A stretch of DNA of 64,000 bases from Caballeronia concitans (GTDB lineage: Bacteria > Pseudomonadota > Gammaproteobacteria > Burkholderiales > Burkholderiaceae). A program made the position numbers and the translations under genes. The stretch spans positions 39,629 to 103,628 of the forward strand of contig NZ_FCNV02000016.1 of NCBI RefSeq assembly GCF_001544615.1, given 5' to 3'. Of this stretch, positions 1-64,000 are shown one piece after another (the first letter of the stretch is position 1; every line of letters begins with the position of its first letter). Below the pieces are notes generated by a model. It saw only the letters and a list, made by a program, of their open reading frames with translations. It searched no databases and was not told where the DNA came from.

Positions 1-2821
1 AGAGCGGATGGCGTCCGAGCGTCAGTCCCGCGGTGTTGTAGTCGCTCACGATCTCCTGCGCTTCCGACGGCGAACCGAGCGTCGGCGTCTCATCGTCGAT
101 TCGAGTATCGACCATGATGTCGCGGTCGGGCACTGCGGCCGCAGACTGCCACAACGCTTCACGACGGTTTCCTGCCAGAGACCGGAGCGCGTTCGCTGCC
201 GCGAGCACCTGCAGGTCGCGGCGATCGAGCTGCGCGCGGCGCGCCAAGTCGCTCACGCTTGCGAACGGCTTCACGGCACGTGCCGTTTCGATCCGCTCGG
301 CGGCGCCCTCGCGCATGCCCTTAAGCAACGACAGCCCAAGCCGCACGACAGGCTTCTGCCGACCGGAGCGATTTTCGAGCACCGAATGCCAGCCGCTGAT
401 GGTGACGTCAATCGGGGCCATCTCGACTCCGTGACGCCGCGCGTCTTGCACCAGCTGAGAAGGCGAGTAGAAGCCCATCGGCTGAGAGTTGAGCATGGCG
501 GCCAGAAACGCGGCGGGCTCATGGCATTTGAGCCAGCTGCTCGCATAGACGAGCAGCGCGAAGCTCGCCGCATGACTCTCCGGGAAGCCATACTCGCCGA
601 ATCCCTTGATCTGCTCGAAGATGGCTTCCGCGAAAGCCTTGTCGTAACCACGCGTCTGCATACCACCGACGATGCGATCGTAGTACTGTTGCAAGCCGCC
701 CTTGCGCTTCCATGCCGCCATCGCGCGCCGTAGCTGATCGGCTTCACCCGGCGTGAAGCCTGCGGCGAGGATCGCCACCTGCATGACCTGCTCCTGGAAG
801 ATCGGCACGCCGAGCGTACGGCCCAGCGCGATTTCCAATTCCTTGCTGGGATAGGTGACCGGTTCCAGCTTCTGGCGCCGCCGCAAGTAGGGATGGACGG
901 CACCACCCTGAATCGGCCCCGGCCGCACGATTGCCACTTCGATCACGAGATCGTAGAACGCTCTGGGCTGCATACGCGGAAGCATGCTCATCTGTGCGCG
1001 CGACTCGATCTGGAAGACACCGACCGTGTCCGCGCGGGAGATCATCTCGTAGGTGGCCGCATCTTCCGCCGGAATGTCCTGCATTTCGAAGCGCTCGCCA
1101 CGTTGCTCCGAGACGATATCGAGCGTGCGTCGAATCGCGGACAACATCCCGAGCGCGAGCACGTCGATTTTCAGCAAGCCGAGCGCTTCGAGGTCGTCCT
1201 TATCCCACTGGATCGTGCTGCGGTCCGGCATCGCCGCATTCTCGACCGGCACCAGCCGCGTGAGCTTGCCGCGACTGATCACAAAGCCGCCCGAGTGCTG
1301 CGACAGGTGCCGAGGGAAGTTAAGGATCTGCGCCGCCAGATTCGCCCACATCGCGATCAGCGGATTGGCAGGATCGAGGCCCGACTCCTCGAAGCGACGC
1401 AGCAGGTCCTGCGAGTGATCGAACCACTGATGGCTCTTCGCGACCTTGTCAACGATCTGCGGATCGATGCCGAGCGCCTTGCCGGTTTCCCGAAGGGCGT
1501 TACGCGGTCGATAGGTCGATACCGCGGCGGCGATTGCCGCTCGGTCCCGTCCATACTTCCGGTAGATGTACTGGATGACCTCTTCGCGCCGTTGGTGTTC
1601 GAAGTCGACGTCGATGTCGGGCGGCTCCCCGCGCTCCTTGCTGATGAAGCGCTCGAACAGCATGTTGCCGCGCGACGGATCGACTTCGGTGACGCCCAGG
1701 CAATAGCACACCGCGCTGTTCGCAGCCGACCCCCGGCCCTGACAGAGGATGTGCTGACTGCGTGCGAAGCGCACGATGTCATAGACGGTGAGGAAGTACG
1801 CTTCATAACGCAGCTCGCGAATAAGCTGCAGTTCATGCTCGATTTGTTGCTGCACGTGGTGCGGAACGCCGCCAGGGAAGCGCCGGTGCGCGCCGATATA
1901 GGTCTCTTGCCGGAGATAGGCTTCGTGCGTGTAGCCTTCGGGGACCAGTTCGTCGGGATACTCGTAGCGCAGTTCATCGAGCGAGAAGCTGCAGCGCGCG
2001 AGAATCCTCAACGTTTCGGCAATCGCATGCGGAGGATATAGGTTCGCGAGCCGTAAGCGAGAACGCAAATGCTGCTCGGCATTGGGCGCCAGCTCATATC
2101 CGCATTCGGCCACGGGTTTGCCGACGCGAATCGCGGTCATGGTGTCCTGTAGGGGCTTGCGCGAGCGTACATGCATTACGACGTTGCCGGTGGCGACGAC
2201 CGGTATCCCGGCTCGCAACGCCACCTGTTCAACGATGCCCCGATGGATGTCGTCCATCGCCCGCTGATGCAGCGTGAGCCCAATCCACGCACGCGCCGGG
2301 AAGATGTGGCGCAACCAGTCGACTTGCGCCGTCAGCGTCTCTTCCTTCGCCGGACAATCCGGCACCAGGATCGCAAGGCACTCTGGAACGCCCTTCAAGT
2401 GCGCGTACTTCGGTTCCGGCCGTGCAAGATCGTCGGGTGTCAGCACGTAGCTGCCCTTGGCCGCCCGCATGCGCGCAAGCGAGATGAGTTCGCACAGGTT
2501 GCCGTAACCTTCGCGGTTCTGCGCGAGCAAGATGAGGCCAAAAGCGGGGCGGTTCTTGGGACCGCTATCAGCACCGTGACTCGCCTGGACCAGACGAAAG
2601 TACGAGCCAATGACGAGCGGCAGCTTTTCTTCCTTCGCCTGAACATGCGCGCGCACGACGCCCGCGACCGAGCACTCGTCGGTGATAGCTAATCCCGCGT
2701 AGCCGAGTTGTGCCGCGCGCAGCACCAGCTCTTCACCGTGCGACGCACCGTGCAGGAACGAAAAGTTACTGAACGCGAAAAGCTCCGCGTAGTCGGGCAG
2801 GGCCGATGAGGGAAACTCCAC
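1..2821 (-). CDS. dnaE2: Error-prone DNA polymerase DnaE2 (ImuC), 3' end cut by window edge
   Basis: C-family polymerase that performs translesion synthesis with ImuA and ImuB during SOS mutagenesis. 940 codons are visible and the stop lies outside the window; full-length DnaE2 is usually a little over 1,000 residues. Visible in order: the N-terminal PHP-type region (FAFSNFSFLHGAS), a GRGSAANS motif followed by the catalytic PPDIDVDF motif near residue 400, and GFGEYGFPESHAASFA near residue 740. The GTG start was chosen because AGGTGG sits five bases upstream, an in-frame stop lies just before it, and it falls 20 bases after the imuB stop. Third gene of the LexA-controlled imu operon. Identity is secure; the C-terminal OB-fold region is only partly seen. 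Confidence 0.95.
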   Translation of the reverse strand, partial: MEFPSSALPDYAELFAFSNFSFLHGASHGEELVLRAAQLGYAGLAITDECSVAGVVRAHVQAKEEKLPLVIGSYFRLVQASHGADSGPKNRPAFGLILLAQNREGYGNLCELISLARMRAAKGSYVLTPDDLARPEPKYAHLKGVPECLAILVPDCPAKEETLTAQVDWLRHIFPARAWIGLTLHQRAMDDIHRGIVEQVALRAGIPVVATGNVVMHVRSRKPLQDTMTAIRVGKPVAECGYELAPNAEQHLRSRLRLANLYPPHAIAETLRILARCSFSLDELRYEYPDELVPEGYTHEAYLRQETYIGAHRRFPGGVPHHVQQQIEHELQLIRELRYEAYFLTVYDIVRFARSQHILCQGRGSAANSAVCYCLGVTEVDPSRGNMLFERFISKERGEPPDIDVDFEHQRREEVIQYIYRKYGRDRAAIAAAVSTYRPRNALRETGKALGIDPQIVDKVAKSHQWFDHSQDLLRRFEESGLDPANPLIAMWANLAAQILNFPRHLSQHSGGFVISRGKLTRLVPVENAAMPDRSTIQWDKDDLEALGLLKIDVLALGMLSAIRRTLDIVSEQRGERFEMQDIPAEDAATYEMISRADTVGVFQIESRAQMSMLPRMQPRAFYDLVIEVAIVRPGPIQGGAVHPYLRRRQKLEPVTYPSKELEIALGRTLGVPIFQEQVMQVAILAAGFTPGEADQLRRAMAAWKRKGGLQQYYDRIVGGMQTRGYDKAFAEAIFEQIKGFGEYGFPESHAASFALLVYASSWLKCHEPAAFLAAMLNSQPMGFYSPSQLVQDARRHGVEMAPIDVTISGWHSVLENRSGRQKPVVRLGLSLLKGMREGAAERIETARAVKPFASVSDLARRAQLDRRDLQVLAAANALRSLAGNRREALWQSAAAVPDRDIMVDTRIDDETPTLGSPSEAQEIVSDYNTAGLTLGRHPL

Positions 2822-2841
2822 AATGCCACCTGCTTATCCGC

Positions 2842-4332
2842 TTAGCCAAACAGGCCGTGCAGGAACCAGCGCGTTTCCTCGGTCTTGACACTCGGCCGCT
2901 CGCGGTAGATCCAGTAGCAGCTCTTGTCGTCGGCTTCCGCGACGAAATAATCGCGCGTCACCAGCGCGCCGTCATGCCATCCGGCCTCGATCCGTTCGCC
3001 GGTCGATACCAGCTTGAGCGGCGAACCATAGAACGGACGATGGTTCTTGACCATCAAGCGCAACGGCACATGCAGCAGCCAGGTCGGTCGTGGTAGATCA
3101 TCAGGCGCGGGGAGGGCGGAGGGCGCGAGGGTCGCGGCGTGCGTCCTTGGGCTGCCTTGCACCGGCACCCACTGATTGGCGTGCTCCGGGCGATGATCCG
3201 GTGCGGGCGCGGGCCGCAGCACATTTTCGGGGCCGAGGCGCGCAGCCAGTAACTCCAGCAGCCGGTTATGGTCTTGCGCGGATCCTCCGGGCGCGGGGAA
3301 CAGCGAATCGCTGGGCGGTTCAGCCGCGCGCACGTCCGAGGCCGTCAGCCGCACGGCGATCACCGCAGCTTCGAGCTCGGTGCGCCCCAGTCGCTCCTTC
3401 AGGAGACGAACCAAGTGCTCTTCATGCCAGGTTGGCTCGGCAAGCGCAATCTCAATGAGCGTCGGCTTGATAGCCTGCCGTCCGCGTTCATGCTCGAGGG
3501 TGATCGTGGCATGCGTGAGCGCCAGTTGCTGGGCGGTGAGCCATCCGCACAGTTGCACGACGAGTCGCCGCGCGGAAAAGAGGATGGCTTCCGCATGCTC
3601 AACGCGATCAGGCAGCTCGACGCGAGCGCTGAAGGTCGGCGGCAGTTCGAGCCATTCGTGCAGTTCAGGCGCCAGGCCATAGGCCTGGTCCAGGGAATCG
3701 AGTAGGTCCACGCCACACCTTTTCTTCAAGCCTGCACGAGGCAGGCGTTGGATATCGCCCAGGACGCGGCAGCCCAGTCCACTGAACCAGTCGGCGAACG
3801 GCCGCATCTCCGGCACCACCATGAACGGCAACGCGCCCAAGTGACGTTCAAGCGAACGCATCTTGAGCACCCGCCGGCGGCCGGCCTTGCCGAGCAGCCA
3901 CGCGCCGCGGCCGGTGGGCGCGACGCTCATGCGCGCGGTGACGCCGATGGTCTTGACGACGTCCTTGATTTCGCCGCACACGCGCAGGATGCCGCCGAAG
4001 AGTCGCAAGCTCGCCGTGACGTCGACGACAATGGTTTCTTCTTCACATACCGCTACCTGCGGCGAGAAACGCAGCAGCGCGATGGCCACCTCGCGCTGCA
4101 TCTCTTGTTCGCGCTGCGTGCTGCGATCGCACATCAGCGCGTCCGGCGCGAGCGTCGTGACCCCACCACGTTTCATCCCCACTCGCACGCCCGCGTCCCT
4201 TGCCACCGCATCGAGCACGATGACCTTGTCACGCTCAAGCACCACGCACCCGTGCTCAGACGGAGGCGACCACCTCGGTCTGAACACCTCCAGCGACAGC
4301 CGGGGCAAGTGAATGGCGACGAATACGGCCAT
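2842..4332 (-). CDS. imuB: ImuB, Y-family polymerase-like protein
   Basis: 496-aa protein of the ImuB family, a catalytically inactive Y-family polymerase relative that bridges the sliding clamp, ImuA and DnaE2 in damage-induced mutagenesis. The N-terminus (MAVFVAIHLPRLSLEV), the helix-hairpin-helix-like segment around LGDIQRLPRAGLKKR and the C-terminal region (YWIYRERP...WFLHGLFG) are typical. Length is normal for the family. The start overlaps the 3' end of imuA by 77 bases, so the two are probably translationally coupled. DnaE2 follows 20 bases downstream. Family knowledge, not the sequence, supplies the clamp-binding role. Confidence 0.95.
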   Translation of the reverse strand: MAVFVAIHLPRLSLEVFRPRWSPPSEHGCVVLERDKVIVLDAVARDAGVRVGMKRGGVTTLAPDALMCDRSTQREQEMQREVAIALLRFSPQVAVCEEETIVVDVTASLRLFGGILRVCGEIKDVVKTIGVTARMSVAPTGRGAWLLGKAGRRRVLKMRSLERHLGALPFMVVPEMRPFADWFSGLGCRVLGDIQRLPRAGLKKRCGVDLLDSLDQAYGLAPELHEWLELPPTFSARVELPDRVEHAEAILFSARRLVVQLCGWLTAQQLALTHATITLEHERGRQAIKPTLIEIALAEPTWHEEHLVRLLKERLGRTELEAAVIAVRLTASDVRAAEPPSDSLFPAPGGSAQDHNRLLELLAARLGPENVLRPAPAPDHRPEHANQWVPVQGSPRTHAATLAPSALPAPDDLPRPTWLLHVPLRLMVKNHRPFYGSPLKLVSTGERIEAGWHDGALVTRDYFVAEADDKSCYWIYRERPSVKTEETRWFLHGLFG

Positions 4333-4987
4333 AGGGACTCAGCAAAATCGGCGACGGTTGTAAGGTGACGGTCAAGGGCTCGGTTCGGTTGGGCCCGCGT
4401 CGTTTAATGAAGTCGACTGCAATCCCGCCCTCTGCCGGTCGCACGCCAAGCCGTAAGGTCGCCGGCGACGCATCCTGGGCGCTGGCAAGCGGCCGCACCA
4501 GAATCAGCAACGTCTCGGTCGCCTGAGCGGCCAGATGCAAACGTCGCAACGCCTCGGAGCGGATGTGCTGTTGCCAGAAGAGCAGCGCACCGCAACTTCC
4601 GGCCTGCAGCACGCGCTCGGCGCACCACAAGGCGTCCGCAGTTTTCGATGCCCGCAACCACATCAGTTTCTCCACCGGCAGGCCGAGGTACGAGAACGCC
4701 AGCGCATTCGGCACGTGCGGCGCTTGCAGCAGCACAACCGACCGCTGAGCGTGCCGACCCTGATGAGCCACGCGTGCGAGCGCCGGACGCAGCAGACGCA
4801 TTTCACCGACGCCAGGCTGCTGAACCAGCAATTCCACCAGCGCACCCAGCGGCCAGCCGCCGCCGGGCAGTTCCGCCGACAACGCCGCGTAGCCGGTGTC
4901 GACGGTCTTGCCGTAGGCACGCGCCAACTGCGATCCGAGCCACAGGTTCGGGTGGATGGACTCGACATGTTTGAGCAGGGCCGCCAT
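4256..4987 (-). CDS. imuA: ImuA, SulA/RecA-like mutagenesis protein
   Basis: 243-aa ImuA, first gene of the SOS mutagenesis cassette. The start is set at the ATG giving MAALLKHVESIHPNLW, the usual ImuA beginning (HPxLWxGxQLARA, then VDTGYAALSAELPGGGWPLG). A longer in-frame ORF reaches back to 5386 but crosses the LexA box and has no family resemblance there. The core is a RecA-like fold fragment (PGGGWPLGALVEL) with no convincing Walker B. The LexA box lies only 10 bases upstream of this ATG, leaving little room for a ribosome-binding site, so either the mRNA is nearly leaderless or translation starts slightly further in. Confidence 0.93.
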   Translation of the reverse strand: MAALLKHVESIHPNLWLGSQLARAYGKTVDTGYAALSAELPGGGWPLGALVELLVQQPGVGEMRLLRPALARVAHQGRHAQRSVVLLQAPHVPNALAFSYLGLPVEKLMWLRASKTADALWCAERVLQAGSCGALLFWQQHIRSEALRRLHLAAQATETLLILVRPLASAQDASPATLRLGVRPAEGGIAVDFIKRRGPNRTEPLTVTLQPSPILLSPYGRIRRHSLAPAVAGGVQTEVVASV

Positions 4988-4997
4988 TGTGCATAAG

Positions 4998-5017
4998 TAC
5001 TGTATATATGTACAGTA
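4998..5017. promoter_or_regulatory. LexA (SOS) box of the imuA-imuB-dnaE2 operon
   Basis: The 20 bases read TACTGT, then eight A/T-rich bases with one G, then ACAGTA: a CTGT-N8-ACAG palindrome that differs from the enterobacterial consensus at one internal position. It lies 10 bases upstream of the imuA ATG on the minus strand, where a bound LexA would cover the -10/+1 region. A possible -35 (TTGCGG) lies upstream on the minus strand. The plus-strand gene at 5286 is about 270 bases away, so direct control of that gene is less likely. Confidence 0.92.
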
Positions 5018-5285
5018 CTTTACCTCGAAATCCGCAACGCGGTATTGCGCCCTTTTTTGTCGCTGCTGCTGGACAGCGCGACTATCCTGATTCGTTACTG
5101 CGTCGAGAAGGCGAGACGGCGCTGGCAGGGCCAATCGGTAACCAAATCCATGGCGGTGCCTCTGGCCGCGTGGGGGAAGGCAGAGTGATGTTGATTCCGG
5201 CCCCTGCGCCCGCAATTGCCATGGAGCATTGCAATCGAAGCGAGCAACGCCATCAGGAAACGAAGCAAAGGAAACGAAACGACGT

Positions 5286-5639
5286 ATGGCTGGATCGGAT
5301 ATCAACGAAGTGACGGATGGGTCGGACGCGCGCGCCGAGTTGCTGTGCTTCCTGGTCGCGACCGTGGCGGCCTCCCATTCGCTCACGTATGAGTGGCGAG
5401 TCGATCATCTCGTGGAAAGCTGCCGCCTCTGGCTTCGACGCAACCACCTCTGGATGGATTGGCTCGAGCGCGTGCGCCTCGGCCAACTGGCGCTCAAGAT
5501 CGCGAAACGCGACTTGAAAGGCGCCGGCATCGCGGTGCGCCAGTCGAACGTCCAGGCGCTCTTCACGGGTGACATGCAACTCAACTATTCGTGCACCGTC
5601 ATCAAGAAGATGCTGGCGCTGTGCAAAGAGGCGCTCTGA
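5286..5639 (+). CDS. Hypothetical protein (117 aa) beside the SOS cassette
   Basis: Unrecognised soluble protein beginning MAGSDINEVTDGSDARAELL. The middle is helical and rich in Trp, Arg and Leu (LVESCRLWLRRNHLWMDWLERVRLG), and the C-terminus is basic (NYSCTVIKKMLALCKEAL). The ATG at 5286 follows AAGGAAA at a long spacing; an upstream ATG at 5229 would add 19 polar residues. It is transcribed away from imuA and is followed after 48 bases by the SRAP gene, so the two may be co-transcribed. No domain could be named. Confidence 0.6.
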   Translation: MAGSDINEVTDGSDARAELLCFLVATVAASHSLTYEWRVDHLVESCRLWLRRNHLWMDWLERVRLGQLALKIAKRDLKGAGIAVRQSNVQALFTGDMQLNYSCTVIKKMLALCKEAL

Positions 5640-5687
5640 CGTCCGGCGCCTTGGCGTTCGTCATCACACCAATGGGGAATCTGACGC

Positions 5688-6659
5688 ATGTGTTACTCAG
5701 CGCAAATCCAGGCCGACTATCGCCGCTACGTGAAGATGTTCGGCGCACAGATGGACATCCGCGAGTTCGCGCGACTGTTCTGGGAGCGTGCCGAGGGCAG
5801 CAAGGCAAAAGTCCCGAAGGCGATGGAAGACGCCTTCCGTGAGCCTCAGACCGATGACGAGCGCCATATCAAGACGTTCATTGACCGCTACAACGCGGAA
5901 CAGGCGACCAAGGTCGAGCAAGAACTTTTTAAGCAGCGAACGCGGCTGGCCGATGCTGAGCGCACGCTGCAGACGAAGACGACCAAAGCAGCGACCGCAA
6001 GCAAGCGCATCGCGACGGACAAGATCGATGCGGCGTTACGGCGACTGGCCGACTTCGGACGAACCGGGCAGGAGCCGCGGGACTCGCGCATCTTTCCCGG
6101 CTACTACGCGCCGGTCCTCGTGGTCGAAGACGGGCAGTATGTGGTCAAGCCGATGCGTTATCAATGCCGCATCGCGGGCAAGCCTGCGAACTACGACTTC
6201 AAATACCCCGGGACGTACAACGCGCGACGCGACAGCCTGGATAAGTTCTGGAAGCCATGTTTTGGCTACACGCACGGCCTGTTGCTCGTCGACGTCTTCT
6301 ACGAGAACGTCACGCGCGCGAAGTGCGAGAACACCTTGTTCGAAACGCATGACGGACCCCAGGCGCAGGGCGAAAACGTCGTCCTGGAGTTTCGTCCCAA
6401 CAACGGCCAGCTGCTGATGGTCGCGTGCCTGTGGTCCAAGTGGACGGCACCCGGTCAGCCGGATCTGTTGTCGTTCGCGGCCATCACCGACGAGCCGCCG
6501 GCCGAGGTCGAAGCCGCAGGCCACGATCGCTGCATCGTGCCGATCAAGCGAGAGCACGTCGACGCCTGGTTGAATCCGCAGGCGTCCGGCCTCGCCGCGC
6601 TCGATGCCATTTTGGAAGATCGCGACCGGCCGTACTACGAGCATCGGCTCGCGGCGTAA
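5688..6659 (+). CDS. SRAP/HMCES-family DNA-protein crosslink protein with a large insertion
   Basis: Member of the SOS-response-associated peptidase family (YedK/HMCES), which covalently traps abasic sites in single-stranded DNA through Cys2. All four key residues can be placed: Cys2 (MCYSAQ), Asn178 in TYNARRDS, Glu206 in VFYEN and His279 in GHDR. Family members are usually about 220 residues; this one has 323. The excess is mainly a charged, coiled-coil-like insert at about residues 25-130 (IREFARLFWERAEG ... DKIDAALRRLADFG) between Cys2 and the Asn motif. GGGGAA precedes the ATG. The adjacent SOS mutagenesis operon supports a role in DNA damage. The insert's function is unknown. Confidence 0.85.
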   Translation: MCYSAQIQADYRRYVKMFGAQMDIREFARLFWERAEGSKAKVPKAMEDAFREPQTDDERHIKTFIDRYNAEQATKVEQELFKQRTRLADAERTLQTKTTKAATASKRIATDKIDAALRRLADFGRTGQEPRDSRIFPGYYAPVLVVEDGQYVVKPMRYQCRIAGKPANYDFKYPGTYNARRDSLDKFWKPCFGYTHGLLLVDVFYENVTRAKCENTLFETHDGPQAQGENVVLEFRPNNGQLLMVACLWSKWTAPGQPDLLSFAAITDEPPAEVEAAGHDRCIVPIKREHVDAWLNPQASGLAALDAILEDRDRPYYEHRLAA

Positions 6660-6777
6660 TGGTGGCGTTGGTGGCGTAGTGGCGAGCAGCGGTGATGCTT
6701 GGCCGGCGATACTTGGCTGGAAACCTCGGAACGCTCCTTGCTCGTCTGTCGTTGTTCTTTTCTCAGGAGAGGCGACG

Positions 6778-6999
6778 ATGGCAGGTGACAACTCGTATAA
6801 GCCCGGCGAAATCGTCAAGGTGTCGGGTATCTATTCCGTGGTTCACGACGATGGCAAAGACACCTTCGAAGTGACGTGTGTTGAGGGTGAGCACTTCCCG
6901 CCCACGCGCAGTGGCAAGGGCGCGCACTATGAACTCAAATATGGCGCGACGCACTCGCATAAGCATGGCGAGCTCAAGGGCACCGAAGCGCGTGGCTAG
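6778..6999 (+). CDS. Small YjzC-like protein (73 aa)
   Basis: Short soluble protein starting MAGDNSYKPGEIVKVSGIYSV behind AGGAGA. The pattern KPGE-x(5)-GIY, a variable stretch, then GEHFPPT and a final YELK resembles the small YjzC-like family of unknown function. The C-terminus is rich in His (THSHKHGELKG). It sits between the SRAP gene and the convergent ligD gene; spacing to SRAP is 118 bases. A longer ORF extends upstream in frame to 6604, but the strong Shine-Dalgarno favours the start given. Confidence 0.7.
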   Translation: MAGDNSYKPGEIVKVSGIYSVVHDDGKDTFEVTCVEGEHFPPTRSGKGAHYELKYGATHSHKHGELKGTEARG

Positions 7000-7031
7000 G
7001 GTTCGGGCGCCGGCGCTAGATTGTGACTTCT

Positions 7032-8996
7032 TTAGCGCTTCATGCCGACCGCCCGGCGCATCGCGGCCGTAATCCCTTGCCGCGTGCGCCAGTAGCCTTC
7101 CCACGGATCAGTGGTGAGCGTCCGTTGTCGGTGAACGGCTTGCGCCATCGTCCATTGGTCGCCGCTCCTCACGTCATTCAACTCATCCCACGAGACCGGC
7201 ATCGACACCGCCATGCCGGGGCGCGCGCGCACGGAAAACGCGGCCACCGTGCTGGCGCTTCGACCGTTGCGCAGGTAGTCGATGAAAATTTTGCCCACGC
7301 GGTTCTTCGGACCGAGGACTGCTGAAAAGCGCTGCGGCACCACGCGCGTCATGTGCTGGGCGACGGCCTGCGAGAACAACTTGACCTCATCCCATCCCTG
7401 TCGGCGCGTGAGCGGCACGACAATATGAAAGCCCTTGCCGCCGCTGGTCTTCGCGAACGAGCGCAATCCCAGCTCATCCAGCACCACCTTCACGAGCGAT
7501 GCCGCTTCCAGCATGGCCGACCACGGCAAGGCTGGGTCAGGATCCAGATCGAAGATGACCCGATCCGGATGCTCCAGATCAGGCGCCGCGCCATTCCATG
7601 AGTGAATCTCGACGACGCTCATCTGAGCGAGTCCGACCAGCGCGTCCGCGGTGTTGGCGACCAGCAGCGGCTTATGTCCCGGGTATAGACTGACGGGCAA
7701 CTCTTCAATGCCGGGGATGCGGGCGCGCTCGGAGTGCTTCTGAAAGAACAGCTCGCCGGCGATGCCGTCGGGCGCGCGTACGAGCGCGAGCGGCCGGGCA
7801 TGCAGATAGGGCAGCGCCCACTCGGCGATCGCGTCGTAGTAACGCACGATGTCGAGCTTGGTGTGGCCTAATGCTTGATCCATCACGCGCTGCGGATTGC
7901 TGATCTTGATGTCGCCCACGATGACCGTCCCGCGCGGACCGGGCCGCTCGCGCGTCGAGCCGATCTGCCCGGGGCCATCGACCCGCGGTTCGGCGACGAC
8001 CTTCTCTTCCGTCACCGCGCGTGCCGGCTTGTCTTCGCGCAGCGCATGAAAGACTGGGTGGCGGACTTCGCCGTTGGATGTCCATTCGAGGAAAGCGACT
8101 TCCGCCACGATGTCAGGCTTGAGCCAGTAAAACTCACGATCGCGCTCGGGTTCCGGCGCGTTATAGAAGGCGGGTTGAGCCTGCTGCAAAGCCTGCGCGC
8201 GCTTGCTAAAGGCAGCACTTCGCGCGGGCGTGAGATGAGGCGCCACATGGCCGGCATACCGGAGGGTGCCATCTGGCTCGTAGACGCCCAGCAACAAGGA
8301 GCGCACGCCTGATTTCGCGCCCTTGACACGCGAAAACCCGCCGATCACGAACTCTTGTCTCAGATTGCACTTGAGCTTGATCCAGTCGTTCGAGCGTCCG
8401 GACCGGTAGGGCGCATCGGCCCGCTTGCCGATAATGCCTTCGAGCTGCATCTTGCAGGCGGACGCCACGAGCGAGGCCGGATCCTCGGCGAAATCGTCGG
8501 AGTAACGCAGGAGCGGGCTATCGACGCTTTGCATCAACTCGTGGAGCAGCGCCCGACGCGCACGCAGCGGCTGTTCGCGGATGTCGCTGCCGTTGAGCCA
8601 CAACAGATCGAAGACGAATAGGACGATATCGGCCGTACTGCGCCGATCGAATGCGTTCTGCAGCGCATTGAAGTCGGGCTTGCCTGTCGCATCGAGGACA
8701 ACCGCCTCGCCGTCGATCCATGCGGTATCGACCTGTAGGTCTTCAAGTGCGGCGCGCAGCCGCGGCATGCGCTCCGTCCAGTCGTGCCCATTGCGGGTGA
8801 CGAGCTTGACGTCACCCCGTTCGATGCGCGCGAGCATGCGATAGCCGTCGAACTTGATCTCGTAGGACCAGTCGCCCTCTGCAGGATGACGTTCAACCAA
8901 CGTCGCTAGCTGCGGCTCGATCAGCAAACGCATCTCGCCTGGCAGCGCGTCAGGTGCGCGCACGCGTATCGCGCGTGGTCCGCTCCAGCGCCCCAT
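7032..8996 (-). CDS. ligD: LigD-type ATP-dependent DNA ligase with C-terminal polymerase/primase domain
   Basis: 654-aa bacterial end-joining ligase. Residues about 20-330 are the nucleotidyltransferase and OB domains: motif I is EIKFDGYR with the adenylated Lys, followed by IDGEAVV, EGIIGKR and DWIKLK. Residues about 370-654 form the archaeal-primase-like POL domain (KLDIVRYYDAIAEWALPYL, FDLDPDPALPW, TSGGKGFHIVVPL, RVGKIFIDYLRN). The N-terminal phosphoesterase domain present in many Pseudomonas-type LigD proteins is absent. The ATG comes one base after the stop of the upstream 95-aa ORF; a longer in-frame ORF would overlap that gene entirely. No Ku gene is in the window. Confidence 0.93.
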   Translation of the reverse strand: MGRWSGPRAIRVRAPDALPGEMRLLIEPQLATLVERHPAEGDWSYEIKFDGYRMLARIERGDVKLVTRNGHDWTERMPRLRAALEDLQVDTAWIDGEAVVLDATGKPDFNALQNAFDRRSTADIVLFVFDLLWLNGSDIREQPLRARRALLHELMQSVDSPLLRYSDDFAEDPASLVASACKMQLEGIIGKRADAPYRSGRSNDWIKLKCNLRQEFVIGGFSRVKGAKSGVRSLLLGVYEPDGTLRYAGHVAPHLTPARSAAFSKRAQALQQAQPAFYNAPEPERDREFYWLKPDIVAEVAFLEWTSNGEVRHPVFHALREDKPARAVTEEKVVAEPRVDGPGQIGSTRERPGPRGTVIVGDIKISNPQRVMDQALGHTKLDIVRYYDAIAEWALPYLHARPLALVRAPDGIAGELFFQKHSERARIPGIEELPVSLYPGHKPLLVANTADALVGLAQMSVVEIHSWNGAAPDLEHPDRVIFDLDPDPALPWSAMLEAASLVKVVLDELGLRSFAKTSGGKGFHIVVPLTRRQGWDEVKLFSQAVAQHMTRVVPQRFSAVLGPKNRVGKIFIDYLRNGRSASTVAAFSVRARPGMAVSMPVSWDELNDVRSGDQWTMAQAVHRQRTLTTDPWEGYWRTRQGITAAMRRAVGMKR

Positions 8997-8997
8997 G

Positions 8998-9285
8998 TTA
9001 GTCGTCCGCGCGCGGCGGCAAGCCACCGCGGTCATCGGCGTCATCGTCCTTCCAATAAAGATTCGGCGGATGAAGCGCCTGCGTCGTGTCAATCCCGGCC
9101 ATCTGAAGGGCTGCATCGATGCACTCGAGTTCGCGATCGAAGCGCATCGGCCAGCGCGGCGGCGGTTCATCGTCGCCTAATAGCGTCATGCCGTCATGGA
9201 TGACGAGGGCGTATCGGGCAACGAGCAGCGCATCCACGAGCTGGGCTTCCTGTTTGGCTTGTTCCAAGAATGTAGTCGCTTTCAT
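8998..9285 (-). CDS. Hypothetical protein (95 aa) upstream of ligD
   Basis: Small acidic protein beginning MKATTFLEQAKQEAQLVDALLV, with helical N-terminal half and a C-terminus rich in Asp (DDDADDRGGLPPRADD). GGAGG lies about ten bases before the ATG. Its stop is one base from the ligD start, indicating an operon and probable translational coupling. It does not resemble the LigD phosphoesterase domain or Ku. Function unknown. Confidence 0.65.
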   Translation of the reverse strand: MKATTFLEQAKQEAQLVDALLVARYALVIHDGMTLLGDDEPPPRWPMRFDRELECIDAALQMAGIDTTQALHPPNLYWKDDDADDRGGLPPRADD

Positions 9286-9339
9286 GGCCGCGCCTCCGGA
9301 CCTCGGTTACGCAAGCGTCGCGCCCGGGGAATGAACCGG

Positions 9340-9474
9340 TGAACGGCGAGCCGTTGCCTATCGGAGACAGGTCGACGCGGGACTTGCAGCTGAGCGCTGC
9401 GGGTTTATGCTTAGCTTGTCTCCTCCATGTCCATCGATACGGATTGAGCCCGCTTGACTAAGCGGGCTTTTTTT
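9340..9474 (+). ncRNA. Candidate structured small RNA ending in a strong terminator
   Basis: A non-coding stretch with three nested or successive hairpins: GGAGACA (9363-9369) pairs with TGTCTCC (9417-9423), GCAGC (9386-9390) pairs with GCTGC (9396-9400) inside that stem, and a rho-independent terminator follows. No ORF with a ribosome-binding site accompanies it. The 5' end is a guess because no clear promoter was found. The terminator points away from ligD and is not needed by any plus-strand gene, which is the main reason to suspect an RNA gene. Confidence 0.45.
9448..9474 (+). terminator. Rho-independent terminator
   Basis: Perfect 8-bp stem GCCCGCTT / AAGCGGGC with loop GACT, followed immediately by seven T residues. 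It works only for plus-strand transcripts, although no plus-strand protein gene lies directly upstream. Confidence 0.85.
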
Positions 9475-9678
9475 CACGGGAAACCAGCCGACAAGCGGAC
9501 ATCACATGGTCGCTTGTGAAAGCTCTGCGCTTTGTACAAGGACATGGTGCTCGTCAAGACTGTTCTGGACGTAGCGCCGCGCTTTTGAGTGCGTCAAGAA
9601 GCCTGGCTGGGGCTCGGTACGAGGACTGAGCCGACGACTCGCCGCATAGGAGTCGTGTATCCACGCAGCAAATGGCTA

Positions 9679-10644
9679 TCACGCATCTTGCTGATGAAAC
9701 ATCGAATAAATTGTGTTGCGCAACCACGCCACGCCCGGATCGCTCGTGAATTGCGAATGCGAGTGCACCTGAATCTCGATGGGCGGCAGGGCGAACGGCA
9801 AGGGCAGAATGCGAAAGGCTTTACCGCGATTCAGGCGCTGCGCAATGCTTTTAGGGAAGATGACGGCTAGGTCCGTGTTCGTTACGATCTCTGGCGCCAC
9901 AACAAAATGCGGCAGTTGGACCACGACATCGCGCTTGAGATTGAGCTCGTCGAGCCATTGTTCGACCATTCGATGGCCCGTCGCGTTGGTGCTCGCGTTG
10001 ACGTAGCGCAAGGCGGCCAAATCTTCGCGTGTCGGCCGTGACTTGCCTAACGGATGGTTTGCGCGCACCACGCAGACATGGTGGTCGACGAATAGTGTCT
10101 GGCTCACGCAACCCGCATCGAGACCCGGCACGTAGCCCAAAGCCAAATCCACTTCGCCAGAGCGCATGGCCGCACTGACGGATTCCACCGGCAGATTGAC
10201 CGCTTCGATTCGTATGCCGCACGCCTCGCGGTCGAGTAGCGCTACTAGCGGCGGCAGAAAAAAGAATTCCGACATGTCCGACATCGAAATTCGAAACACG
10301 CGCCGGGCGGTAGCGGGATCGAATTTGGCGAGTTGCTGGACAGCGTCATTGATGATCGACAACGCCTGCGCGAGCGGCGGATATAGGCGATGCGCGGCAT
10401 CGGTAGGCACCATGCCGGTGGGGGTGCGCACAAAGAGTGGATCATCAAAGATCGTGCGCAAGCGCCTTAGTGCATGACTGACCGCCGGCTGTGTCAGTTC
10501 CAGACGGTCGCCTGCCGCGGTCGTGCTGCGCAGATCCCAGATGGCGAGGAACACGCGCAGCAGATTCAGATCGGCGATACCGGAGTTGAGCTTCGTCATA
10601 CACGGTTGACTCACGAACAAGCGCTGGTCGCGCCATGCGGCCAT
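9679..10644 (-). CDS. LysR-family transcriptional regulator
   Basis: LysR regulator of the NahR/SyrM-like type. The N-terminal winged HTH starts at DLNLLRVFLAIWD and contains LTQPAVSHALRRLR and the FDDPLFVR signature; the rest is the effector-binding domain. An ATG at 10644 gives a TGATG overlap with the upstream EthD-like gene, suggesting that the regulator is the last gene of the minus-strand arm. A second candidate ATG at 10599 (MTKLNSGIADLNLL) removes 15 residues and fits the family N-terminus better. It is clearly paralogous to the LysR protein at 15242-16150, sharing most HTH residues and the motif FDPAT-x(3)-FR-S-MSD. Confidence 0.9.
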   Translation of the reverse strand: MAAWRDQRLFVSQPCMTKLNSGIADLNLLRVFLAIWDLRSTTAAGDRLELTQPAVSHALRRLRTIFDDPLFVRTPTGMVPTDAAHRLYPPLAQALSIINDAVQQLAKFDPATARRVFRISMSDMSEFFFLPPLVALLDREACGIRIEAVNLPVESVSAAMRSGEVDLALGYVPGLDAGCVSQTLFVDHHVCVVRANHPLGKSRPTREDLAALRYVNASTNATGHRMVEQWLDELNLKRDVVVQLPHFVVAPEIVTNTDLAVIFPKSIAQRLNRGKAFRILPLPFALPPIEIQVHSHSQFTSDPGVAWLRNTIYSMFHQQDA

Positions 10645-11318
10645 CAATGTTTGGCGAGATTACCGTATGTGCTGCGCATTGCAAAATGGGGGGTAGCTCC
10701 CTGATAGGGCGGCAAGGTATAGAAATCGCGCCGCATCGATTCGCGCACCGGTGAGGCGAGTGCGGCGGCGAGCGCGGACGCATCGTCGAAGACGACCTTG
10801 TTACGCTGCATCGCATCGGCGCGCGGACATGACAGGCCGCTCGTGCAATCGATGCGTGTGTAAATCTCCAACTCGCGCAATGCCGGCAAGGTGGACATCA
10901 GCGGCGCGTGATGCTGTAGGTAATGCGCGAGCCATGTGTTGAAGTCCTCCGCCGGCCCTTCGTACGCGACGAGGTAGGTGCAACGCTGAAAGCACGCTTG
11001 GGTAGCTGGCTCGTGGGTGACGAGAGCGCGCACGGCCATGACTTGCTGCGTGAAGCGCCCGGCGATCAAAGGTTCTCGAAGCGCGCGATGGATCGGACCA
11101 TCAAGCCTGGTCGCAGCCTCGAGCGCGGCCAGTTCATCGAAATACAGCTGAAGCACACACGATGGCGCATCGGCTGCCAGCGCAATGCGCGGATCGACGC
11201 GTTCTGCTAACGGCTCATGCAGCAGTAGGCTGCGCAGGCCGTCGATGCCCTGCAACGGCGCAATATCGGGCAGCGATGGCTGCCCGCTCGCACCGATCAA
11301 AAACAGGCAGACTTGCAT
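10644..11318 (-). CDS. EthD-domain-like protein
   Basis: 224-aa protein starting MQVCLFLIGASGQPSLP, immediately after the flavin reductase gene (2-base gap). The C-terminal half has an EthD-like stretch (AHYLQHHAPLMSTLPALRELEIYTR); such dimeric ferredoxin-like domains are common accessory proteins in ring-oxidation clusters. A longer ORF extends to 11630 but is an alternate-frame read of the reductase gene. It may handle an unstable hydroxylated product of the neighbouring monooxygenase; that role is inference. Confidence 0.75.
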   Translation of the reverse strand: MQVCLFLIGASGQPSLPDIAPLQGIDGLRSLLLHEPLAERVDPRIALAADAPSCVLQLYFDELAALEAATRLDGPIHRALREPLIAGRFTQQVMAVRALVTHEPATQACFQRCTYLVAYEGPAEDFNTWLAHYLQHHAPLMSTLPALRELEIYTRIDCTSGLSCPRADAMQRNKVVFDDASALAAALASPVRESMRRDFYTLPPYQGATPHFAMRSTYGNLAKH

Positions 11319-11320
11319 GG

Positions 11321-11839
11321 TCACGCGGCCTCGCAGGAAGCGGCCGCGCGCGCGAGCCGATGGAACTGCCGGCCGAAGTACACAAGACCATCGCCGTCTT
11401 CTCGCGAGCCGATGTGCTCGACTTGTACGAACAGCACCGAATGCGAACCGACCTGCTTGCTGTCGACGATACGGCCTTCGAGACTCGCGATGGCATCGTC
11501 GAGCACGGGAAGATGCAGTGCGCCCGTCCGCGAGCCGCAGCGCGAGAAGCGTTCTTCCATCGAGCTTCCATCCATGCCCGCAAACATCCGCGCCAGTTCC
11601 TGCGCGTGCGCGCCGAGCACGTTGATGCACGCGCTGCCGTTACCGAGCAGCACGTCGTGAACATAGCTCGACTGATTGATGCAGACGAGCATCGTTGGTG
11701 GCGTATCCGTCACGGAGCAAACGGCGCTTGCCGTGATACCGCAACGTCCGTGCGGGCCGTCCGTGGTAATGACGTTGACGGCCGCGCCGAGCGAGGCCAT
11801 TGCGTTGCGAAACTGCGCGCGCGATTGATCGTGGGTCAT
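11321..11839 (-). CDS. Flavin reductase (HpaC-like) of a two-component monooxygenase
   Basis: 172-aa flavin reductase domain protein (FRNAMASLGAAVNVITTDG, GITASAVCSVTDTPPTMLVCIN, INVLGAHAQELARMFAG). Family members use NAD(P)H to reduce free FMN or FAD for a separate oxygenase. The oxygenase is encoded 28 bases upstream in the same operon. Length matches stand-alone HpaC/HsaB-type reductases. Confidence 0.9.
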   Translation of the reverse strand: MTHDQSRAQFRNAMASLGAAVNVITTDGPHGRCGITASAVCSVTDTPPTMLVCINQSSYVHDVLLGNGSACINVLGAHAQELARMFAGMDGSSMEERFSRCGSRTGALHLPVLDDAIASLEGRIVDSKQVGSHSVLFVQVEHIGSREDGDGLVYFGRQFHRLARAAASCEAA

Positions 11840-11867
11840 GGCTCATGTCCTCTCAGGGTTCGCGGGT

Positions 11868-13058
11868 TCAGGGATACGGTGTGACAGGCGGAATGCCGAC
11901 GAAGAGTGCGCCCGATGCGTCGTAATTGCCTTCGCCGAGGAAGGCGTGTTGCGTGACGACGATCGAATCGCGTATCAAACGCTGCATCCGGTTCTCGCGA
12001 TAGATGGCGCCGATGCCCGCCATCTTGTACGCCTGCATCACGATATCGGCGCAGGTGTGGGCCGCATGCGTAGCAGATAGACGCAATAGATTGGCTTCTG
12101 CAGGCAACACCGGGTCACCAGCGAGCACGGTGCGCCAGGATGCTTCCGCGGACTCGAAGAAGAATGCCCGCGCGCTGCGCAGTTGCGCTTCTGCCTTCGC
12201 GAGCCCCGAACGATAGTAGGCGCGATCGGCGAGACGCGGTGCACCCGTCGTGGTCTTTGTCACGCCGGACATCCCCGCCAGCAGGTCGAGCGCAGCTCGA
12301 GCCAGCCCGATATTGACTGCCGCATGCACCTGTGCCTGATAGGCGATGGCGGGATACCGATATAACGGTTCATCGATCAACGGCGTACCGCCGCGCACGA
12401 AGGTCCATTGCTCGTCGACGAATTTGTCTTTCAGACGCAGATCGTGGCTGCCCGTGCCCTGCATGCCGACCACGTTCCAATTCTCGACGATCTCGACTTC
12501 GCTCGCCGGAAAGACCGCAGTGAACGGCTTGCCGGCGTTCTTGTCGTCCGCGCCGGCTGGTGCGCCGCCGATTCCGACGCCGATCCAGTCCGCCCCCTTG
12601 CAGCCGCTGGCGAAGCGCCACTGTCCCGACACACGGAACCCGCCGGGCGCACGTTCGGCCTTCTGCAGCGGATACAAGCCTCCCGCGAAGACCTGATCGG
12701 GACCGGTCGCATAAATTTGGGCCTGCGTTTGAACCGGCAGTGAGGCAAGGTACGTGCTGGCGGAGCCGAACGCCGCGACCCAGGCGGTCGATCCGTCCGC
12801 GATCGCGATACGTTCGAGCATCTCAAGAAAACGCGCGGGCGGCAGCGGGTCGCCGCCGAAACGTTTAGGGGTGCTTGCGCGAAAAATGCCGGCTCGCTTC
12901 ATCTTGCCGACCATATCGCGCGGCACGTGAGACAGGACATCGAACTCGTCGCGGCGGCGCTCGATCTCTTCGATGAGCACATCAAGCGGCAGAGGTCCGG
13001 CGTACTCGGGATAGTCGTCTTGTGAGTCGACGATGGCTTCGCTTTGAACGGCGTGCAT
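11868..13058 (-). CDS. Acyl-CoA-dehydrogenase-fold flavin-dependent monooxygenase (oxygenase component)
   Basis: 396-aa class D flavoprotein monooxygenase, related to HsaA, HpaB-like C2 enzymes and indole/IAA oxygenases such as IacA and IifC. Visible family features are the N-terminal helical region (FRASTPKRFGGDPLPPARFLEMLERIA), GSTAWVAAFGS, the beta-domain WRFASGCKGADWIGVG and the C-terminal helices ending EGNYDASGALF. With the reductase it should hydroxylate an aromatic ring using reduced flavin and O2. Given the pathway downstream, conversion of anthranilate or a related aminoaryl compound toward 3-hydroxyanthranilate is a plausible role; the sequence alone does not establish the substrate. 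Confidence 0.85.
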   Translation of the reverse strand: MHAVQSEAIVDSQDDYPEYAGPLPLDVLIEEIERRRDEFDVLSHVPRDMVGKMKRAGIFRASTPKRFGGDPLPPARFLEMLERIAIADGSTAWVAAFGSASTYLASLPVQTQAQIYATGPDQVFAGGLYPLQKAERAPGGFRVSGQWRFASGCKGADWIGVGIGGAPAGADDKNAGKPFTAVFPASEVEIVENWNVVGMQGTGSHDLRLKDKFVDEQWTFVRGGTPLIDEPLYRYPAIAYQAQVHAAVNIGLARAALDLLAGMSGVTKTTTGAPRLADRAYYRSGLAKAEAQLRSARAFFFESAEASWRTVLAGDPVLPAEANLLRLSATHAAHTCADIVMQAYKMAGIGAIYRENRMQRLIRDSIVVTQHAFLGEGNYDASGALFVGIPPVTPYP

Positions 13059-13090
13059 AAGTTATACCTCTCGATCAGAGTTTGTCGATA

Positions 13091-14443
13091 TCATTCGGGT
13101 TGCCGACGTCCATCGGCGCGCATTGCTTTGGGAAACGTCTCACGTGCCAGCAACGTTGCGACGACGGTGGTCAGCCCCAATACGCCCAGATAGATGGCGA
13201 CCGGCATCGCGCTGTGATAGTGGGCGAGCAGCATGGTGGCGATCATTGGCGAAAGGCCACCACCAAGTACGGAAGAAACTTCCCGGCCAATGCCGAGTCC
13301 AGAGAAACGCAGGTGGACTGGCAACATCTCGCTGATGAATGCGGGCTGCGCGCCTTGAAGAATGCCAAGCGTGATGCTGTTGGTAAGGACGAGCGCCGCA
13401 ACCACCTTCCAGTACTCGCCTGAGCCGAGCAGTGCGAAGTACGGCCATCCAACGAGCACGATGGCGATCGCGCCGGCGAGATAGACCGGCTTGCGACCAA
13501 CCTTGTCGGTCGCCCAGCCAAAGAAAAGTGAAACGGGTATCGACAGCAGCATCGAAATGCACAGACCGCTCAGAATCCAGCTCGACTTGATGCCGAGAAA
13601 CTGCCCGTAGGCAATTGAAAATGCGAAGAAGAGGTAGGACGCCGCACCCTCGCCGAAACGTAGGCCGAACACGGTGAGCACTTCGCGCGGACATTGGCGC
13701 ACCACTTCGATGACAGGCATCCGGCTTCCGTGGCGCGTCGCCTTAGCTTCGGCGAATGCGGCGCTTTCGCCGACGGAGCGGCGCATCCACAAGCCAAGGA
13801 GAACGAGTGCGGCGCTAGCAAGAAACGGTAGGCGCCATCCCCAGCTCTGGAAGTCGCCCGCTGGCAAGTTCTGCACGAGAAGGAACGCAGCAGTGGACAG
13901 AACGAACCCGAGTGCCGCGCCACACGGGCTCCATGCCGAGAGTGCGCCGCGCTTCGATTGCGGCGCGTTCTCGTGGATCAACAAGATACTCCCGCTCCAT
14001 TCGCCGCCGGCCGCGAGCCCCTGAAGAGTCCGCAAAAGAACCAGCATTACCGGGGCGGCAATACCGACCTGCTGATACGTTGGCAAAACGCCCATTAAAA
14101 CAGTGGCGGTGCCCATCGTGAGTAGCGTAAGCATCATTACAACCTTGCGGCCGTGCCGGTCGCCGATATGGCCGCATAGCACTCCCCCTATGGGTCGCGC
14201 GATGAAGCCAACCGTGAAGCCACCGAATGCAGCGATGGTGCCCGTCAATGGGTCAGTGCCAACCGGAAAGAACAGCTTGCCGAAAACAAGTGCGGCCGCG
14301 GTGCCGTACAAGAAGAAGTCATACCACTCAAGGATTTGACCGAGCACTGCTGTGGTGACGGCACGGCGAACGTTGCTTGCAGGACGGGCGGATCGGGTTC
14401 CAACGAGCGTACCCAGATCAGGATTCAGAGCGTCAGGGTTCAT
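13091..14443 (-). CDS. MFS transporter, MHS (metabolite:H+ symporter) family
   Basis: 450-aa, 12-TM symporter of the MHS family. LEWYDFFLYGTAAALVFGKLFF opens TM1, the inter-TM2/3 motif is GHIGDRHGRK, and a second copy, GWATDKVGRKPVY, lies between TM8 and TM9. The chosen start (MNPDALNPD) gives a normal MHS N-terminus; an upstream ATG at 14458 adds five residues, and the much longer ORF to 14827 has no family support. It is the first gene of the minus-strand catabolic arm and probably imports the aromatic acid substrate. It is paralogous to the symporter at 17984-19327. Confidence 0.9.
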   Translation of the reverse strand: MNPDALNPDLGTLVGTRSARPASNVRRAVTTAVLGQILEWYDFFLYGTAAALVFGKLFFPVGTDPLTGTIAAFGGFTVGFIARPIGGVLCGHIGDRHGRKVVMMLTLLTMGTATVLMGVLPTYQQVGIAAPVMLVLLRTLQGLAAGGEWSGSILLIHENAPQSKRGALSAWSPCGAALGFVLSTAAFLLVQNLPAGDFQSWGWRLPFLASAALVLLGLWMRRSVGESAAFAEAKATRHGSRMPVIEVVRQCPREVLTVFGLRFGEGAASYLFFAFSIAYGQFLGIKSSWILSGLCISMLLSIPVSLFFGWATDKVGRKPVYLAGAIAIVLVGWPYFALLGSGEYWKVVAALVLTNSITLGILQGAQPAFISEMLPVHLRFSGLGIGREVSSVLGGGLSPMIATMLLAHYHSAMPVAIYLGVLGLTTVVATLLARETFPKAMRADGRRQPE

Positions 14444-15241
14444 AGTGAAGGGAAACATGAGGTGATAGTTCCCGCTTCCCTGAGGCTTAAGAAGCGGCGC
14501 GGGTCGTACCGATGCGATGGGCCCAAGATATGAGCCCGGACAGGGCTCGGTCAAATTCGGGACAAAAATACCCCCTATGAATCTGATGCATAAGGTTTCA
14601 GTGTCATAGGTACTAACCCGTGATTCGTCGTGGATTTCATTGCGCTTTTCGCCCATTATGGTTTTTCGCTTCTTGGCCGTAAGGCACGAGCGGACACGCA
14701 GTGCGCGGCGCATCATTTGTCGTACTGCCTCAAATACCCACGTGTGAGACTTGCCTTCGTGACTTCTCACGGCCGTTCGCGGTTGCCGGCCGGCACACGC
14801 ATAAGCCGCGGCGACCCTGTGCGGCATTGTCGAGACCGCTTCAACCGGCCTTGAACCTAGCGCTGCTAAAACCGAGCGGCGTTATTGAGCGCAGCCCTTG
14901 CGGCTGAAGGGTTGGGAAGAGGTTGCTGGCGCGTTTATGGCCCTGTTTGCGCTCCAGAGCGGCTCTATCTTGGATGACGACTCGCTTTCGCGAAAGAGCC
15001 GCGGCTGAACGAAAGGCTTCATGTTCGGATACCACGCTTGCGCGGCTTGCCGACGCACCTCCGCCATTGCCCTAACCGTTCTCCGATTCGCCAATGGCAG
15101 CTTCAAGCGCGCTGTTGGGGTTGCGCTCGGAAGCGGCTGCGCATGGTTGCCGAGCGCGATCGGGCTGAACGCCGCGACTGTTCGGCAGTTGACCGAGCAA
15201 CGGCGGAAGCTACAGCATGAGAGGAGTGGGTGCGCGCGCGC
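14444..15241. other. Intergenic region upstream of the symporter operon
   Basis: About 800 bases with no convincing gene. It holds a perfect hairpin GAGCCC-GGACA-GGGCTC (14532-14548) and an inverted repeat CCTATG (14574-14579) / CATAGG (14605-14610) 25 bases apart, which could be a LysR-type regulatory site for the minus-strand operon. The part from about 14880 to 15240 looks like coding-type GC-rich sequence in no continuous frame and may be decayed gene sequence; I could not identify it. Confidence 0.4.
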
Positions 15242-16150
15242 TTAGTCGCGATGCAGCGTATCGATGACCAATTCGCGGAACCAACGGATCCCTTCGTCAT
15301 TGTCGAAGTTGCGATGCCAATGGACGGTGGATTCGATGTCAGGAATTTCAGCGGGCATTGGATAGATCATGAAGTGGCCGGTTTCATTGAACATTTGGGC
15401 GGCTCCACGGTGAAGCGTCACCATCCAGTTCGTGCGCTGTAAAATCTGCGGAACGACCGTGAAATGCGGTACGCGCAATGCAATCCGCCGATGTAGACCT
15501 TGACTGCGCAAGACCTCGTCGATCGCCAGATGGCTACTGTCACTCGTCGTCACGGTGACATGTAAGAACTCCAGAAATTTTTGTCTCGATAGCGTTCGAA
15601 CTGGCAACCCAGGGCGCTTGCGCGTCATGCAGACGAACTGATCGCGGAACAGCAGCGCGTGGTTCGTGACCGGCATCAGCGACGGAAGATTGCCTATGGC
15701 GAGATCGATCTGGCCAAGTCGCATTTTTTCCTCCACGTCGCGCACCGGTATCTGCTCGGTCGACAGACGGATGTGAGGTGCTACGCGCTGAAGTCTTTCG
15801 CAGATAGGCGGCAGAAAGACATGTTCACCGATATCAGACATCGACAAGCGGAACTCACGCGTCGTCGTCGCAGGATCGAATTGTTCACTCTCACGCAGTG
15901 CTTCGCGAATCGAGGCAATGGCACTGCCAAGGGGCACCGCCAGTCTCTCCGCAGTAGGAGTCGGGAGCATGCCGTCCGGCGTGCGGACGAACAGCGGATC
16001 ATCGAACAACGACCGCAGGCGCCCCAGCGAATAGCTGATCGTTGGCTGTGACAACTCGAGCCTTTGCCCAGCACGCGTGAGACTGCGCTCTTCGAGGATC
16101 GCCTGGAAGACGCGTAGCAAGTTCAAATCGACCTGATGGAAATTGACCAT
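15242..16150 (-). CDS. LysR-family regulator of the aromatic-amine cluster
   Basis: 302-aa LysR regulator starting MVNFHQVDLNLLRVFQAIL; the HTH contains LELSQPTISYSLGRLR and FDDPLFVR. The longer ORF to 16303 crosses the divergent promoter and was not used. It is divergent from the CoA-ligase gene with 88 bases between starts, and that gap contains a palindrome suited to LysR binding. It is the likely activator of the long plus-strand operon, responding to a substrate or intermediate. Paralogous to the regulator at 9679-10644. Confidence 0.9.
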   Translation of the reverse strand: MVNFHQVDLNLLRVFQAILEERSLTRAGQRLELSQPTISYSLGRLRSLFDDPLFVRTPDGMLPTPTAERLAVPLGSAIASIREALRESEQFDPATTTREFRLSMSDIGEHVFLPPICERLQRVAPHIRLSTEQIPVRDVEEKMRLGQIDLAIGNLPSLMPVTNHALLFRDQFVCMTRKRPGLPVRTLSRQKFLEFLHVTVTTSDSSHLAIDEVLRSQGLHRRIALRVPHFTVVPQILQRTNWMVTLHRGAAQMFNETGHFMIYPMPAEIPDIESTVHWHRNFDNDEGIRWFRELVIDTLHRD

Positions 16151-16182
16151 GTCGATGTGGGGTAAAAAATTGATTGATTTGA

Positions 16183-16197
16183 CCGATATGCTATCGG
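16183..16197. promoter_or_regulatory. Candidate LysR operator in the divergent promoter
   Basis: Perfect inverted repeat CCGATA-TGC-TATCGG between the divergent lysR (start 16150) and CoA-ligase (start 16239) genes. Dyads in such short divergent intergenic regions are typical LysR autoregulation and activation sites. No footprint data; assignment is by position and symmetry. Confidence 0.6.
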
Positions 16198-16238
16198 ATT
16201 CTAGAGTGGGATCCAACATTGAAAGAGGTCCCAAGCTC

Positions 16239-17861
16239 ATGGAATTGACAGAAACAGTCGTCGAACAGCGCGCAGAGCAGCCGAGGCTCTTTTCATCACG
16301 CACGTTGCCGGCCTTGCTTGCAGCGCGCGCGGCGCGAAGCGGTAATCAACCTCTCTTCTCTGATGGGTCGACCGTATGGAGCGGTGCCGATGCCCTCGAG
16401 ATCGCATCGCGCCGCGCCGGTTCACTGGCCGCTCATGGCGTGAAGCGGGGTGATCACGTCGCGCTGCTCTGCGGGAACCGGACCGAGTTCATGGAGATGG
16501 TCCTTGGCTGCGGATGGCTTGGAGCTGTCGTTGTTCCGATCAACACGGCCTCGCGCGGCCCGCAGCTCGAACATATTCTTCGTAACAGCGGCGCGCGCTT
16601 GCTCGTCGCCGAAGCGCATCTCGTCGATGTTGTTCACGCGCTTTCAGCGAACGACCTTCCGTTGCAGCGCATCTGGATCATCGACGAACCTACGGCAGAC
16701 TCTCATTCCCCTGCGTACGAGACGATCGCACTTCCGCCGGCGGCGGAGCCTATCGCAGCTGGCGAAATCGGAGACGGAGATCCGTTCGCGGTGCTTTATA
16801 CGTCTGGCACGTCGGGTTTATCCAAAGGCGTGATCTGCCCACACGCCCAGTTCTACTGGTGGGGACGTAACACCGGGGGCGGTCTTGGCGTGGTCCCAGG
16901 CGACGTGCTGTACACCTGCTTGCCACTCTTCCATACCAACGCGCTCAACAGCTTCTTTCAGGCGTTGGTGAACGATGCACATCTCGTTGTTGGCCGGCGT
17001 TTCTCGGCGAGCGGCTTCTTCGATGCGCTAGTGAACACTCAGGCGACCGTTACCTACGTTCTCGGTGCAATGGTGCCAATCTTGTTAGGGCGGCCGGCAA
17101 CGGCCAACGAGCGACGCCATAAAGTGCGCGTCGCGCTTGCGCCGGGCGTGCCGGGGCATTTTCAGAAAGAGTTCACGGACCGCTGCGGCATCGCATTGAT
17201 CGACGGCTACGGCTCGACGGAAACCAACTCCGTGATGGGCGGCGACGTCAGCGCTCACCGCCCCGGATACATGGGCAAGCTGAATCGGGGCTTCGATGCG
17301 CGGGTCGTAGATGAACATGACCAACCGGTGGCGGACGGCGAGCCTGGCGAACTGATCCTGCGTGCCGATGAGCCGTTTTCCTTCGCGAGCGGCTACCTGG
17401 GCATGGCGGGCGAGACGGTCAAAGCCTGGCGCAATCTATGGTTCCACTCGGGCGACCGTGTGATTAGGGAATCCGATGGCTATTACCGATTCGTTGATCG
17501 ACAGAAGGACGCCATCCGCCGGCGCGGCGAAAACATCTCTTCGTACGAGGTCGAACAGGTGTTGCTGAGCCACCCTTCGGTCGAGACCGCCGCGGTCTTC
17601 GCCGTCAAGTCGACGCTCGCCGAAGACGAAGTGATGGCCGTAATCGGTCTGCGCGATGGCGAGGCGTTAGAACCGCTCGATCTAGTCCGCTATTGCGAAC
17701 CGCGACTGCCTTACTTCGCAGTACCTCGTTATCTCGACTTCGAACAAGAACTGCCGAAGACGGAGAACGGCAAGATCCAGAAGTTCAAATTGCGCGAGAC
17801 CGGCGTCACGGCGACAACATGGGATCTCGAAACTTCCGGATATCGGCTCAAACGGCGATGA
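16239..17861 (+). CDS. Acyl/aryl-CoA ligase (AMP-forming)
   Basis: 540-aa class I adenylate-forming enzyme. Core motifs are present in order: P-loop YTSGTSGLSKGV (about residue 187), GYGSTE (about 325), FHSGDR (about 405), RRRGENISSYEVEQ and the C-terminal catalytic Lys in KTENGKIQKFKLR. It activates a carboxylic acid as the CoA thioester via an acyl-adenylate. The start MELTETVVEQ follows AGAGG; an in-frame extension to 16143 crosses the operator. First gene of the plus-strand arm, so it likely activates the imported aromatic or side-chain acid. It resembles CaiC-like ligases more than benzoate-CoA ligases, but the substrate cannot be read from the sequence. Confidence 0.9.
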   Translation: MELTETVVEQRAEQPRLFSSRTLPALLAARAARSGNQPLFSDGSTVWSGADALEIASRRAGSLAAHGVKRGDHVALLCGNRTEFMEMVLGCGWLGAVVVPINTASRGPQLEHILRNSGARLLVAEAHLVDVVHALSANDLPLQRIWIIDEPTADSHSPAYETIALPPAAEPIAAGEIGDGDPFAVLYTSGTSGLSKGVICPHAQFYWWGRNTGGGLGVVPGDVLYTCLPLFHTNALNSFFQALVNDAHLVVGRRFSASGFFDALVNTQATVTYVLGAMVPILLGRPATANERRHKVRVALAPGVPGHFQKEFTDRCGIALIDGYGSTETNSVMGGDVSAHRPGYMGKLNRGFDARVVDEHDQPVADGEPGELILRADEPFSFASGYLGMAGETVKAWRNLWFHSGDRVIRESDGYYRFVDRQKDAIRRRGENISSYEVEQVLLSHPSVETAAVFAVKSTLAEDEVMAVIGLRDGEALEPLDLVRYCEPRLPYFAVPRYLDFEQELPKTENGKIQKFKLRETGVTATTWDLETSGYRLKRR

Positions 17862-17983
17862 AGTGACTGCGCACTGTTCCCGGAGGCCTTTGAGAAGCTC
17901 CGGAACGGGACGACCTGGGCAACGCATGCCAAGCGAAAAGGCAACATCGAGTACATCCGACGGATGTACACATGGAGACTCTG

Positions 17984-19327
17984 ATGACCAGCACGCGAAC
18001 GTTTCCTGCAGCAATCACGCCGCCCCAGGAGGCAACTCAGCCTCTGGCCGCCCTTGTCGATGAACGTTCCCTGAGGCGCATCGTATTCGCGTCCGTCGCG
18101 GGCAACGCGCTGGAATGGTACGACTTCTTCCTGTACAGCACTGCGGCTGCGCTCGTATTCGGTGATCTGTTCTTCCCGAAAGGAGGCGACCCGCTTATCG
18201 GTACGCTCGCGGCATTCGCGGGCTTTGCCGTCGGCTTTGCCGCGCGTCCATTCGGTGGCGCCATCTTTGGCCACATCGGCGATCGCTATGGCCGCAAGAG
18301 CGCGCTGGTGTGGACATTGTCGATGATGGGCGGCGCGACGTTCCTGATTGGCTTTCTGCCGACTTACTCGCAAGTCGGACTGTGGGCGCCAGCGTTGCTG
18401 ATGCTTCTGCGCATTGTGCAAGGCATCGCGGCCGGTGGCGAATGGGGCGGGGCCGTACTGATGATCAGTGAATCGGCACCGCCGGGAAAGCGCGGCTTCT
18501 ACGCATCGATGAGCCAGATCGGCGTCGGCGGCGGCTTTGTGCTGTCTGCTAGTGTGTTTTTCCTTGTCCAGATGCTGCCCAAAGAAGCGTTCCTGACGTG
18601 GGGCTGGCGCATTCCTTTCCTGCTTTCTATCGCCATCTTCGGCGTAGGCGTCTACATTCGGTCGAGACTGCCTGAGAGCACAGAGTTCGCCAAGGCTGAG
18701 GCTGCTGGAAGAAAGGCGCGCATGCCGGTTCTCGACGTGATTCGCAGATTCCCGAAGGAAATCCTGATGGCTATGGGGCTGCGTGTTGCGGAGAACGGCA
18801 CGTCGTACATTGTCATCGCCTTTTCTCTCGTGTACGGCAAATTCATTGGCGTGCCCAATCAGATCATGCTCGCCGGTGTGATCGTGTCGATGGCTGTCGA
18901 ACTGGTCACGCTGATACTGTGGGGCCGGCTGTCCGACCGCATAGGACGCAAGCCCGTGTACATGATGGGTGCGGTGGGCGTCGTCATTATCGCGCTTCCG
19001 TTTTTCTGGCTTCTCGATACTAAGATTCCGGCACTCATTTGGCTCGCCTTTTTGCTGGGCAATGCGGTCTGCCACGGCGCCATGCTCGGCACTCAACCTG
19101 CATTGATGGGCGAATTATTCAGCACGGAGGTCCGTTACTCGGGCATGGCCCTCGGACACGAGGTCTCCGCGGTCTTTGCGGGTGGCTTGTCACCGATGCT
19201 GGCGACGGCACTGCTCGCTCACTATCACGCAGCATGGCCGGTAGCCCTGCTCATGGCTGCACTCGGCATGATCACCGTGATCTCACTGCTCTTCACACAC
19301 GAGACGGTTGCCCGTCGCGAGCGTTGA
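17984..19327 (+). CDS. MFS transporter, MHS (metabolite:H+ symporter) family
   Basis: 447-aa symporter with the MHS signature ALEWYDFFLYSTAAALVFGDLFF, GHIGDRYGRK after TM2 and GRLSDRIGRKPVY after TM8. The ATG at 17984 has GGAG seven bases upstream; an ATG four codons earlier is possible. The second MHS symporter of the cluster, clearly paralogous to the one at 13091-14443. Its position between the CoA ligase and the thiolase suggests uptake of the pathway substrate. Confidence 0.9.
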   Translation: MTSTRTFPAAITPPQEATQPLAALVDERSLRRIVFASVAGNALEWYDFFLYSTAAALVFGDLFFPKGGDPLIGTLAAFAGFAVGFAARPFGGAIFGHIGDRYGRKSALVWTLSMMGGATFLIGFLPTYSQVGLWAPALLMLLRIVQGIAAGGEWGGAVLMISESAPPGKRGFYASMSQIGVGGGFVLSASVFFLVQMLPKEAFLTWGWRIPFLLSIAIFGVGVYIRSRLPESTEFAKAEAAGRKARMPVLDVIRRFPKEILMAMGLRVAENGTSYIVIAFSLVYGKFIGVPNQIMLAGVIVSMAVELVTLILWGRLSDRIGRKPVYMMGAVGVVIIALPFFWLLDTKIPALIWLAFLLGNAVCHGAMLGTQPALMGELFSTEVRYSGMALGHEVSAVFAGGLSPMLATALLAHYHAAWPVALLMAALGMITVISLLFTHETVARRER

Positions 19328-19351
19328 TCGTCGCGCTCAAGGAAATCAAAG

Positions 19352-20518
19352 ATGACACTCGATACACGCGACGAAGCTCTGCTGACAGCCGGTGTGGAAG
19401 TGCCGTACCGCAGACAGGCGACGCCGGAGTCCACAGGCGACCTGCTGGCCCGAGCGTTCGCCGCCGCTCTCGACGAATCGGGGTTCTCGGCAAAAGACGT
19501 CGATGGGCTCGGCGTAGCGTCTTTCACGCTGGCTCCCGACCATGCCATCGATCTAGCCTGGCGGCTCGGCCTCAGTCCGCGCTGGTGCATGGACGATTGT
19601 CACGGTGGAGCAAGCGCCATCAATATGCTGCAACACGCGATACGCGCAATCCAGCATGGCGATGCGAACGTCATTGCGCTCGTGTCCGGCGATCGGTTCG
19701 AACCGGCTGACTTCAAAAACCTGGTCGATCACTACAACGTGACGACGCGCAACTGGTTGCGGCCGCTGGAGTTGGGCGGACCCAACGGACTGTTCGCGAT
19801 GCTCACGCAGCGTCACGCGAAGCATCACAACCTGACCCGCCGCGACTACGGAGCGCTTTGCGTCGCGCAACGCGCCTGGGCGGGACTGAATCCGAGTGCA
19901 GTTTATAGAACGCCGCTGACAATCGACGAATATTTAGTAGCCCCAATTATTGCTGATCCGTTGGGCCGATTCGATTGTGTCCCCGTGGTCAGCGGCGCGA
20001 ACGCCGTGATCATCGCCCGCGCCGATCTCGTGCGTCGCGCCCGAAACGTTCGTGTGCGCGCGCTGCAATGCCGTTACAACAGCGACCATCAAACAGGGGA
20101 CGGCACTCAGACCGCATTGGCTTCGGTCGCCGGCGATTTGTGGCGGCAGGCGAGTGTCACGCCGGACGACATCGACATGGTCTCGGTCTACGACGATTAC
20201 CCCGTGATGGCGATTGCACAACTGGCCGATCTCGGCTTCGCGCCCGACGGCGATCTGCGCGCGGTGATCGCGCGCATCGAATCGCGCGATCTGCCGGTGA
20301 ATACATCCGGTGGTCAGCTGTCCGCGGGGCAAGCAGGCGCCGCAGGCGGCATGCATGGTCTCGTGGAGGCGCTGACACAGTTGCGCGGGCGCGCGGGCGA
20401 GAGGCAGGTGCCGAATGCCCGCCTAGCGGTCGTGAGTGGCTATGGAATGGTCGAGTATCGCTATGGCATGTGTGCGAATGCCGTGGTGCTCGAAGCAGTC
20501 GAGCGAGGTGTGCAATGA
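19352..20518 (+). CDS. Thiolase-fold protein (SCP-x/lipid-transfer type)
   Basis: 388-aa thiolase-superfamily protein lacking most classical acetyl-CoA acetyltransferase motifs. It keeps a Cys at the nucleophile position (WCMDDCHGGASAINML, about residue 85) and the late Gly-rich motif NTSGGQLSAGQAGAAGG (about 316-332). Such proteins paired with a DUF35 partner can act as retro-aldol or retro-Claisen enzymes, as in the steroid side-chain Ltp/ChsH2 systems. The DUF35 gene follows with a 4-base ATGA overlap, strongly implying a complex. With the CoA ligase, this suggests CoA-dependent side-chain cleavage before ring opening (inference). Confidence 0.8.
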   Translation: MTLDTRDEALLTAGVEVPYRRQATPESTGDLLARAFAAALDESGFSAKDVDGLGVASFTLAPDHAIDLAWRLGLSPRWCMDDCHGGASAINMLQHAIRAIQHGDANVIALVSGDRFEPADFKNLVDHYNVTTRNWLRPLELGGPNGLFAMLTQRHAKHHNLTRRDYGALCVAQRAWAGLNPSAVYRTPLTIDEYLVAPIIADPLGRFDCVPVVSGANAVIIARADLVRRARNVRVRALQCRYNSDHQTGDGTQTALASVAGDLWRQASVTPDDIDMVSVYDDYPVMAIAQLADLGFAPDGDLRAVIARIESRDLPVNTSGGQLSAGQAGAAGGMHGLVEALTQLRGRAGERQVPNARLAVVSGYGMVEYRYGMCANAVVLEAVERGVQ

Positions 20519-20820
20519 CACTCAAAGTATTCCAGTGCGAACAGTGCGGTTCAACCGTGTTTCCTGCGCGCTATCTCTGCTTCGAATGCGGTGGCGCCAA
20601 GTGGCGCGAGCGAGTGGCCGAACGCGGCAGTGTCGACGAAATGACAACCGTGCGCCGTCGCGTCGGCGCACAAGAGGGCGGGGACGTGCTCATTGCGAGC
20701 GTGACTACGGATGCAGGCCCGATCGTCATCGCGCGACTCGAGCGCGTCGTGCGCGCTGGTGACGCCGTCAGCCTTGCAATCGACGAACAGAACCGCGTTT
20801 TTGCCCTGCCGGTTGCCTGA
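20515..20820 (+). CDS. DUF35 / OB-fold zinc-ribbon partner of the thiolase
   Basis: 101-aa protein with an N-terminal zinc ribbon (FQCEQCG ... YLCFECGG; four Cys) and a short OB-like fold. This is the standard organisation of DUF35 proteins, which bind thiolase-like or SCP-x enzymes and often CoA ligands. It overlaps the thiolase stop by ATGA. The larger ORF starting at 19975 is an alternate-frame read through the thiolase gene. Confidence 0.85.
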   Translation: MTLKVFQCEQCGSTVFPARYLCFECGGAKWRERVAERGSVDEMTTVRRRVGAQEGGDVLIASVTTDAGPIVIARLERVVRAGDAVSLAIDEQNRVFALPVA

Positions 20821-20932
20821 CCGACGAGGCAATCGTTCGTGGAACGATGCGGGCGCATCGCGGTAGGCGTCAGGATTCACGCAGCTTCGAGAAGTGCACG
20901 GAAAGGCAAATTCAATCGAGCAGGAGAAGAGA

Positions 20933-22419
20933 GTGACATCTCAATTGGCTTCAACCTCGCGCGACCGGCAACTGTTGCGCCATTACATCAACGGTGAGTT
21001 CGTAGCGACCGGCACGACCTTTCCGAACCTGAGTCCGGTCGACGGTCGCAAGCTAGCCGATGTTTGCGAAGCAGACGCCGCGCTGGTCGATAGCGCCGTA
21101 CGTGCGGCTCACGCGGCTCAGAAGGCTGGCTGGCGCGACGCCACGCCTGCCCAACGGGCAGTGTGGCTGCATAAGATCGCAGACGGCATCGAAGCCCGCT
21201 TCGATGAGTTCGTGGCCGCCGAAGTTGCCGATACCGGCCGGCCCGTCGCGCAGGCTCGCACCCTCGACATCGCACGCGGCATTGCCAATTTCCGGACCTT
21301 TGCGGATCTCATGCGCACGGCAGGCGGTGATTACTTCGAGACGCACGCGGCGGACGGCAGTGAGTTGATCAACTATGTAACGCGCAAGCCACTCGGCGTG
21401 ATCGGCATCATATCGCCGTGGAATCTACCTCTTTTGTTGTTCACCTGGAAGGTGGCGCCGGCGCTAGCGATGGGCAACTGCGTGGTTGCGAAGCCTTCCG
21501 AGGAGACGCCAAGCTCTGCAACGTTGCTCGCCGAGGTCATGCACGATGTTGGCCTGCCGCCCGGCGTCTTCAATCTCATTCATGGGCACGGTCAGAACGC
21601 GGCTGGCGAATTCCTGACGCGTCATCGCGATATCAGTGCAATTACCTTCACAGGCGAGTCGCGCACCGGCAGCGCGATCATGAAGGCCGTTGCGGACGGC
21701 GTGAAGGAAGTGTCGTTCGAGCTGGGCGGCAAGAACGCGGCCGTCGTATTCGCGGACGCGGACTTCGATGCGGCGGTCGCGGGTGTTCTCAAATCCAGCT
21801 TCACGAATGCGGGCCAGGTTTGCCTCTGTAGCGAGCGGGTGTATGTGGAGCGGCCAATCTTCGAGCGCTTCGTCGCGGCGCTCAAGGACCAGGCGGAAGC
21901 ACTGCGCGTCGGCGCGCCGGACGATCCTGCCACGACGATGGGACCGCTCATTTCGCGCGGCCATCGCGACAAGGTGCTCTCGTATTTCCGCCTTGCCGTC
22001 GAAGAAGGAGCGACTGTCGTGACCGGCGGCGCTGCACCGAGTTTCGGCGACGCGCGGGACGAAGGTGCCTTCGTGATGCCGACTATCTGGACGGGCTTGC
22101 CCGATTCCGCGCGATGCGTACGAGAAGAGGTGTTCGGACCGGTCTGCCACATCGCGCCGTTCGATAGCGAAGACGAGGTTGTGAAGCGCGTCAATGACAG
22201 CGCGTATGGCCTTGCCGCAAGCATCTGGACGACACAGCTTGCGCGCGGACATCGGGTCGCAAAGCAGATCGAGACCGGGATCGTATGGGTCAATGCCTGG
22301 TTCGTGCGTGACCTGCGCACGCCCTTCGGCGGCGCCAAGCTGTCGGGGCTGGGACGGGAGGGCGGCCGCCATTCGCTCGACTTTTATTCCGAATTGACGA
22401 ATGTCTGCGTGAGGATTGC

Positions 22420-22423
<4 letters not shown>
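20933..22423 (+). CDS. nbaE: 2-aminomuconate (2-hydroxymuconate) semialdehyde dehydrogenase
   Basis: 496-aa aldehyde dehydrogenase superfamily enzyme. Motifs: [20 protein letters not shown], catalytic Glu in FELGGKN and catalytic Cys in [12 protein letters not shown]. It would oxidise 2-aminomuconic 6-semialdehyde to 2-aminomuconate with NAD+. Start set at GTG 20933 behind AGGAGAAGAGA; an in-frame ATG 39 bases upstream has no good ribosome-binding site. It overlaps the deaminase gene by ATGA. Substrate choice rests on its place among the 3-hydroxyanthranilate genes and on similarity to AmnC/NbaE/XylG. Confidence 0.88.
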
Positions 22424-23426
<1,003 letters not shown>

Positions 23427-23451
23427 CCGAACCTGCCGAAAGCGAATCAAC

Positions 23452-24486
23452 ATGACAGTTCGAATTGACATGCATTCCCACTTTTTTCCGCGAATTTCGC
23501 AGAACGAAGCACGGGCGCTCGACCCACAACATGCGCCATGGCTCAGGATCGAGGCCGACGGGGAAACCGGGATGATCATGACAGGCGAGCGTGACTTCCG
23601 ACCCGTCTATCGCGCTTTGTGGGACCCCGCCACGCGGATCGCCGAAATGGACAGGTGCGGCGTAGACATTCAGCTCATGTGCGCGACACCCGTGATGTTC
23701 GGGTATCGATACGACGCCGTAGCGGCGCATGAATGGGCCATGCGTATGAACGATCGCGCCCTGGAGTTTTGCTCGCACGCGCCGCAGCGCCTGATGCCGC
23801 TGGCTCAAGTGCCGCTGCAGGATGTGGAACTCGCATGCCGCGAAGCTACGCGCGCACACCGTGCCGGTCATCGGGGCGTGCAGATCGGCAATCACCTCGG
23901 CCCGCGCGATCTCGACGACGAGCACCTAGTGACGTTCCTCATGCATTGCGCTAACGACGATATACCGGTGCTGGTGCACCCATGGGACATGATGACGGAC
24001 GGGCGCATGAATAAGTGGATGTTGCCATGGCTCGTCGCCATGCCGGCTGAAACTCAGTTAAGCATAGTGTCGCTGATTCTCTCGGGCGCGTTCGAACGCA
24101 TCCCCAAAACGCTCAAGCTTTGCTTCGCCCACGGCGGCGGCAGTTTCGCGTTCTTGTTGGGGCGCGTGCAGAACGCGTGGGAGCAACGAGACATCGTTCG
24201 AGAGAATTGCCCGAATCCACCAGCTTCATACGTCGATCGCTTCCATGTCGATAGTGCGGTCTTCAGCGATGGCGCGCTGCGCTTACTCGTCGAGACGATG
24301 GGCGAAGACCGTGTGTTGCTCGGCTCCGACTATCCGTTTCCGCTCGGCGAGAAGCTGGTTGGCGACCTGGTAACGAATCACCCGCAGCTAAGCGACACAG
24401 CGAAGGAGAAGATTCTCGGCGTCAATTCCCAACGTTTTTTTAACCTGACGCGTCCGTCCGGTTCAGGAGGTTGCAATGCAAGTTGA
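23452..24486 (+). CDS. nbaD: 2-amino-3-carboxymuconate-6-semialdehyde decarboxylase (ACMSD)
   Basis: 344-aa amidohydrolase-superfamily decarboxylase. Metal-binding motifs: HSHFFP (residues 8-13, HxH), [15 protein letters not shown] and GSDYPFP with the catalytic Asp. It removes CO2 from the unstable dioxygenase product to give 2-aminomuconic 6-semialdehyde, preventing cyclisation to quinolinate. The ATG is 25 bases after the dioxygenase stop. Its end overlaps the SDR start by 11 bases. Confidence 0.94.
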
Positions 24487-25189
24487 AGGCTGCGTAGCAT
24501 TCGTGACAGGCGCCGACCGTGGGCTCGGTGCGGGACTGGTCGAAGCGTTGTTGAAGCGAGGCGCACGCAAGGTTTATGCGGGCGTCAAGGAGTTGGGAGG
24601 CGTCGCTGACGGCGATCCGCGCGTCGTACCGGTTGAAATAGACATCACGAACATCGGACAGGTGGCGAGGGCGGCGTCGAACGCCAGAGACACCACGCTA
24701 CTCGTTAACAACGCAGGACTGAACCGAACCCAGCCGGTACTAGAGGCCAATGACGCAGAAGCGGCGCGCGCCGAGATGGAAGTGAACTACTTCGGGACCT
24801 TGAACATGATGCGCGCGTTTTCGCCCGCGCTCAAATCGGACGGCGGCGCCATCATCAATATTCTCTCGATACTCGCGCGCGTCGCCCTGCCGTCGATGGC
24901 GTCGCTAAGTGCATCGAAGGCTGCGGCCCTTCGAATGACGGAAGGCGCGCGAGCCGAACTCGCGCCGCATCGCGTCCGGGTTGTTTCTGTCCTTCCCGGA
25001 CCGATCGACACGGAAATGAGCCGGAACGTCCCGCCCCCGAAAATCCCGGTCGGAGAAGCAGTCGACGCCGTGCTTGCAGCATTGGAAGGCGACGCGGACG
25101 AAGTCTATATGGGCACGATGGCACAGGAAATCGCTCGTGGATTGGCCGCGGATCGTCAGGCCCTGCACGCGCGCCTTTTGACGCTCTGA
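24476..25189 (+). CDS. Short-chain dehydrogenase/reductase lacking the catalytic Tyr
   Basis: 237-aa Rossmann-fold SDR: cofactor motif TGADRGLG at residues 11-18, NNAG near 78-81 and Ser131 in INILS. At the YxxxK site Lys148 is present, but the Tyr position is Leu144 (SLSASKAA; codon CTA at 24905-24907). A protein lacking that Tyr is unlikely to be a standard oxidoreductase. SDRs (IacE, IifB) also accompany acyl-CoA-dehydrogenase-fold oxygenases in indole-type clusters, so a related non-redox role is possible. It overlaps the ACMSD gene. Confidence 0.85.
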
Positions 25190-25241
25190 GGACTCTCCGG
25201 AGCCGCAATCACGTTGCATCGAGTAACGAACGAGGAAGATC

Positions 25242-26480
25242 ATGAACGGTGAATACATTGACATTGACGCTGGAAACGGCCAAACCTTCTATGCATATCT
25301 CGCGCGGCCGCGGCAAGGTTCGGGACCGGGCTTGATCCTGTTGCAGGAAATCTTTGGCATCAACGCCTACATGATGGATATGGCCGATCGATTTGCCGAA
25401 GAAGGCTACGTCGTGCTCGTGCCTGATCTGTTCTGGCGCATGAAGCCTGGCGTCAATCTCGGCTACACCGGCGAGGACTTCGCCACGGCGCTGCGATATA
25501 ACAACGAGTTCGATGTCGATCTCGCGATGAGGGACATCTCGTCGACGATCAAGAGCCTCCGTTCGCTCGAGCAACACGTTGGAAAAGTCGGCGCGGTGGG
25601 CTATTGTCTGGGCGGCAAACTCGCGATGCTGGCTGCCGCACGCACCGATGTCGACTGCGCCGTGAGTTACTACGGTGTGGGACTCGATGCGTATCTGGAT
25701 GACGCGTCGTCGATCCGATGCCCGATGGTTTTCCATTTCGCCGGGGAAGACGCACTTTGTCCCGAGGCAACACGCGAGACGATCCAGTCGGCACTCTCTA
25801 AAGTACCTGGAGTCGAACAGTACGTGTATTCAGGGTGTGACCACGCTTTTGCGACTCCGCAACGTGAACACTTCGACAAGCCGGCCGCGATGATGGCTTA
25901 TTCGCGCACTATCGCGCTGTTGCGCAAAGTGCTCGGACCCATCTACGACCTGAATTCTCTCTGGGAACTGCACTGCTACCACGAGTTCGATTCGCGCGAT
26001 GTCGATGCGATCTTGCCAACCATGGTGGCCGCTCCGTATGTCAATCACGTGCCGACCATGACGGGCGGAGTAGGCTACAAGGATCTGAAACGGTTCTACA
26101 AGTATCACTTCGTTCACGCCAATCCGGCGGACACGCATTTCATTCCAGTCTCGCGCACCATCGGCGCGGACCGCATCGTCGATGAGTTCATTTTCTGCGC
26201 CACTCACGATCGCGAAATTGACTGGATGCTTCCCGGGCTCGCGCCCACTGGAAAGTACATCGAGATTCCGATGCTCGCCGTGATCTGCTTCCGAGGGGAC
26301 AAGCTCTATAACGAGCACATCTACTGGGATCAGGCGTCGGTCCTGGTACAGATTGGCGTTCTCGATCCCACAGGGCTGCCGGTCGCCGGAATCCAGACCG
26401 CCAAGAAAATGATCGATGAGACCCTGCCAAGCAACGCGCTGATGAGGAACTGGGAGTCGAGCGCAGGGAAGCCGATCTGA
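25242..26480 (+). CDS. Dienelactone hydrolase fused to a SnoaL/NTF2-like domain
   Basis: 412-aa two-domain protein. Residues 1 to about 235 are a dienelactone hydrolase: Glu36 in LLQEIFGIN, nucleophile Cys122 in GYCLGG, Asp170 in AGEDALC and His201 in GCDHAF. Residues about 240-400 form a SnoaL-like, NTF2-fold domain (LWELHCYHEFDSRDVDAILPTM ... NEHIYWDQASVLVQIGVLD). Hydrolysis of a lactone or enol ester is expected of the first domain. Neither domain is a known step of the 3-hydroxyanthranilate route, so the fusion probably belongs to the unknown upper pathway. Confidence 0.88.
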   Translation: MNGEYIDIDAGNGQTFYAYLARPRQGSGPGLILLQEIFGINAYMMDMADRFAEEGYVVLVPDLFWRMKPGVNLGYTGEDFATALRYNNEFDVDLAMRDISSTIKSLRSLEQHVGKVGAVGYCLGGKLAMLAAARTDVDCAVSYYGVGLDAYLDDASSIRCPMVFHFAGEDALCPEATRETIQSALSKVPGVEQYVYSGCDHAFATPQREHFDKPAAMMAYSRTIALLRKVLGPIYDLNSLWELHCYHEFDSRDVDAILPTMVAAPYVNHVPTMTGGVGYKDLKRFYKYHFVHANPADTHFIPVSRTIGADRIVDEFIFCATHDREIDWMLPGLAPTGKYIEIPMLAVICFRGDKLYNEHIYWDQASVLVQIGVLDPTGLPVAGIQTAKKMIDETLPSNALMRNWESSAGKPI

Positions 26481-26590
26481 GGGATAAACCAGTAGACCGT
26501 ACGTTACGGCAATAGCGGAACTGTCACGGCTCAATTCAACAGCAACGAGTCATGCTCCAGTGCGGAGTACCAACCAAAAAAGGCGTCGTC

Positions 26591-27712
26591 ATGAGGCTAA
26601 AGTTAGGTATGCTTGTCGTGTCGTTATGTGCGTCTGCGACTGCGTTAGCTCAGAGCTCGGTAACCTTGTACGGGATCATCTCGAACGGGCTCGGTTACTT
26701 GAGCAATCAGGGGGGGCACACCAACTGGACGATGATCAGCGGCGCCAACCAGAACAATCGAGTTGGATTCAAGATAGGCGAGGATCTGGGCGGCGGCTTA
26801 TCCGCGGTTGGAACGCTCGAGAACGGCTTCGATAGTAACAGCGGCAAGCTTGGGCAAGGCGGGCGAATGTTCGGCCGGCAGGCGTTTGTCGGATTGTCGA
26901 GTTCGACTTACGGGACGCTCACTGTCGGTCGACAGTACGACATGCTATGGGACTACCTTGACCGTATTGAACCACAGGCGATGGGCCCGGGCCTTGGTGT
27001 CAGCGTAGGTAGCAACGACAACATCGAAGGCAATTTTCGGTACAGCAACTCGGTCAAATATGCGAGCCCGGTATGGGGCGGATTTGGGTTTGAGGCGCTA
27101 TATGCGTTCAGCAACAAGGCAGGCAGTTTCCAGCAGAACCGCGCATTCAGCGCTGGGCTCAATTACGCCCTGACCAGTCAGCGATATTCGCTCGTCTATT
27201 TAGAAATAGACCACCCCGGAACCGCGAATCCGAGCGGTGCGGTATCGGACGATTATGCTGGTGCGCCCTTTCAACTGTTCCATACCAGTCCTCTCAGCAA
27301 CTCGGTCGGCGTACGTAAACAGCGCGTAGCCGCCGGTGGGGCAGAGTATAACTTCGAGAAGTTGAGCCTGGGAGGCATCGTCTCTGATGTCCGGTACAAC
27401 TATCTCGACAACACAAGTTTGCATCTCGACAATCTGAGCGTGGTCGGTCAGTACAGAGTGACGCCGGCCTTCTTCTTGTCGGCTGCATATCTCTATACCC
27501 GCGGCGCTTACGGGGGCGTATCGTCGAACCCGCACTGGAACCAGGGGCAGCTGAGTGTAGAGTACTTCCTTTCCAAGAGAACGGATGTATTTGCGTTCGC
27601 CAACTATATTCGTGCGTCAGGATCGAACGCACCAGCTGTTCTGTTCTTGTCCTCTCCATCGAGTACGAAAGAACAAGTGGCCGTAGTGGCCGGGATTCGT
27701 CACAAGTTCTGA
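26591..27712 (+). CDS. Gram-negative porin (Burkholderia OpcP/Omp38 type)
   Basis: 373-aa outer-membrane trimeric porin. Signal peptide MRLKLGMLVVSLCASATALAQ, then SSVTLYGIISNGLGYLSNQ, the usual mature N-terminus; the barrel ends VAGIRHKF with terminal Phe. Conserved GRQAFVGLSS-x-YGTLTVGRQYD is present. Located inside the catabolic cluster, it probably provides substrate passage across the outer membrane. An in-frame ATG at 26552 precedes the signal peptide and is less likely. Confidence 0.92.
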   Translation: MRLKLGMLVVSLCASATALAQSSVTLYGIISNGLGYLSNQGGHTNWTMISGANQNNRVGFKIGEDLGGGLSAVGTLENGFDSNSGKLGQGGRMFGRQAFVGLSSSTYGTLTVGRQYDMLWDYLDRIEPQAMGPGLGVSVGSNDNIEGNFRYSNSVKYASPVWGGFGFEALYAFSNKAGSFQQNRAFSAGLNYALTSQRYSLVYLEIDHPGTANPSGAVSDDYAGAPFQLFHTSPLSNSVGVRKQRVAAGGAEYNFEKLSLGGIVSDVRYNYLDNTSLHLDNLSVVGQYRVTPAFFLSAAYLYTRGAYGGVSSNPHWNQGQLSVEYFLSKRTDVFAFANYIRASGSNAPAVLFLSSPSSTKEQVAVVAGIRHKF

Positions 27713-27825
27713 AAGGCCGGATGCGGTCTGACGCCGACCCGCCGTTTCACTAACGAGTTGCACGCGTTGGACGTAGCACTAACTAATAACGTGATGTTGG
27801 AAAGACGAAGGCTTCGGATATCGGT

Positions 27826-28611
27826 ATGAGCACCATTCTAGAAAGAATTGTCCAACTCAAGACTCAGGAGGTCAGGCTGGCTCGCGAGCGCATGCCGCTT
27901 CCCGAACTAAAGAAGATCGCGACGACCGGAGATGTCAGAGATTTTGCCGGTGCGTTGCGCGCGAAGAGTAGCGCGGGCCTGCCCGGCGTCATAGCCGAGG
28001 TGAAAAAGGCCAGCCCGGCGCAAGGCGTTCTGCGGCTGGACTTCGAGCCTGCCAGCATCGCACGCTCATACGAGCGGGCGGGTGCGGCATGCCTTTCGGT
28101 ACTGACGGATCGGGATTTCTTCGGCGGAAGCGCATCAGATCTTCGTGCCGCACGTTCGGCCACATGCCTTCCGGTGCTTAGGAAGGACTTTATCGTCGAC
28201 GCGTACCAGATTTGGGAGGCGCGTGCTATGGGAGCCGACTGCATCCTCCTTATCGCAGCGCTGCTCGATGTTCACGCGATAAAGGGACTCGAAAGCGTTG
28301 CGTCTGACCTTGGGATGGCGGTGATCGTCGAAGTGCACAACGCCGCGGAGGCGGAAAGGGCGCTTGCGCTGAAGACACCTCTCATCGGTGTGAACAACCG
28401 CGATCTCAAAACGTTCGAGACGTCCGTCGCGACAACCATTGCACTTCGGCACCTGATACCCGAGGACAGAACCGTCATTTCGGAGTCCGGCATTCGATCC
28501 CGAGACGATGTGAAGATGCTTCGTTCGATCGGGGTCAACAACTTTCTCGTTGGCGAAGCACTGATTCGAGCCGAGGATCCCGGCGCGGCGCTTGAGAGCA
28601 TGTTCTTTTAG
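27826..28611 (+). CDS. trpC: Indole-3-glycerol-phosphate synthase (paralogue inside a catabolic cluster)
   Basis: 261-aa IGPS, the tryptophan-biosynthesis enzyme that closes the indole ring of CdRP. Catalytic motifs are intact: [35 protein letters not shown] and ISESGI. Length is normal. It is not next to trpD or trpG, but sits between a porin and the meta-pathway hydratase, in the same direction. It is therefore probably an extra copy; either a pathway-linked role in indole or anthranilate balance or a chance insertion is possible. Confidence 0.9.
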
Positions 28612-28670
28612 GTCGTGTCCCCGTCGCTGGAATGACGTTCGTTGTCGACTTTGGAGAGATTAAAAAGCTT

Positions 28671-29468
28671 ATGGACACTCAACAGGCTGCGGCCGCGCTG
28701 CGCGATGCAGCAATGACACGTAAGTGTATCGCGCCACTGCGTGAGACCTATGAACATATGAGCATCGAGGATGCTTACGCGATCCAACGTATCAATACTG
28801 ATCATCATCTTGCCAACGGTCGCCGCCTGGTAGGGTGCAAGATTGGCTTGACCTCGCTGACTGTGCAGAAGCAACTCGGGGTCGATCAGCCCGACTTTGG
28901 CATGTTGTTCGACAACATGGGCTATGGCGACGGAGAACCCATTCCCGTCTCGATTCTCCACCAACCGAGGATCGAGGCCGAGATCGCTTTCGTCATGGGC
29001 CGAGATATCGAAGTGCCGAATCCGGGCCACGTCGACGTTCTGAATGCGGTCGAGTACGCATTGCCAGCACTCGAAATCGTGGGTAGTCGCATCGCCGACT
29101 GGAATATCCGCATCACCGATACGATCGCTGACAACGCATCGTCGGGCGCGTACGTGCTAGGCAGCGCGCCGCGCAAGCTATCGAGTTTCGACTTGCGTCT
29201 TTGCGGGATGTCGATGGAACGGCAGGGAAGTCTAGTATCCGTAGGTGCCGGAGCGGCATGCCTGGGAAACCCGCTCAATGCGGTTGTTTGGCTAGCACGA
29301 ACGATGACTGCGCGTGGCACGCCCTTGAAGGCGGGCGACCTGGTTCTATCAGGCGCATTAGGGCCTATGGTCGGCGTCAACCCCGGCGACGCCTTCGAGG
29401 CACGGATAAGCGGTCTTGGTTCCGTGCGCGCACTTTTCGATCACGACGTGAGTAAGGCACATCAATGA
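28671..29468 (+). CDS. nbaH: 2-oxopent-4-enoate (2-hydroxypenta-2,4-dienoate) hydratase
   Basis: 265-aa hydratase/decarboxylase family enzyme (MhpD/XylJ/AmnF). Motifs: [51 protein letters not shown] and [12 protein letters not shown]. It hydrates 2-hydroxypenta-2,4-dienoate to 4-hydroxy-2-oxovalerate. The start [13 protein letters not shown] is preceded by GGAGAG at a longish distance; an in-frame ATG at 28632 is the alternative. It is coupled (ATGA) to the related decarboxylase gene; these two proteins often form a complex. Confidence 0.9.
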
Positions 29469-30232
29469 TCAATGTTTTGGAATATGCAATGCTGCTCGAT
29501 GAGGCGGCAGTGAATGCGACAGAAGTTTCGCAGTTCGATCCTGCAGGGCGTCTGTCGCTTGATACGGCGTATGCCATTCAGGCCGCGTCCATTCAACGGC
29601 GCATCGAACGAGGCCAGCGGCGCGTAGGTGTGAAGATGGGCTTCACCAGCCGCGCCAAGATGGCTCAGATGGGCTTGTCGGATGTGATCTGGGGGCGTTT
29701 GACGGCTGACATGCAAGTTGAGGAGGGCACGGCAATCGATTTCTCGCGCTTTGTGCATCCGCGCGTTGAACCGGAGATCGCTTTCATCTTGAAGCGACCG
29801 CTTGAAGGCGACGTGACTGCCCCACAAGCGTTGGCCGCAGTCGAAGCTATCGCTCCCGCGCTTGAGATCATCGACTCGCGATACAAGGACTTCAAGTTCT
29901 CACTGCCAGAAGTGATAGCGGACAACGCGTCGTCTAGCGGCTTCGTAATCGGTGCCTGGCGTGACCCGCACATCGATTTTTCTAACCTTGGTCTAACCCT
30001 GAACATCGATGGGCGCGTCGTTCAAGTCGGATCAACGGCTGCATTGCTTGGTCATCCGCTCCGTTCACTGGTAGCCGCGGCGCGTGTTTCCGCTCGAGCG
30101 GGGGAGCCGCTGCAAGCAGGGTGGATTGTGATGGCCGGCGGCGCGACTCCGGCTGAATGGATCAGGCCCGGACAACATGTTTCGGTCGACATGGAACAAC
30201 TGGGAAGCGCGAGTTTCAACGTCAAAGACTGA
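29465..30232 (+). CDS. nbaG: 4-oxalocrotonate decarboxylase
   Basis: 255-aa member of the same hydratase/decarboxylase family but of the XylI/AmnE/NbaG branch ([66 protein letters not shown]). It decarboxylates 4-oxalocrotonate, the product of 2-aminomuconate deaminase, to 2-hydroxypenta-2,4-dienoate. Overlaps the hydratase stop by ATGA. A 48-base gap precedes the acetaldehyde dehydrogenase. Confidence 0.9.
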
Positions 30233-30280
30233 AGCAACGCCCTGTGTTGCTTTTGCGACCAGTCACATTTGGAGTCACAC

Positions 30281-31243
30281 ATGAACGACAAGGTAAAAGT
30301 CGCCATTATTGGGCCTGGCAACATCGGAACCGATCTAATGATAAAGGTGATGCGTAATAGCAGACACCTGCAGATGGCTGCGATGGTCGGCGTCGACCCG
30401 AGGTCTGAAGGATTGGCTCGTGCGGCACGTATGGATGTAGCGACGACCGCAGAAGGCATCGACGGTCTCTTGAAACTCGATGTGTTCAAGGAAATCGATA
30501 TCGTATTCGATGCGACGTCAGCAGGGGCGCACAGACGCCACAATGACGTATTGCAGGCTCATGGCATCCAGGTGATTGACCTGACTCCTGCCGCGATCGG
30601 CCCGTATGTAATTCCCGCGATCAATCTCGAAGACGAGAACGCGACAAATATGAATATGGTCACATGCGGCGGTCAGGCCACGATTCCTATCGTCGCTGCG
30701 GTCTCGCGTGTTGTCAAGGTCCACTATGCAGAGATCGTTGCATCCATCTCCAGCCGATCGGCAGGGCCAGGCACGCGCGCAAATATCGACGAATTCACAG
30801 AAACGACACGCGCTGCGATCGAAGCGTTGGGAGGTGCGGCACGCGGTAAAGCCATCATCGTGCTGAATCCGGCAGAGCCGCCGTTGATGATGCGTGACAC
30901 CGTCTTCGTCTTGTCCGAACAAGCCGATAAGGCAGTCATTGAGGCAAGCATCACTGAGATGGTGCGCAAGGTACAGATGTACGTTCCAGGATACCGCCTT
31001 AAGCAGGCGGTGCAGTTCGACGAAATTCCTCCGGACACGCCGCTCAACGTACCGGGGCTTGGATTGAAGCACGGTCTCAAGACATCGGTGTTTCTCGAGG
31101 TGGAAGGCGCAGCGCATTATTTGCCTTCGTATGCAGGCAATCTCGACATTATGACGTCGGCTGCACTCGCCTGTGGTGACATGATGGCAGAGCGCCGGAT
31201 CGCCGCTGGCATCGCGCGCGGATACAAGGAGACGACGCAATGA
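30281..31243 (+). CDS. nbaJ: Acetaldehyde dehydrogenase (CoA-acylating)
   Basis: 320-aa MhpF/XylQ/AmnH-type enzyme. Rossmann motif GPGNIGTDL near residue 11, catalytic Cys in [12 protein letters not shown] near residue 128, and [13 protein letters not shown]. It oxidises acetaldehyde to acetyl-CoA and normally forms a channelled complex with the aldolase encoded next. TTTGGAG precedes the ATG; the in-frame upstream extension has no support. Overlaps the aldolase start by ATGA. Confidence 0.94.
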
Positions 31244-32304
31244 CTTCTGTTAGCAAAACACTCTACATTTCCGACGTTACCCTGCGCGATGGCAGCCACG
31301 CAATCCGTCATCAATACAGCATTGCGCAAGTGAAGTCGATCGCTGCGGCGCTCGACGATGCCGGGGTTGACAGCATTGAGGTCGCCCACGGTGACGGTAT
31401 CGAAGGATCGAGTTTCAACTATGGATTCGGCGCCCACAGCGACGTCGAGTGGATTGCCGCCGCTGCCGAAAGCGTCAATACTGCGAAAATCGCCACGCTG
31501 CTGATACCAGGCATCGGCACCACTCACGATCTGCGCCATGCCTTCGATGCAGGTGCGCGGGTGGTACGCGTCGCGACGCATTGCACCGAAGCCGACGTAT
31601 CGCGCCAGCACCTCGAGTTTGCTCGCGAACTTGGGATGGACGCGGTCGGCTTTCTCATGATGAGCCATATCACTACGCCCGAAAAGCTTGCCGAGCAGGC
31701 CAAGCTGATGGAAAGTTTCGGCGCGACGTGCGTGTACGTCGTCGATTCTGGCGGTGCGCTGGGCATGAACGATGTCAGAGATCGATTTCGCGCATTCAAG
31801 GATGTGCTAAGCGCCAGTACGCAAACTGGGATGCATGCGCATCACAATCTAAGTCTCGGTGTCGCGAATTCGCTGGTTGCCGTGGAGGAGGGCTGTGATC
31901 GCATCGATGCGAGTTTGGCCGGCATGGGCGCCGGCGCAGGCAACGCGCCACTAGAAGTTTTCATTGCAGCGGCCGAGCGACAGGGCTGGAATCACGGCTG
32001 CGATCTATACCGGCTCATGGACGCTGCTGATGATCTCGTCCGTCCGCTGCAGGATCGGCCGGTACGTGTCGATCGCGAAACGCTTGCGCTCGGCTATGCC
32101 GGCGTCTATTCCAGCTTCTTGCGTCATGCCGAACTCGCGGCCGACAAGTACGGCCTGAAGACCGTCGATATTCTGGTCGAACTGGGCAGACGGAAAATGG
32201 TGGGCGGTCAAGAAGACATGATCGTCGATGTCGCACTGGATCTGCTCAAGAACAGGTCATGGCAACCAGTGCGTCAAGCGTTGTCCGCAAACGAAGCAGC
32301 GTGA
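31240..32304 (+). CDS. nbaI: 4-hydroxy-2-oxovalerate aldolase
   Basis: 354-aa MhpE/XylK/AmnG-type class II aldolase. N-terminal [16 protein letters not shown], metal-binding [13 protein letters not shown] and [10 protein letters not shown] are all present. It cleaves 4-hydroxy-2-oxovalerate to pyruvate and acetaldehyde and pairs with the acylating dehydrogenase. It completes the path from 3-hydroxyanthranilate to central metabolism. Confidence 0.95.
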
Positions 32305-32393
32305 CTGTCGTGGCGGCGTCTCTGCCGCCAATGACGTTCACCACCTCTTCACAGCGCGGCATTGATCTACCACCCCCTTTGCGTTGCGTCATC

Positions 32394-33335
32394 ATGCACA
32401 GTCTATTGGCTTCTCATCAGCATCAGCCGCTCGTGTATCAACTTCGAATAGGCGATGTCAAAGTCACTGTGATCGCTGAATCAGTGGCACCCCTGTTGCG
32501 ATGGCAGGAGATCTATCCTGACGCAACGGAGCAATCCATGTCGGCATCCCGCGCGTCTTCTGATCGCAAGTTGTACGACGTGCGCAGCGGGCGGCTAGTC
32601 ATCGCCATACAGGCTTTCCTGATAGAAAGCGAGAGTATAAGGCTGATGGTGGATACGTGTGTCGGGGACTGCAAGGAAAGAGCGCGGCCCGAGTTCAATC
32701 ACGCAAGGTTCGGCTGGCTGGATCGGCTCGAGGCCGATGGCGTCGGCGTCGACGATATTGATCTGGTGCTGGCCACTCATTTGCACGTTGACCACGTAGG
32801 GTGCAACACGTACTACGAAGACGGCAGGTGGCGGCCTACCTTCCCGAAGGCGCGGTACCTTTTCGTTAAAGAAGAGTTCGATTTCTGGACGAGTGAATCG
32901 GCCGAGTCGCCACTCGAACGCACGGGAGACTACATCGGAGACAGCATTCTGCCGTTGTTTGAGGCGGGGCAAGCCGATATCATCGGTCATCGACATGTCA
33001 TCAATTCGTCAATTCACTTGATTCCACTCCCGGGGCACACGCCAGGTCACGTCGGAGTTTGCATCGAAAGCGAAGGACGGCGGGCAGTCATCTCTGGCGA
33101 TCTGTTCCACACCCCTTTTCAATGCGAACAACCGGACTGGAATACCAGATTCTGTGTCAATCCTGAGCAGTCTCGGCAATCAAGACGCGCGTTCTTCGAA
33201 ACCCACGCCGACACTGAAACCATAATAATTCCCGCGCACTTTCCCTACCCATGTGCTGGTTCCATCCATCGCATGGGTAATGGTGCGTACGAGTTTCGAT
33301 TCATCAGCGTTGACAAGGTTCTGGATATTCTCTAG
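32394..33335 (+). CDS. Metallo-beta-lactamase-fold hydrolase
   Basis: 313-aa MBL-fold protein with the full metal site: THLHVDHVG (HxHxDH), PLPGHTPGHVG, SGDLFHTP and PAHFPYP near the C-terminus. The family includes lactonases and thioester hydrolases. The start MHSLLASHQHQPLVYQL fits; the in-frame extension to 32259 overlaps the aldolase gene and reads as filler. It is the last gene of the plus-strand arm and may hydrolyse a lactone or CoA-thioester intermediate; the substrate is unknown. Confidence 0.85.
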   Translation: MHSLLASHQHQPLVYQLRIGDVKVTVIAESVAPLLRWQEIYPDATEQSMSASRASSDRKLYDVRSGRLVIAIQAFLIESESIRLMVDTCVGDCKERARPEFNHARFGWLDRLEADGVGVDDIDLVLATHLHVDHVGCNTYYEDGRWRPTFPKARYLFVKEEFDFWTSESAESPLERTGDYIGDSILPLFEAGQADIIGHRHVINSSIHLIPLPGHTPGHVGVCIESEGRRAVISGDLFHTPFQCEQPDWNTRFCVNPEQSRQSRRAFFETHADTETIIIPAHFPYPCAGSIHRMGNGAYEFRFISVDKVLDIL

Positions 33336-33402
33336 CAGTAAAAGGTTTCCAAGACTCTAAATTCCGATAAGTGACGTCAAACGCCGCGCCCGTTACAAGC
33401 AG

Positions 33403-33515
33403 CTAATCCCAATTCAACCAGTTGTATCGCGACAGGCCCTGCACCCGGCCGACAAACTGCGGCAGCGGTACTGAGCCGAAAAGGAGCGCCTTCGGGTTCA
33501 GAAATTTGTTAGCAA
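33403..33515 (-). pseudogene. C-terminal-like remnant of a LysE/RhtB-type transporter
   Basis: A short minus-strand frame reads VANKFLNPKALLFGSVPLPQFVG and ends after NWLNWD with a TAG. NPKA-x-LFG followed by LPQFV is the conserved mid-protein motif of LysE/RhtB amino-acid exporters. There is no start and an in-frame stop lies upstream, so this is a decayed fragment. Similarity judged by eye from about 25 residues. Confidence 0.4.
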
Positions 33516-33596
33516 CCTTTCGTCAAAGCAACCCTTTCGTCGATTGACATAAAGGAATTTATCGATTTTCCTTAGTTATCCTTATAAGACGACTCG

Positions 33597-33887
33597 TCAC
33601 TCGCGATGGCGGGCAAGATAAGCAGCCTGCTTAGTCGACAGGCTTTGCCGGATATTGAGAGCCAGCCCCATCTTCTGACGATCTGCCGGCGCCAGCGTCC
33701 TAGAAAGAAGCATCTGGCCCGTCGACGGTTCGAAGGCGATTAGATACTGATCGAAGAGCTTGTCGATAGTGGCAGCGAGCAGGAGACCGTTGTTTCCGTC
33801 AAGCCGCTTCACGTGAGTGCTGTCTTTCCACGCGACGGCATGACTGGCTAGCGGCAGTCTCGAGCCCGGATTAAACAGGAATGGCGC
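33597..33887 (-). pseudogene. Truncated HNH endonuclease (HNH_2 type) remnant
   Basis: The open frame reads APFLFNPGSRLPLASHAVAWKD, then STHVKRLDGNNGLLL, TIDKLFDQYLIAF and ends near the bottom strand of 33597. This matches the C-terminal catalytic part of HNH_2 nucleases: ASH-x(2)-W, RLD-x-NGLLL, DKLFD. The N-terminal region is missing and an in-frame stop lies at 33888-33890. The intact gene at 40731-41522 carries the same motif set (RASHIVPW, ERLDVFNGLLL), so this may be a relic of a related R-M or defence locus. Confidence 0.65.
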
Positions 33888-33922
33888 TCATGCCGATAGC
33901 AGGCATATGTCCGCGCGTTACA

Positions 33923-33950
33923 TTGACATATGGAAACATATGCATACAAT
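33923..33950 (+). promoter_or_regulatory. vapBC promoter with overlapping operator
   Basis: A -35 TTGACA (33923-33928) and -10 TACAAT (33945-33950) are separated by 16 bases. The inverted repeat CATATG-GAAA-CATATG (33927-33942) fills the spacer. A dyad overlapping the promoter is the usual target for autorepression by a VapBC complex. Confidence 0.75.
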
Positions 33951-33974
33951 GGAGGGAACGTCAAGGAGGTAACT

Positions 33975-34238
33975 ATGCGTACCGTTTCCATCTTCAAAAA
34001 CAACGCCAATCAAGCGGTTCGTATCCCAAAGGATATGCAGTACGAGGGCGTGACCGAGCTAGAGATTCACCGCGAAGGCGACACGATAATCCTGCGCCCC
34101 GCACGCCCTAACTGGACGTCGTTTGCACAAGAGCCGTTGGCGGATGCAGATTTCCTCGCCGAGCGCCCCGCCGTGATCGGCTCTGGCCGGTTTGACTTGA
34201 GCGGTTCCGAAGAGGGCTCACCGGAGGCGGGGAAGTGA
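33975..34238 (+). CDS. vapB: VapB-type antitoxin (AbrB/MazE-like)
   Basis: 87-aa antitoxin. The N-terminal swapped-hairpin DNA-binding domain reads MRTVSIFKNNANQAVRIPKDM, then LEIHREGDTIILRPARPNW; the C-terminal half is the expected flexible toxin-binding tail. AAGGAGGT lies five bases from the ATG. It ends in a GTGA overlap with vapC. It should neutralise VapC and repress the operon through the CATATG dyad upstream. Confidence 0.9.
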   Translation: MRTVSIFKNNANQAVRIPKDMQYEGVTELEIHREGDTIILRPARPNWTSFAQEPLADADFLAERPAVIGSGRFDLSGSEEGSPEAGK

Positions 34239-34651
34239 CGCAGTTGTACATGCTCGACACGGATATCTGTTTGTTCATCATGCGCGAGCGCCCCACGGCG
34301 CTGTTGGAGCGTCTGCAAGCATGTGTTGACGCTCAGGAGCGCATCGTTATATCGGCCATTACATATGCCGAAATGCGGTTCGGTTCTATTGGCAAGAAAG
34401 CGTCGCCAAAGCCTGCAGGGATGGTATCTGGTTTCGTCGCAAGGCTTGATGGCGTGTTGCCGTGGGATTCTGCTGCGGTCGATGCGACGACAAGAATACG
34501 GGTTGAGCTTGCAAAGCTCGGCACACCGATAGGCGATAACGACTCCGCAATCGCGGGACACGCTATCAGCGCCGGTGCAATCGTCGTTACCAACAACGTG
34601 CGCGAATTTATGCGCGTACGCGATCTTCGCTATGAAAGTTGGACGCGTTGA
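34235..34651 (+). CDS. vapC: VapC-type PIN-domain ribonuclease toxin
   Basis: 138-aa PIN-domain toxin. Acidic active-site residues: Asp in YMLDTDICLFIMR, Glu in TYAEMRFG, Asp in GDNDSAIAGHA and Asp/Asn-rich VTNNVREFMRV. GTG start overlaps the vapB stop (GTGA) with GGAGGCGG before it. Family members cleave tRNA or rRNA. The pair is intact and sits among gene remnants, typical of a stabilising module in an island. Confidence 0.92.
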   Translation: MTQLYMLDTDICLFIMRERPTALLERLQACVDAQERIVISAITYAEMRFGSIGKKASPKPAGMVSGFVARLDGVLPWDSAAVDATTRIRVELAKLGTPIGDNDSAIAGHAISAGAIVVTNNVREFMRVRDLRYESWTR

Positions 34652-34681
34652 GCGGACTCGACTCACACTGGAAAAGACCAG

Positions 34682-35059
34682 ATGATTTTGAAGCAGGGGG
34701 TCTCAGCGACCAGATGGCGACGGCTCTGGATCGTGCTGACTGTGATTTGTGCCGCCGATGCAGTGGACATATTCGCGATCGCGCCAATCTGAAACAACGG
34801 TACAACCGTGGGTGAGGTTCACGGACTGACGATTTTCGTGGCGAGCGCGGCGGTCACGTTTCTGTCGTTGGCGCGTACCGCACCGGGCGTCTCGCTCTGG
34901 ACTCACGTAAGCCGCTATATGTTCGCGATTGCCACCGGGCTGGCCCTCGATGTCGTGGTGACGTGGGCGCTCTGGGCCGTAGGCTTTCCAATCGTGAATG
35001 GGACCTTGCGGCGAAATATCGGCGTGCTGGAAATCCGGGTTACCGCCGGCCAACACTAG
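34682..35059 (+). other. Two weak small membrane-protein ORFs in a degenerate region
   Basis: A 36-codon ORF (34682-34792; WRRLWIVLTVICAADAVDIFA) and an 83-codon ORF from GTG 34808 (VHGLTIFVASAAVTFLSLART, YMFAIATGLALDVVVTWALW) each look like transmembrane segments. Neither has a good ribosome-binding site. The 3' part of the second (after about 34990) runs over the hydrolase remnant on the other strand, so it is probably truncated. They may be pieces of one membrane protein gene. Unidentified. Confidence 0.3.
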
Positions 35060-35277
35060 TCCGGTGTAGCCGCCGCGCGAAAAGCCGAAAAACCCATCCG
35101 TTCCGGGTCGATCTTGGCTGCGTCGGGCGCTGCACTTCGTATGTAATCGATGAGACGCTTGACGTCAGTCGGCCGCTCGACGAAGGAAGACATGTCGTCC
35201 CCGCGAGTCAGGTCGGAGATGCTTCGAGCGACTTTGCAGTGTTATCACCACTGGATACCTACCCTGTACGCTAGGCG
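34985..35277 (-). pseudogene. Frameshifted alpha/beta-hydrolase (dienelactone-hydrolase-like) remnant
   Basis: Minus-strand reading gives SSFVERPTDVKRLIDYIRSA, then APDAAKIDPERMG in one frame and FFGFSRGGYTGLVLAGGNPDF in another. The second piece holds the nucleophile elbow G-F-S-R-G-G. The frames join at a T-run (A-run at 35088-35092 on the plus strand), consistent with loss of one base. Homology ends near 34985 and no start is found. A decayed hydrolase. Confidence 0.6.
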
Positions 35278-36061
35278 AAATCATATCCCTTCAGGAAGAG
35301 CGTACTCGTACGACGCGGTTGAACTTATGATCTGGGCAAGCCCGTAGCCGAATGGCGTGTGTCGCCCGCCGGCACTAAACGACCCGTTGCCGCCAGTTGG
35401 ACTGGAGCCATTTGAACGGCTGCTTCCAAGGCTTGAACGGTCGCTCGCGACAATGCCACTCGCACCGATCCGGGAAGCCGTCGCTAGACAGATCGCTACG
35501 GCTTCTCCAAGGGCGCAACGCCGAGCGGTTCCACTCATCTTGCCGCCGAGGCGGCGAGCATCGACGAAGGTATCCAGGCCGCTTTTTTAGAACGCCGCCG
35601 CGCCTGCCGCTGCGTTCCGTGCCACGTCGTACATGACACATGTCGCGCGCAGCCTTTCGACGTTCAACTTTGGGGGAACCTCCCTCCGTCGATGGACGCT
35701 ATCGTCGCCGACCGCAGAGAACGTCCTGATGTCCGCACGTAGGACTTTAGCCGGCGAATTGGTGCCCGTCATCATCTTCCGGGTTGCGATGAAAACGATT
35801 CTTTGGTGATTCATGCAACGCTTTGTTATGCACTTCTAACGGAGCCGTCAGAACCAAAAATGTCGGCCAAGCACTCGTGTGTGACTTGAATTCAAAACGT
35901 CTTGTTGACGATTCGCTGTTTGAAGAAGCGACCTCCGTCCAAGCGCAGCACAGGTAGTTGAGGTGGTGCAGTTATGAAGGAACGTCCTAGATAGCCATGC
36001 GAACTGCTGGAGCACTTACCCGGGAGGTTCATTGGTTGCGCCGTACCGCTACTGCGACAAG
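35278..36061. other. Region without a confident gene
   Basis: About 780 bases. Several short open frames exist on both strands (for example 35357-35590 plus and 35587-35814 minus) but none has a ribosome-binding site, recognisable domain or stable composition. The stretch may be decayed gene sequence continuing from the hydrolase remnant. Confidence 0.35.
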
Positions 36062-36280
36062 TCAACGTCTATAGAGCCGAGCGCGCCGACGTGCGTAGGC
36101 TGAGCCGCGGCTGTATGCATCCTCTTCGGTAGGAAACATCACTGCGCTGTCGTGGCGGGCCTCGGTGATCTTGGGCCCTGTCAGATCTATATCTACAACA
36201 GTGAAAGCGAAGCCGCCAGCAACTAGCGGGTGTACCACGACGTGGTATTCATGATTTCCAACCTTAATCAAGCGCGGCAT
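36062..36280 (-). CDS. Hypothetical small protein (72 aa)
   Basis: Small beta-rich protein starting MPRLIKVGNHEYHVVVHP and ending SRGSAYARRRARLYRR. GGAATTCC sits before this ATG; an ATG four codons upstream is also in frame. The arrangement (aromatic-rich strand, then TEEDA and a basic helix with YA-x-R) resembles the 90-aa protein at 36552-36824, so the two may be distant paralogues. No function known. Confidence 0.5.
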   Translation of the reverse strand: MPRLIKVGNHEYHVVVHPLVAGGFAFTVVDIDLTGPKITEARHDSAVMFPTEEDAYSRGSAYARRRARLYRR

Positions 36281-36551
36281 GAGGAATTCCATCGGTAGCG
36301 AAACACAACAAGAAATTCATTGTGCGCGTTTTGCGAATCGAGGAATGACGGTTTGAGAAGCCCACTGCTATTTCGACGTCGAATGACTGATGCACAGGCA
36401 CGAATGAGCGAAAACGACTCGCGAGTACGCGCATAACGGGCGTACTCACCCACTATGCCGAGAATTTGAAATTCGGCGAGCAAAGTGGATGGAAGCGTGA
36501 CAACGAAACATCCCAGTTCTGAGCGAACCTGACATAGCGAAAAAAAACTGT

Positions 36552-36824
36552 TCAGTCTGGTGCCGCGCCAGCACTTTCATCGTTGGCGCACCCGTCGATG
36601 AACCTCTTGGCCTGCCGTTCCGCATATCGGAATCCGTCATCGGGCGTCAGGAAATTGAGCTGCTCAGGAAGGCTGACGACCGGCGCAGCACCCGAGTCGA
36701 ACGAAAGAATCGTCCAAGAGACGGCGTACCGGACCTGCTGGCCGTCAAGCGACGGCGATTTGCTAGAAACGACGCGCACATCGATGGTGTACCCGCGATA
36801 GGGCACACACGATTGGTTTTCCAT
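36552..36824 (-). CDS. Hypothetical small protein (90 aa)
   Basis: Starts MENQSCVPYRGYTIDVRVVSS behind AAGGGAGTGAGC. The middle reads RYAVSWTILSFDSG and the C-terminal helix is DDGFRYAERQAKRFIDG. This is the common layout of small Burkholderia proteins with a Y-x-GY-x-I N-terminal strand and a final helix; the role is unknown. The ribosome-binding site makes it a likely real gene. Confidence 0.6.
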   Translation of the reverse strand: MENQSCVPYRGYTIDVRVVSSKSPSLDGQQVRYAVSWTILSFDSGAAPVVSLPEQLNFLTPDDGFRYAERQAKRFIDGCANDESAGAAPD

Positions 36825-37882
36825 GCTCACTCCCTTGCACACCTTGAGCGGCATGTGCGACCACTATACGCGCTATCTCAGTTGCACGCCCGGAGAACTG
36901 CCCAGCCGCGCGAGCGAACCAAAACAGCGGCGCCCTTCAGCGCCGCAATGAATAACGAGGGATAAATGACCTGCACGCAAGAAGGGTTCGAGAGCGATGT
37001 CGCAGAGCACCTGGTGGGAGTCGAGATTTTCTCGCGCGACAACTGGTGGAAACTGCCACCGACGTCGTCTTGCAAACATGCGCAAAGCGATTGCGAGCGG
37101 TCTGCTGAGACTCGAGCCAGCGACATGTCAAGTCCTCAGGGATGCGAACAGCATGCTTTTGAAGGGAGCCTGCGGTCAGCTCAAGGACGAACCGGAATGG
37201 TTCTTGCCACGATAAGAGCGGTCAATTGAACGTCCGCTGATATCTCTGGCGAGCGTCGCCTACTGGCCGACTCCGGAATTCGATGAGGTCGCTGTCGAAT
37301 CGGTGGAGAGCCGCTTCCCGCTCCCGGTCGCGCGCAGGCTGAGGTGTTCAGTTATCCACAGATTACGTGGATAACCGTGTAGATAACGCCCCGACGCAGG
37401 CGCTATGGCGCTATGTTTTTGAAGGGAAACATCAAACGCATGGTGATGCATGTCAACGCGCGACACGACTGCGTTATGTCAAGCAGTTGGCTGCGCCGCC
37501 GCTTGATACTCGCGGTGTTGTCGCGACAGCGGAGATCGCGCAGCTCGTTGTCGGTTCGCAGACCAGCTCGTGTTAATCGTCAGAATCTAAGTGATACGAC
37601 CATCAGGCGTGCGCGATGAAGAACAGGATAGCCGGGTATGCAATCCGTTCGGACAGATTCAGTAATGCCTGAGGGCTTTCGCGGCAAGCGGCGCTCAGTA
37701 TCGCGGACGCAGCGCTCGCTGGGCTTCGTTATCGAAGCCGTCATCGGCGCAGACGATCTGGCGTTCCAAGTAGCCGATGACGGACGAGTTCCCGGGCTGC
37801 GCACGTTCCAAAACGCACAGATTGTCGCTAAAAAGGGCGATAACTGCTTATGGATTAAAACGCAAACTTGCGAGCAGGACGG
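36825..37882. other. Mostly non-coding stretch with weak small ORFs
   Basis: About 1.06 kb with no confident gene. Possible fragments: 37078-37215 plus (MRKAIASGLLRLEPATCQVL, ending EPEWFLPR) and 37638-37994 plus (SLGFVIEAVIGADDLAFQVA), which would run into the convergent DUF2188 gene. Neither has a clear start signal. The stretch also contains the inverted DnaA-box-like repeat at 37351-37375. Confidence 0.35.
37351..37375. repeat. Inverted repeat containing a DnaA-box-like sequence
   Basis: GTTATCCAC and GTGGATAAC form a perfect 9-bp inverted repeat with a 7-base spacer. The left arm includes TTATCCACA, the classical DnaA-box consensus; the right arm is 8/9 of its complement, and a degenerate third arm (GTAGATAAC) follows. 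Similar dyads occur as intergenic repeats in Burkholderiaceae, so an origin function is not implied. Confidence 0.6.
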
Positions 37883-38086
37883 TCATGGTTTGCGCCACTT
37901 ATCACGACCTCCTTTGTCTGTATTACGAACGCGCTCGACGAGCGGGTCGTGCCCCCTATTGAGCTCTCTCGCACGTTCAATCGCTTCGCGCTGAGTCGGA
38001 AGTACGTCGCTCGCCCGTTGCGAGTTGGGGCGCCGAACCGCATAGTCGCCTTCAGGGCGACGTTCAACAAAGATTTTGTTTGGCAT
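37883..38086 (-). CDS. DUF2188-like small protein (67 aa)
   Basis: Starts MPNKIFVERRPEGDYAVRRP and ends VRNTDKGGRDKWRKP. The FVERRPEGDYAVR strand, the PTQREAIERARELN helix and the terminal GGRDKWRKP are typical of DUF2188 proteins, whose role is unknown. TTGGAA precedes this ATG; a start 20 codons upstream (MSDSREAIIG) is also possible. It lies downstream of a 41-aa gene on the same strand. Confidence 0.75.
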   Translation of the reverse strand: MPNKIFVERRPEGDYAVRRPNSQRASDVLPTQREAIERARELNRGHDPLVERVRNTDKGGRDKWRKP

Positions 38087-38167
38087 ATCAATTCCAAGTT
38101 CGTCGGACAGCGGGAAGCCAATGATGGCTTCCCGCGAGTCGCTCATTTCTTCGTCATGTGCCGACGG

Positions 38168-38293
38168 TTACTGCTTCTGCTTGTTGCCGCGCAGCACAAT
38201 GCGAAACGGACGGCCGTCAGGGCGACGAATCACGCGACCTTTGACCGTGATGGTCATTCGATAAATGACCTGTTCAGTTTCGTTTTGAGGCAT
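38168..38293 (-). CDS. Very small basic protein (41 aa)
   Basis: Reads MPQNETEQVIYRMTITVKGR, then VIRRPDGRPFRIVLRGNKQKQ and stops at TAA. Strongly basic, with beta-strand alternation like a small DNA- or RNA-binding domain. GGGAG lies upstream of the ATG. The DUF2188-like gene follows on the same strand, so the two are likely co-transcribed. Unidentified. Confidence 0.45.
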   Translation of the reverse strand: MPQNETEQVIYRMTITVKGRVIRRPDGRPFRIVLRGNKQKQ

Positions 38294-38333
38294 CGAATGC
38301 TCCCAGAAACGACCCCAACATCGAACTTGGTCG

Positions 38334-38363
38334 TTGACAGTACCCGGCCCGCGGAACTATCAT
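38334..38363 (+). promoter_or_regulatory. Sigma-70-like promoter of the small-RNA candidate
   Basis: TTGACA (38334-38339) and TATCAT (38358-38363) with an 18-base spacer, pointing toward the hairpin/terminator unit at 38391-38463. No protein gene starts downstream on this strand. Confidence 0.55.
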
Positions 38364-38369
38364 TTCTGC

Positions 38370-38463
38370 TCTCACACAGTAGTAACCAAGATGCAAAGCT
38401 CATGGGATCTGTTGAGTTTTGCATTTTTCGGAAGGCTCAACGCGCTAACGTTGGGCCTTTTTA
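38370..38463 (+). ncRNA. Candidate small RNA of about 95 nt
   Basis: Bounded by the promoter at 38334-38363 and a terminator. The first hairpin is ATGCAAA (38391-38397) with TTTGCAT (38418-38424). The second is AAGGCTCAACG (38432-38442) with CGTTGGGCCTT (38449-38459), one G-T wobble, followed by a T-run to 38462. No ORF with a ribosome-binding site fits. It ends exactly at the 3' end of the convergent ImmA/IrrE-like gene, so it could overlap that mRNA tail. Confidence 0.5.
38432..38462 (+). terminator. Rho-independent terminator of the small-RNA candidate
   Basis: An 11-bp stem with one G-T pair, loop CGCTAA, and a run of five T. On the minus strand the stem is not followed by a T-run, so it is oriented for plus-strand transcription. 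Confidence 0.6.
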
Positions 38464-38952
38464 CTGCCCTTCGGAAAAGTCGAGCGTCAACTGACAGATC
38501 GGCTGCAAACCGAGTCTCGATAAGACGTGGTCAGAAAAAAGATCGGCTTGCCATTCAGCGTCTTCTTCTTTCGTTGGCCGTCCGCTCTTTTCGTTGTGCA
38601 GCAGCGCCTTATGCCCTAGCACAAGATGGCCAAGCTCGTGGAATAAGGTGCTCACTGCATCTCGCTCACCGGCGCAGGCCCTTCGATAAAGACCTTCCGG
38701 CAGCACGATCTTGAACTTGCTCGGGTCGCAGACGGCATCGGTTCCCCACCACCACTGCTCATCCTCGATCAAATCGACACAGATATGGTACGTGGCGAGT
38801 TGCTCGATAAATCCTGCCATGCTCCCGAGAGTTCTCCGATTGATGCGAAACATAGCGCAGAAACGATTAGCGCTATGTACCACTTCATCGGCATCCAACG
38901 GCGTCACACGATTACCTCTTAATTGGTAGGGTAAGAGACCCGCGTCATGCAT
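38461..38952 (-). CDS. ImmA/IrrE-type metallopeptidase
   Basis: 163-aa COG2856-type protease. The zinc site is FHELGHLVLGH, with EEDAEWQADLFSDHVL as the later acidic helix. Family members cleave or relieve a partner XRE repressor. The gene starts one base after the stop of the XRE gene, so they form an operon and a functional pair. Found in many mobile elements and toxin-antitoxin-like modules. N-terminal extension (MHDAGLLPYQLRGNRV) is as expected. Confidence 0.88.
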   Translation of the reverse strand: MHDAGLLPYQLRGNRVTPLDADEVVHSANRFCAMFRINRRTLGSMAGFIEQLATYHICVDLIEDEQWWWGTDAVCDPSKFKIVLPEGLYRRACAGERDAVSTLFHELGHLVLGHKALLHNEKSGRPTKEEDAEWQADLFSDHVLSRLGLQPICQLTLDFSEGQ

Positions 38953-38953
38953 T

Positions 38954-39316
38954 TCATGCCTTTTTTCGTTTGTTAATCTTTTCGAGAAACTGTGCGACCA
39001 CCTTCAGTTCTTCGGCCGTGAACTCAGACTTCGCGAAGCCAGCCACTAGCATTTGCTGCTGCAGCGGAAGGCCATCAATCGGAACAACTTCATTCGATAC
39101 TGCTGCAAGCTTCGCAAGTTCAGCAATCGGATGCCCCTTGTCTTCGAAGAACGCTTCGATCTTCGAAACCCATTGATCGCTCACCTTCTTGCGGCCTGTT
39201 TCCATCGCGCTGAGGAACGATGCGGTCGTGCCTAGTTCCTCAGCCATCGTCAAAAGCGTCTGCCCTGCGTCGACCCGCGCCTTCCGCACGGCTTTGCCGA
39301 ATGCGGTGAGTGCCAT
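38954..39316 (-). CDS. XRE-family HTH regulator paired with ImmA/IrrE
   Basis: 120-aa regulator. Residues about 5-65 form the HTH: FGKAVRKARVDAGQTLLTMA, EELGTTASFLSAMETGRKKV. The C-terminal part (MLVAGFAKSEFTAEELKVVA) probably dimerises or contacts the protease. It likely represses its own operon from the dyads just upstream (39337-39351 and around 39385-39395). Confidence 0.88.
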   Translation of the reverse strand: MALTAFGKAVRKARVDAGQTLLTMAEELGTTASFLSAMETGRKKVSDQWVSKIEAFFEDKGHPIAELAKLAAVSNEVVPIDGLPLQQQMLVAGFAKSEFTAEELKVVAQFLEKINKRKKA

Positions 39317-39336
39317 CTTTGACCCCTGTCTCGTTA

Positions 39337-39351
39337 CCTAACTTAAGTAGG
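39337..39351. promoter_or_regulatory. Candidate operator of the XRE/ImmA operon
   Basis: CCTAACTTAAGTAGG is a near-perfect palindrome around ACTTAAGT, 21 bases upstream of the XRE start. A related half-site, GAGTTAAGTAG (39385-39395), lies 34 bases further upstream. Duplicated dyads are typical of self-repressing XRE genes. Confidence 0.55.
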
Positions 39352-39527
39352 GTCAATTTTAGTGCGCGCAGCCGTGAAACGCAAGAGTTAAGTAGCAAAA
39401 ATTCAACCAAATAAGTTGATTTTTTGCCCCACTCCCAAAAGAATCGACGTCGCCTAGGTTCGATTGAGGCATTGTATCGTGCGACGGAACGAATCTCCAC
39501 AATATCTTGTGTTTCTAGACGATAAAT

Positions 39528-39541
39528 CACTATATATAGTG
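39528..39541. repeat. 14-bp perfect palindrome
   Basis: CACTATATATAGTG, an isolated A/T-rich dyad in the 377-base gap between the XRE gene and the plus-strand small ORFs. It could be a second operator for the divergent transcripts. Apart from this and the 39337-39395 sites, I see nothing functional in the gap. Confidence 0.35.
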
Positions 39542-39693
39542 GAAATTCACTTTCCAACGACGAGGCGGCTTGAAATCGCGGACCTCGCCCGACGACGACC
39601 CAAATTGCTCGGCCTTCTCCTTTGCAGCCCCCGTCACGCCCATCTTCTCTTTACCCGGCCTTGCCTCCCGACCTCCTAGGCCAAGGTTGCTCT

Positions 39694-39825
39694 ATGTCGA
39701 TCAACAAAAGAGGAGGCTATCAGCTCCCATCAGATGAAGGCCCGCCCGACCCGGACACGATGGCCCGCGTTTGGAGGGTTGATTCCATAAAGTCTTCTGC
39801 GCAGCTGCCGTTAAGCGCGGCATGA
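39694..39825 (+). CDS. Small ORF (43 aa) coupled to the next gene
   Basis: Reads MSINKRGGYQLPSDEGPPDP, then DTMARVWRVDSIKSSAQLPL. Polar and without a recognised domain. Its TGA overlaps the ATG of the next ORF (ATGA), which is why it is listed. The start signal is weak. Confidence 0.35.
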   Translation: MSINKRGGYQLPSDEGPPDPDTMARVWRVDSIKSSAQLPLSAA

Positions 39826-40025
39826 ACGATAAAAAACCCTTCGAAATCACGCCCAGCGCTTCTTTGCACGACGCGGCCAAATCCATTGGCCTGACCGTCG
39901 CCACCCTGCGGAAAGCGCAAGGCAAGCCCAATCCGAACGACTTCCCTGTGGGCACACCGGAATTCGAGAAATACGAGTCCGAGTTCCTTGACGACGTTCT
40001 TGCTTTCATGGGCGACCCGGACTAA
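39822..40025 (+). CDS. Hypothetical small protein (67 aa)
   Basis: Reads MNDKKPFEITPSASLHDAAK, SIGLTVATLRKAQGKPNP and ends EFLDDVLAFMGDPD. The helix AAKSIGLTVATLRKA looks like a small helix-turn-helix (MerR-like HTH_17 style), followed by a short acidic helix. It could be an excisionase-like or accessory protein of the element, but this is weak. ATGA overlap with the ORF before it. Confidence 0.5.
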   Translation: MNDKKPFEITPSASLHDAAKSIGLTVATLRKAQGKPNPNDFPVGTPEFEKYESEFLDDVLAFMGDPD

Positions 40026-40112
40026 TCGGATGCGTTCGACGGATCCAGCGTCTAAAGCCGCCACAGCCCACATCGAGCAAGCGATCACGCGAAGCCATAG
40101 TTGAGAGAAGCG

Positions 40113-40448
40113 ATGACCGCCGTCCCGTCGATTTTCTGCGACGAATGTGGGGCTGAAGCCCGCTTCGGTCCCGCAAACTGCCCGCGTTGCAGCGCGACGT
40201 TGCCACGGATGACGGCATCTCAAGAGCCGCCGCCTGACTCCGTCCCGTCCTCGCACCGGCGGTCCATCGTCCATAAAGGCGCGTTTGCCTTGGGCGTCCT
40301 GCTTGTCGGAACGGTTACCCTCGCGACCATCCTCTTGACGCCCTCCGGAAATCACGCGAGCCGTGCGAAGGGCAGCACAACAGCGAGCGGACGGGTCATG
40401 ACCGAGCCCGATCAAGACGCCGCCAAGGGCTACAGGCCCACGCGTTAA
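40113..40448 (+). CDS. Zinc-ribbon membrane protein (111 aa)
   Basis: An N-terminal zinc ribbon (FCDECGAE ... CPRCSATL), a polar linker and one transmembrane helix (GAFALGVLLVGTVTLATILL, about residues 56-75), then a polar tail. GAGAGAAG precedes the ATG at 40113. Function unknown; zinc-ribbon plus TM proteins are common small membrane proteins. The 282 bases between it and the HNH gene hold only a hairpin (CCCGCTA-G-TAGCGGG, 40651-40665). Confidence 0.6.
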   Translation: MTAVPSIFCDECGAEARFGPANCPRCSATLPRMTASQEPPPDSVPSSHRRSIVHKGAFALGVLLVGTVTLATILLTPSGNHASRAKGSTTASGRVMTEPDQDAAKGYRPTR

Positions 40449-40730
40449 AGGTTTCACGTTGACCGTCACTTGGCGTCTGTGGACCTTGCCTGTTTGCGTG
40501 GCGAACACGCGAGCGTTTTCACCCCTGCTCCCTTAGAGCAAACCCTCGACGGAACCGTGGGCGCGGTCTGTCCGAAGCTGGCCGACAATCTCCCTGCCCG
40601 TTCCATTCAGCAAGAACATTTGGATGCGTAACTTGTGTCGGCTTCGACACCCCGCTAGTAGCGGGATCGACTTCTTGTCTAAGGGTCCCACAGCCACTCA
40701 CTGATTTTCTCGTGCCATAGGAACCTTTGG

Positions 40731-41522
40731 CTACTCAAAGCCGAAACTCTTTCGATGGCGCGCCATTTGTAAGCGGTGCGGGGCTTCTAGAGAAAGGAGC
40801 GGCACGTTGGAAACGCTTAGAACTGTTTGCGCCTTAGCACTGAGACCGGGTTTGACTAGCACCGCCCCATCATCGCTAAAGCTCACCAGTCCCGCGTCGA
40901 AAGCGGCGTCCCAATGAGCGCACAGAAGCAAGCCGTTGAATACGTCAAGCCGTTCCGCATCACTCGCACAATCGGCCCAGGGAACGATGTGGCTGGCGCG
41001 CAGAAGCGCGGGATCGCTGACCCCGGTGAGCGGACAGGCGCCCCAGTAATCGATGAGCGCGGCGCGGAACAAATCCTGCCCCACGCGCTGGCGCACGATG
41101 CGGTCGATCTCGGTATTTCCCAAGCCCGCGACTTCAGCCTCGAACTGCGTAAAGGGAAACGTCGGCAGGCTCCGCGCGAGGCGGAAGGCGCGGCTAAGCG
41201 CGCGGCGCATTTCAGCTTGCTGCGCGAACGCGAACGCGCCTTTGCAAGACGGCGGGGCCGGACCGGAGATCGCCGCTGGAAATTCTGACGCGAGAATTTT
41301 CGCAACCCCGGCATGCTCCACCGCCAGGAACCAGGGCGCGCCGTCGTCGCCCGCTCCGCAAGCAAGCGCCACCTCGCCGGGCACCCCCTCGTCCGAGCGA
41401 AACCACAACCACCCATCCGCCTCGCCATTGGGCCGGCGATAGCCGTGGTTCCACGCGGCCTGCTCCAATTCGGTACGCAGGATCGGATGCGCCGTGGGAC
41501 GGCGAGAACTCGTAGAGATCAC
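40731..41522 (-). CDS. HNH endonuclease (HNH_2 type), last gene of the DISARM-like operon
   Basis: 263-aa protein. The C-terminal HNH_2 nuclease domain has LLRASHIVPWADCASD and ERLDVFNGLLLCAHWDAAFD, with the His and Asn/His metal-binding pattern intact; CPLTGV precedes it. The N-terminal half is unrecognised (GWLWFRSDEGVPGEVALACG). The ATG overlaps the methylase stop (ATGA), so it is co-translated with the operon. It may provide the nuclease activity that DISARM class I normally assigns to the PLD protein DrmC, which is absent here (inference). Confidence 0.88.
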   Translation of the reverse strand: MISTSSRRPTAHPILRTELEQAAWNHGYRRPNGEADGWLWFRSDEGVPGEVALACGAGDDGAPWFLAVEHAGVAKILASEFPAAISGPAPPSCKGAFAFAQQAEMRRALSRAFRLARSLPTFPFTQFEAEVAGLGNTEIDRIVRQRVGQDLFRAALIDYWGACPLTGVSDPALLRASHIVPWADCASDAERLDVFNGLLLCAHWDAAFDAGLVSFSDDGAVLVKPGLSAKAQTVLSVSNVPLLSLEAPHRLQMARHRKSFGFE

Positions 41523-44500
41523 CGGTAACCCTTTAGTCGTGGGCGCATCCCCTGCGCGATGAGGTCGTCGTAGGCCGCCAGGACTAGGCGGCGGGTGCGG
41601 TATTCATCAAATTTGCGCTCCTCGTTGGACTTGAGGACGCGAAAAGTCTCGCTGGGATAGTCCGGCCCCATGATGTCGGCGGGGTCGAGGACATAGCGCA
41701 ACTCGTCGCGGATCAGGCCATAGGCGAGCGCATACCAAGCGTCGAGCTCGGCGCGCAACTGCGCGCGCCGGCCCTCGTCCCATGCGAAAGGCGCACCCGC
41801 ATAACCAAGGTCCCGCGCAAATGGGGCCATAGAATGGCTGGTGTAGGTCAACTCCAGCACGCGCGGGACGATGAAGGCGAGATCGGCGTCCGAGTAGGCG
41901 GAGGGAGGAAGGATAGGAAGCTGTGCGACGTAGAACCAATTCAGATTCGTCCCGCCAAGCTTATTCCTCGCTATCATGTCGACAATTATAGAATTTAGTG
42001 ATCCTATCAATCCACATGTCGTCGGCACGGCGATGCTGTTTGGAAACAGGACGTGCAAACTGTTCCCAGCCCCAGACAGCGGCATAAATGTCGAAAAAAT
42101 GGTCCGTTCATTGGTCGTATTGGTAATTTTTCTGACGCCAATCATGAACTGACGAGACCAATTTCGCTCCTTAAGCTTGGCTTCAACCAAATCTCTGGCA
42201 ATTAGGTATCGAGTAAATGGCTCTCGTGAATCGGCGATCACTTCCGATTCCGACGCCCGATCATCACCGTCTTCGGCTGAAGCATTCCAGCAAGCGTCAA
42301 AAAAATGAATATACTTGGCTTCCATTAACGGGACATAAGTGGATGGAACGCTTCCATTAAGGGAACTCCTATCCACGAAACTGCCCGCATCATAAGTCAT
42401 ATCGAAAAATTTACTGGCGTAGTCCAAGTTCCACGCGTTACCCCCCCTGCGCTTTTCCTCAATCAATACTGGCACACGATTGTAAATACTGGCGGTCAGT
42501 TCTGCGTCGCGGCGGGACCGGAAGACCGGGGCGGTCTTCGTGTTCGGGTTGATCCGGGCGATTTCTTGCGGCGACAGGGTGAAGCGGCGGCGCCCATCCT
42601 CCAACTGCACGGGATCAGTCAGGAAAAAAGCGAAGTCCGCCGCCGTAACGCCCGTGCCGATGGTCAGTAGACAGAACTTGAAGCTTCGATGGACACCGGG
42701 AAAAAGCGGTGCGCTATTCTCAAAATCGTTCAGTGCGGCAAGCCACTGCCCGTCCACCAGATGCCCAAAGAACGGCGCTGTAGTCGCGTCGGTCGCGATC
42801 CCGGTCGGCACAATCACGCCCGCCCTTCCACCCTTGCGTACTAACTTCAGGAAGTGCTCAGCGAAAAGCGCGTAAGTGTTCACGTCGCCGCGCCCGGTCC
42901 AGGGATAGCGCCGACTCGGAGCAGGTTTGACGCCCAAGGGCAGCTTGGTCGGGTCCTCGTCCTTGGGCGAAGTGAAAAACACACCCGAGGCCTCGGCAAG
43001 GCGCTTGGCGGTCTCAAAGCGGTCAATCCAACTGCGTTCGTAACTGCCCGCTTCGGCCTCCGCCCACTTGCGGATAAGGCGGGTGCGCGCGGCGGCGTTG
43101 GCGGCTTCAGCCACGGCTGTGCCGGCAAAGAACTCCTGCTCCTGAAGCTTGATTCGCTCCCACGGCGGATTGCCTATCACCACGTCGAAGCCGCCTCGCT
43201 CGATCATCACGTCCGGGAAGGCGAGTGGCCAGTGCAACAGGCGTGCGGCTTTGGCCATTTCTACGGCAGCGGTCTCCAGTTGCGGGTAGACCTGCCCGCC
43301 ACCAAGCCGTTTGCGCACGTCGGCAGTCGTCGGAACCAGCCGCGCGCCGTGGCTGGGCGGAACTTTAGTCTTGGGCAAAAGGAAGGCTGTGACGTAGAGG
43401 TCGCACGCGACACGGGTAGCCCAGCGCGCCGGGTCGTGGCGCCAGGCCGCGTAGGCTTCGCGCTTCTTTTCCACCTGGCCCACGGTGTCCTCGGGCATCT
43501 TTCGGATTACGTTCAGGTTGGCCGCCAGCTTGGCCGGTGGCATCGCCCCGCCGCCGCCCGCGAAGTCGAACGCGCCTTGCCCGGACTTGGCGTCACGATT
43601 GGCCAGTAGGTAGTATTTCGCTGCGTCCTTGTTGTCCCCGGTCAGCGGCTTATACGCCTCATCAGGGATTCCCTGTTCCAACGCCTCCAGGTCGAACACC
43701 CCGAGCAGCGCGTCACCGCAGCGGATATTGCCGTCGAGGAAACCGAGCGGCTTTCCAGGCGAAACGCTCTCGATCCACAGCGCCACCTTGGCGAGTTCGA
43801 CCGCCATTGGGTTACGGTCGACTCCGTGGATGCAGCGGCCGACGACGTCGCGGAGGGCCGCCTGCGTCTCCTCCTTGCCGGCGTCCTCGTTGCGCAACTT
43901 CGCCACGCGGTCGGCCATGCGGCGGGCGGCGCCAAGCAGGAAGTGGCCAGATCCGCAGGCCGGGTCGATCACCTTGAGATCGAGGATCGCTGCAACCTTG
44001 AGCTCAGGCGTGTCGGCCTCGTCCTCTGCCTTGCGCAGCACCGGCGCAAGTGCGCTGTCCAGCAGCATCTCAACGAGACTGTCGGGCGTGTAGTAACTTC
44101 CGCTGGTCTTTCGAGCATTGCCGCGCGCGCTGTCGCTGAGGTCGAAGACGTCATTGGTGCCCAGCTGCGGGGTGATCTCCAGCAGGCCTTCATAGACACT
44201 ACCTAGCTCCTCGGTCTTGAGATCGCGCCAGTTAATGCGATGCGTCGCTCCACCGCGCGTGATGAAGCCCAGGTGGAACAGCGCAGTCAAGAAGCGCCGG
44301 TTGCTGATCTTCGCGCCGTTCATCATTGGCGTCGCTCCGGCGGAGAACAGACCGCCGAGCGCCGGCAGTCCAAGCAATTCCTGCCCGTGCTCCAGGCTGC
44401 AAAGAGTGATCTTCATCGCCTCCCAAGCATCGTGATGCGTGTCGCGAGCCACTCTGCGGCGCGCGCGTTCGCGCCAGAAGCCGAATGAATAGCTGTCGCG

Positions 44501-45472
44501 ATAGAGAGCGCGCGACTCCTGGCTGACGCGACCGGGATGTAGCAGGTCGCGGTCCTCTGCTACAGCGAGGAAGATCAGGCGATAGGCGGTGCGCAGCAGC
44601 TCTTCGAAGAACGCAGTCAGCGCGGCGTGGTCGGCTAGCGTCTCGCGCAATCCCGGGTTGGCCTCGACGGCGCCCTGGCCGAGCTCCGCAAGCGCCTGAC
44701 ACACGTTCTTGTAAAGGTCTGCACGGGCGGTCTCGCCCTGCTTGAGCCCTTCGGCGCGCCAATCCTCCAGGGCGCAGTCGGACGGCGACGCGCCTGCCGC
44801 GCCGAAGCGGGTGGCGTGGATTAGCAACCACCACGCGGTGAAGTCGGCGAACATCTCCTCACGAAAGATGGCGCCAAGGTCTGCCTCAATCCATGCGGGA
44901 CGGGTGAGGCTGGCGTTGTCGCGCATTAGGCGCACCCTGTCGCCCGCAAAGACGAAACCCCACAGTGCCTGGTCGGCACTGTTGAGCCAGTCCTGCAGCA
45001 ACGACACAGGGCTGCGTTTGAGACGGCCACCACCTGCACCGTCGCCGAACTCGAGTGCGGCCAGGTTGAACGTCTCACGACCCGCGGCGGGCGCCGCCAC
45101 GACGACAGGAACGCGGCCCTGCTTCGCTTCCCAAGCGAGGCGGTAGCGACGATTGGCATCGGTGTATTCGACCGGGCCGGCAAGGTCGTCGAACCCAAAG
45201 CACTGCGAAAGCAAGTTGTGCACAAAACGGGCGGTGTGCGTGACGGTCTTATGCTCGATCCGCTCGTAGTCGGACCAGACTGCTTGGCCAATACGAAAGT
45301 AGCGCGCGATCTCGTCGTTCAGGTTGGTGCCGCGGGGACAGTCATAGCTGCTCGCGAGCTTGGGGGTAGCGGGAGCAGCGGTGATCTTTTGCACCTGCTC
45401 AGGGGCGATTAACCCGCCCTCGATGGTGACGGCGTCGAGGCCAAGCTCCGCGGCGCGGGAAAGGCGAGTCAT
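41519..45472 (-). CDS. DISARM-like N6-adenine DNA methyltransferase (DrmMI/Eco57I type)
   Basis: 1317-aa gamma-class adenine methylase. SAM motif DPACGSGHFLLGA lies near residue 500 and the catalytic motif NPPWE near 768. The N-terminal 450 residues form a large helical region (AYRLIFLAVAEDRDLLHPG) as in PglX and DrmMI proteins. Residues about 1000-1170 (bases 41950-42480) are visibly AT-richer and look like a target-recognition domain. The ATG overlaps the stop of the SNF2 gene (TGATG). It should mark host DNA as self. Confidence 0.9.
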   Translation of the reverse strand: MTRLSRAAELGLDAVTIEGGLIAPEQVQKITAAPATPKLASSYDCPRGTNLNDEIARYFRIGQAVWSDYERIEHKTVTHTARFVHNLLSQCFGFDDLAGPVEYTDANRRYRLAWEAKQGRVPVVVAAPAAGRETFNLAALEFGDGAGGGRLKRSPVSLLQDWLNSADQALWGFVFAGDRVRLMRDNASLTRPAWIEADLGAIFREEMFADFTAWWLLIHATRFGAAGASPSDCALEDWRAEGLKQGETARADLYKNVCQALAELGQGAVEANPGLRETLADHAALTAFFEELLRTAYRLIFLAVAEDRDLLHPGRVSQESRALYRDSYSFGFWRERARRRVARDTHHDAWEAMKITLCSLEHGQELLGLPALGGLFSAGATPMMNGAKISNRRFLTALFHLGFITRGGATHRINWRDLKTEELGSVYEGLLEITPQLGTNDVFDLSDSARGNARKTSGSYYTPDSLVEMLLDSALAPVLRKAEDEADTPELKVAAILDLKVIDPACGSGHFLLGAARRMADRVAKLRNEDAGKEETQAALRDVVGRCIHGVDRNPMAVELAKVALWIESVSPGKPLGFLDGNIRCGDALLGVFDLEALEQGIPDEAYKPLTGDNKDAAKYYLLANRDAKSGQGAFDFAGGGGAMPPAKLAANLNVIRKMPEDTVGQVEKKREAYAAWRHDPARWATRVACDLYVTAFLLPKTKVPPSHGARLVPTTADVRKRLGGGQVYPQLETAAVEMAKAARLLHWPLAFPDVMIERGGFDVVIGNPPWERIKLQEQEFFAGTAVAEAANAAARTRLIRKWAEAEAGSYERSWIDRFETAKRLAEASGVFFTSPKDEDPTKLPLGVKPAPSRRYPWTGRGDVNTYALFAEHFLKLVRKGGRAGVIVPTGIATDATTAPFFGHLVDGQWLAALNDFENSAPLFPGVHRSFKFCLLTIGTGVTAADFAFFLTDPVQLEDGRRRFTLSPQEIARINPNTKTAPVFRSRRDAELTASIYNRVPVLIEEKRRGGNAWNLDYASKFFDMTYDAGSFVDRSSLNGSVPSTYVPLMEAKYIHFFDACWNASAEDGDDRASESEVIADSREPFTRYLIARDLVEAKLKERNWSRQFMIGVRKITNTTNERTIFSTFMPLSGAGNSLHVLFPNSIAVPTTCGLIGSLNSIIVDMIARNKLGGTNLNWFYVAQLPILPPSAYSDADLAFIVPRVLELTYTSHSMAPFARDLGYAGAPFAWDEGRRAQLRAELDAWYALAYGLIRDELRYVLDPADIMGPDYPSETFRVLKSNEERKFDEYRTRRLVLAAYDDLIAQGMRPRLKGYR

Positions 45473-48270
45473 CAGTTCGCCTCCGGCACGAGGACATAGA
45501 GGCCGATGACGTCGGCGGGCAGTACGGGTTCCACTTCGGTGGTGGCGCCTTCGCCACGAGTTGCAGCCTTCACGCGGTCGTGATCCTCGGACAGTTGGCC
45601 TGCACGCGTCCTAGCGTAGACAGCGATGGCGGATTGGTAATCATTAAGACGAGCAAGCGCCGCGTTGATCTGGCGGGCGATAACAGATGGCTCGATATTG
45701 CCGCTGGCGTCAGCTTCCAACAGCGCAAGTGCATCCGCGCCCAGCACGAAGGCCTCGGTGACGGCGGGGCCGAAAGCGAGCGCGGTGGCTTCCTCGGCCA
45801 ATAAGGTGCGGCGGCCGCTGGTGGTGAGCTTGAAGCGCAGGCGCAGCAGCAGGACCGTGGTGAGCGTATCCACCGCACGCGTGCGCCAAGCCCCCGCGCG
45901 GCCGAGCGCGGCCTTGCCCTCCACCGAGGCGGGATCGAGTGCGCCCTCGGCCATCGTCTCGGCCAGCAGCGCGACGAGCGGATGAGTACGGCCGACATGT
46001 GCGACCTCGGGCGGCAGGCTGTCCTCGAAGCCGATCGCGCGGCTGCCGGTGAGCCTGCGCGCCGCGAGCCGCTCGCGCAACCGCTGAGGCATGTCGTCGA
46101 AGTGGACGCGCCAGTGCGCGCCCTGCTCGCCGAGTGGAGTATCGATGCGCCGCAGCGCGCGGCGGGTGAAGCGGCTCACTTCCTCCGGCCCGCCGAGCAG
46201 GGCGCGCAGACGATGCCATTCGGGGAGAACTTCCTCGGGCTTGAGCGCGGACTGAGAATAGCGCGTCTGGCTGCGGCGGGCGTCCTCCTCGGCGTTCTTC
46301 CATTTGTCGTCGAGCTTCGTGGCCGCGTCACCGAAGTCGAACATACCTTGCGCGCGTGGCCTGCTGGAATGGAGAAGCATGGCCTGCATCAGCGCGTTGG
46401 AGACACTGGCGGAATCCTCGGGCACCGGGACGACGACGCCGGTTTCTTTCTGGATGCGCTCCATCTTATTCTTGATAACCTTGATGACGGCGCCGTCAAT
46501 AATCGAGTTCTCGCCGAACATCATCAGCGACCAAACTTCCGTCGCCTGCTGGCCGAAGCGGTCGACGCGCCCGTCGCGCTGCTGGTGGCGGGTGGGATTC
46601 CAGTTGAGGTCGTAGTGGACCACGGCGTTGAACAGCCGCTGCAGGTTGATGCCCTCCGACAGGCAGTCGGTAGCGACGAGAATGCGGTCGGGGTGGTCCT
46701 CCAGTGCTTCGACGCGCAGGCGGCGTTCCTCGGGCGTGAGGCGGCCGGTGACGACCTCGACTTTGTGCTTCTTAAACACCGCCTGCAGTGCGGTGCCGAT
46801 AGCCTCGGCCGTGTTAATGAAGCGACAGAAGACGACTGGGCGTGCGCCCTTCTCCTTCGTAAGGTTGGTAATCCAACTAATCAGCTCGCGCAGCTTGGGG
46901 TCCTTCTCGAAGCTGGCAACCAGCCTTTCGGCCTTGGCGATCAAGTCACGCAGTTCGGCCGCTTCCTCGGCATCGAGGGCGGTAGCGGGTTCGAGGTCAG
47001 TGTCGGCGAAATCGCCCTCATCACTGTCGAAAATGATCGGTTCGAGCGCGTCCTTTTGGGCCATGCCACCGAGCCGGTTGCGCAGCGCGCTGAGCGCGGC
47101 GGCGGGTGAAGAACCGACGCAACGCATCAACGCTAGGGTGCCCCAGAAAGCCAGACGACGGGCCTTCTCGCCATCGACGCGAGAGGCGACGCCGACACAG
47201 TAATCCAGCACGTCCTCTTGGAAGTTCTGGAAGTCGCCAGCGAGTGTATACGGCGCGTCCTTCTTCATCCGGGTGGCAAAGGCGCGAGTCTCCCCCCACT
47301 TGTCAGCGATGTCGGGGCGGCGGCGCTGAACGAAGTGCTGCGCGAGGCGCCGACGGTAGCGTTCGACGGCGTTGGCATCGGGCGAATCCGGACCGCCAGT
47401 AAGATCGGAATGCAACAGGCTAAGCAGGCGCGCATAGGCATCCTGGTTGCCGCTGTGTGGGGTGGCGGTAAGCAACAGCATGTGCCGTCCGGTCTTCTCA
47501 GCCAGCGCTTCGAGCAAGGCGAATCGCTGGTGCGTGCCATTCTCGTTGCCGCCTACGCAAGTATGAGCCTCGTCGACAATGACGAATTCAGGGCAAGTCT
47601 GAGCGAAACTGGCGCGGCGGCTATCAGCCTTGATGTAGTCGAGGCTAACAACGGTGAAGGGATGCACAGCGAAGATGGTGTCGCCTGGCGCAAGGCCACG
47701 CTCCAGCGAACGAGCACGGCCGGAGGTGAGAGCAACGGCGTCTATGTCGAACTTCTCGGCTAGTTCACCCACCCACTGATCGACGAGGTGCGGCGGGCAT
47801 AGAACGGTGAAGCGGTCGATCTCGCCACGGTCAAGCATCTCGCGCAGGATCATGCCTGCCTCGATAGTCTTGCCGATGCCTACGTCGTCAGCAATCAGCA
47901 GGCGCTTCACGTCGAGGCGCATCGCCATGAGCAACGGTACCAACTGGTAGGCACGCGGCTCAACGCCGAGATGCGCAGCGCTGCGGAACGGCCCCGCCCC
48001 GCGACGCAGCGAAAGACGCAGTGCGTCGGCCAGCATTCGCGCCGCGTCCTGCGTGTCGAGCTGGTCGGAACGCGGCGGGTCGAAGGTCGCGGGCTGAACT
48101 GGCGTTCGCTCAAGCGCAGTGGCAATGACGATGGCATCCTCCTCCGAACCGGACAGCGGGCGCACCCGCATTAGCCCATCGCCCGGCTTTCCAAGCACAA
48201 TCCACTCACGATCGCGGGCCTTAACGAGATCGCCGGTTTGAAACTGTCCGGTCGAGAAAACGGCATTCAT
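45472..48270 (-). CDS. SNF2-family helicase (DrmD-like)
   Basis: 932-aa SWI2/SNF2 ATPase. Walker [14 protein letters not shown] with Lys134, DEAH box VDEAHTC near residue 233, LTATPHSGN as motif III, and a C-terminal helicase half ([29 protein letters not shown]). The Q-R-x-GRVDR-x-GQ pattern is typical of RapA-like and DrmD-like helicases. Starts with ATGA overlap on the large helicase gene. In DISARM class I, a DrmD SNF2 helicase accompanies the methylase. Confidence 0.9.
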
Positions 48271-51200
48271 GCGGGCACTCCAAGCGCCGCCGCCAAGGCG
48301 GGCGGCATGGTCTCGCCGGGCAGTTCCGGCAGTTCAATGAGGTCCCGCCCGATCGCCGCGCAGCGGGCGACAAGTTCGGGCGGCGGGGTCCCGGCGACGG
48401 CCATGACCAGCAATTCCGGCCAGCACAGCGGCCAGGCGACGGCGGCGACGATCTCAGATCGAGGCGCGGGCGCGTTCCAGAGAGCAAGCGCCGCCACCCA
48501 CGGATCGTCGCCTGTCGCGGCAGCGTCGGCCGGACGGTCGCGCTCGCAGCGAGCCATGCGCTCAATCACGTCGCGCACCTTTTCGTCCTCACGGTCGATC
48601 ATCTCGTGGTCGGGCTGGTTGTAGTAGGACAACAAGCAGCGGTAGCACCCGGCGACGCAGGCATCATCGGTATCGTGCAAGTGACCATCCTCATCCCGCG
48701 CAAGGTGCATCAGATCTAGCGCCACTTCGGCGATGCGCTGCCAGCGTTCCGGGCCGTCCATCAGCCGCTTTAGCACGCCCGCGCCCCCCTCGGTCGCCTC
48801 ATAAAGCAAGATCGCCTTGCGATCCTCGCGGGTCGGCAGCGGCTCGCCAAGCAGTTCGCCGGTTTCGAGCACGTGCTCGGCCTCGATGGCACGGATCAGC
48901 GCGTGCTGGAGCGTTGCCATTTGCGCGGTGGAAAGGCCAAGGCTTTTGTCGAAGCGCACTAGCAAGGCGTTCTTGGTGTCCTCCACCACGGGCACAACGG
49001 ACTGGCGGCGAGCGGCCTTGGGATCTTCGTCCTGGTCATCGTCTGCATCAGGATCCTTGAGCCAGCGACCAGTCAGCGTATCGATGTCGAAGCCCGTATT
49101 CTCCTTCTTCTTGCGCCGCCGCAGACCCAGATTGACGCGTGAGAGCTTCGTCTGCGGGCCATAGCACAGGGCCGCCAGCGGGCTTGCGTCGGCCTGTAGA
49201 AGCAGGTCTTCCTGCCGCCGGGGATTCCATTCGAAGATCGTGCGCAAGTCGAAGCCACGCCGCTGGCGGTCCTCGTCGTTGGCGGTGATCCGCGCCCCCG
49301 GCACGGCATCAACGTTCTCGATGCGGTAAAGCTTCGAAAGCCTCCCTTCATCAGTCAGTACATCGTTGCAGACCACGCAGCGTTCCTGGGTCTCGCTCTC
49401 GTGCGCAGCGCCGCAGGACTGGCAGCACTTCATGGTGCGCGTGACCAGCATGTTGCCCTCGGTGCGCGAGCCAGCAGGCAGCTTGGCTCGATTGCAACGG
49501 TAGGCCTTGCCCTCATGGTAGACGAGGCTGTTAGGCCCGAACTCTGCAATCGCTAGGAAGCGCGGACGCTGCAGCACGGTGGAGGATTTGTCAGCATCGA
49601 TGAAGGCGTAAAGCGGGAGGCGCGGGAAGTTGTAACCCGGTAAGAAGCCTTCGGTCGCCAGATACCGGTAAACATAGAAGTCCGAGCTTTGTGAGGACAC
49701 GCCTGTCGCTAGCAGTTCCACCTGCTTATCTGCGCCCACGTAACGCGCTCGTGCTTCGCGCCGTTCCTGTGCGCCGAGCCCGGTACGCTGGCCGATGCGA
49801 TGCGCTTCGTCTCGATCCTGACAGGCGGAACGATAGAGTTCGCGCCAGCGACGGAAGGCGCTGTTGAATTCCTTTGTACTTTTGCGCCACAAGCCGGCGA
49901 CGAACTCAACGGGATCGCCGATCTGTGGCGCGCCTGCGGCAGGCAGGGCCGAGGCGACAATGCGCCCCGCGCGCGCTTCCACCGCCGTGTCCGCCGTCGC
50001 TGTCGCAAAGGCGGCGAGGATGGCCGGTTTCACCGGCAGGCCCTCGGCGTCCATGTCGAGGTTGTCTGGAATCGACTTGCCTAACGACTCCCTCGCCGCT
50101 GCCAGCCACTCCGCATGGACGTGGGCAGAAAGCAGGTCGGCATTGACGAGGTCTATCGCCGGCGCTTTGACTATCCCAGCGACGAGATCGATTCGCCGCT
50201 CAAAATAATATTGGTCATGGGGGCTTTGTGCCGCGCAATAAGTGACGACTAGTGCTGCTTGCCCGCTACGTCCGGCGCGGCCCGCTCGCTGAGCGTAATT
50301 GGCGGGCGTCGGCGGAGCATTGCGCATATAGACAACATTGAGCTGCGAGATGTCGACGCCCAGCTCCATCGTCGGCGAGCAATAAAGCAAAGGCAGGAAA
50401 TCGCGCTTCTCGTTGATAACGCGGGGCTCGCCGGCCATCTCGGCCATACGGACCTTGTCGTTCGCTCCGAAGCGGAAGCGGCACTCACGCAGCTCGCGCA
50501 AGAGCGCGTCGACCTGCGCGGTATGTTCTCGCGCCTCAAAGGCCATAGGCAGATCGCCAGGCGTGCCAAGCCGCGCTGCGACGTCAGAATAGAGGCCCGC
50601 AAAGAACACGTTGCCCCGGTCATTCTCCGGCTTGCCCTCGCCCGGCCGGAGCCGCACCGCACCGGGCGCAAGCCGCCAGCCCGTCAGTGGTCCCACCGAG
50701 AACTGGCGCACCATCTGATGTTTCGCGGCCGCCGCCAGCATTGCCTCCAGCAATAGCTCGCGGTCGGCAAGGGGAATGTTCACGCCTGCCGTCTTGACCA
50801 ACCTGCGCGCCAGCCCGCTTCGGCCCGAGACTCGCAACACACGGTCATGCTTTCCAGCGTGCACACCGATGACCAGCGTGTTCAGGAAATTCAGGTCCTT
50901 GTACTGCTCCTCGGCGCTGATCGCCCAGGGATCTTTGAGCACACTTCGCGACTTCTGGCCGACCTGTTCCAGCTCTACCGGATCGAGCGCATCAACGGCC
51001 ACTGCCAAACCCTGGCGCATGGTGTCGAAAAGGTCGCGGAACATCGCTCGGCGTCTCTCTGCTGAGATTACCGAAAAAATCGCGAAGCCCCGGCGCTGCA
51101 CGTCTGTCAGGCTCTCCTGATCCATACCGCCACAGCTCTCCTCGTCCTCCGCCAATTGCGTGACGCCGGGATAGTCGACGCGGATGAGGTCGAGCTGATT

Positions 51201-53381
51201 GAGGTTGGGATTGGTGAAACGCCATCCCCGCCGCAGGTCATTCCACAGGCGATGGGCGAGAACGCGGTTAATCGACGTTTTCGCCTCGTCGAGCGCGGCG
51301 AAGCCCTTAGGGTTCTCGTCTAGCATCCAAGCCGAGCGACGGCCCTTGTCCTCGGGATTGAAGCCGAGCGCTCTGCGTAGCGCATCGCCGAACTGCTCGT
51401 GCCCCAGTCCCTCGTCACCTGCAGCGCGCACCGCGCGCAGCATCGCCCCGCGAAGCAGGGTGACGAAGATGAAATCGTTGAAATGCCCAGACTGGAGCGC
51501 AGCGTCCTGCCGGTTGTCGGTAAAACCAAGTAGCTTACGCCGCGCCTTGTCGACGGGAACTTGCCCACGCTCCATCCAGTCGAGTGCGGCGGTGGTGATG
51601 AGGGTGGTGGCCGAACTGCGTCCTTCTGCTGAGAGGCCCGCCAGCTTGTTAATGTCACGTGCCTGCGGCGGAGGCTGGTTGCGGCAATGCGGGCAGAAGC
51701 GGAACCTGCCCGGAAAGAACCAAGCACGGACCCCGTCCATATCGCCGCGTCCGTCCGCGCCGAGCATCATTAACCGCCCGTCGTGCTTGCCGCGATGATT
51801 GGATTTGAGGCGCGGATCGCCGGACTTGGTCAGCTCCAGCCAGTCGTCCGGATAATCTTCTGCATTGCCGGTGAAGGCGAGCGCACCGTCGGCGTCAGGC
51901 ACCAAGAAGCCGTGTTGCCATCCTTTGCTATCGATCCCGTCGATCGCAGTCTGGTCGATGGGGCGAGCGACCACCGTGCCGTCGTCGTCGATCGAGACCG
52001 AGTGCGCCTCATGCCCGCACTCCCGACAGAAGAAGACCGGGTAGAGGCGCGCCTCGCGATCTTCGCGGTCGTATTTCTCTGCCGCCAGCGCGACGCGGCG
52101 GGTTCCAGACGGCTGGAGCGTGGCATGGGCATGCCCCGCCCCTGAGAGAAAGCGGTGCAGCTTGAAAGCCATGAACGCTTGGCCGCGCTCGTCCTTGCAC
52201 TCGCTCATAGCGACGAGGCGCACTTCCAGCGCCTTGCGGCAGAGCGCGGTGTCGAGGCCAGTGTGGCTCGCCAACGTCGCCGCCGCATCAGTTAGCGTCT
52301 GCGGCTTGCGACGGCGGCGGGCTTCCTCCTCGTCGAGGCCAATGTTCATCTCGATCCACACCGCTAGCGGATCGCGGCGGAACGCTTCGTGGCTCGTTGG
52401 GACCACCTCGGGCTGAAGCACCACCGCCTTAAGCGCGTCTGGCCGGCAAACTCCCTCAGTGCATCGCGACAGGCTCTCAGTAATTACGTCATCCTCATGA
52501 ACCGGGCTGCCGAACAGCGTAGTGCCTACGTTCGCGACCGCCCTGCGCCCAGCATCCTCGTCGCCTGAGGCCATCGTTGCCGACGTGCCGATGCACAACA
52601 TGCCGTGCGCGCCTAGACGCTCGCGCACGCGCCGCACCAACATTGCGACGTCGGCCCCCTGCCGCCCACGATAGGTATGCAGTTCGTCCAACACCAAGAA
52701 CTCCAGCCCTTCCATGTTGGTGACGACTTCTTGGTCGAGACCGTCCTGCCGGGTCATCAGCAGTTCGAGCATCATAAAGTTGGTCAGAATAATGTCGGGC
52801 TTGGCAGCCGCAATGCGCTTACGTTCGCCGTCGCTCTCCTGGCCGGTGTAGCGTTCGAACGTCGGCTTCAGATGCGGGTCGATGCCACAGTCCTCGATGA
52901 ATTTCTCCAGCTCTTCGCGCTGGGAATTGGCCAGCGCGTTCATCGGATAGATCACGATCGCGCGTGTGCGCTGCACAGCACCCGCGCGCTTAGCCTTAAG
53001 AATGCGATCGATGATCGGCACAAAGAAGCACAGCGACTTGCCAGAGCCGGTGCCGGTAGTGACGATGTAGTTACGATTCTGCAGCGCCTTCGATAGCGAT
53101 TGGTCCTGGTGGCAATGCAGGCTTATTGCCGATCGTTCCGCGCCGAACGCAAAAATGTTCGGCAAGTCTGTGTCGATCACGCCTTCCTGCGCCAGATCCA
53201 CCAGCGCACGGCCGCGCTCGAAATGCGGATTCACCCCAATCAGCGGCTCAGGCCAGAACTTCCCGCTGCGGTAGATCGCCTCGACCTGAGTGCGGATGTC
53301 TTGTGCTCGGATCATAGTGAAGGAGCGAGCGAATGCTTCGTAACGGCTCAGTAGGTCCGCATCGAGGTCAAAAACGTTCAT
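48267..53381 (-). CDS. Large DEAD/DEAH helicase with C-terminal DUF1998 (DrmA/DrmB-like)
   Basis: 1704-aa first gene of the operon. Walker A GTGSGKS at residues 110-116, the DEAH-type motif is DELH (about 232), and motif III is GTSATMASG. The second RecA half includes YCSPTMELGVDISQLN and YAQRAGRAGRSGQ. Several zinc knuckles follow (CRECG, CPHC, CQSCG ... CVVC). The C-terminus is a DUF1998 domain with CVAGCYRCLLSYYNQPDHE. DISARM encodes the DrmA helicase and the DrmB DUF1998 protein separately; here both functions could be on one chain, as in MrfA/YprA helicases. The long N-terminal ATG start is clean. Confidence 0.9.
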   Translation of the reverse strand: MNVFDLDADLLSRYEAFARSFTMIRAQDIRTQVEAIYRSGKFWPEPLIGVNPHFERGRALVDLAQEGVIDTDLPNIFAFGAERSAISLHCHQDQSLSKALQNRNYIVTTGTGSGKSLCFFVPIIDRILKAKRAGAVQRTRAIVIYPMNALANSQREELEKFIEDCGIDPHLKPTFERYTGQESDGERKRIAAAKPDIILTNFMMLELLMTRQDGLDQEVVTNMEGLEFLVLDELHTYRGRQGADVAMLVRRVRERLGAHGMLCIGTSATMASGDEDAGRRAVANVGTTLFGSPVHEDDVITESLSRCTEGVCRPDALKAVVLQPEVVPTSHEAFRRDPLAVWIEMNIGLDEEEARRRRKPQTLTDAAATLASHTGLDTALCRKALEVRLVAMSECKDERGQAFMAFKLHRFLSGAGHAHATLQPSGTRRVALAAEKYDREDREARLYPVFFCRECGHEAHSVSIDDDGTVVARPIDQTAIDGIDSKGWQHGFLVPDADGALAFTGNAEDYPDDWLELTKSGDPRLKSNHRGKHDGRLMMLGADGRGDMDGVRAWFFPGRFRFCPHCRNQPPPQARDINKLAGLSAEGRSSATTLITTAALDWMERGQVPVDKARRKLLGFTDNRQDAALQSGHFNDFIFVTLLRGAMLRAVRAAGDEGLGHEQFGDALRRALGFNPEDKGRRSAWMLDENPKGFAALDEAKTSINRVLAHRLWNDLRRGWRFTNPNLNQLDLIRVDYPGVTQLAEDEESCGGMDQESLTDVQRRGFAIFSVISAERRRAMFRDLFDTMRQGLAVAVDALDPVELEQVGQKSRSVLKDPWAISAEEQYKDLNFLNTLVIGVHAGKHDRVLRVSGRSGLARRLVKTAGVNIPLADRELLLEAMLAAAAKHQMVRQFSVGPLTGWRLAPGAVRLRPGEGKPENDRGNVFFAGLYSDVAARLGTPGDLPMAFEAREHTAQVDALLRELRECRFRFGANDKVRMAEMAGEPRVINEKRDFLPLLYCSPTMELGVDISQLNVVYMRNAPPTPANYAQRAGRAGRSGQAALVVTYCAAQSPHDQYYFERRIDLVAGIVKAPAIDLVNADLLSAHVHAEWLAAARESLGKSIPDNLDMDAEGLPVKPAILAAFATATADTAVEARAGRIVASALPAAGAPQIGDPVEFVAGLWRKSTKEFNSAFRRWRELYRSACQDRDEAHRIGQRTGLGAQERREARARYVGADKQVELLATGVSSQSSDFYVYRYLATEGFLPGYNFPRLPLYAFIDADKSSTVLQRPRFLAIAEFGPNSLVYHEGKAYRCNRAKLPAGSRTEGNMLVTRTMKCCQSCGAAHESETQERCVVCNDVLTDEGRLSKLYRIENVDAVPGARITANDEDRQRRGFDLRTIFEWNPRRQEDLLLQADASPLAALCYGPQTKLSRVNLGLRRRKKKENTGFDIDTLTGRWLKDPDADDDQDEDPKAARRQSVVPVVEDTKNALLVRFDKSLGLSTAQMATLQHALIRAIEAEHVLETGELLGEPLPTREDRKAILLYEATEGGAGVLKRLMDGPERWQRIAEVALDLMHLARDEDGHLHDTDDACVAGCYRCLLSYYNQPDHEMIDREDEKVRDVIERMARCERDRPADAAATGDDPWVAALALWNAPAPRSEIVAAVAWPLCWPELLVMAVAGTPPPELVARCAAIGRDLIELPELPGETMPPALAAALGVPA

Positions 53382-53958
53382 CTACTTTCCCCTGATCATG
53401 GCATCCCATGAAAAATGTTGCGCAGCCAGAGTGGAGCTTAAAACAGCATATGGAGTGAGACGCGCCGAATACCCAAGGAACTGTCGACAGAACAAACGAG
53501 GTATCAATCGGCTGTGGGCGCGGGCATGCACTGGCCAATCCCTGGTTCATGCGCAGTCAACACACTGAAATTGGATCGGAATGTTAGCCCGGCAAGTCGG
53601 GCTCGCATAGCGCGAAACGTTAGTTTTCGCTTTTTCTAAAAAGCCATCGGTAACTGCCTGATCATCTTGTCACGTTCGAAATTTCGGTTTCATCGGCATT
53701 CCCGTTTCGCGATTGGACCAGACGCACAAATGAACCGAGATAGATACAGTCGTGTTCTAGCGATGAAAAGCTGATTTGACTGGTCGACAGTCGTTAACGG
53801 CCGTCTAGCGAACTTCTTGATACTGTGACCTGCTAGAAGTCTTAAGTTGAAGCTAGAGCGTCATATATTTTTCGTGTGTTCCGCGCGCAATTACAGGAGA
53901 AAGCGCCGGAAGTAATTCCATTTGTCAGTGACGCGCGCAGCGCCGAGTGCGCTGCTGC
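53382..53958. other. Intergenic region between the DISARM-like operon and the recombinase
   Basis: 577 bases with no gene. It should contain the minus-strand promoter of the defence operon. It also holds a hairpin GCCCG (53587-53591) / CGGGC (53598-53602) followed by a terminator-like hairpin GCGAAA (53612-53617) / TTTCGC (53625-53630) with five T at 53631-53635. These point in the plus direction although no plus-strand gene precedes them; a short RNA or a relic is possible. No attachment-site repeat was recognised. Confidence 0.4.
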
Positions 53959-55980
53959 TCACTGCCCCGTCTTATACGCGGCGACGCCGGCATAGTATCG
54001 CGCCACCTCTTCCACCATGCGCTGCTTTTCGGCCTGGACATAGAGGGTCGTCGTTTGCAGCGACGCGTGACCGAGCACCTTCTGCACGACATCCACCGGC
54101 ACCTCGTCGGCGACCGACTGCGTCCCGAACGTATGTCGGAAAGCGTGCGCGTTGGCTTGCCCCAGCCTCACGCGTTCATCGAGGCTCCACCCATCCATCG
54201 TCTCAACCAGTTCGGTGATCATTCGACTAATCAGCCGGTTCAATCCATCCGCGGTGTAGCCCGCTTCATTCGCAGGCTGCTCCTCCCCGCCCTCTCCGCC
54301 CTCCGCGCCCTGCCCCGCTCGGTGTCGCCGGCGTGACGCATCGGTCCACGGAATGACGACGGGGCTCAGCAGCGGCCCGATCGGTTTGTCTTCTTCGGTC
54401 GCGCCGTCGAAATCTTGAGCCCGATCGCGCCAATGCGCGCGCAGCGCGGCCAGCGTCGCGGCGCTCACCGGCACCGTGCGTTCCCGCTGGCCCTTGCCAA
54501 CGAGGGTCAGCTCCCAGACCGGCCGCTCGGGTGTGCCAAAGGATGAAGGGCGCAGAGCCTCGCGCCGGGCGCGTGCGGCTTCTTCGCGCCGCAGACCGGA
54601 ATCGCCCATCAACAGAATTGCCGCGCGCACGGCGCGCCACTGCGCACCGGCCGTCATCCCGCTCTCTGCTGCTGAGCGCAGATCGAGTTCGTCGCGCAGC
54701 TTCCGCCACAGACCGGCCGGCAAGGCACGTTTGATCTTCATCGCGCGTTCCCGCTTGATCACCACCGGATCATTGACGGCCTTCCACGGGTTGCCGGCGA
54801 GATAGCGCACATCGACCCACCAGGCGAACGCGGTCCGCAGTACGCGAACGGTGTACCGCTGTGATTCGGGCGATAGCGAAGCCGATCCATCCGCCGACGC
54901 GGCGAAGGGTCGCCAACGCGGCGAGTGCCGCGCGAAGCGCTCGCCGACGAAACGCGGATCGGGGCTTTTCAGAAAATCTTTGTAGGCCTCGCAGTCATCC
55001 ACGCGCAGATCGCTCAACGCCTTGCCGCGCAACACCACCGCCCATAACAGAAACCGCTCGAGCTCCTTGGTATACGCGCGCAGCGTTTTCGGCTGATCCC
55101 GAAAGCGGTTCAGATACGCGCGCACCGCCTCGAGATCGTGGTTCGCCTGGATGTAACAGAAGACCGTCGAGCGATTTTCGCCATGCGCGCCGGAGAGCGC
55201 GTGCGGTACGGCAAGGCGCTCGAGCGGCGCCAGCGTTAGTCGACTTGTCAAGCTTGAATCGCCGTCCGGGCCGCCGCCGTTCAGGCCGCTTCTTGTCACC
55301 TTGGGGGCCGGCACCACTTCGACCAGCTCGGCCGCGATCAGCGGCACGCCGTCCCGTTCTTCGGAGTCGACGTCCGCTTCGATCGTTAGTTGCAGTGATG
55401 CGTGCTGCTTGCGTAACCAGCTCACGATCGCGCGCGCCCGGCCCGGGCCGATGCGCGGAATCGAGCGCCACCAGCTGCCGCCGCGTCGGTTGCAGAACGC
55501 CACCAGGTCGCCCAGCGTCCTGATGCCCTCGCCTTTCAGCCGCCGCGCCACGCGCGGACGCAGCCAGGCACTGATTGGGTGATCGGCCTGCGGCGGCAGC
55601 GCCGCGAGCTGCGCCGCCTCGGTGACCATGCGAAACGTCACCGCGGTGAGCAACGGCCGCCCATGCTGCCGCATCGACGCACGCAGGTGATCGGCGAGCA
55701 CGGTCGATCCGTGCGCGAGCGCCAGCGCGACCAGCGCGTCGAGCATCGAGTTGAGATGCCGCTCCATCGCGCCGGGCGTCGCCGCGTGCGCATCCTCGTC
55801 GGGATCGTAGTAGGTGCGCGCGATCACCGCCGGCGCAATGCGCTGCACGTACGCGCGCAGCGCCGTGAATTCCTTGGTCGTGTAACGGCGCTCGAGGGCA
55901 AGTGATTCGGTGAGCTTTTCCGGGGGGCGCGTCGTCTTGGCGGTGAGCTTTTCCGGGAAGGTGGCCGTGCGCTTAGGCAT
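53959..55980 (-). CDS. Tyrosine recombinase/phage-type integrase (DUF3701-type)
   Basis: 673-aa site-specific recombinase. Residues about 60-200 carry the extra N-terminal domain seen in Burkholderia integrases (SAWLRPRVARRLKGEGIRTL, RGGSWWRSIPRIGPGRARAI, an HhH-like turn). The catalytic domain has Arg in GDSGLRREEAARAR, HAFRHTFGTQ with H-x-x-R, LGHASLQTTTLYVQ with the final His and nucleophile Tyr. ATG at 55980 overlaps the stop of the upstream gene by eight bases; the longer ORF to 56262 is an alternate-frame read. It closely resembles the partial integrase at 62258-64000. Confidence 0.92.
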   Translation of the reverse strand: MPKRTATFPEKLTAKTTRPPEKLTESLALERRYTTKEFTALRAYVQRIAPAVIARTYYDPDEDAHAATPGAMERHLNSMLDALVALALAHGSTVLADHLRASMRQHGRPLLTAVTFRMVTEAAQLAALPPQADHPISAWLRPRVARRLKGEGIRTLGDLVAFCNRRGGSWWRSIPRIGPGRARAIVSWLRKQHASLQLTIEADVDSEERDGVPLIAAELVEVVPAPKVTRSGLNGGGPDGDSSLTSRLTLAPLERLAVPHALSGAHGENRSTVFCYIQANHDLEAVRAYLNRFRDQPKTLRAYTKELERFLLWAVVLRGKALSDLRVDDCEAYKDFLKSPDPRFVGERFARHSPRWRPFAASADGSASLSPESQRYTVRVLRTAFAWWVDVRYLAGNPWKAVNDPVVIKRERAMKIKRALPAGLWRKLRDELDLRSAAESGMTAGAQWRAVRAAILLMGDSGLRREEAARARREALRPSSFGTPERPVWELTLVGKGQRERTVPVSAATLAALRAHWRDRAQDFDGATEEDKPIGPLLSPVVIPWTDASRRRHRAGQGAEGGEGGEEQPANEAGYTADGLNRLISRMITELVETMDGWSLDERVRLGQANAHAFRHTFGTQSVADEVPVDVVQKVLGHASLQTTTLYVQAEKQRMVEEVARYYAGVAAYKTGQ

Positions 55981-56605
55981 CGTCGCCCTCCCCATCGAAC
56001 GCGTCACCGGAATCATCACCTGCCTTGTCGCGACCGGGTCGGTCACGGTTCGTCGACGGTGGCGCTGGTGCGCGCAGTGTAGGAAGCCCGAGCTGCGCGA
56101 GCGCCTCGCTCGCCTGCGCCATGAACGCCTCGGGCCAGGTCGCGCACAAAAACTCGAACGCGGTGCGGGCCTCGCGCAGCAACTCGGCCAGGCGCGCGTT
56201 TTCCGCGGCGTACGCGGTGACATCGAAGTCGGCGCTGTTGTTGTGTTCGGGTCTTGCGCCATACATCACGCGCTGCACCAGCTTGACCGCGCCGACATCC
56301 GTGATGAAGTCGATCACCGGCCCCAAGCGCGCGTCGTTGATCAGCGCAGCGCCATAAATTTCGGCCAGCGCGATGACGACCGCCAATTCCAGGCGGGTGG
56401 GCTTCACCGGCAGCAGCGGCACCGCATCGCCGTGCGCGGTCAGCCACGCGGCCGCGGCCCGGCGCTTCAGGGTGATCGCCTCGTCGAGTTCGAGCACGAC
56501 GCGCGCGACGGCCGCGGTCGGCGCATCATTCGGCCATCGCTCATGCTCGTCGGCGCCAGCGCGATCGCTGCGATCGTCGTCCAAGTCCTCGCTGCCTTGT
56601 GCCAC
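55973..56605 (-). CDS. Hypothetical protein co-encoded with the integrase (210 aa)
   Basis: GTG start with AGAGGGCAGGGG upstream. Acidic ends (MAQGSEDLDDDRSD; GDDSGDAFDGEGDD) flank a helical middle (TRLELAVVIALAEIYGAALI, LVQRVMYGAR, LREARTAFEFLCATWPEAF). No domain recognised. Its stop overlaps the integrase start by eight bases (ATGCCTAA), so it is probably a dedicated partner protein of this recombinase type. Function unknown. Confidence 0.7.
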   Translation of the reverse strand: MAQGSEDLDDDRSDRAGADEHERWPNDAPTAAVARVVLELDEAITLKRRAAAAWLTAHGDAVPLLPVKPTRLELAVVIALAEIYGAALINDARLGPVIDFITDVGAVKLVQRVMYGARPEHNNSADFDVTAYAAENARLAELLREARTAFEFLCATWPEAFMAQASEALAQLGLPTLRAPAPPSTNRDRPGRDKAGDDSGDAFDGEGDDA

Positions 56606-56664
56606 GGCCCCTGCCCTCTGTTGTAAATGCGAATTCGAGGATTGTACCCCTTAAACGCCATCCC

Positions 56665-56680
56665 GATAATAGATATTATC
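56665..56680. promoter_or_regulatory. Palindrome upstream of the recombinase operon
   Basis: GATAAT-AGAT-ATTATC, a perfect 6-bp inverted repeat with a 4-base spacer, 60 bases upstream of the GTG start at 56605. Being in the promoter region it could bind a regulator of the recombinase operon, or be part of a recombination site. Position and symmetry are the only evidence. Confidence 0.4.
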
Positions 56681-56773
56681 AGGATTGCCGATCGTTTTGA
56701 CGAGAGGAGATAAGCCTCACACTGACTTCGCGCCACTGGAGACTCATGACCGCGCAGGTTTCGCGCTCCACGC

Positions 56774-56998
56774 TCAGTCGACCGCCCATCCGTCTTCAAT
56801 TAGTGAGTCAAAACTGGCGAACACTAGTACAACACCCGTCGCCCGAGTCGCTAGGAGGAAGCCGCCTCCGACGCCACCAGTCAGCAGCAAGCCAAAGCTA
56901 CCAGTGGTGTGCTTCATAGGCCAGATTCCTCGGTCATCATTCTTCAAAAGGTCCCTTGTGAGTTCGATGAGCCCGTCGGACCACCGCTGAATAACCAT
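56774..56998 (-). CDS. Small membrane protein (74 aa) downstream of the SLOG gene
   Basis: Reads MVIQRWSDGLIELTRDLLKN, then DDRGIWPM and a hydrophobic C-terminal half (GSFGLLLTGGVGGGFLLATR, GVVLVFASFDS) forming one or two transmembrane segments. GGAGGAGT lies five bases before the ATG, a strong ribosome-binding site. It lies 91 bases after the SLOG stop on the same strand, so it is probably the third gene of the ankyrin-SLOG operon. A small membrane protein next to a nucleotide-sensing domain is the layout of several abortive-infection systems; that function is inference. Confidence 0.6.
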   Translation of the reverse strand: MVIQRWSDGLIELTRDLLKNDDRGIWPMKHTTGSFGLLLTGGVGGGFLLATRATGVVLVFASFDSLIEDGWAVD

Positions 56999-57089
56999 CT
57001 GTACTCCTCCGCTTACCAATACTGGAAGCCGTGGACCCGTAATCGCGGTTCGTCCGATCAGCAATTCCGTCGAATACACACCCCTTCCG

Positions 57090-58229
57090 CTATAGACAAG
57101 CGAAGTCACTTTCGATCACTTCCACGATGGACCGGCCGCAACGTTCGGATCGCAAGAAGTCTCCGAATGCCTTTCGCTGACTGCGCTCCTCCTCTTCCAG
57201 GCGCTCGATCAGCCGCAAGCGTTTCAGCTCAGCTTCATCCAACTGGACCATTTCGTCGACGGTCAGATCTAGACTTTCCAGTACCCCATCGTTGCTGCTG
57301 TTTGACGTATGAGCCGTCCAGCGATCTGCGATGTCAGCTAGGTCTGCTAGCGGCATCTTTGACAAAGCAGCCGCGATGGCTCTCTCTTTCAGATCATGGT
57401 TGAAGTTATTCCTCGCCCGTTCGGACGCGACGTTTAACGCTTTCCATTTCGTGGACCACTCCTCCGCAACGCTGCTTGCCCATCTATCGAGTTCTCCAAG
57501 AAAATGACGCAACGAACCAACGTCCGATCCATCTAGGGCTGTGATCTCCGAGACCCATCGGCGCAAGACACGAGCATGCGCCGGCTGCAGTCTCTCCCGT
57601 TCAAGAAGTTCAACGGAGAGCTGTTGGGTCATTAACGGAACCGAAAGTAGAAAGACACTCTTCAACAGATGAACAAGTTCGAACAAAGCGCTAACGCCGA
57701 CGACCTGACCCGACGCGGCTGCGGCATCACTGATGGTGATGATCTCGTCGGTCGCGTCGACGACATGCACGGCATTACTGAGTGACTGATGAACGAATGC
57801 TTCAATGCCGGGCGCGGTCGAATGGCGACTGCCCGCAACGTTCAATACTCGGATACGGTGGTCCGACAGGAAGCGCGCGAGCTGGTCGACCGACTGCGAT
57901 GGCGACAAGGCGAGCCAAGGCTTCCCATGACGTTGAGCGAACTCTGCTGTCCGCTTCGATCCCCCGCTGAGCGTCTCAGTCATCGTAAAGATGACCGTTG
58001 CATCGCTGTCGCGAACATTCCATTCGGTCCGCTGCAAGTATGAAGGAGAGGGTGCTTCTCTCAGACGGAACCTCTTGTCGAGCACGCCACTTTCGGTCTT
58101 TCGGCCTTTAGGGCACCAGCCGCCGTGCTGGATCTCATTCTCCATTGCCCAGACGAGGGCTGCCTGGTCGGCGCCTGTCTGTCCGCCACAAACGATCTGC
58201 AGCTCCTGCCGAATCAGTCGAGCTTTCAT
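57090..58229 (-). CDS. SLOG-family (cpYpsA / MoCo-carrier-like) protein with a helical C-terminus
   Basis: 379-aa protein. Residues about 8-150 are a cpYpsA-type SLOG domain: VCGGQTGADQAALVWAME, GWCPKGRKTESG, RTEWNVRDSDATVIF and GGSKRTAEFAQRHGKPWLAL. The domain was named a putative molybdenum-cofactor carrier but belongs to the SLOG nucleotide-sensing superfamily. Residues about 165-379 are a helical domain I could not identify (AAASGQVVGVSALFELVHLL, charged coiled-coil tail). It overlaps the ankyrin gene by ATGA (AGAGGAAAGG before the start). Confidence 0.82.
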   Translation of the reverse strand: MKARLIRQELQIVCGGQTGADQAALVWAMENEIQHGGWCPKGRKTESGVLDKRFRLREAPSPSYLQRTEWNVRDSDATVIFTMTETLSGGSKRTAEFAQRHGKPWLALSPSQSVDQLARFLSDHRIRVLNVAGSRHSTAPGIEAFVHQSLSNAVHVVDATDEIITISDAAAASGQVVGVSALFELVHLLKSVFLLSVPLMTQQLSVELLERERLQPAHARVLRRWVSEITALDGSDVGSLRHFLGELDRWASSVAEEWSTKWKALNVASERARNNFNHDLKERAIAAALSKMPLADLADIADRWTAHTSNSSNDGVLESLDLTVDEMVQLDEAELKRLRLIERLEEEERSQRKAFGDFLRSERCGRSIVEVIESDFACL

Positions 58230-59422
58230 CCTTTCCTCTGTTGATCGATCAAACTTCGGATATGAGCGGCGACCTCCCGGTTTTCCGCCGATAGCTCGCC
58301 GTTGTCGAGTAGCCGATCCAGGACATCTGCAATGTCAGAACGCATCAGCAGGAATTCGTCGACTTCCATTCCGGCGAGTTTTGCACCGGCCGTTAACAAG
58401 ACCAAGATGGTGTCAGCGCGATCCGAAGCGAACTCGCTGCGCTCCGGCCAGTAGATAGCGGAATCGGCAGTGAACGCCGTATAAAGCGCCTGTTGCCGGT
58501 TGACAGACGCATCCGCGCCGGCCTCGATAAATGTTTGCACGAGATCTGCCGATAGCGTTGAAACGGCGGCGATCAACGCCGACCCAGCTCCCGCCTGCAC
58601 GTCTGCGCCGCTTTCGATCAGCCAGTCACATGCGTCCAATGAATAAGTTGATGCCGCCGCCGTCAACGCTGCGCCGTCACCGCAATCAATCTGCGCGCCG
58701 TGTTCAAGCAGCAGCTCAAGAATGTTTACGTTGTTGGCCGCAGCGGCAGCGCACAAGGCAGCGACTTCGAAGCGCGGGTCGTTTCTAGCATGCTGCCGTA
58801 GCTTGGCGACCATCGCCCAGCAGTCGGATTGGCAGGCGACTTTTAGCGCGGCGAATCCGTTGTGTGCCGGCGTACCTCCATTTTGCAAGGCCGTCTCAGC
58901 GCCCTCGATGTCATGCGCACGGCAGCAGGTCTCGAGGTAGGCACTCCAAAAGCGTTCGCGGCTGCGCAGCAGTTTGCGGTCCGTCGCAACGAGCCTCCGC
59001 GCCACTTCGGCGTATCGACCGTGAATGTACCCAGAAAAGAAGGGGGGAATGCCAGTCAGTTTAAGGGTCCCTGCCGCTGGATCCGCGCCGGGTAGTAGGC
59101 GCGGATCATTTTCATCCTCACTTTCAAAGCAAACGTCCACCGCACCGAAGGCCAGTTCTGGATCAAGATCGAAGTGGCTCACGTGGCCGAGCACGGCTGC
59201 GAGCTTCCAGTGATCGGGCATCTGGCTGCACGCAAGAAACGAGACAATCGCATCAGTGAAGCGACCGTCGAAATTGCACGGTCTAACGTCGGCGTCCTCC
59301 ACCGTTGACTCCCACAGTTCGTTCACCTGGCCGAACGTCGTGCACTGATCCAGTCTGCTGAACCATTTCCTAAGCGCGTGTTTGTTCAAGGGAACCGTCC
59401 GTTTAAGTTCGTGGGTACGCAA
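58226..59422 (-). CDS. Ankyrin-repeat protein (398 aa)
   Basis: The C-terminal half has about four or five ankyrin-like repeats: FEVAALCAAAAANNVNILEL, LLEHGAQIDCGDG, WLIESGADVQAGAGSALIAA, FIEAGADASVNRQQALYTAF and LLTAGAKLAG. The N-terminal 180 residues are helical and unrecognised (KWFSRLDQCTTFGQVNELWE). The start is a TTG at 59422 with a poor ribosome-binding site, so it is uncertain. First gene of the operon with the SLOG protein. Probably a sensor or scaffold; no function known. Confidence 0.75.
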   Translation of the reverse strand: MRTHELKRTVPLNKHALRKWFSRLDQCTTFGQVNELWESTVEDADVRPCNFDGRFTDAIVSFLACSQMPDHWKLAAVLGHVSHFDLDPELAFGAVDVCFESEDENDPRLLPGADPAAGTLKLTGIPPFFSGYIHGRYAEVARRLVATDRKLLRSRERFWSAYLETCCRAHDIEGAETALQNGGTPAHNGFAALKVACQSDCWAMVAKLRQHARNDPRFEVAALCAAAAANNVNILELLLEHGAQIDCGDGAALTAAASTYSLDACDWLIESGADVQAGAGSALIAAVSTLSADLVQTFIEAGADASVNRQQALYTAFTADSAIYWPERSEFASDRADTILVLLTAGAKLAGMEVDEFLLMRSDIADVLDRLLDNGELSAENREVAAHIRSLIDQQRKG

Positions 59423-59553
59423 TGTTGCATCCGTGAAGAGACATTTCCTGTCTGGAGCAGCCCGTCTTTACGACCGCAACCATCGGGCTCTCGAGACATG
59501 TTTTGTCCGGACGCGGGCGGATGATGCCTAAACCCCAACTACCGGAGAAAGAA

Positions 59554-59760
59554 ATGGCCACAGAGGTAATACGCGACGCCCGCCACCACCGTATTGGCAC
59601 GATTGAAACGGACTCGGGAGGCAATAAAGTTGCACGCGACAGGAACCATGTCCGTGTCGGGCAGTACGATCGAGCCGCCAGCGTCACGCGCGACCGGAAT
59701 TACCGGGTAGTTGGAACGGGGAACCAGCTGAGCACACTGATCGCGGACGCTGATCGATAA
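59554..59760 (+). CDS. Small repeat-containing protein (68 aa)
   Basis: Built from three imperfect beta repeats: IRDARHHRIGTIETDSGG, VARDRNHVRVGQYDRAA and VTRDRNYRVVGTGNQL. It begins MATEVIRDARHH behind CCGGAGAAAG. The pattern (RD-x-N/H-x-x-R-V/I-G) recurs in small bacterial proteins of unknown function. An in-frame ATG 51 bases upstream has no ribosome-binding site. Confidence 0.7.
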   Translation: MATEVIRDARHHRIGTIETDSGGNKVARDRNHVRVGQYDRAASVTRDRNYRVVGTGNQLSTLIADADR

Positions 59761-59811
59761 ACCGAAAGCTGTAGCCGGGCGAAGAGAGCGGCGAGCTGGG
59801 CGATCTTTTGG

Positions 59812-60225
59812 TCAGAAATCTTCCGCCCACCGCTCCCAGAAGCCCGGCTCGTCATGGTGAGCGTTCGCTTGCGCAGATTCGAGATCCTCCAAGAGGAAGC
59901 GCATATGCGGCATGCGCAAGGTACCGTCCGGGTATTCAAGGAATTCTTCCACTGCGCGATACGACGCGTCGTCTGGACAGTACGGCAGGTCAATGTAAAT
60001 CGAGCCTCGATAGCTTCTCATTACGCGCTCGTTCGCTACTTCACCACACGGCGACCAAGCGTAGCCATGCGCGTCCAGCCACCCCACAACCGCCAGACGC
60101 GTGGGATGCTCCTCCCACTCATGAGGCGATGGGTCGCCGGACGGATCGTCGAAGAACGTCAGCAGGAGGACGTCGCGCTGTTTCCGGCGAGCAATCGCGT
60201 CGATATATTCGATCTTGCGGGGCAT
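59812..60225 (-). CDS. Hypothetical protein (137 aa)
   Basis: Reads MPRKIEYIDAIARRKQRDVL, then LLTFFDDPSGDPSPHEWEEH and PYCPDDASYRAVEEFLEYPD, ending GFWERWAEDF. Acidic, soluble, no TM, no recognised domain. The central RVMRSYRGSIYIDLPY and acidic C-terminus resemble small immunity-type proteins, but this is only an impression. Convergent with the 68-aa gene. Confidence 0.6.
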   Translation of the reverse strand: MPRKIEYIDAIARRKQRDVLLLTFFDDPSGDPSPHEWEEHPTRLAVVGWLDAHGYAWSPCGEVANERVMRSYRGSIYIDLPYCPDDASYRAVEEFLEYPDGTLRMPHMRFLLEDLESAQANAHHDEPGFWERWAEDF

Positions 60226-60392
60226 TTGTGAACGATTGAATTGGTTGGACGAGACACGATTAAGATGCGTCGGATTCCGTCGAAAAAGCCAAGATTGGCG
60301 CTCGTCGCTTTTCCCGTTTCCGCGCGCGTGGGCAGACTGGCAGCGAATTCATCAAGGAGCGGATACCCCAAAGTCAGTCTGCAACGACACGT

Positions 60393-61427
60393 TCAGCGGG
60401 GCGCGTACACGCCGCTGAGCGAACGCGCTTCGGCAACAAACTCAGCGCGTAAATCGGCCGGTGCGAGAACCTCCACGTACGGACCAAATGACCGGATCCA
60501 CCAGCGAAGGCGATGGCTCAACGTGACCGTACCGCTGACGTCCAAGCCTTCTTCGACCCGTATGGCTTGCTGGTCTGTCGCCATCGGCGACTCGAGCAAG
60601 TGATCCCCGGCTGTCCCGCGGAAACGCAAGTGAACAGTGACCGTACCCGACGGAAAGAAGTCGAACTGCCGTTGGGTCTTGATGAACTCGTCGAGCGAGA
60701 AGTCCGTCGGGTAAGAGAAACTCTCCTCAGTTATGCGGGCCGCCACAATCCGGTCCAGTCGGTACAAAGTCGGCTTGGGCTTATCGGCCCTGGATGCAAC
60801 CAGATACACCAGGCCGCCGACCTCAACCAGCCCAAGCGGAAGCAGCATAGTTTTAGTAACCGGGCCGGGGAGTCGAGGATCGTTGCTGTTGCGGCGCTGA
60901 TAGGTGATATCGAGCCGGTATTGGAGAAACAAAGCCTGCGAGACAGCTTCAAAGACCCCTTGCGCGATCGTGGGATGTTGCAGTGGGAAGCTGTTCGGTT
61001 CGACGGACACCTTTGACAGCCAGCTCCCGTAGGGACTGGGCTGTCCCGCATGTCCCGTCGACAGCTTGGCGGCCGCGACATCAAATAGCGGCGCGAGGGA
61101 CTGTGACACAAGCGCCGGGATCTGACGAGACGAGAAACGCACAAGCGCCTGAAGCGCGAGTGCTTCGTCGAAGCGCATCAGGCCGCCTGCCTTCGCTGCC
61201 ATCCCGCTAATGCCTGGTTTGCGCTTCCAATACAGCGTGGTGCCCCGCTTTTCACAGCGCACGAGCCCAGCGCGTTCCATGGCTTCCAGGCGTCGCTGCA
61301 CCGTCTTCGTATGTTTGAAGAACAAGCCCATGCCGGCGAGCGCCTCGACAGCCCTGGGCGTGCTGATCCCGGGCGATCCGTCGCGGTCTTCCGGAAGGAC
61401 CGCAATGATCTCAGGGTCGTGTTTCAA
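60393..61427 (-). CDS. WYL-domain transcriptional regulator
   Basis: 344-aa regulator. The N-terminal HTH region (STPRAVEALAGMGLFFKHTK, TVQRRLEAMERAGLVRCEKR) precedes a central WYL domain: LLPLGLVEVGGLVYLVASRA, LYRLDRIVAARITEESF. WYL proteins bind ligands such as nucleotides and regulate defence loci. The start is TTG at 61427 with AAGGA seven bases upstream; no ATG is in frame before the next stop. It follows an HNH-like gene by 54 bases and is in its operon. Confidence 0.85.
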   Translation of the reverse strand: MKHDPEIIAVLPEDRDGSPGISTPRAVEALAGMGLFFKHTKTVQRRLEAMERAGLVRCEKRGTTLYWKRKPGISGMAAKAGGLMRFDEALALQALVRFSSRQIPALVSQSLAPLFDVAAAKLSTGHAGQPSPYGSWLSKVSVEPNSFPLQHPTIAQGVFEAVSQALFLQYRLDITYQRRNSNDPRLPGPVTKTMLLPLGLVEVGGLVYLVASRADKPKPTLYRLDRIVAARITEESFSYPTDFSLDEFIKTQRQFDFFPSGTVTVHLRFRGTAGDHLLESPMATDQQAIRVEEGLDVSGTVTLSHRLRWWIRSFGPYVEVLAPADLRAEFVAEARSLSGVYAPR

Positions 61428-61481
61428 GTTGCTATCCTTGGAAGGAGCATCGATGCCGCTGCTGCGTGCGTATCCAACGAA

Positions 61482-62114
61482 CTAGACGACGGTCGACCCG
61501 TCCATCAAATTGACAATCGTGATGGATCGTCCGTCTTTAGCCGCCCGTCGATAACGAGACCATGGATCGAGCGATCGCCAGTCATGAAGACTGCCCTCGA
61601 TCGAGGAGCGAGCGAGCCATGCGTCTTCGCTCTTCAGGATGACCGCGCCGATGCATACCCGGTCCAGGAATTCCTTCGCCTCGGGGACAGACGTGAATCG
61701 ATACGGTGGCGCAGCAGGACTAGCATCCGATTGTTTAGCGGCAGGCGATTGCCCTAGCAAGAAGTCCCGCACGACGCTTCTAGGCACCACATGCTCGAAG
61801 CGATAAACGTCGCGTGGCTGCGAGGCGCTGTATGCTTTGAGCGCGCCGGCGGACCAGAAAGGACAACCGGCCAGTGGCCTCTCGGCAGACTGCCGGGCAA
61901 TGGCGTTGGCTTCGTCCCTTGCATTTTTCGCCATGGGCCAAGTCCTGCCTCGAACCGGACGGTCGTGTTTCCCATACCACTCCGGCCAGTCAGCCAGCAC
62001 CTGCTCAACGACTGCGCGCTTCGTACCGAATGAGAAAGCATCTGTTGCCAGTACATTGAACAAGTCGTTTGCCATCTCCGATTTGCTCAAATAGTGCTGC
62101 GACGCTGAAGCCAT
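61482..62114 (-). CDS. Possible HNH-like nuclease (210 aa) upstream of the WYL gene
   Basis: Unidentified 210-aa protein. The segment YRFEHVVPRSVVRDFLLG carries E-H-x-x-P-x-S, as found in HNH and related His-Me nuclease signatures. CPFWSAGALKAY upstream could supply a metal-binding or structural site. The C-terminus has LDRVCIGAVILKSEDAWL. No full HNH pattern could be completed, so the call is tentative. It starts at an ATG with a weak ribosome-binding site; an in-frame ATG (MANDLFNVL) is the alternative. Confidence 0.55.
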   Translation of the reverse strand: MASASQHYLSKSEMANDLFNVLATDAFSFGTKRAVVEQVLADWPEWYGKHDRPVRGRTWPMAKNARDEANAIARQSAERPLAGCPFWSAGALKAYSASQPRDVYRFEHVVPRSVVRDFLLGQSPAAKQSDASPAAPPYRFTSVPEAKEFLDRVCIGAVILKSEDAWLARSSIEGSLHDWRSLDPWSRYRRAAKDGRSITIVNLMDGSTVV

Positions 62115-62257
62115 CTGAATTTTTTTTAGTGAGAGGTGCCCGGCTTATCGGCGCGCGGTCGCAAAACCTTTAACGGCGATTGCAACTCACTGAAACGAAA
62201 GCGTCGGCAATCACCAAAAGATGATTGTCGACGCGATTCACCTTTGGGAACGAAGCC

Positions 62258-64000
62258 TCATGTTTCTTGTTTGTCGTCGGCGTAGTAGCGCGCCGCAGCT
62301 TCGAGCATGCGTCGTCGCTCCGCCCGCACATAAATCGACGTGGTCTGCAATGACGCATGACCGAGAATGGCCTGCACGACGTCGGTCGGCATGTCGCGCG
62401 CCACCGCGCGCGTGCCAAACGTGTGCCTAAAAGCATGCGCCGAGGTGTTCGCCAACTGCACCAGGTCGTCGGTGCTGAAGTCCGCGAGCGCCGCGCTCTC
62501 CCTTGCCAGGCGTTGCACGGCCGTCCTGACGAGCCGCCCGAGTGCATCCACGGTGTACGGCGCGTTCTCCGTCTGGGCATCGTGGAGCTCGAGTGCGGCG
62601 CGCGTGCCCGGGATCCACTGCGGCGCAATCAAGGGCCCGCGTGCCTGCGGCGCATCAAAGTCGCGTCCGCGGTCGTGCCAATGGGCGCGCAGCGCGACAA
62701 TCGTCGCCCCGCTGACCGGCACCGTGCGTTGCTTGCGGCGCTTACCGATGACGGTCAGCGTCCAGACCGACGACGGGCCGCGGGCTGACTCGGCCGAATT
62801 GGCGAAATCGACCGAGCGGGTCGACGTTGGCGGCGACGGCGATCGGGGTGAGGGGCTGCGCGACGCGCGTGCCTCGCCGGCGACCTCGGCGAGGCGTAAA
62901 TCTTCGCGACGCGCGAGCGCCGCCTCCGCCCGCCGCAATCCAGAATCCCCCATCAGTAGGATGGCCGCCCGCGCAGCGCGCCATTGCCGCGCCTCGTCGT
63001 CCGCCGCCGGCACGACACCCATTAACGCGTCGCAGTGTGCATCGAGCGCCTGACGCACCCGCGTCCATAAGCTCGCGGGGAGCGCCCGGTGGACTTGCAC
63101 GGATAGTTCGCGTGTCAACGTCGCCGGTTCATGCACCGCGCTCCACGGATTGCCGGCGAGATAGCGCACCTCCACCAGCCACGCGAACGCCGCGCGCAGC
63201 ACCCGCACCGCATACGCCTGACTGTCAGCGGACAAACCCTCCGTTGCGAACGGGCGCCATCGGCCGCTGGTGCGCGGACGCTTGGGTCCGGTGAACGACG
63301 CCAACGGCGCCTGCAGAAAATCCTTGTACGCCTCGCAGTCCTCGACGGTCAGCGACGACAGCGCCTTCTTCCGAACCACCACGCTCCACAGAATCAGCCG
63401 CTCGAGCTCGCGGGTATAGGCGCGCAAGGTCGTCGGCCGATCACGATAGCGGTGCAGAAACGCGTGCACCGCGGCGAGGTCGTGCTCGGCGCGAATGAAT
63501 GCAAAACTTGCCGCACGATTAAAGCCAGTCGCCCCCGACAATTCGGCCGGCACGGCGAGGTGTTCGAACGGCGCAAGCCGCGGTTCGCCTGGATCGCCGC
63601 CGACCACGATGACGCGGTCGTCACCCTTCCCTTCACTCACGCGTGTTGGCACTAACGATGCGGTGTCGACGTCGGCGTCCACCTTGGCGCCCAGTGTCGA
63701 CTCATGCCGGCGCAGCCACGCGACGATCGTGCGCGCGCGCAACGCGCCGATGCGCGGCACCGACCGCCACCAGCTGCCGCCGCGCGCATTGCAATAGTCG
63801 ATCAGCGCACCGAGCGTGCCGATGCCCTCCCCGTTCAGGCGCTGCGCGATCAATGGTCGGAACCACAGGTGCACCGGGTGCGCAGGAAGCGGCACCGCCG
63901 CGGCGAGCGTCGATGCCTGCTCCACCATGCGCAAGGTCATCGCGGTCAGCTTCGCGCTGCCGTGCTGTTTGATCGACGCCTTCAGGTGGTCGGCCAGCAC
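62258..64000 (-). CDS. Second tyrosine recombinase (DUF3701-type), start beyond window
   Basis: 580 codons are visible; the first codon at the edge is internal (family proteins begin about 90-100 residues earlier). It shares with the 53959-55980 integrase the N-terminal domain (RGGSWWRSVPRIGALRARTI), RAYTRELERLILWSVVVRKK, CEAYKDFLQAP, catalytic Arg in GDSGLRRAEAALARRE, HAFRHTFGTR and LGHASLQTTSIYVRAE. The similarity is obvious but not identity. Same orientation as the first copy, 6.3 kb away. It likely belongs to a related or composite mobile element. Confidence 0.9.
   Translation of the reverse strand: MLADHLKASIKQHGSAKLTAMTLRMVEQASTLAAAVPLPAHPVHLWFRPLIAQRLNGEGIGTLGALIDYCNARGGSWWRSVPRIGALRARTIVAWLRRHESTLGAKVDADVDTASLVPTRVSEGKGDDRVIVVGGDPGEPRLAPFEHLAVPAELSGATGFNRAASFAFIRAEHDLAAVHAFLHRYRDRPTTLRAYTRELERLILWSVVVRKKALSSLTVEDCEAYKDFLQAPLASFTGPKRPRTSGRWRPFATEGLSADSQAYAVRVLRAAFAWLVEVRYLAGNPWSAVHEPATLTRELSVQVHRALPASLWTRVRQALDAHCDALMGVVPAADDEARQWRAARAAILLMGDSGLRRAEAALARREDLRLAEVAGEARASRSPSPRSPSPPTSTRSVDFANSAESARGPSSVWTLTVIGKRRKQRTVPVSGATIVALRAHWHDRGRDFDAPQARGPLIAPQWIPGTRAALELHDAQTENAPYTVDALGRLVRTAVQRLARESAALADFSTDDLVQLANTSAHAFRHTFGTRAVARDMPTDVVQAILGHASLQTTSIYVRAERRRMLEAAARYYADDKQET

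Follow-up and report, generated by a model that had tools for sequence, protein, structure and literature searches.

Which upper pathway feeds a complete set of genes for 3-hydroxyanthranilate (3-HAA) degradation when no kynurenine gene lies beside it? The question is raised by a 64,000-nucleotide stretch of Caballeronia concitans DNA (the window), in which profile searches of the open reading frames placed all eight lower steps of the 3-HAA meta-pathway in one cluster, three of them by family and position only. The cluster has these steps in common with the kynurenine-type 3-HAA meta-pathway but is not adjoined by a kynureninase. The nba pathway for 2-nitrobenzoate likewise has 3-HAA lower steps, but no nitroreductase is among the genes assigned in the cluster. 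With confidence just short of even, we read the cluster as a mosaic catabolic pathway that may lead from oxidised, ring-7-hydroxylated indole-3-acetate (e.g. 7-hydroxy-oxindole-3-acetate) to 3-HAA. The observed basis of this reading is gene families, conserved architecture and module swapping. The locus has the following features.

9679–10599, minus strand: LysR regulator 1 (HTH_1 and LysR_substrate), accompanying FMO genes in relatives
10644–11318, minus: EthD-like protein, 224 aa (TIGR02118 EthD family on a longer reading; start trimmed)
11321–11839, minus: flavin reductase of a two-component monooxygenase (PF01613, Flavin_Reduct)
11868–13058, minus: flavin monooxygenase (FMO) of acyl-CoA-dehydrogenase fold, IacA-type
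13091–14443, minus: MFS transporter 1 (mfs1), 2A0106 metabolite/H+ symporter type (family match; start chosen among candidates)
14548–14556, minus: ATTTGACCG site lying about 112 bp before mfs1; the 12 related upstream regions compared all contain it
15242–16150, minus: LysR regulator 2 (lysR2), divergent from the main operon, 49–54% identical to LysR proteins adjoining iac-type genes
16177–16185, plus: ATTTGACCG site in the lysR2/coaL gap, seen in aligned gaps of relatives
16239–17861, plus: acyl-CoA ligase (coaL), putatively IadF-like in role (NF004808, 868 bits, cut-off 722)
17972–19327, plus: MFS transporter 2 (MFS2), with 62–69% paralogues adjoining iac-type genes
19352–20518, plus: thiolase-fold protein, proposed retro-aldolase, putatively IadG-like in role (family match, alignment)
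20515–20820, plus: DUF35/ChsH2-like partner, Zn ribbon and OB fold (PF12172 above, PF01796 below cut-off)
20894–22423, plus: 2-aminomuconate semialdehyde dehydrogenase (TIGR03216, 2-hydroxymuconic semialdehyde dehydrogenase, above cut-off; substrate from context)
22420–22845, plus: putative RidA-family 2-aminomuconate deaminase (family and position)
22842–23426, plus: 3-hydroxyanthranilate 3,4-dioxygenase (3-HAO; NF009763 and TIGR03037 above cut-offs)
23452–24486, plus: putative ACMS decarboxylase (ACMSD), amidohydrolase family (PF04909; by position)
24476–25189, plus: SDR paired with the IifA homologue (family match), a guessed isatin-to-dioxindole reductase
25242–26480, plus: IifA-type protein, proposed oxygenase from hydroxydioxindole to 3-HAA
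26552–27712, plus: trimeric porin (PF13609)
27826–28611, plus: second indole-3-glycerol phosphate synthase (TrpC paralogue; NF001373 above cut-off)
28632–29468, plus: 2-oxopent-4-enoate hydratase (NF008461 above cut-off)
29465–30232, plus: putative 4-oxalocrotonate decarboxylase (TIGR03218, below cut-off)
30269–31243, plus: acetaldehyde dehydrogenase (acylating; TIGR03215 above cut-off)
31240–32304, plus: 4-hydroxy-2-oxovalerate aldolase (TIGR03217 above cut-off)
32394–33335, plus: MBL-fold hydrolase, lactonase/organophosphorus-hydrolase type; four Pandoraea have a 47–50% homologue in their related operon

The preliminary description of this DNA had called the lower pathway complete, and its genes are present and open between positions 9679 and 33335. 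Two NCBIfam models recognised 3-HAO (286 bits against a cut-off of 220, and 263 against 146), the semialdehyde dehydrogenase scored 866 bits (cut-off 693) and the hydratase 360 bits (cut-off 350), and acetaldehyde dehydrogenase and aldolase each passed at least one cut-off. The RidA-family protein taken as the deaminase reached 72 bits, below the cut-off of 106, the decarboxylase, a DmpH homologue, reached 227 bits, below 351, and ACMSD was matched by Pfam Amidohydro_2 only; these three assignments are predicted from family and gene order. A comparison of gene order with relatives, as the preliminary description had proposed, found the run from coaL to the decarboxylase in identical order in seven other genomes (L005, L007, L008, L032, L107, L220 and L221). 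The nonamer ATTTGACCG, chosen as a motif after it had been seen, occurs four times in the window against 0.46 expected, and two of the four matches lie in promoter gaps. Of 12 aligned lysR2/coaL gaps, all retain ATTTGAC and seven hold the full nonamer.

Kynureninase and tryptophan dioxygenase each gave a single match genome-wide, both on contig C20 and thus outside the window; a 208-aa ORF occupies the kynB position beside them (position only). The scanned ORFs revealed neither formamidase nor kynurenine 3-monooxygenase (KMO), and the eight strongest of 24 genome-wide FAD_binding_3 matches resemble other families, the absence of KMO being provisional. The earlier claim of a pathway without any kynurenine gene thus holds for the cluster but not for the genome. 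A 465-aa gene adjoining KynU in another 3-HAO locus was rejected as KMO, its first residues being permease-like. In a search for the antA type of anthranilate dioxygenase only, the best match in the genome had 459 bits, below the cut-off of 672. The C20 genes are compatible with a reading in which the 3-HAA genes serve 3-HAA from elsewhere (the kynurenine route or the environment) and merely share a locus with an oxindole-acetate operon, as are a KynU homologue in 8 of the 20 other 3-HAO loci of the family that were read and the same operon in P. sejongensis, which is without the 3-HAA blocks. However, eight genomes have the 3-HAA genes interspersed among the others in one run, and the pairing is found again in actinobacteria; we consider a separate source of 3-HAA very unlikely.

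The pathway from a hydroxylated oxindole acetate that we prefer draws first on the likeness of the upper genes to auxin catabolism. FMO and reductase are 65% and 60% identical to the genes in the IacA and IacG positions of iac locus L188, the comparison being with the genes in these positions. Paralogues with 49–69% identity to FMO, reductase, one LysR and one MFS lie within or next to auxin (iac-type) loci. With the iac pathway (P. putida 1290, Caballeronia glathei) the cluster shares the IacA-type monooxygenase and IacG-type reductase, and paralogues of LysR2 and MFS2 adjoin iac-type genes; but the Rieske IacC/D, IacH, IacI and IacE types were not found in the cluster, and the published end product of iac is catechol. 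The two-component flavin monooxygenase of the preliminary description stands as an oxygenase with a reductase, the latter being a separate gene in an overlapping frame, hidden under a too-long EthD reading; an oxygenase without reductase was accordingly rejected. The trimmed EthD-like protein had no Pfam match and, as a candidate IacB, did not match the protein in the IacB position by BLAST.

The same FMO is central to an alternative that starts from an unhydroxylated substrate (IAA, oxindole-3-acetate or dioxindole-3-acetate): the upper genes would yield anthranilate, which the linked FMO would hydroxylate ortho to the amino group, giving 3-HAA. The FMO also resembles phenol ortho-hydroxylases (matches to HsaA and p-hydroxyphenylacetate hydroxylase), adjoins the main operon not only in the window but also in four relatives (L005, L007, L032 and B. 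cenocepacia) and on one plasmid, and has an orthologue in all eight genomes with the TrpC paralogue (77–95% identity outside the window). Against this stand its IacA likeness and position near iac-type genes in other genomes, orthologues in two genomes without any 3-HAO match (G003, 82%; G008, 94%, a short ORF whose match covers residues 202–396 only), and the actinobacterial 3-HAA loci read, none of which has an FMO, although a 46–51% homologue lies elsewhere in two of those genomes. We regard hydroxylation by the linked FMO as unlikely, though not negligible. The analogy to anthranilate 3-monooxygenase drawn in the preliminary description likewise lost ground, its odds being lowered by the iac-type likeness and the orthologues without 3-HAO.

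For the oxidised auxin that we favour as substrate, side-chain removal would proceed through a CoA ester. In the iad pathway (Variovorax, Alcaligenes, Achromobacter, Bradyrhizobium), according to the available part of its description (PMC12633357), dioxindole-3-acetate is followed by CoA activation (IadF) and removal of the acetyl side chain by a 'ketothiolase' (IadG). The CoA ligase and thiolase-fold pair of the cluster fits IadF/IadG by family and role, as judged from descriptions. Rieske IadCDE, IorAB and the isatin-hydrolase-like cyclase IadI are not among the scanned genes of the cluster, but other loci with a thiolase of this family do have Rieske, IorAB and IadI-type genes; iad ends in anthranilate, whereas the cluster would end in 3-HAA. 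Hallmarks of thiolases are a nucleophilic Cys and the His of the GHP motif. At the His position the window protein has Gln327, and Gln is found in 81 of 82 aligned proteins. Its Cys83 aligns (HMMER) with the Cys of an acetyl-CoA acetyltransferase, for which reason a 'Cys-less thiolase' reading of the window was dropped; this position is Cys in 55 of the 82 proteins and Thr, Ser, Gly, Pro, Ala, Arg or Leu in 27. The Gln replacing His, the variable Cys position and the ChsH2-like partner suggest retro-aldol cleavage, so that the thiolase-fold protein and DUF35 may together form an oxindole-acetate retro-aldolase. The presence of Cys83 weakens this reading somewhat for the window, where the protein may have kept thiolase catalysis.

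What the preliminary description had called a hydrolase fusion does have a dienelactone-hydrolase (DLH) domain with a weak SnoaL match (24.7 bits, below the cut-off of 28.4), but alignment over its full length (412 of 412 residues) places it more exactly in the IifA type, with 55% identity to the DLH gene of a stretch from A. baumannii (L205) whose five genes agree in domains and order with the published iif table. Published IifA converts dioxindole to anthranilate. The cluster shares this protein with the iif/ind/dhoAB indole pathway (Acinetobacter, P. syringae WHOP), but IifC (styrene-monooxygenase type) and IifB types were not found in it, the window FMO having the acyl-CoA-dehydrogenase fold; iif is fed by indole, whereas the cluster is apparently fed by CoA-ester cleavage. 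A reading of the SDR as IifB or IacE is not supported (no BLAST match to the iif SDR, 30% identity to the IacE-position SDR). IifA also occurs in 24 of 25 SDR-bearing loci, and our guess is that the SDR reduces isatin to dioxindole.

Around the same thiolase family, 31 of 81 loci have IifA and 14 have isatin hydrolase, and none has both (hypergeometric 5e-4, kinship ignored), an exclusion that is unchanged at looser thresholds. One 3-HAO locus has an alternative cyclase, which its sequence identifies as an isatin hydrolase (best PDB match E=1e-72), and a Gordonia locus holds ligase, thiolase, MFS, isatin hydrolase and TPP enzyme together with the 3-HAA pathway, none of these genes being an oxygenase. 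Wherever a ring-cleavage module is present (12 loci: 3-HAO in eight, a gentisate-type dioxygenase in four), the locus also carries IifA or isatin hydrolase. Among solved structures, the best match to the gentisate-type enzyme is a gentisate dioxygenase; the enzyme's proposed action on 5-hydroxyanthranilate is read from neighbour genes. Mutual exclusion of IifA and isatin hydrolase, together with the four genes with iac-type paralogues, argues against a non-indole substrate, that is, another beta-hydroxy or beta-keto aryl acid cleaved by a true thiolase, with the IifA-type protein an ordinary hydrolase. The dienelactone-hydrolase fold of its N-terminal domain, Cys83 of the thiolase and an SDR-DLH pair on pBN1 that has no annotated thiolase within 12 kb would fit such a substrate, which we nonetheless hold to be very unlikely indeed. 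Neither ring-cleavage module occurs in 23 of the 31 IifA loci and 10 of the 14 isatin-hydrolase loci, which implies that the upper genes also serve substrates without a 7-OH and that 3-HAA could come from later hydroxylation of anthranilate. Anthranilate from the upper genes might then be converted by an unlinked hydroxylase elsewhere in the genome, where several FAD hydroxylases are found, and no cluster gene is obliged to set the 7-OH. Since two phyla share the pattern, using two different ring-opening modules, and a second unlinked hydroxylase would be required for the gentisate-type module, this explanation appears quite unlikely.

In the 7-hydroxylated pathway that we prefer, the reactions, substrates and hydroxyl positions, like the role of TrpC, are all ones that we infer. 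The acid, already bearing its 7-OH, would enter via porin and MFS. If not yet at the 3-hydroxy-oxindole stage, it would be oxidised to it by the IacA-type monooxygenase with its reductase, and the CoA ligase would activate the product. The thiolase-fold protein and its ChsH2-like partner would cleave the beta-hydroxyacyl-CoA by retro-aldol reaction to 7-hydroxyisatin and acetyl-CoA, the SDR would reduce 7-hydroxyisatin to 7-hydroxydioxindole, and the IifA-type protein would open the ring with O2 to give 3-HAA, which the linked meta-pathway would convert to central metabolites. The scheme is weakest at the origin of the 7-OH, which no gene dictates, and no IacE-type gene for the step from oxindole- to dioxindole-acetate was identified in the cluster. 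An indole-derived acid had been among the feeders suggested earlier; the comparison narrows these to an oxindole-3-acetate-type acid, in partial support of that interpretation. The scheme holds no step for the MBL-fold hydrolase or the EthD-like protein.

The TrpC paralogue and the trimeric porin had gone unmentioned in the preliminary description. The paralogue (366.7 bits, cut-off 317) is not the sole TrpC copy in the genome, another being on C2. It was found in 8 of 398 genomes searched, exactly those with the closest thiolases, and inside the cluster in all eight. All 19 other copies compared share K66 and A146, whereas the six paralogues compared have other residues at both positions; four of these six also differ at N193. 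At what we take to be the catalytic motif positions the alignment looks unaltered by eye, and no evidence pointed to a new enzyme. Plant TrpD homologues accept 3-HAA, according to the part of a paper that was available. The extra TrpC may shield tryptophan synthesis against 3-HAA, a possible false substrate.

Oxindole acetates with a 7-OH (maize) or 5-OH (rice) are reported plant products, named in the available part of one paper, and these are the positions that the 3-HAA and gentisate-type modules, respectively, would need. It is possible, although we hold it more doubtful than not, that two phyla have mosaic pathways for ring-hydroxylated plant auxin-disposal products, in which a CoA ligase and thiolase-fold/DUF35 core would be constant, the IifA type or isatin hydrolase plus TPP enzyme would open the ring, and the cleavage module would fit the hydroxyl, the 3-HAA module going with 7-OH (maize type) and a gentisate-type dioxygenase plus maleamate-type genes with 5-OH (rice type), and the Burkholderiaceae 3-HAA version having its own TrpC against 3-HAA poisoning of tryptophan synthesis. 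Whereas 3-HAA clusters are usually read as tryptophan/kynurenine or nitrobenzoate pathways, one can here be tied to auxin-type oxindoles via module swapping across 81 loci. If the proposal is true, these bacteria would be a sink for plant-made hydroxylated oxindole acetates, concrete enzymes would be available for cutting the acetate side chain, the ring-cleavage gene beside the core would mark the hydroxyl position, and a pathway-bound TrpC would exemplify catabolic self-protection against an antimetabolite.

Two divergent gene sets fill positions 9679–33335 of the window, which is located on contig C10 of the 6.17-Mb genome. ORF and profile scans of the region bore out the 3-hydroxyanthranilate (3-HAA) pathway gene set that had been described from it:

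Region 9679–33335, minus strand: MFS transporter (mfs1), flavin monooxygenase (FMO), flavin reductase, EthD protein and LysR regulator (lysR1)
Same region, plus strand, first half, behind a second, divergent LysR gene (lysR2): CoA ligase (coaL), MFS transporter, thiolase-fold protein, DUF35 protein, semialdehyde dehydrogenase (AMSDH), RidA, 3-HAA 3,4-dioxygenase (3-HAO) and decarboxylase ACMSD
Same region, plus strand, second half: SDR, DLH-SnoaL protein, porin, TrpC, hydratase, decarboxylase, acylating dehydrogenase, aldolase and MBL hydrolase

The preliminary description was also right that the cluster lacks kynurenine genes; kynureninase (KynU) and tryptophan dioxygenase are encoded elsewhere, on contig C20, and kynurenine 3-monooxygenase was, provisionally, not found in the genome among the eight strongest of 24 FAD_binding_3 matches scanned. 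Of its two-component flavin monooxygenase the monooxygenase is present, but the flavin reductase is a separate gene that had been overlooked. Nearest relatives of the cluster are from Caballeronia, including plasmid p1 of Caballeronia sp. Sq4a (source Anasa tristis), and the closest cluster in the family genome comparison was found in a genome of this same genus.

Directly beyond lysR1, a Betaproteobacteria toxic small RNA (RF02278) was detected at 9417–9475 on the plus strand with 50.8 bits (gathering score 50). A DNA-repair group (IMS-family polymerase, SRAP peptidase, LigD) adjoins the cluster at 2842–9170, and Rhodococcus erythropolis plasmid pLRE138 likewise carries ligD and an SOS-peptidase gene next to its 3-HAA cluster. 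Large genes at 39720–61427 resemble a defence or restriction island:

Within 39720–61427: 1317-aa protein with DrmMI/type IIG methylase matches
Within 39720–61427: 932-aa DpdE/DrmD-like helicase
Within 39720–61427: 1704-aa DruE-like protein
Within 39720–61427: HNH-type protein and WYL protein

The DLH-SnoaL protein, formerly termed a hydrolase fusion, is by sequence an IifA-type protein. It is 55% identical to an Acinetobacter protein over 412 of 412 residues, and contains PF01738 together with a weak SnoaL match (24.7 bits, below the cut-off of 28.4); a SnoaL-fold domain at the C-terminal end of IifA is described in the cited part of PMC7225977. The Acinetobacter stretch comprises five consecutive ORFs (DLH, SDR, styrene-monooxygenase type, flavin reductase, Phenol_MetA), whose order and approximate lengths agree with the iif operon for indole in Table 2 of PMC4577076, where iifC is listed without a Pfam match. 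IifA was reported to convert 3-hydroxyindolin-2-one (dioxindole) to anthranilate (PMC6221969, cited passage). An SDR-DLH pair also occurs on Paraburkholderia aromaticivorans pBN1 (L206), where its companions are an M20 peptidase, a cupin protein and a PLP enzyme resembling kynureninase and no thiolase is annotated closer than 12 kb; this gene set is perhaps another oxindole pathway.

PDB matches of the thiolase-fold protein include 6ok1 (entry name: lipid-transfer protein), which we take to be the steroid retro-aldolase complex Ltp2/ChsH2, and the DUF35 gene encodes both ChsH2 domains, one of them below cut-off. In HMMER alignments, Cys83 of the window protein lies opposite an acetyl-CoA acetyltransferase Cys and a 6ok1 Gly. 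Across 82 aligned proteins this position is Cys (55), Thr (11), Ser (6), Gly (3), Pro (3), Ala (2), Arg (1) or Leu (1), and within the eight 3-HAO loci it is Cys in five and Thr in three. The His of the GHP motif is replaced by Gln in 81 of the 82. Judged by this Gln and the variable Cys position, the family departs from ordinary thiolases; the window protein itself retains Cys83. A retro-aldol cut of the dioxindole-3-acetyl CoA ester would yield isatin and acetyl-CoA. For the iad auxin pathway, the cited part of PMC12633357 places CoA activation (IadF) and side-chain removal (IadG) after dioxindole-3-acetic acid, based on mutants and annotation.

We scored 81 loci together, namely 78 named thiolase loci (from the best 80 of 93 confirmed stretches) and three plasmid loci; the counts vary with thresholds, loci cut at contig ends and shared ancestry. 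The IifA type is present in 31 loci and the isatin-hydrolase type in 14, and no locus has both (hypergeometric 5e-4; unchanged at lower identity limits). For one member of the latter cyclase family, the best solved relatives are isatin hydrolases (E = 1e-72). Eight loci encode 3-HAO and ACMSD, either with IifA (L005, L007, L008, L032, L107) or with isatin hydrolase and a TPP enzyme (L053, L055, L109). A gentisate-type dioxygenase occurs in four, with IifA (L039, L068, L072) or with isatin hydrolase and TPP enzyme (L066), alongside FAA-hydrolase, carbon-nitrogen-hydrolase and Amdase-family genes. We read the group as a putative maleamate branch for 5-hydroxyanthranilate, although the best solved relative of this dioxygenase is named gentisate 1,2-dioxygenase (E = 4e-152); with the CoA-ligase/thiolase core it may form a 5-hydroxy-indole-acetate pathway in these four loci. 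The two ring-cleavage types never co-occur and both are missing from 69 of 81 loci; a ring-opening gene is present in all 12 loci with a ring-cleavage module (Fisher 8e-4). The 3-HAO labels occupy two distant parts of the thiolase tree. A Gordonia locus brings the 3-HAA pathway together with a ligase, a thiolase, an MFS transporter, an isatin hydrolase and a TPP enzyme, and this set includes no oxygenase; further out lies an ORF that is P450-like by its first residues. Four Pandoraea loci (L019, L022, L077, L079) hold a related operon with the MBL gene and no 3-HAA genes; the gene set that comes next in L019 includes two scanned genes of the PaaA/PaaC family.

3-HAA is anthranilate bearing a hydroxyl at the position matching indole C7. 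A substrate already carrying a 7-hydroxyl would be converted by the same upper enzymes directly to 3-HAA. The introduction of PMC9458244 names 7-hydroxy-oxindole acetate for maize and 5-hydroxy-oxindole acetate (methyl ester, glycosides) for rice bran, and these are the positions that the two ring-cleavage modules would need. The P. sejongensis locus L006 has the same operon order minus the two 3-HAA blocks, its 3-HAO lying elsewhere, a pattern that would fit either gain or loss of these blocks by an operon leading to anthranilate. The hydroxyl position is the weak point of this reading, as no sequence feature fixes it.

FMO (IacA-type) and reductase are 65% and 60% identical to P. sejongensis genes whose neighbours (125-aa protein, SnoaL, amidase, SDR) agree with the published iac auxin set. 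That genome carries a window-type MFS1-FMO-reductase-EthD-LysR1 set 12 kb off on the same contig, and in L192, L193 and L195 such a set adjoins Rieske genes of the same kind. FMO orthologues were found in G003 and, partial, in G008, both genomes without a 3-HAO match; four genomes with related operons (G004, G006, G010, G011) had no close orthologue. All 12 loci compared have a ATTTGACCG site 111–140 bp upstream of mfs1, and ATTTGAC is conserved in every one of 12 aligned lysR2/coaL gaps; this shared motif, picked after being seen, suggests joint control. A carboxylesterase-family gene by the cluster in Burkholderia cenocepacia (L133:15235–16866) and Sq4a (L107:9659–11320) might release esterified auxin products.

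The second TrpC is 70–93% identical to its counterparts in relatives, versus 44–62% to housekeeping copies. Of 398 family genomes, eight were found to carry it, and these are also the eight with the closest thiolases (at least 89%); all eight encode 3-HAO (inside the cluster in seven) and an FMO orthologue (inside in five). Plant TrpD enzymes accept 3-HAA (PMC10520873, cited passage). A proposed role of the TrpC paralogue is to clear or tolerate 3-hydroxy intermediates.

Family-wide, 82 of 398 genomes encode 3-HAO. Among 20 of these neighbourhoods read, two were of the window type, eight had a KynU homologue near 3-HAO and ten had neither. KynU of the 3-HAO clusters L222–L227, L230 and L231 is 53–55% identical to the source genome's own KynU and adjoins a gene of ~465–475 aa, permease-like by its first residues in L222 and L230. 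The open-access literature among the matches listed held no bacterial breakdown of 7-hydroxy-oxindole-3-acetate or formation of 3-HAA from it; individual parts of the recurring cluster are known, and we did not find their combination described. We consider it probable that the cluster encodes a pathway from an oxindole-acetate to an anthranilate-type product, and tentatively, at a little under an even chance, that the hydroxyl is already on the substrate.
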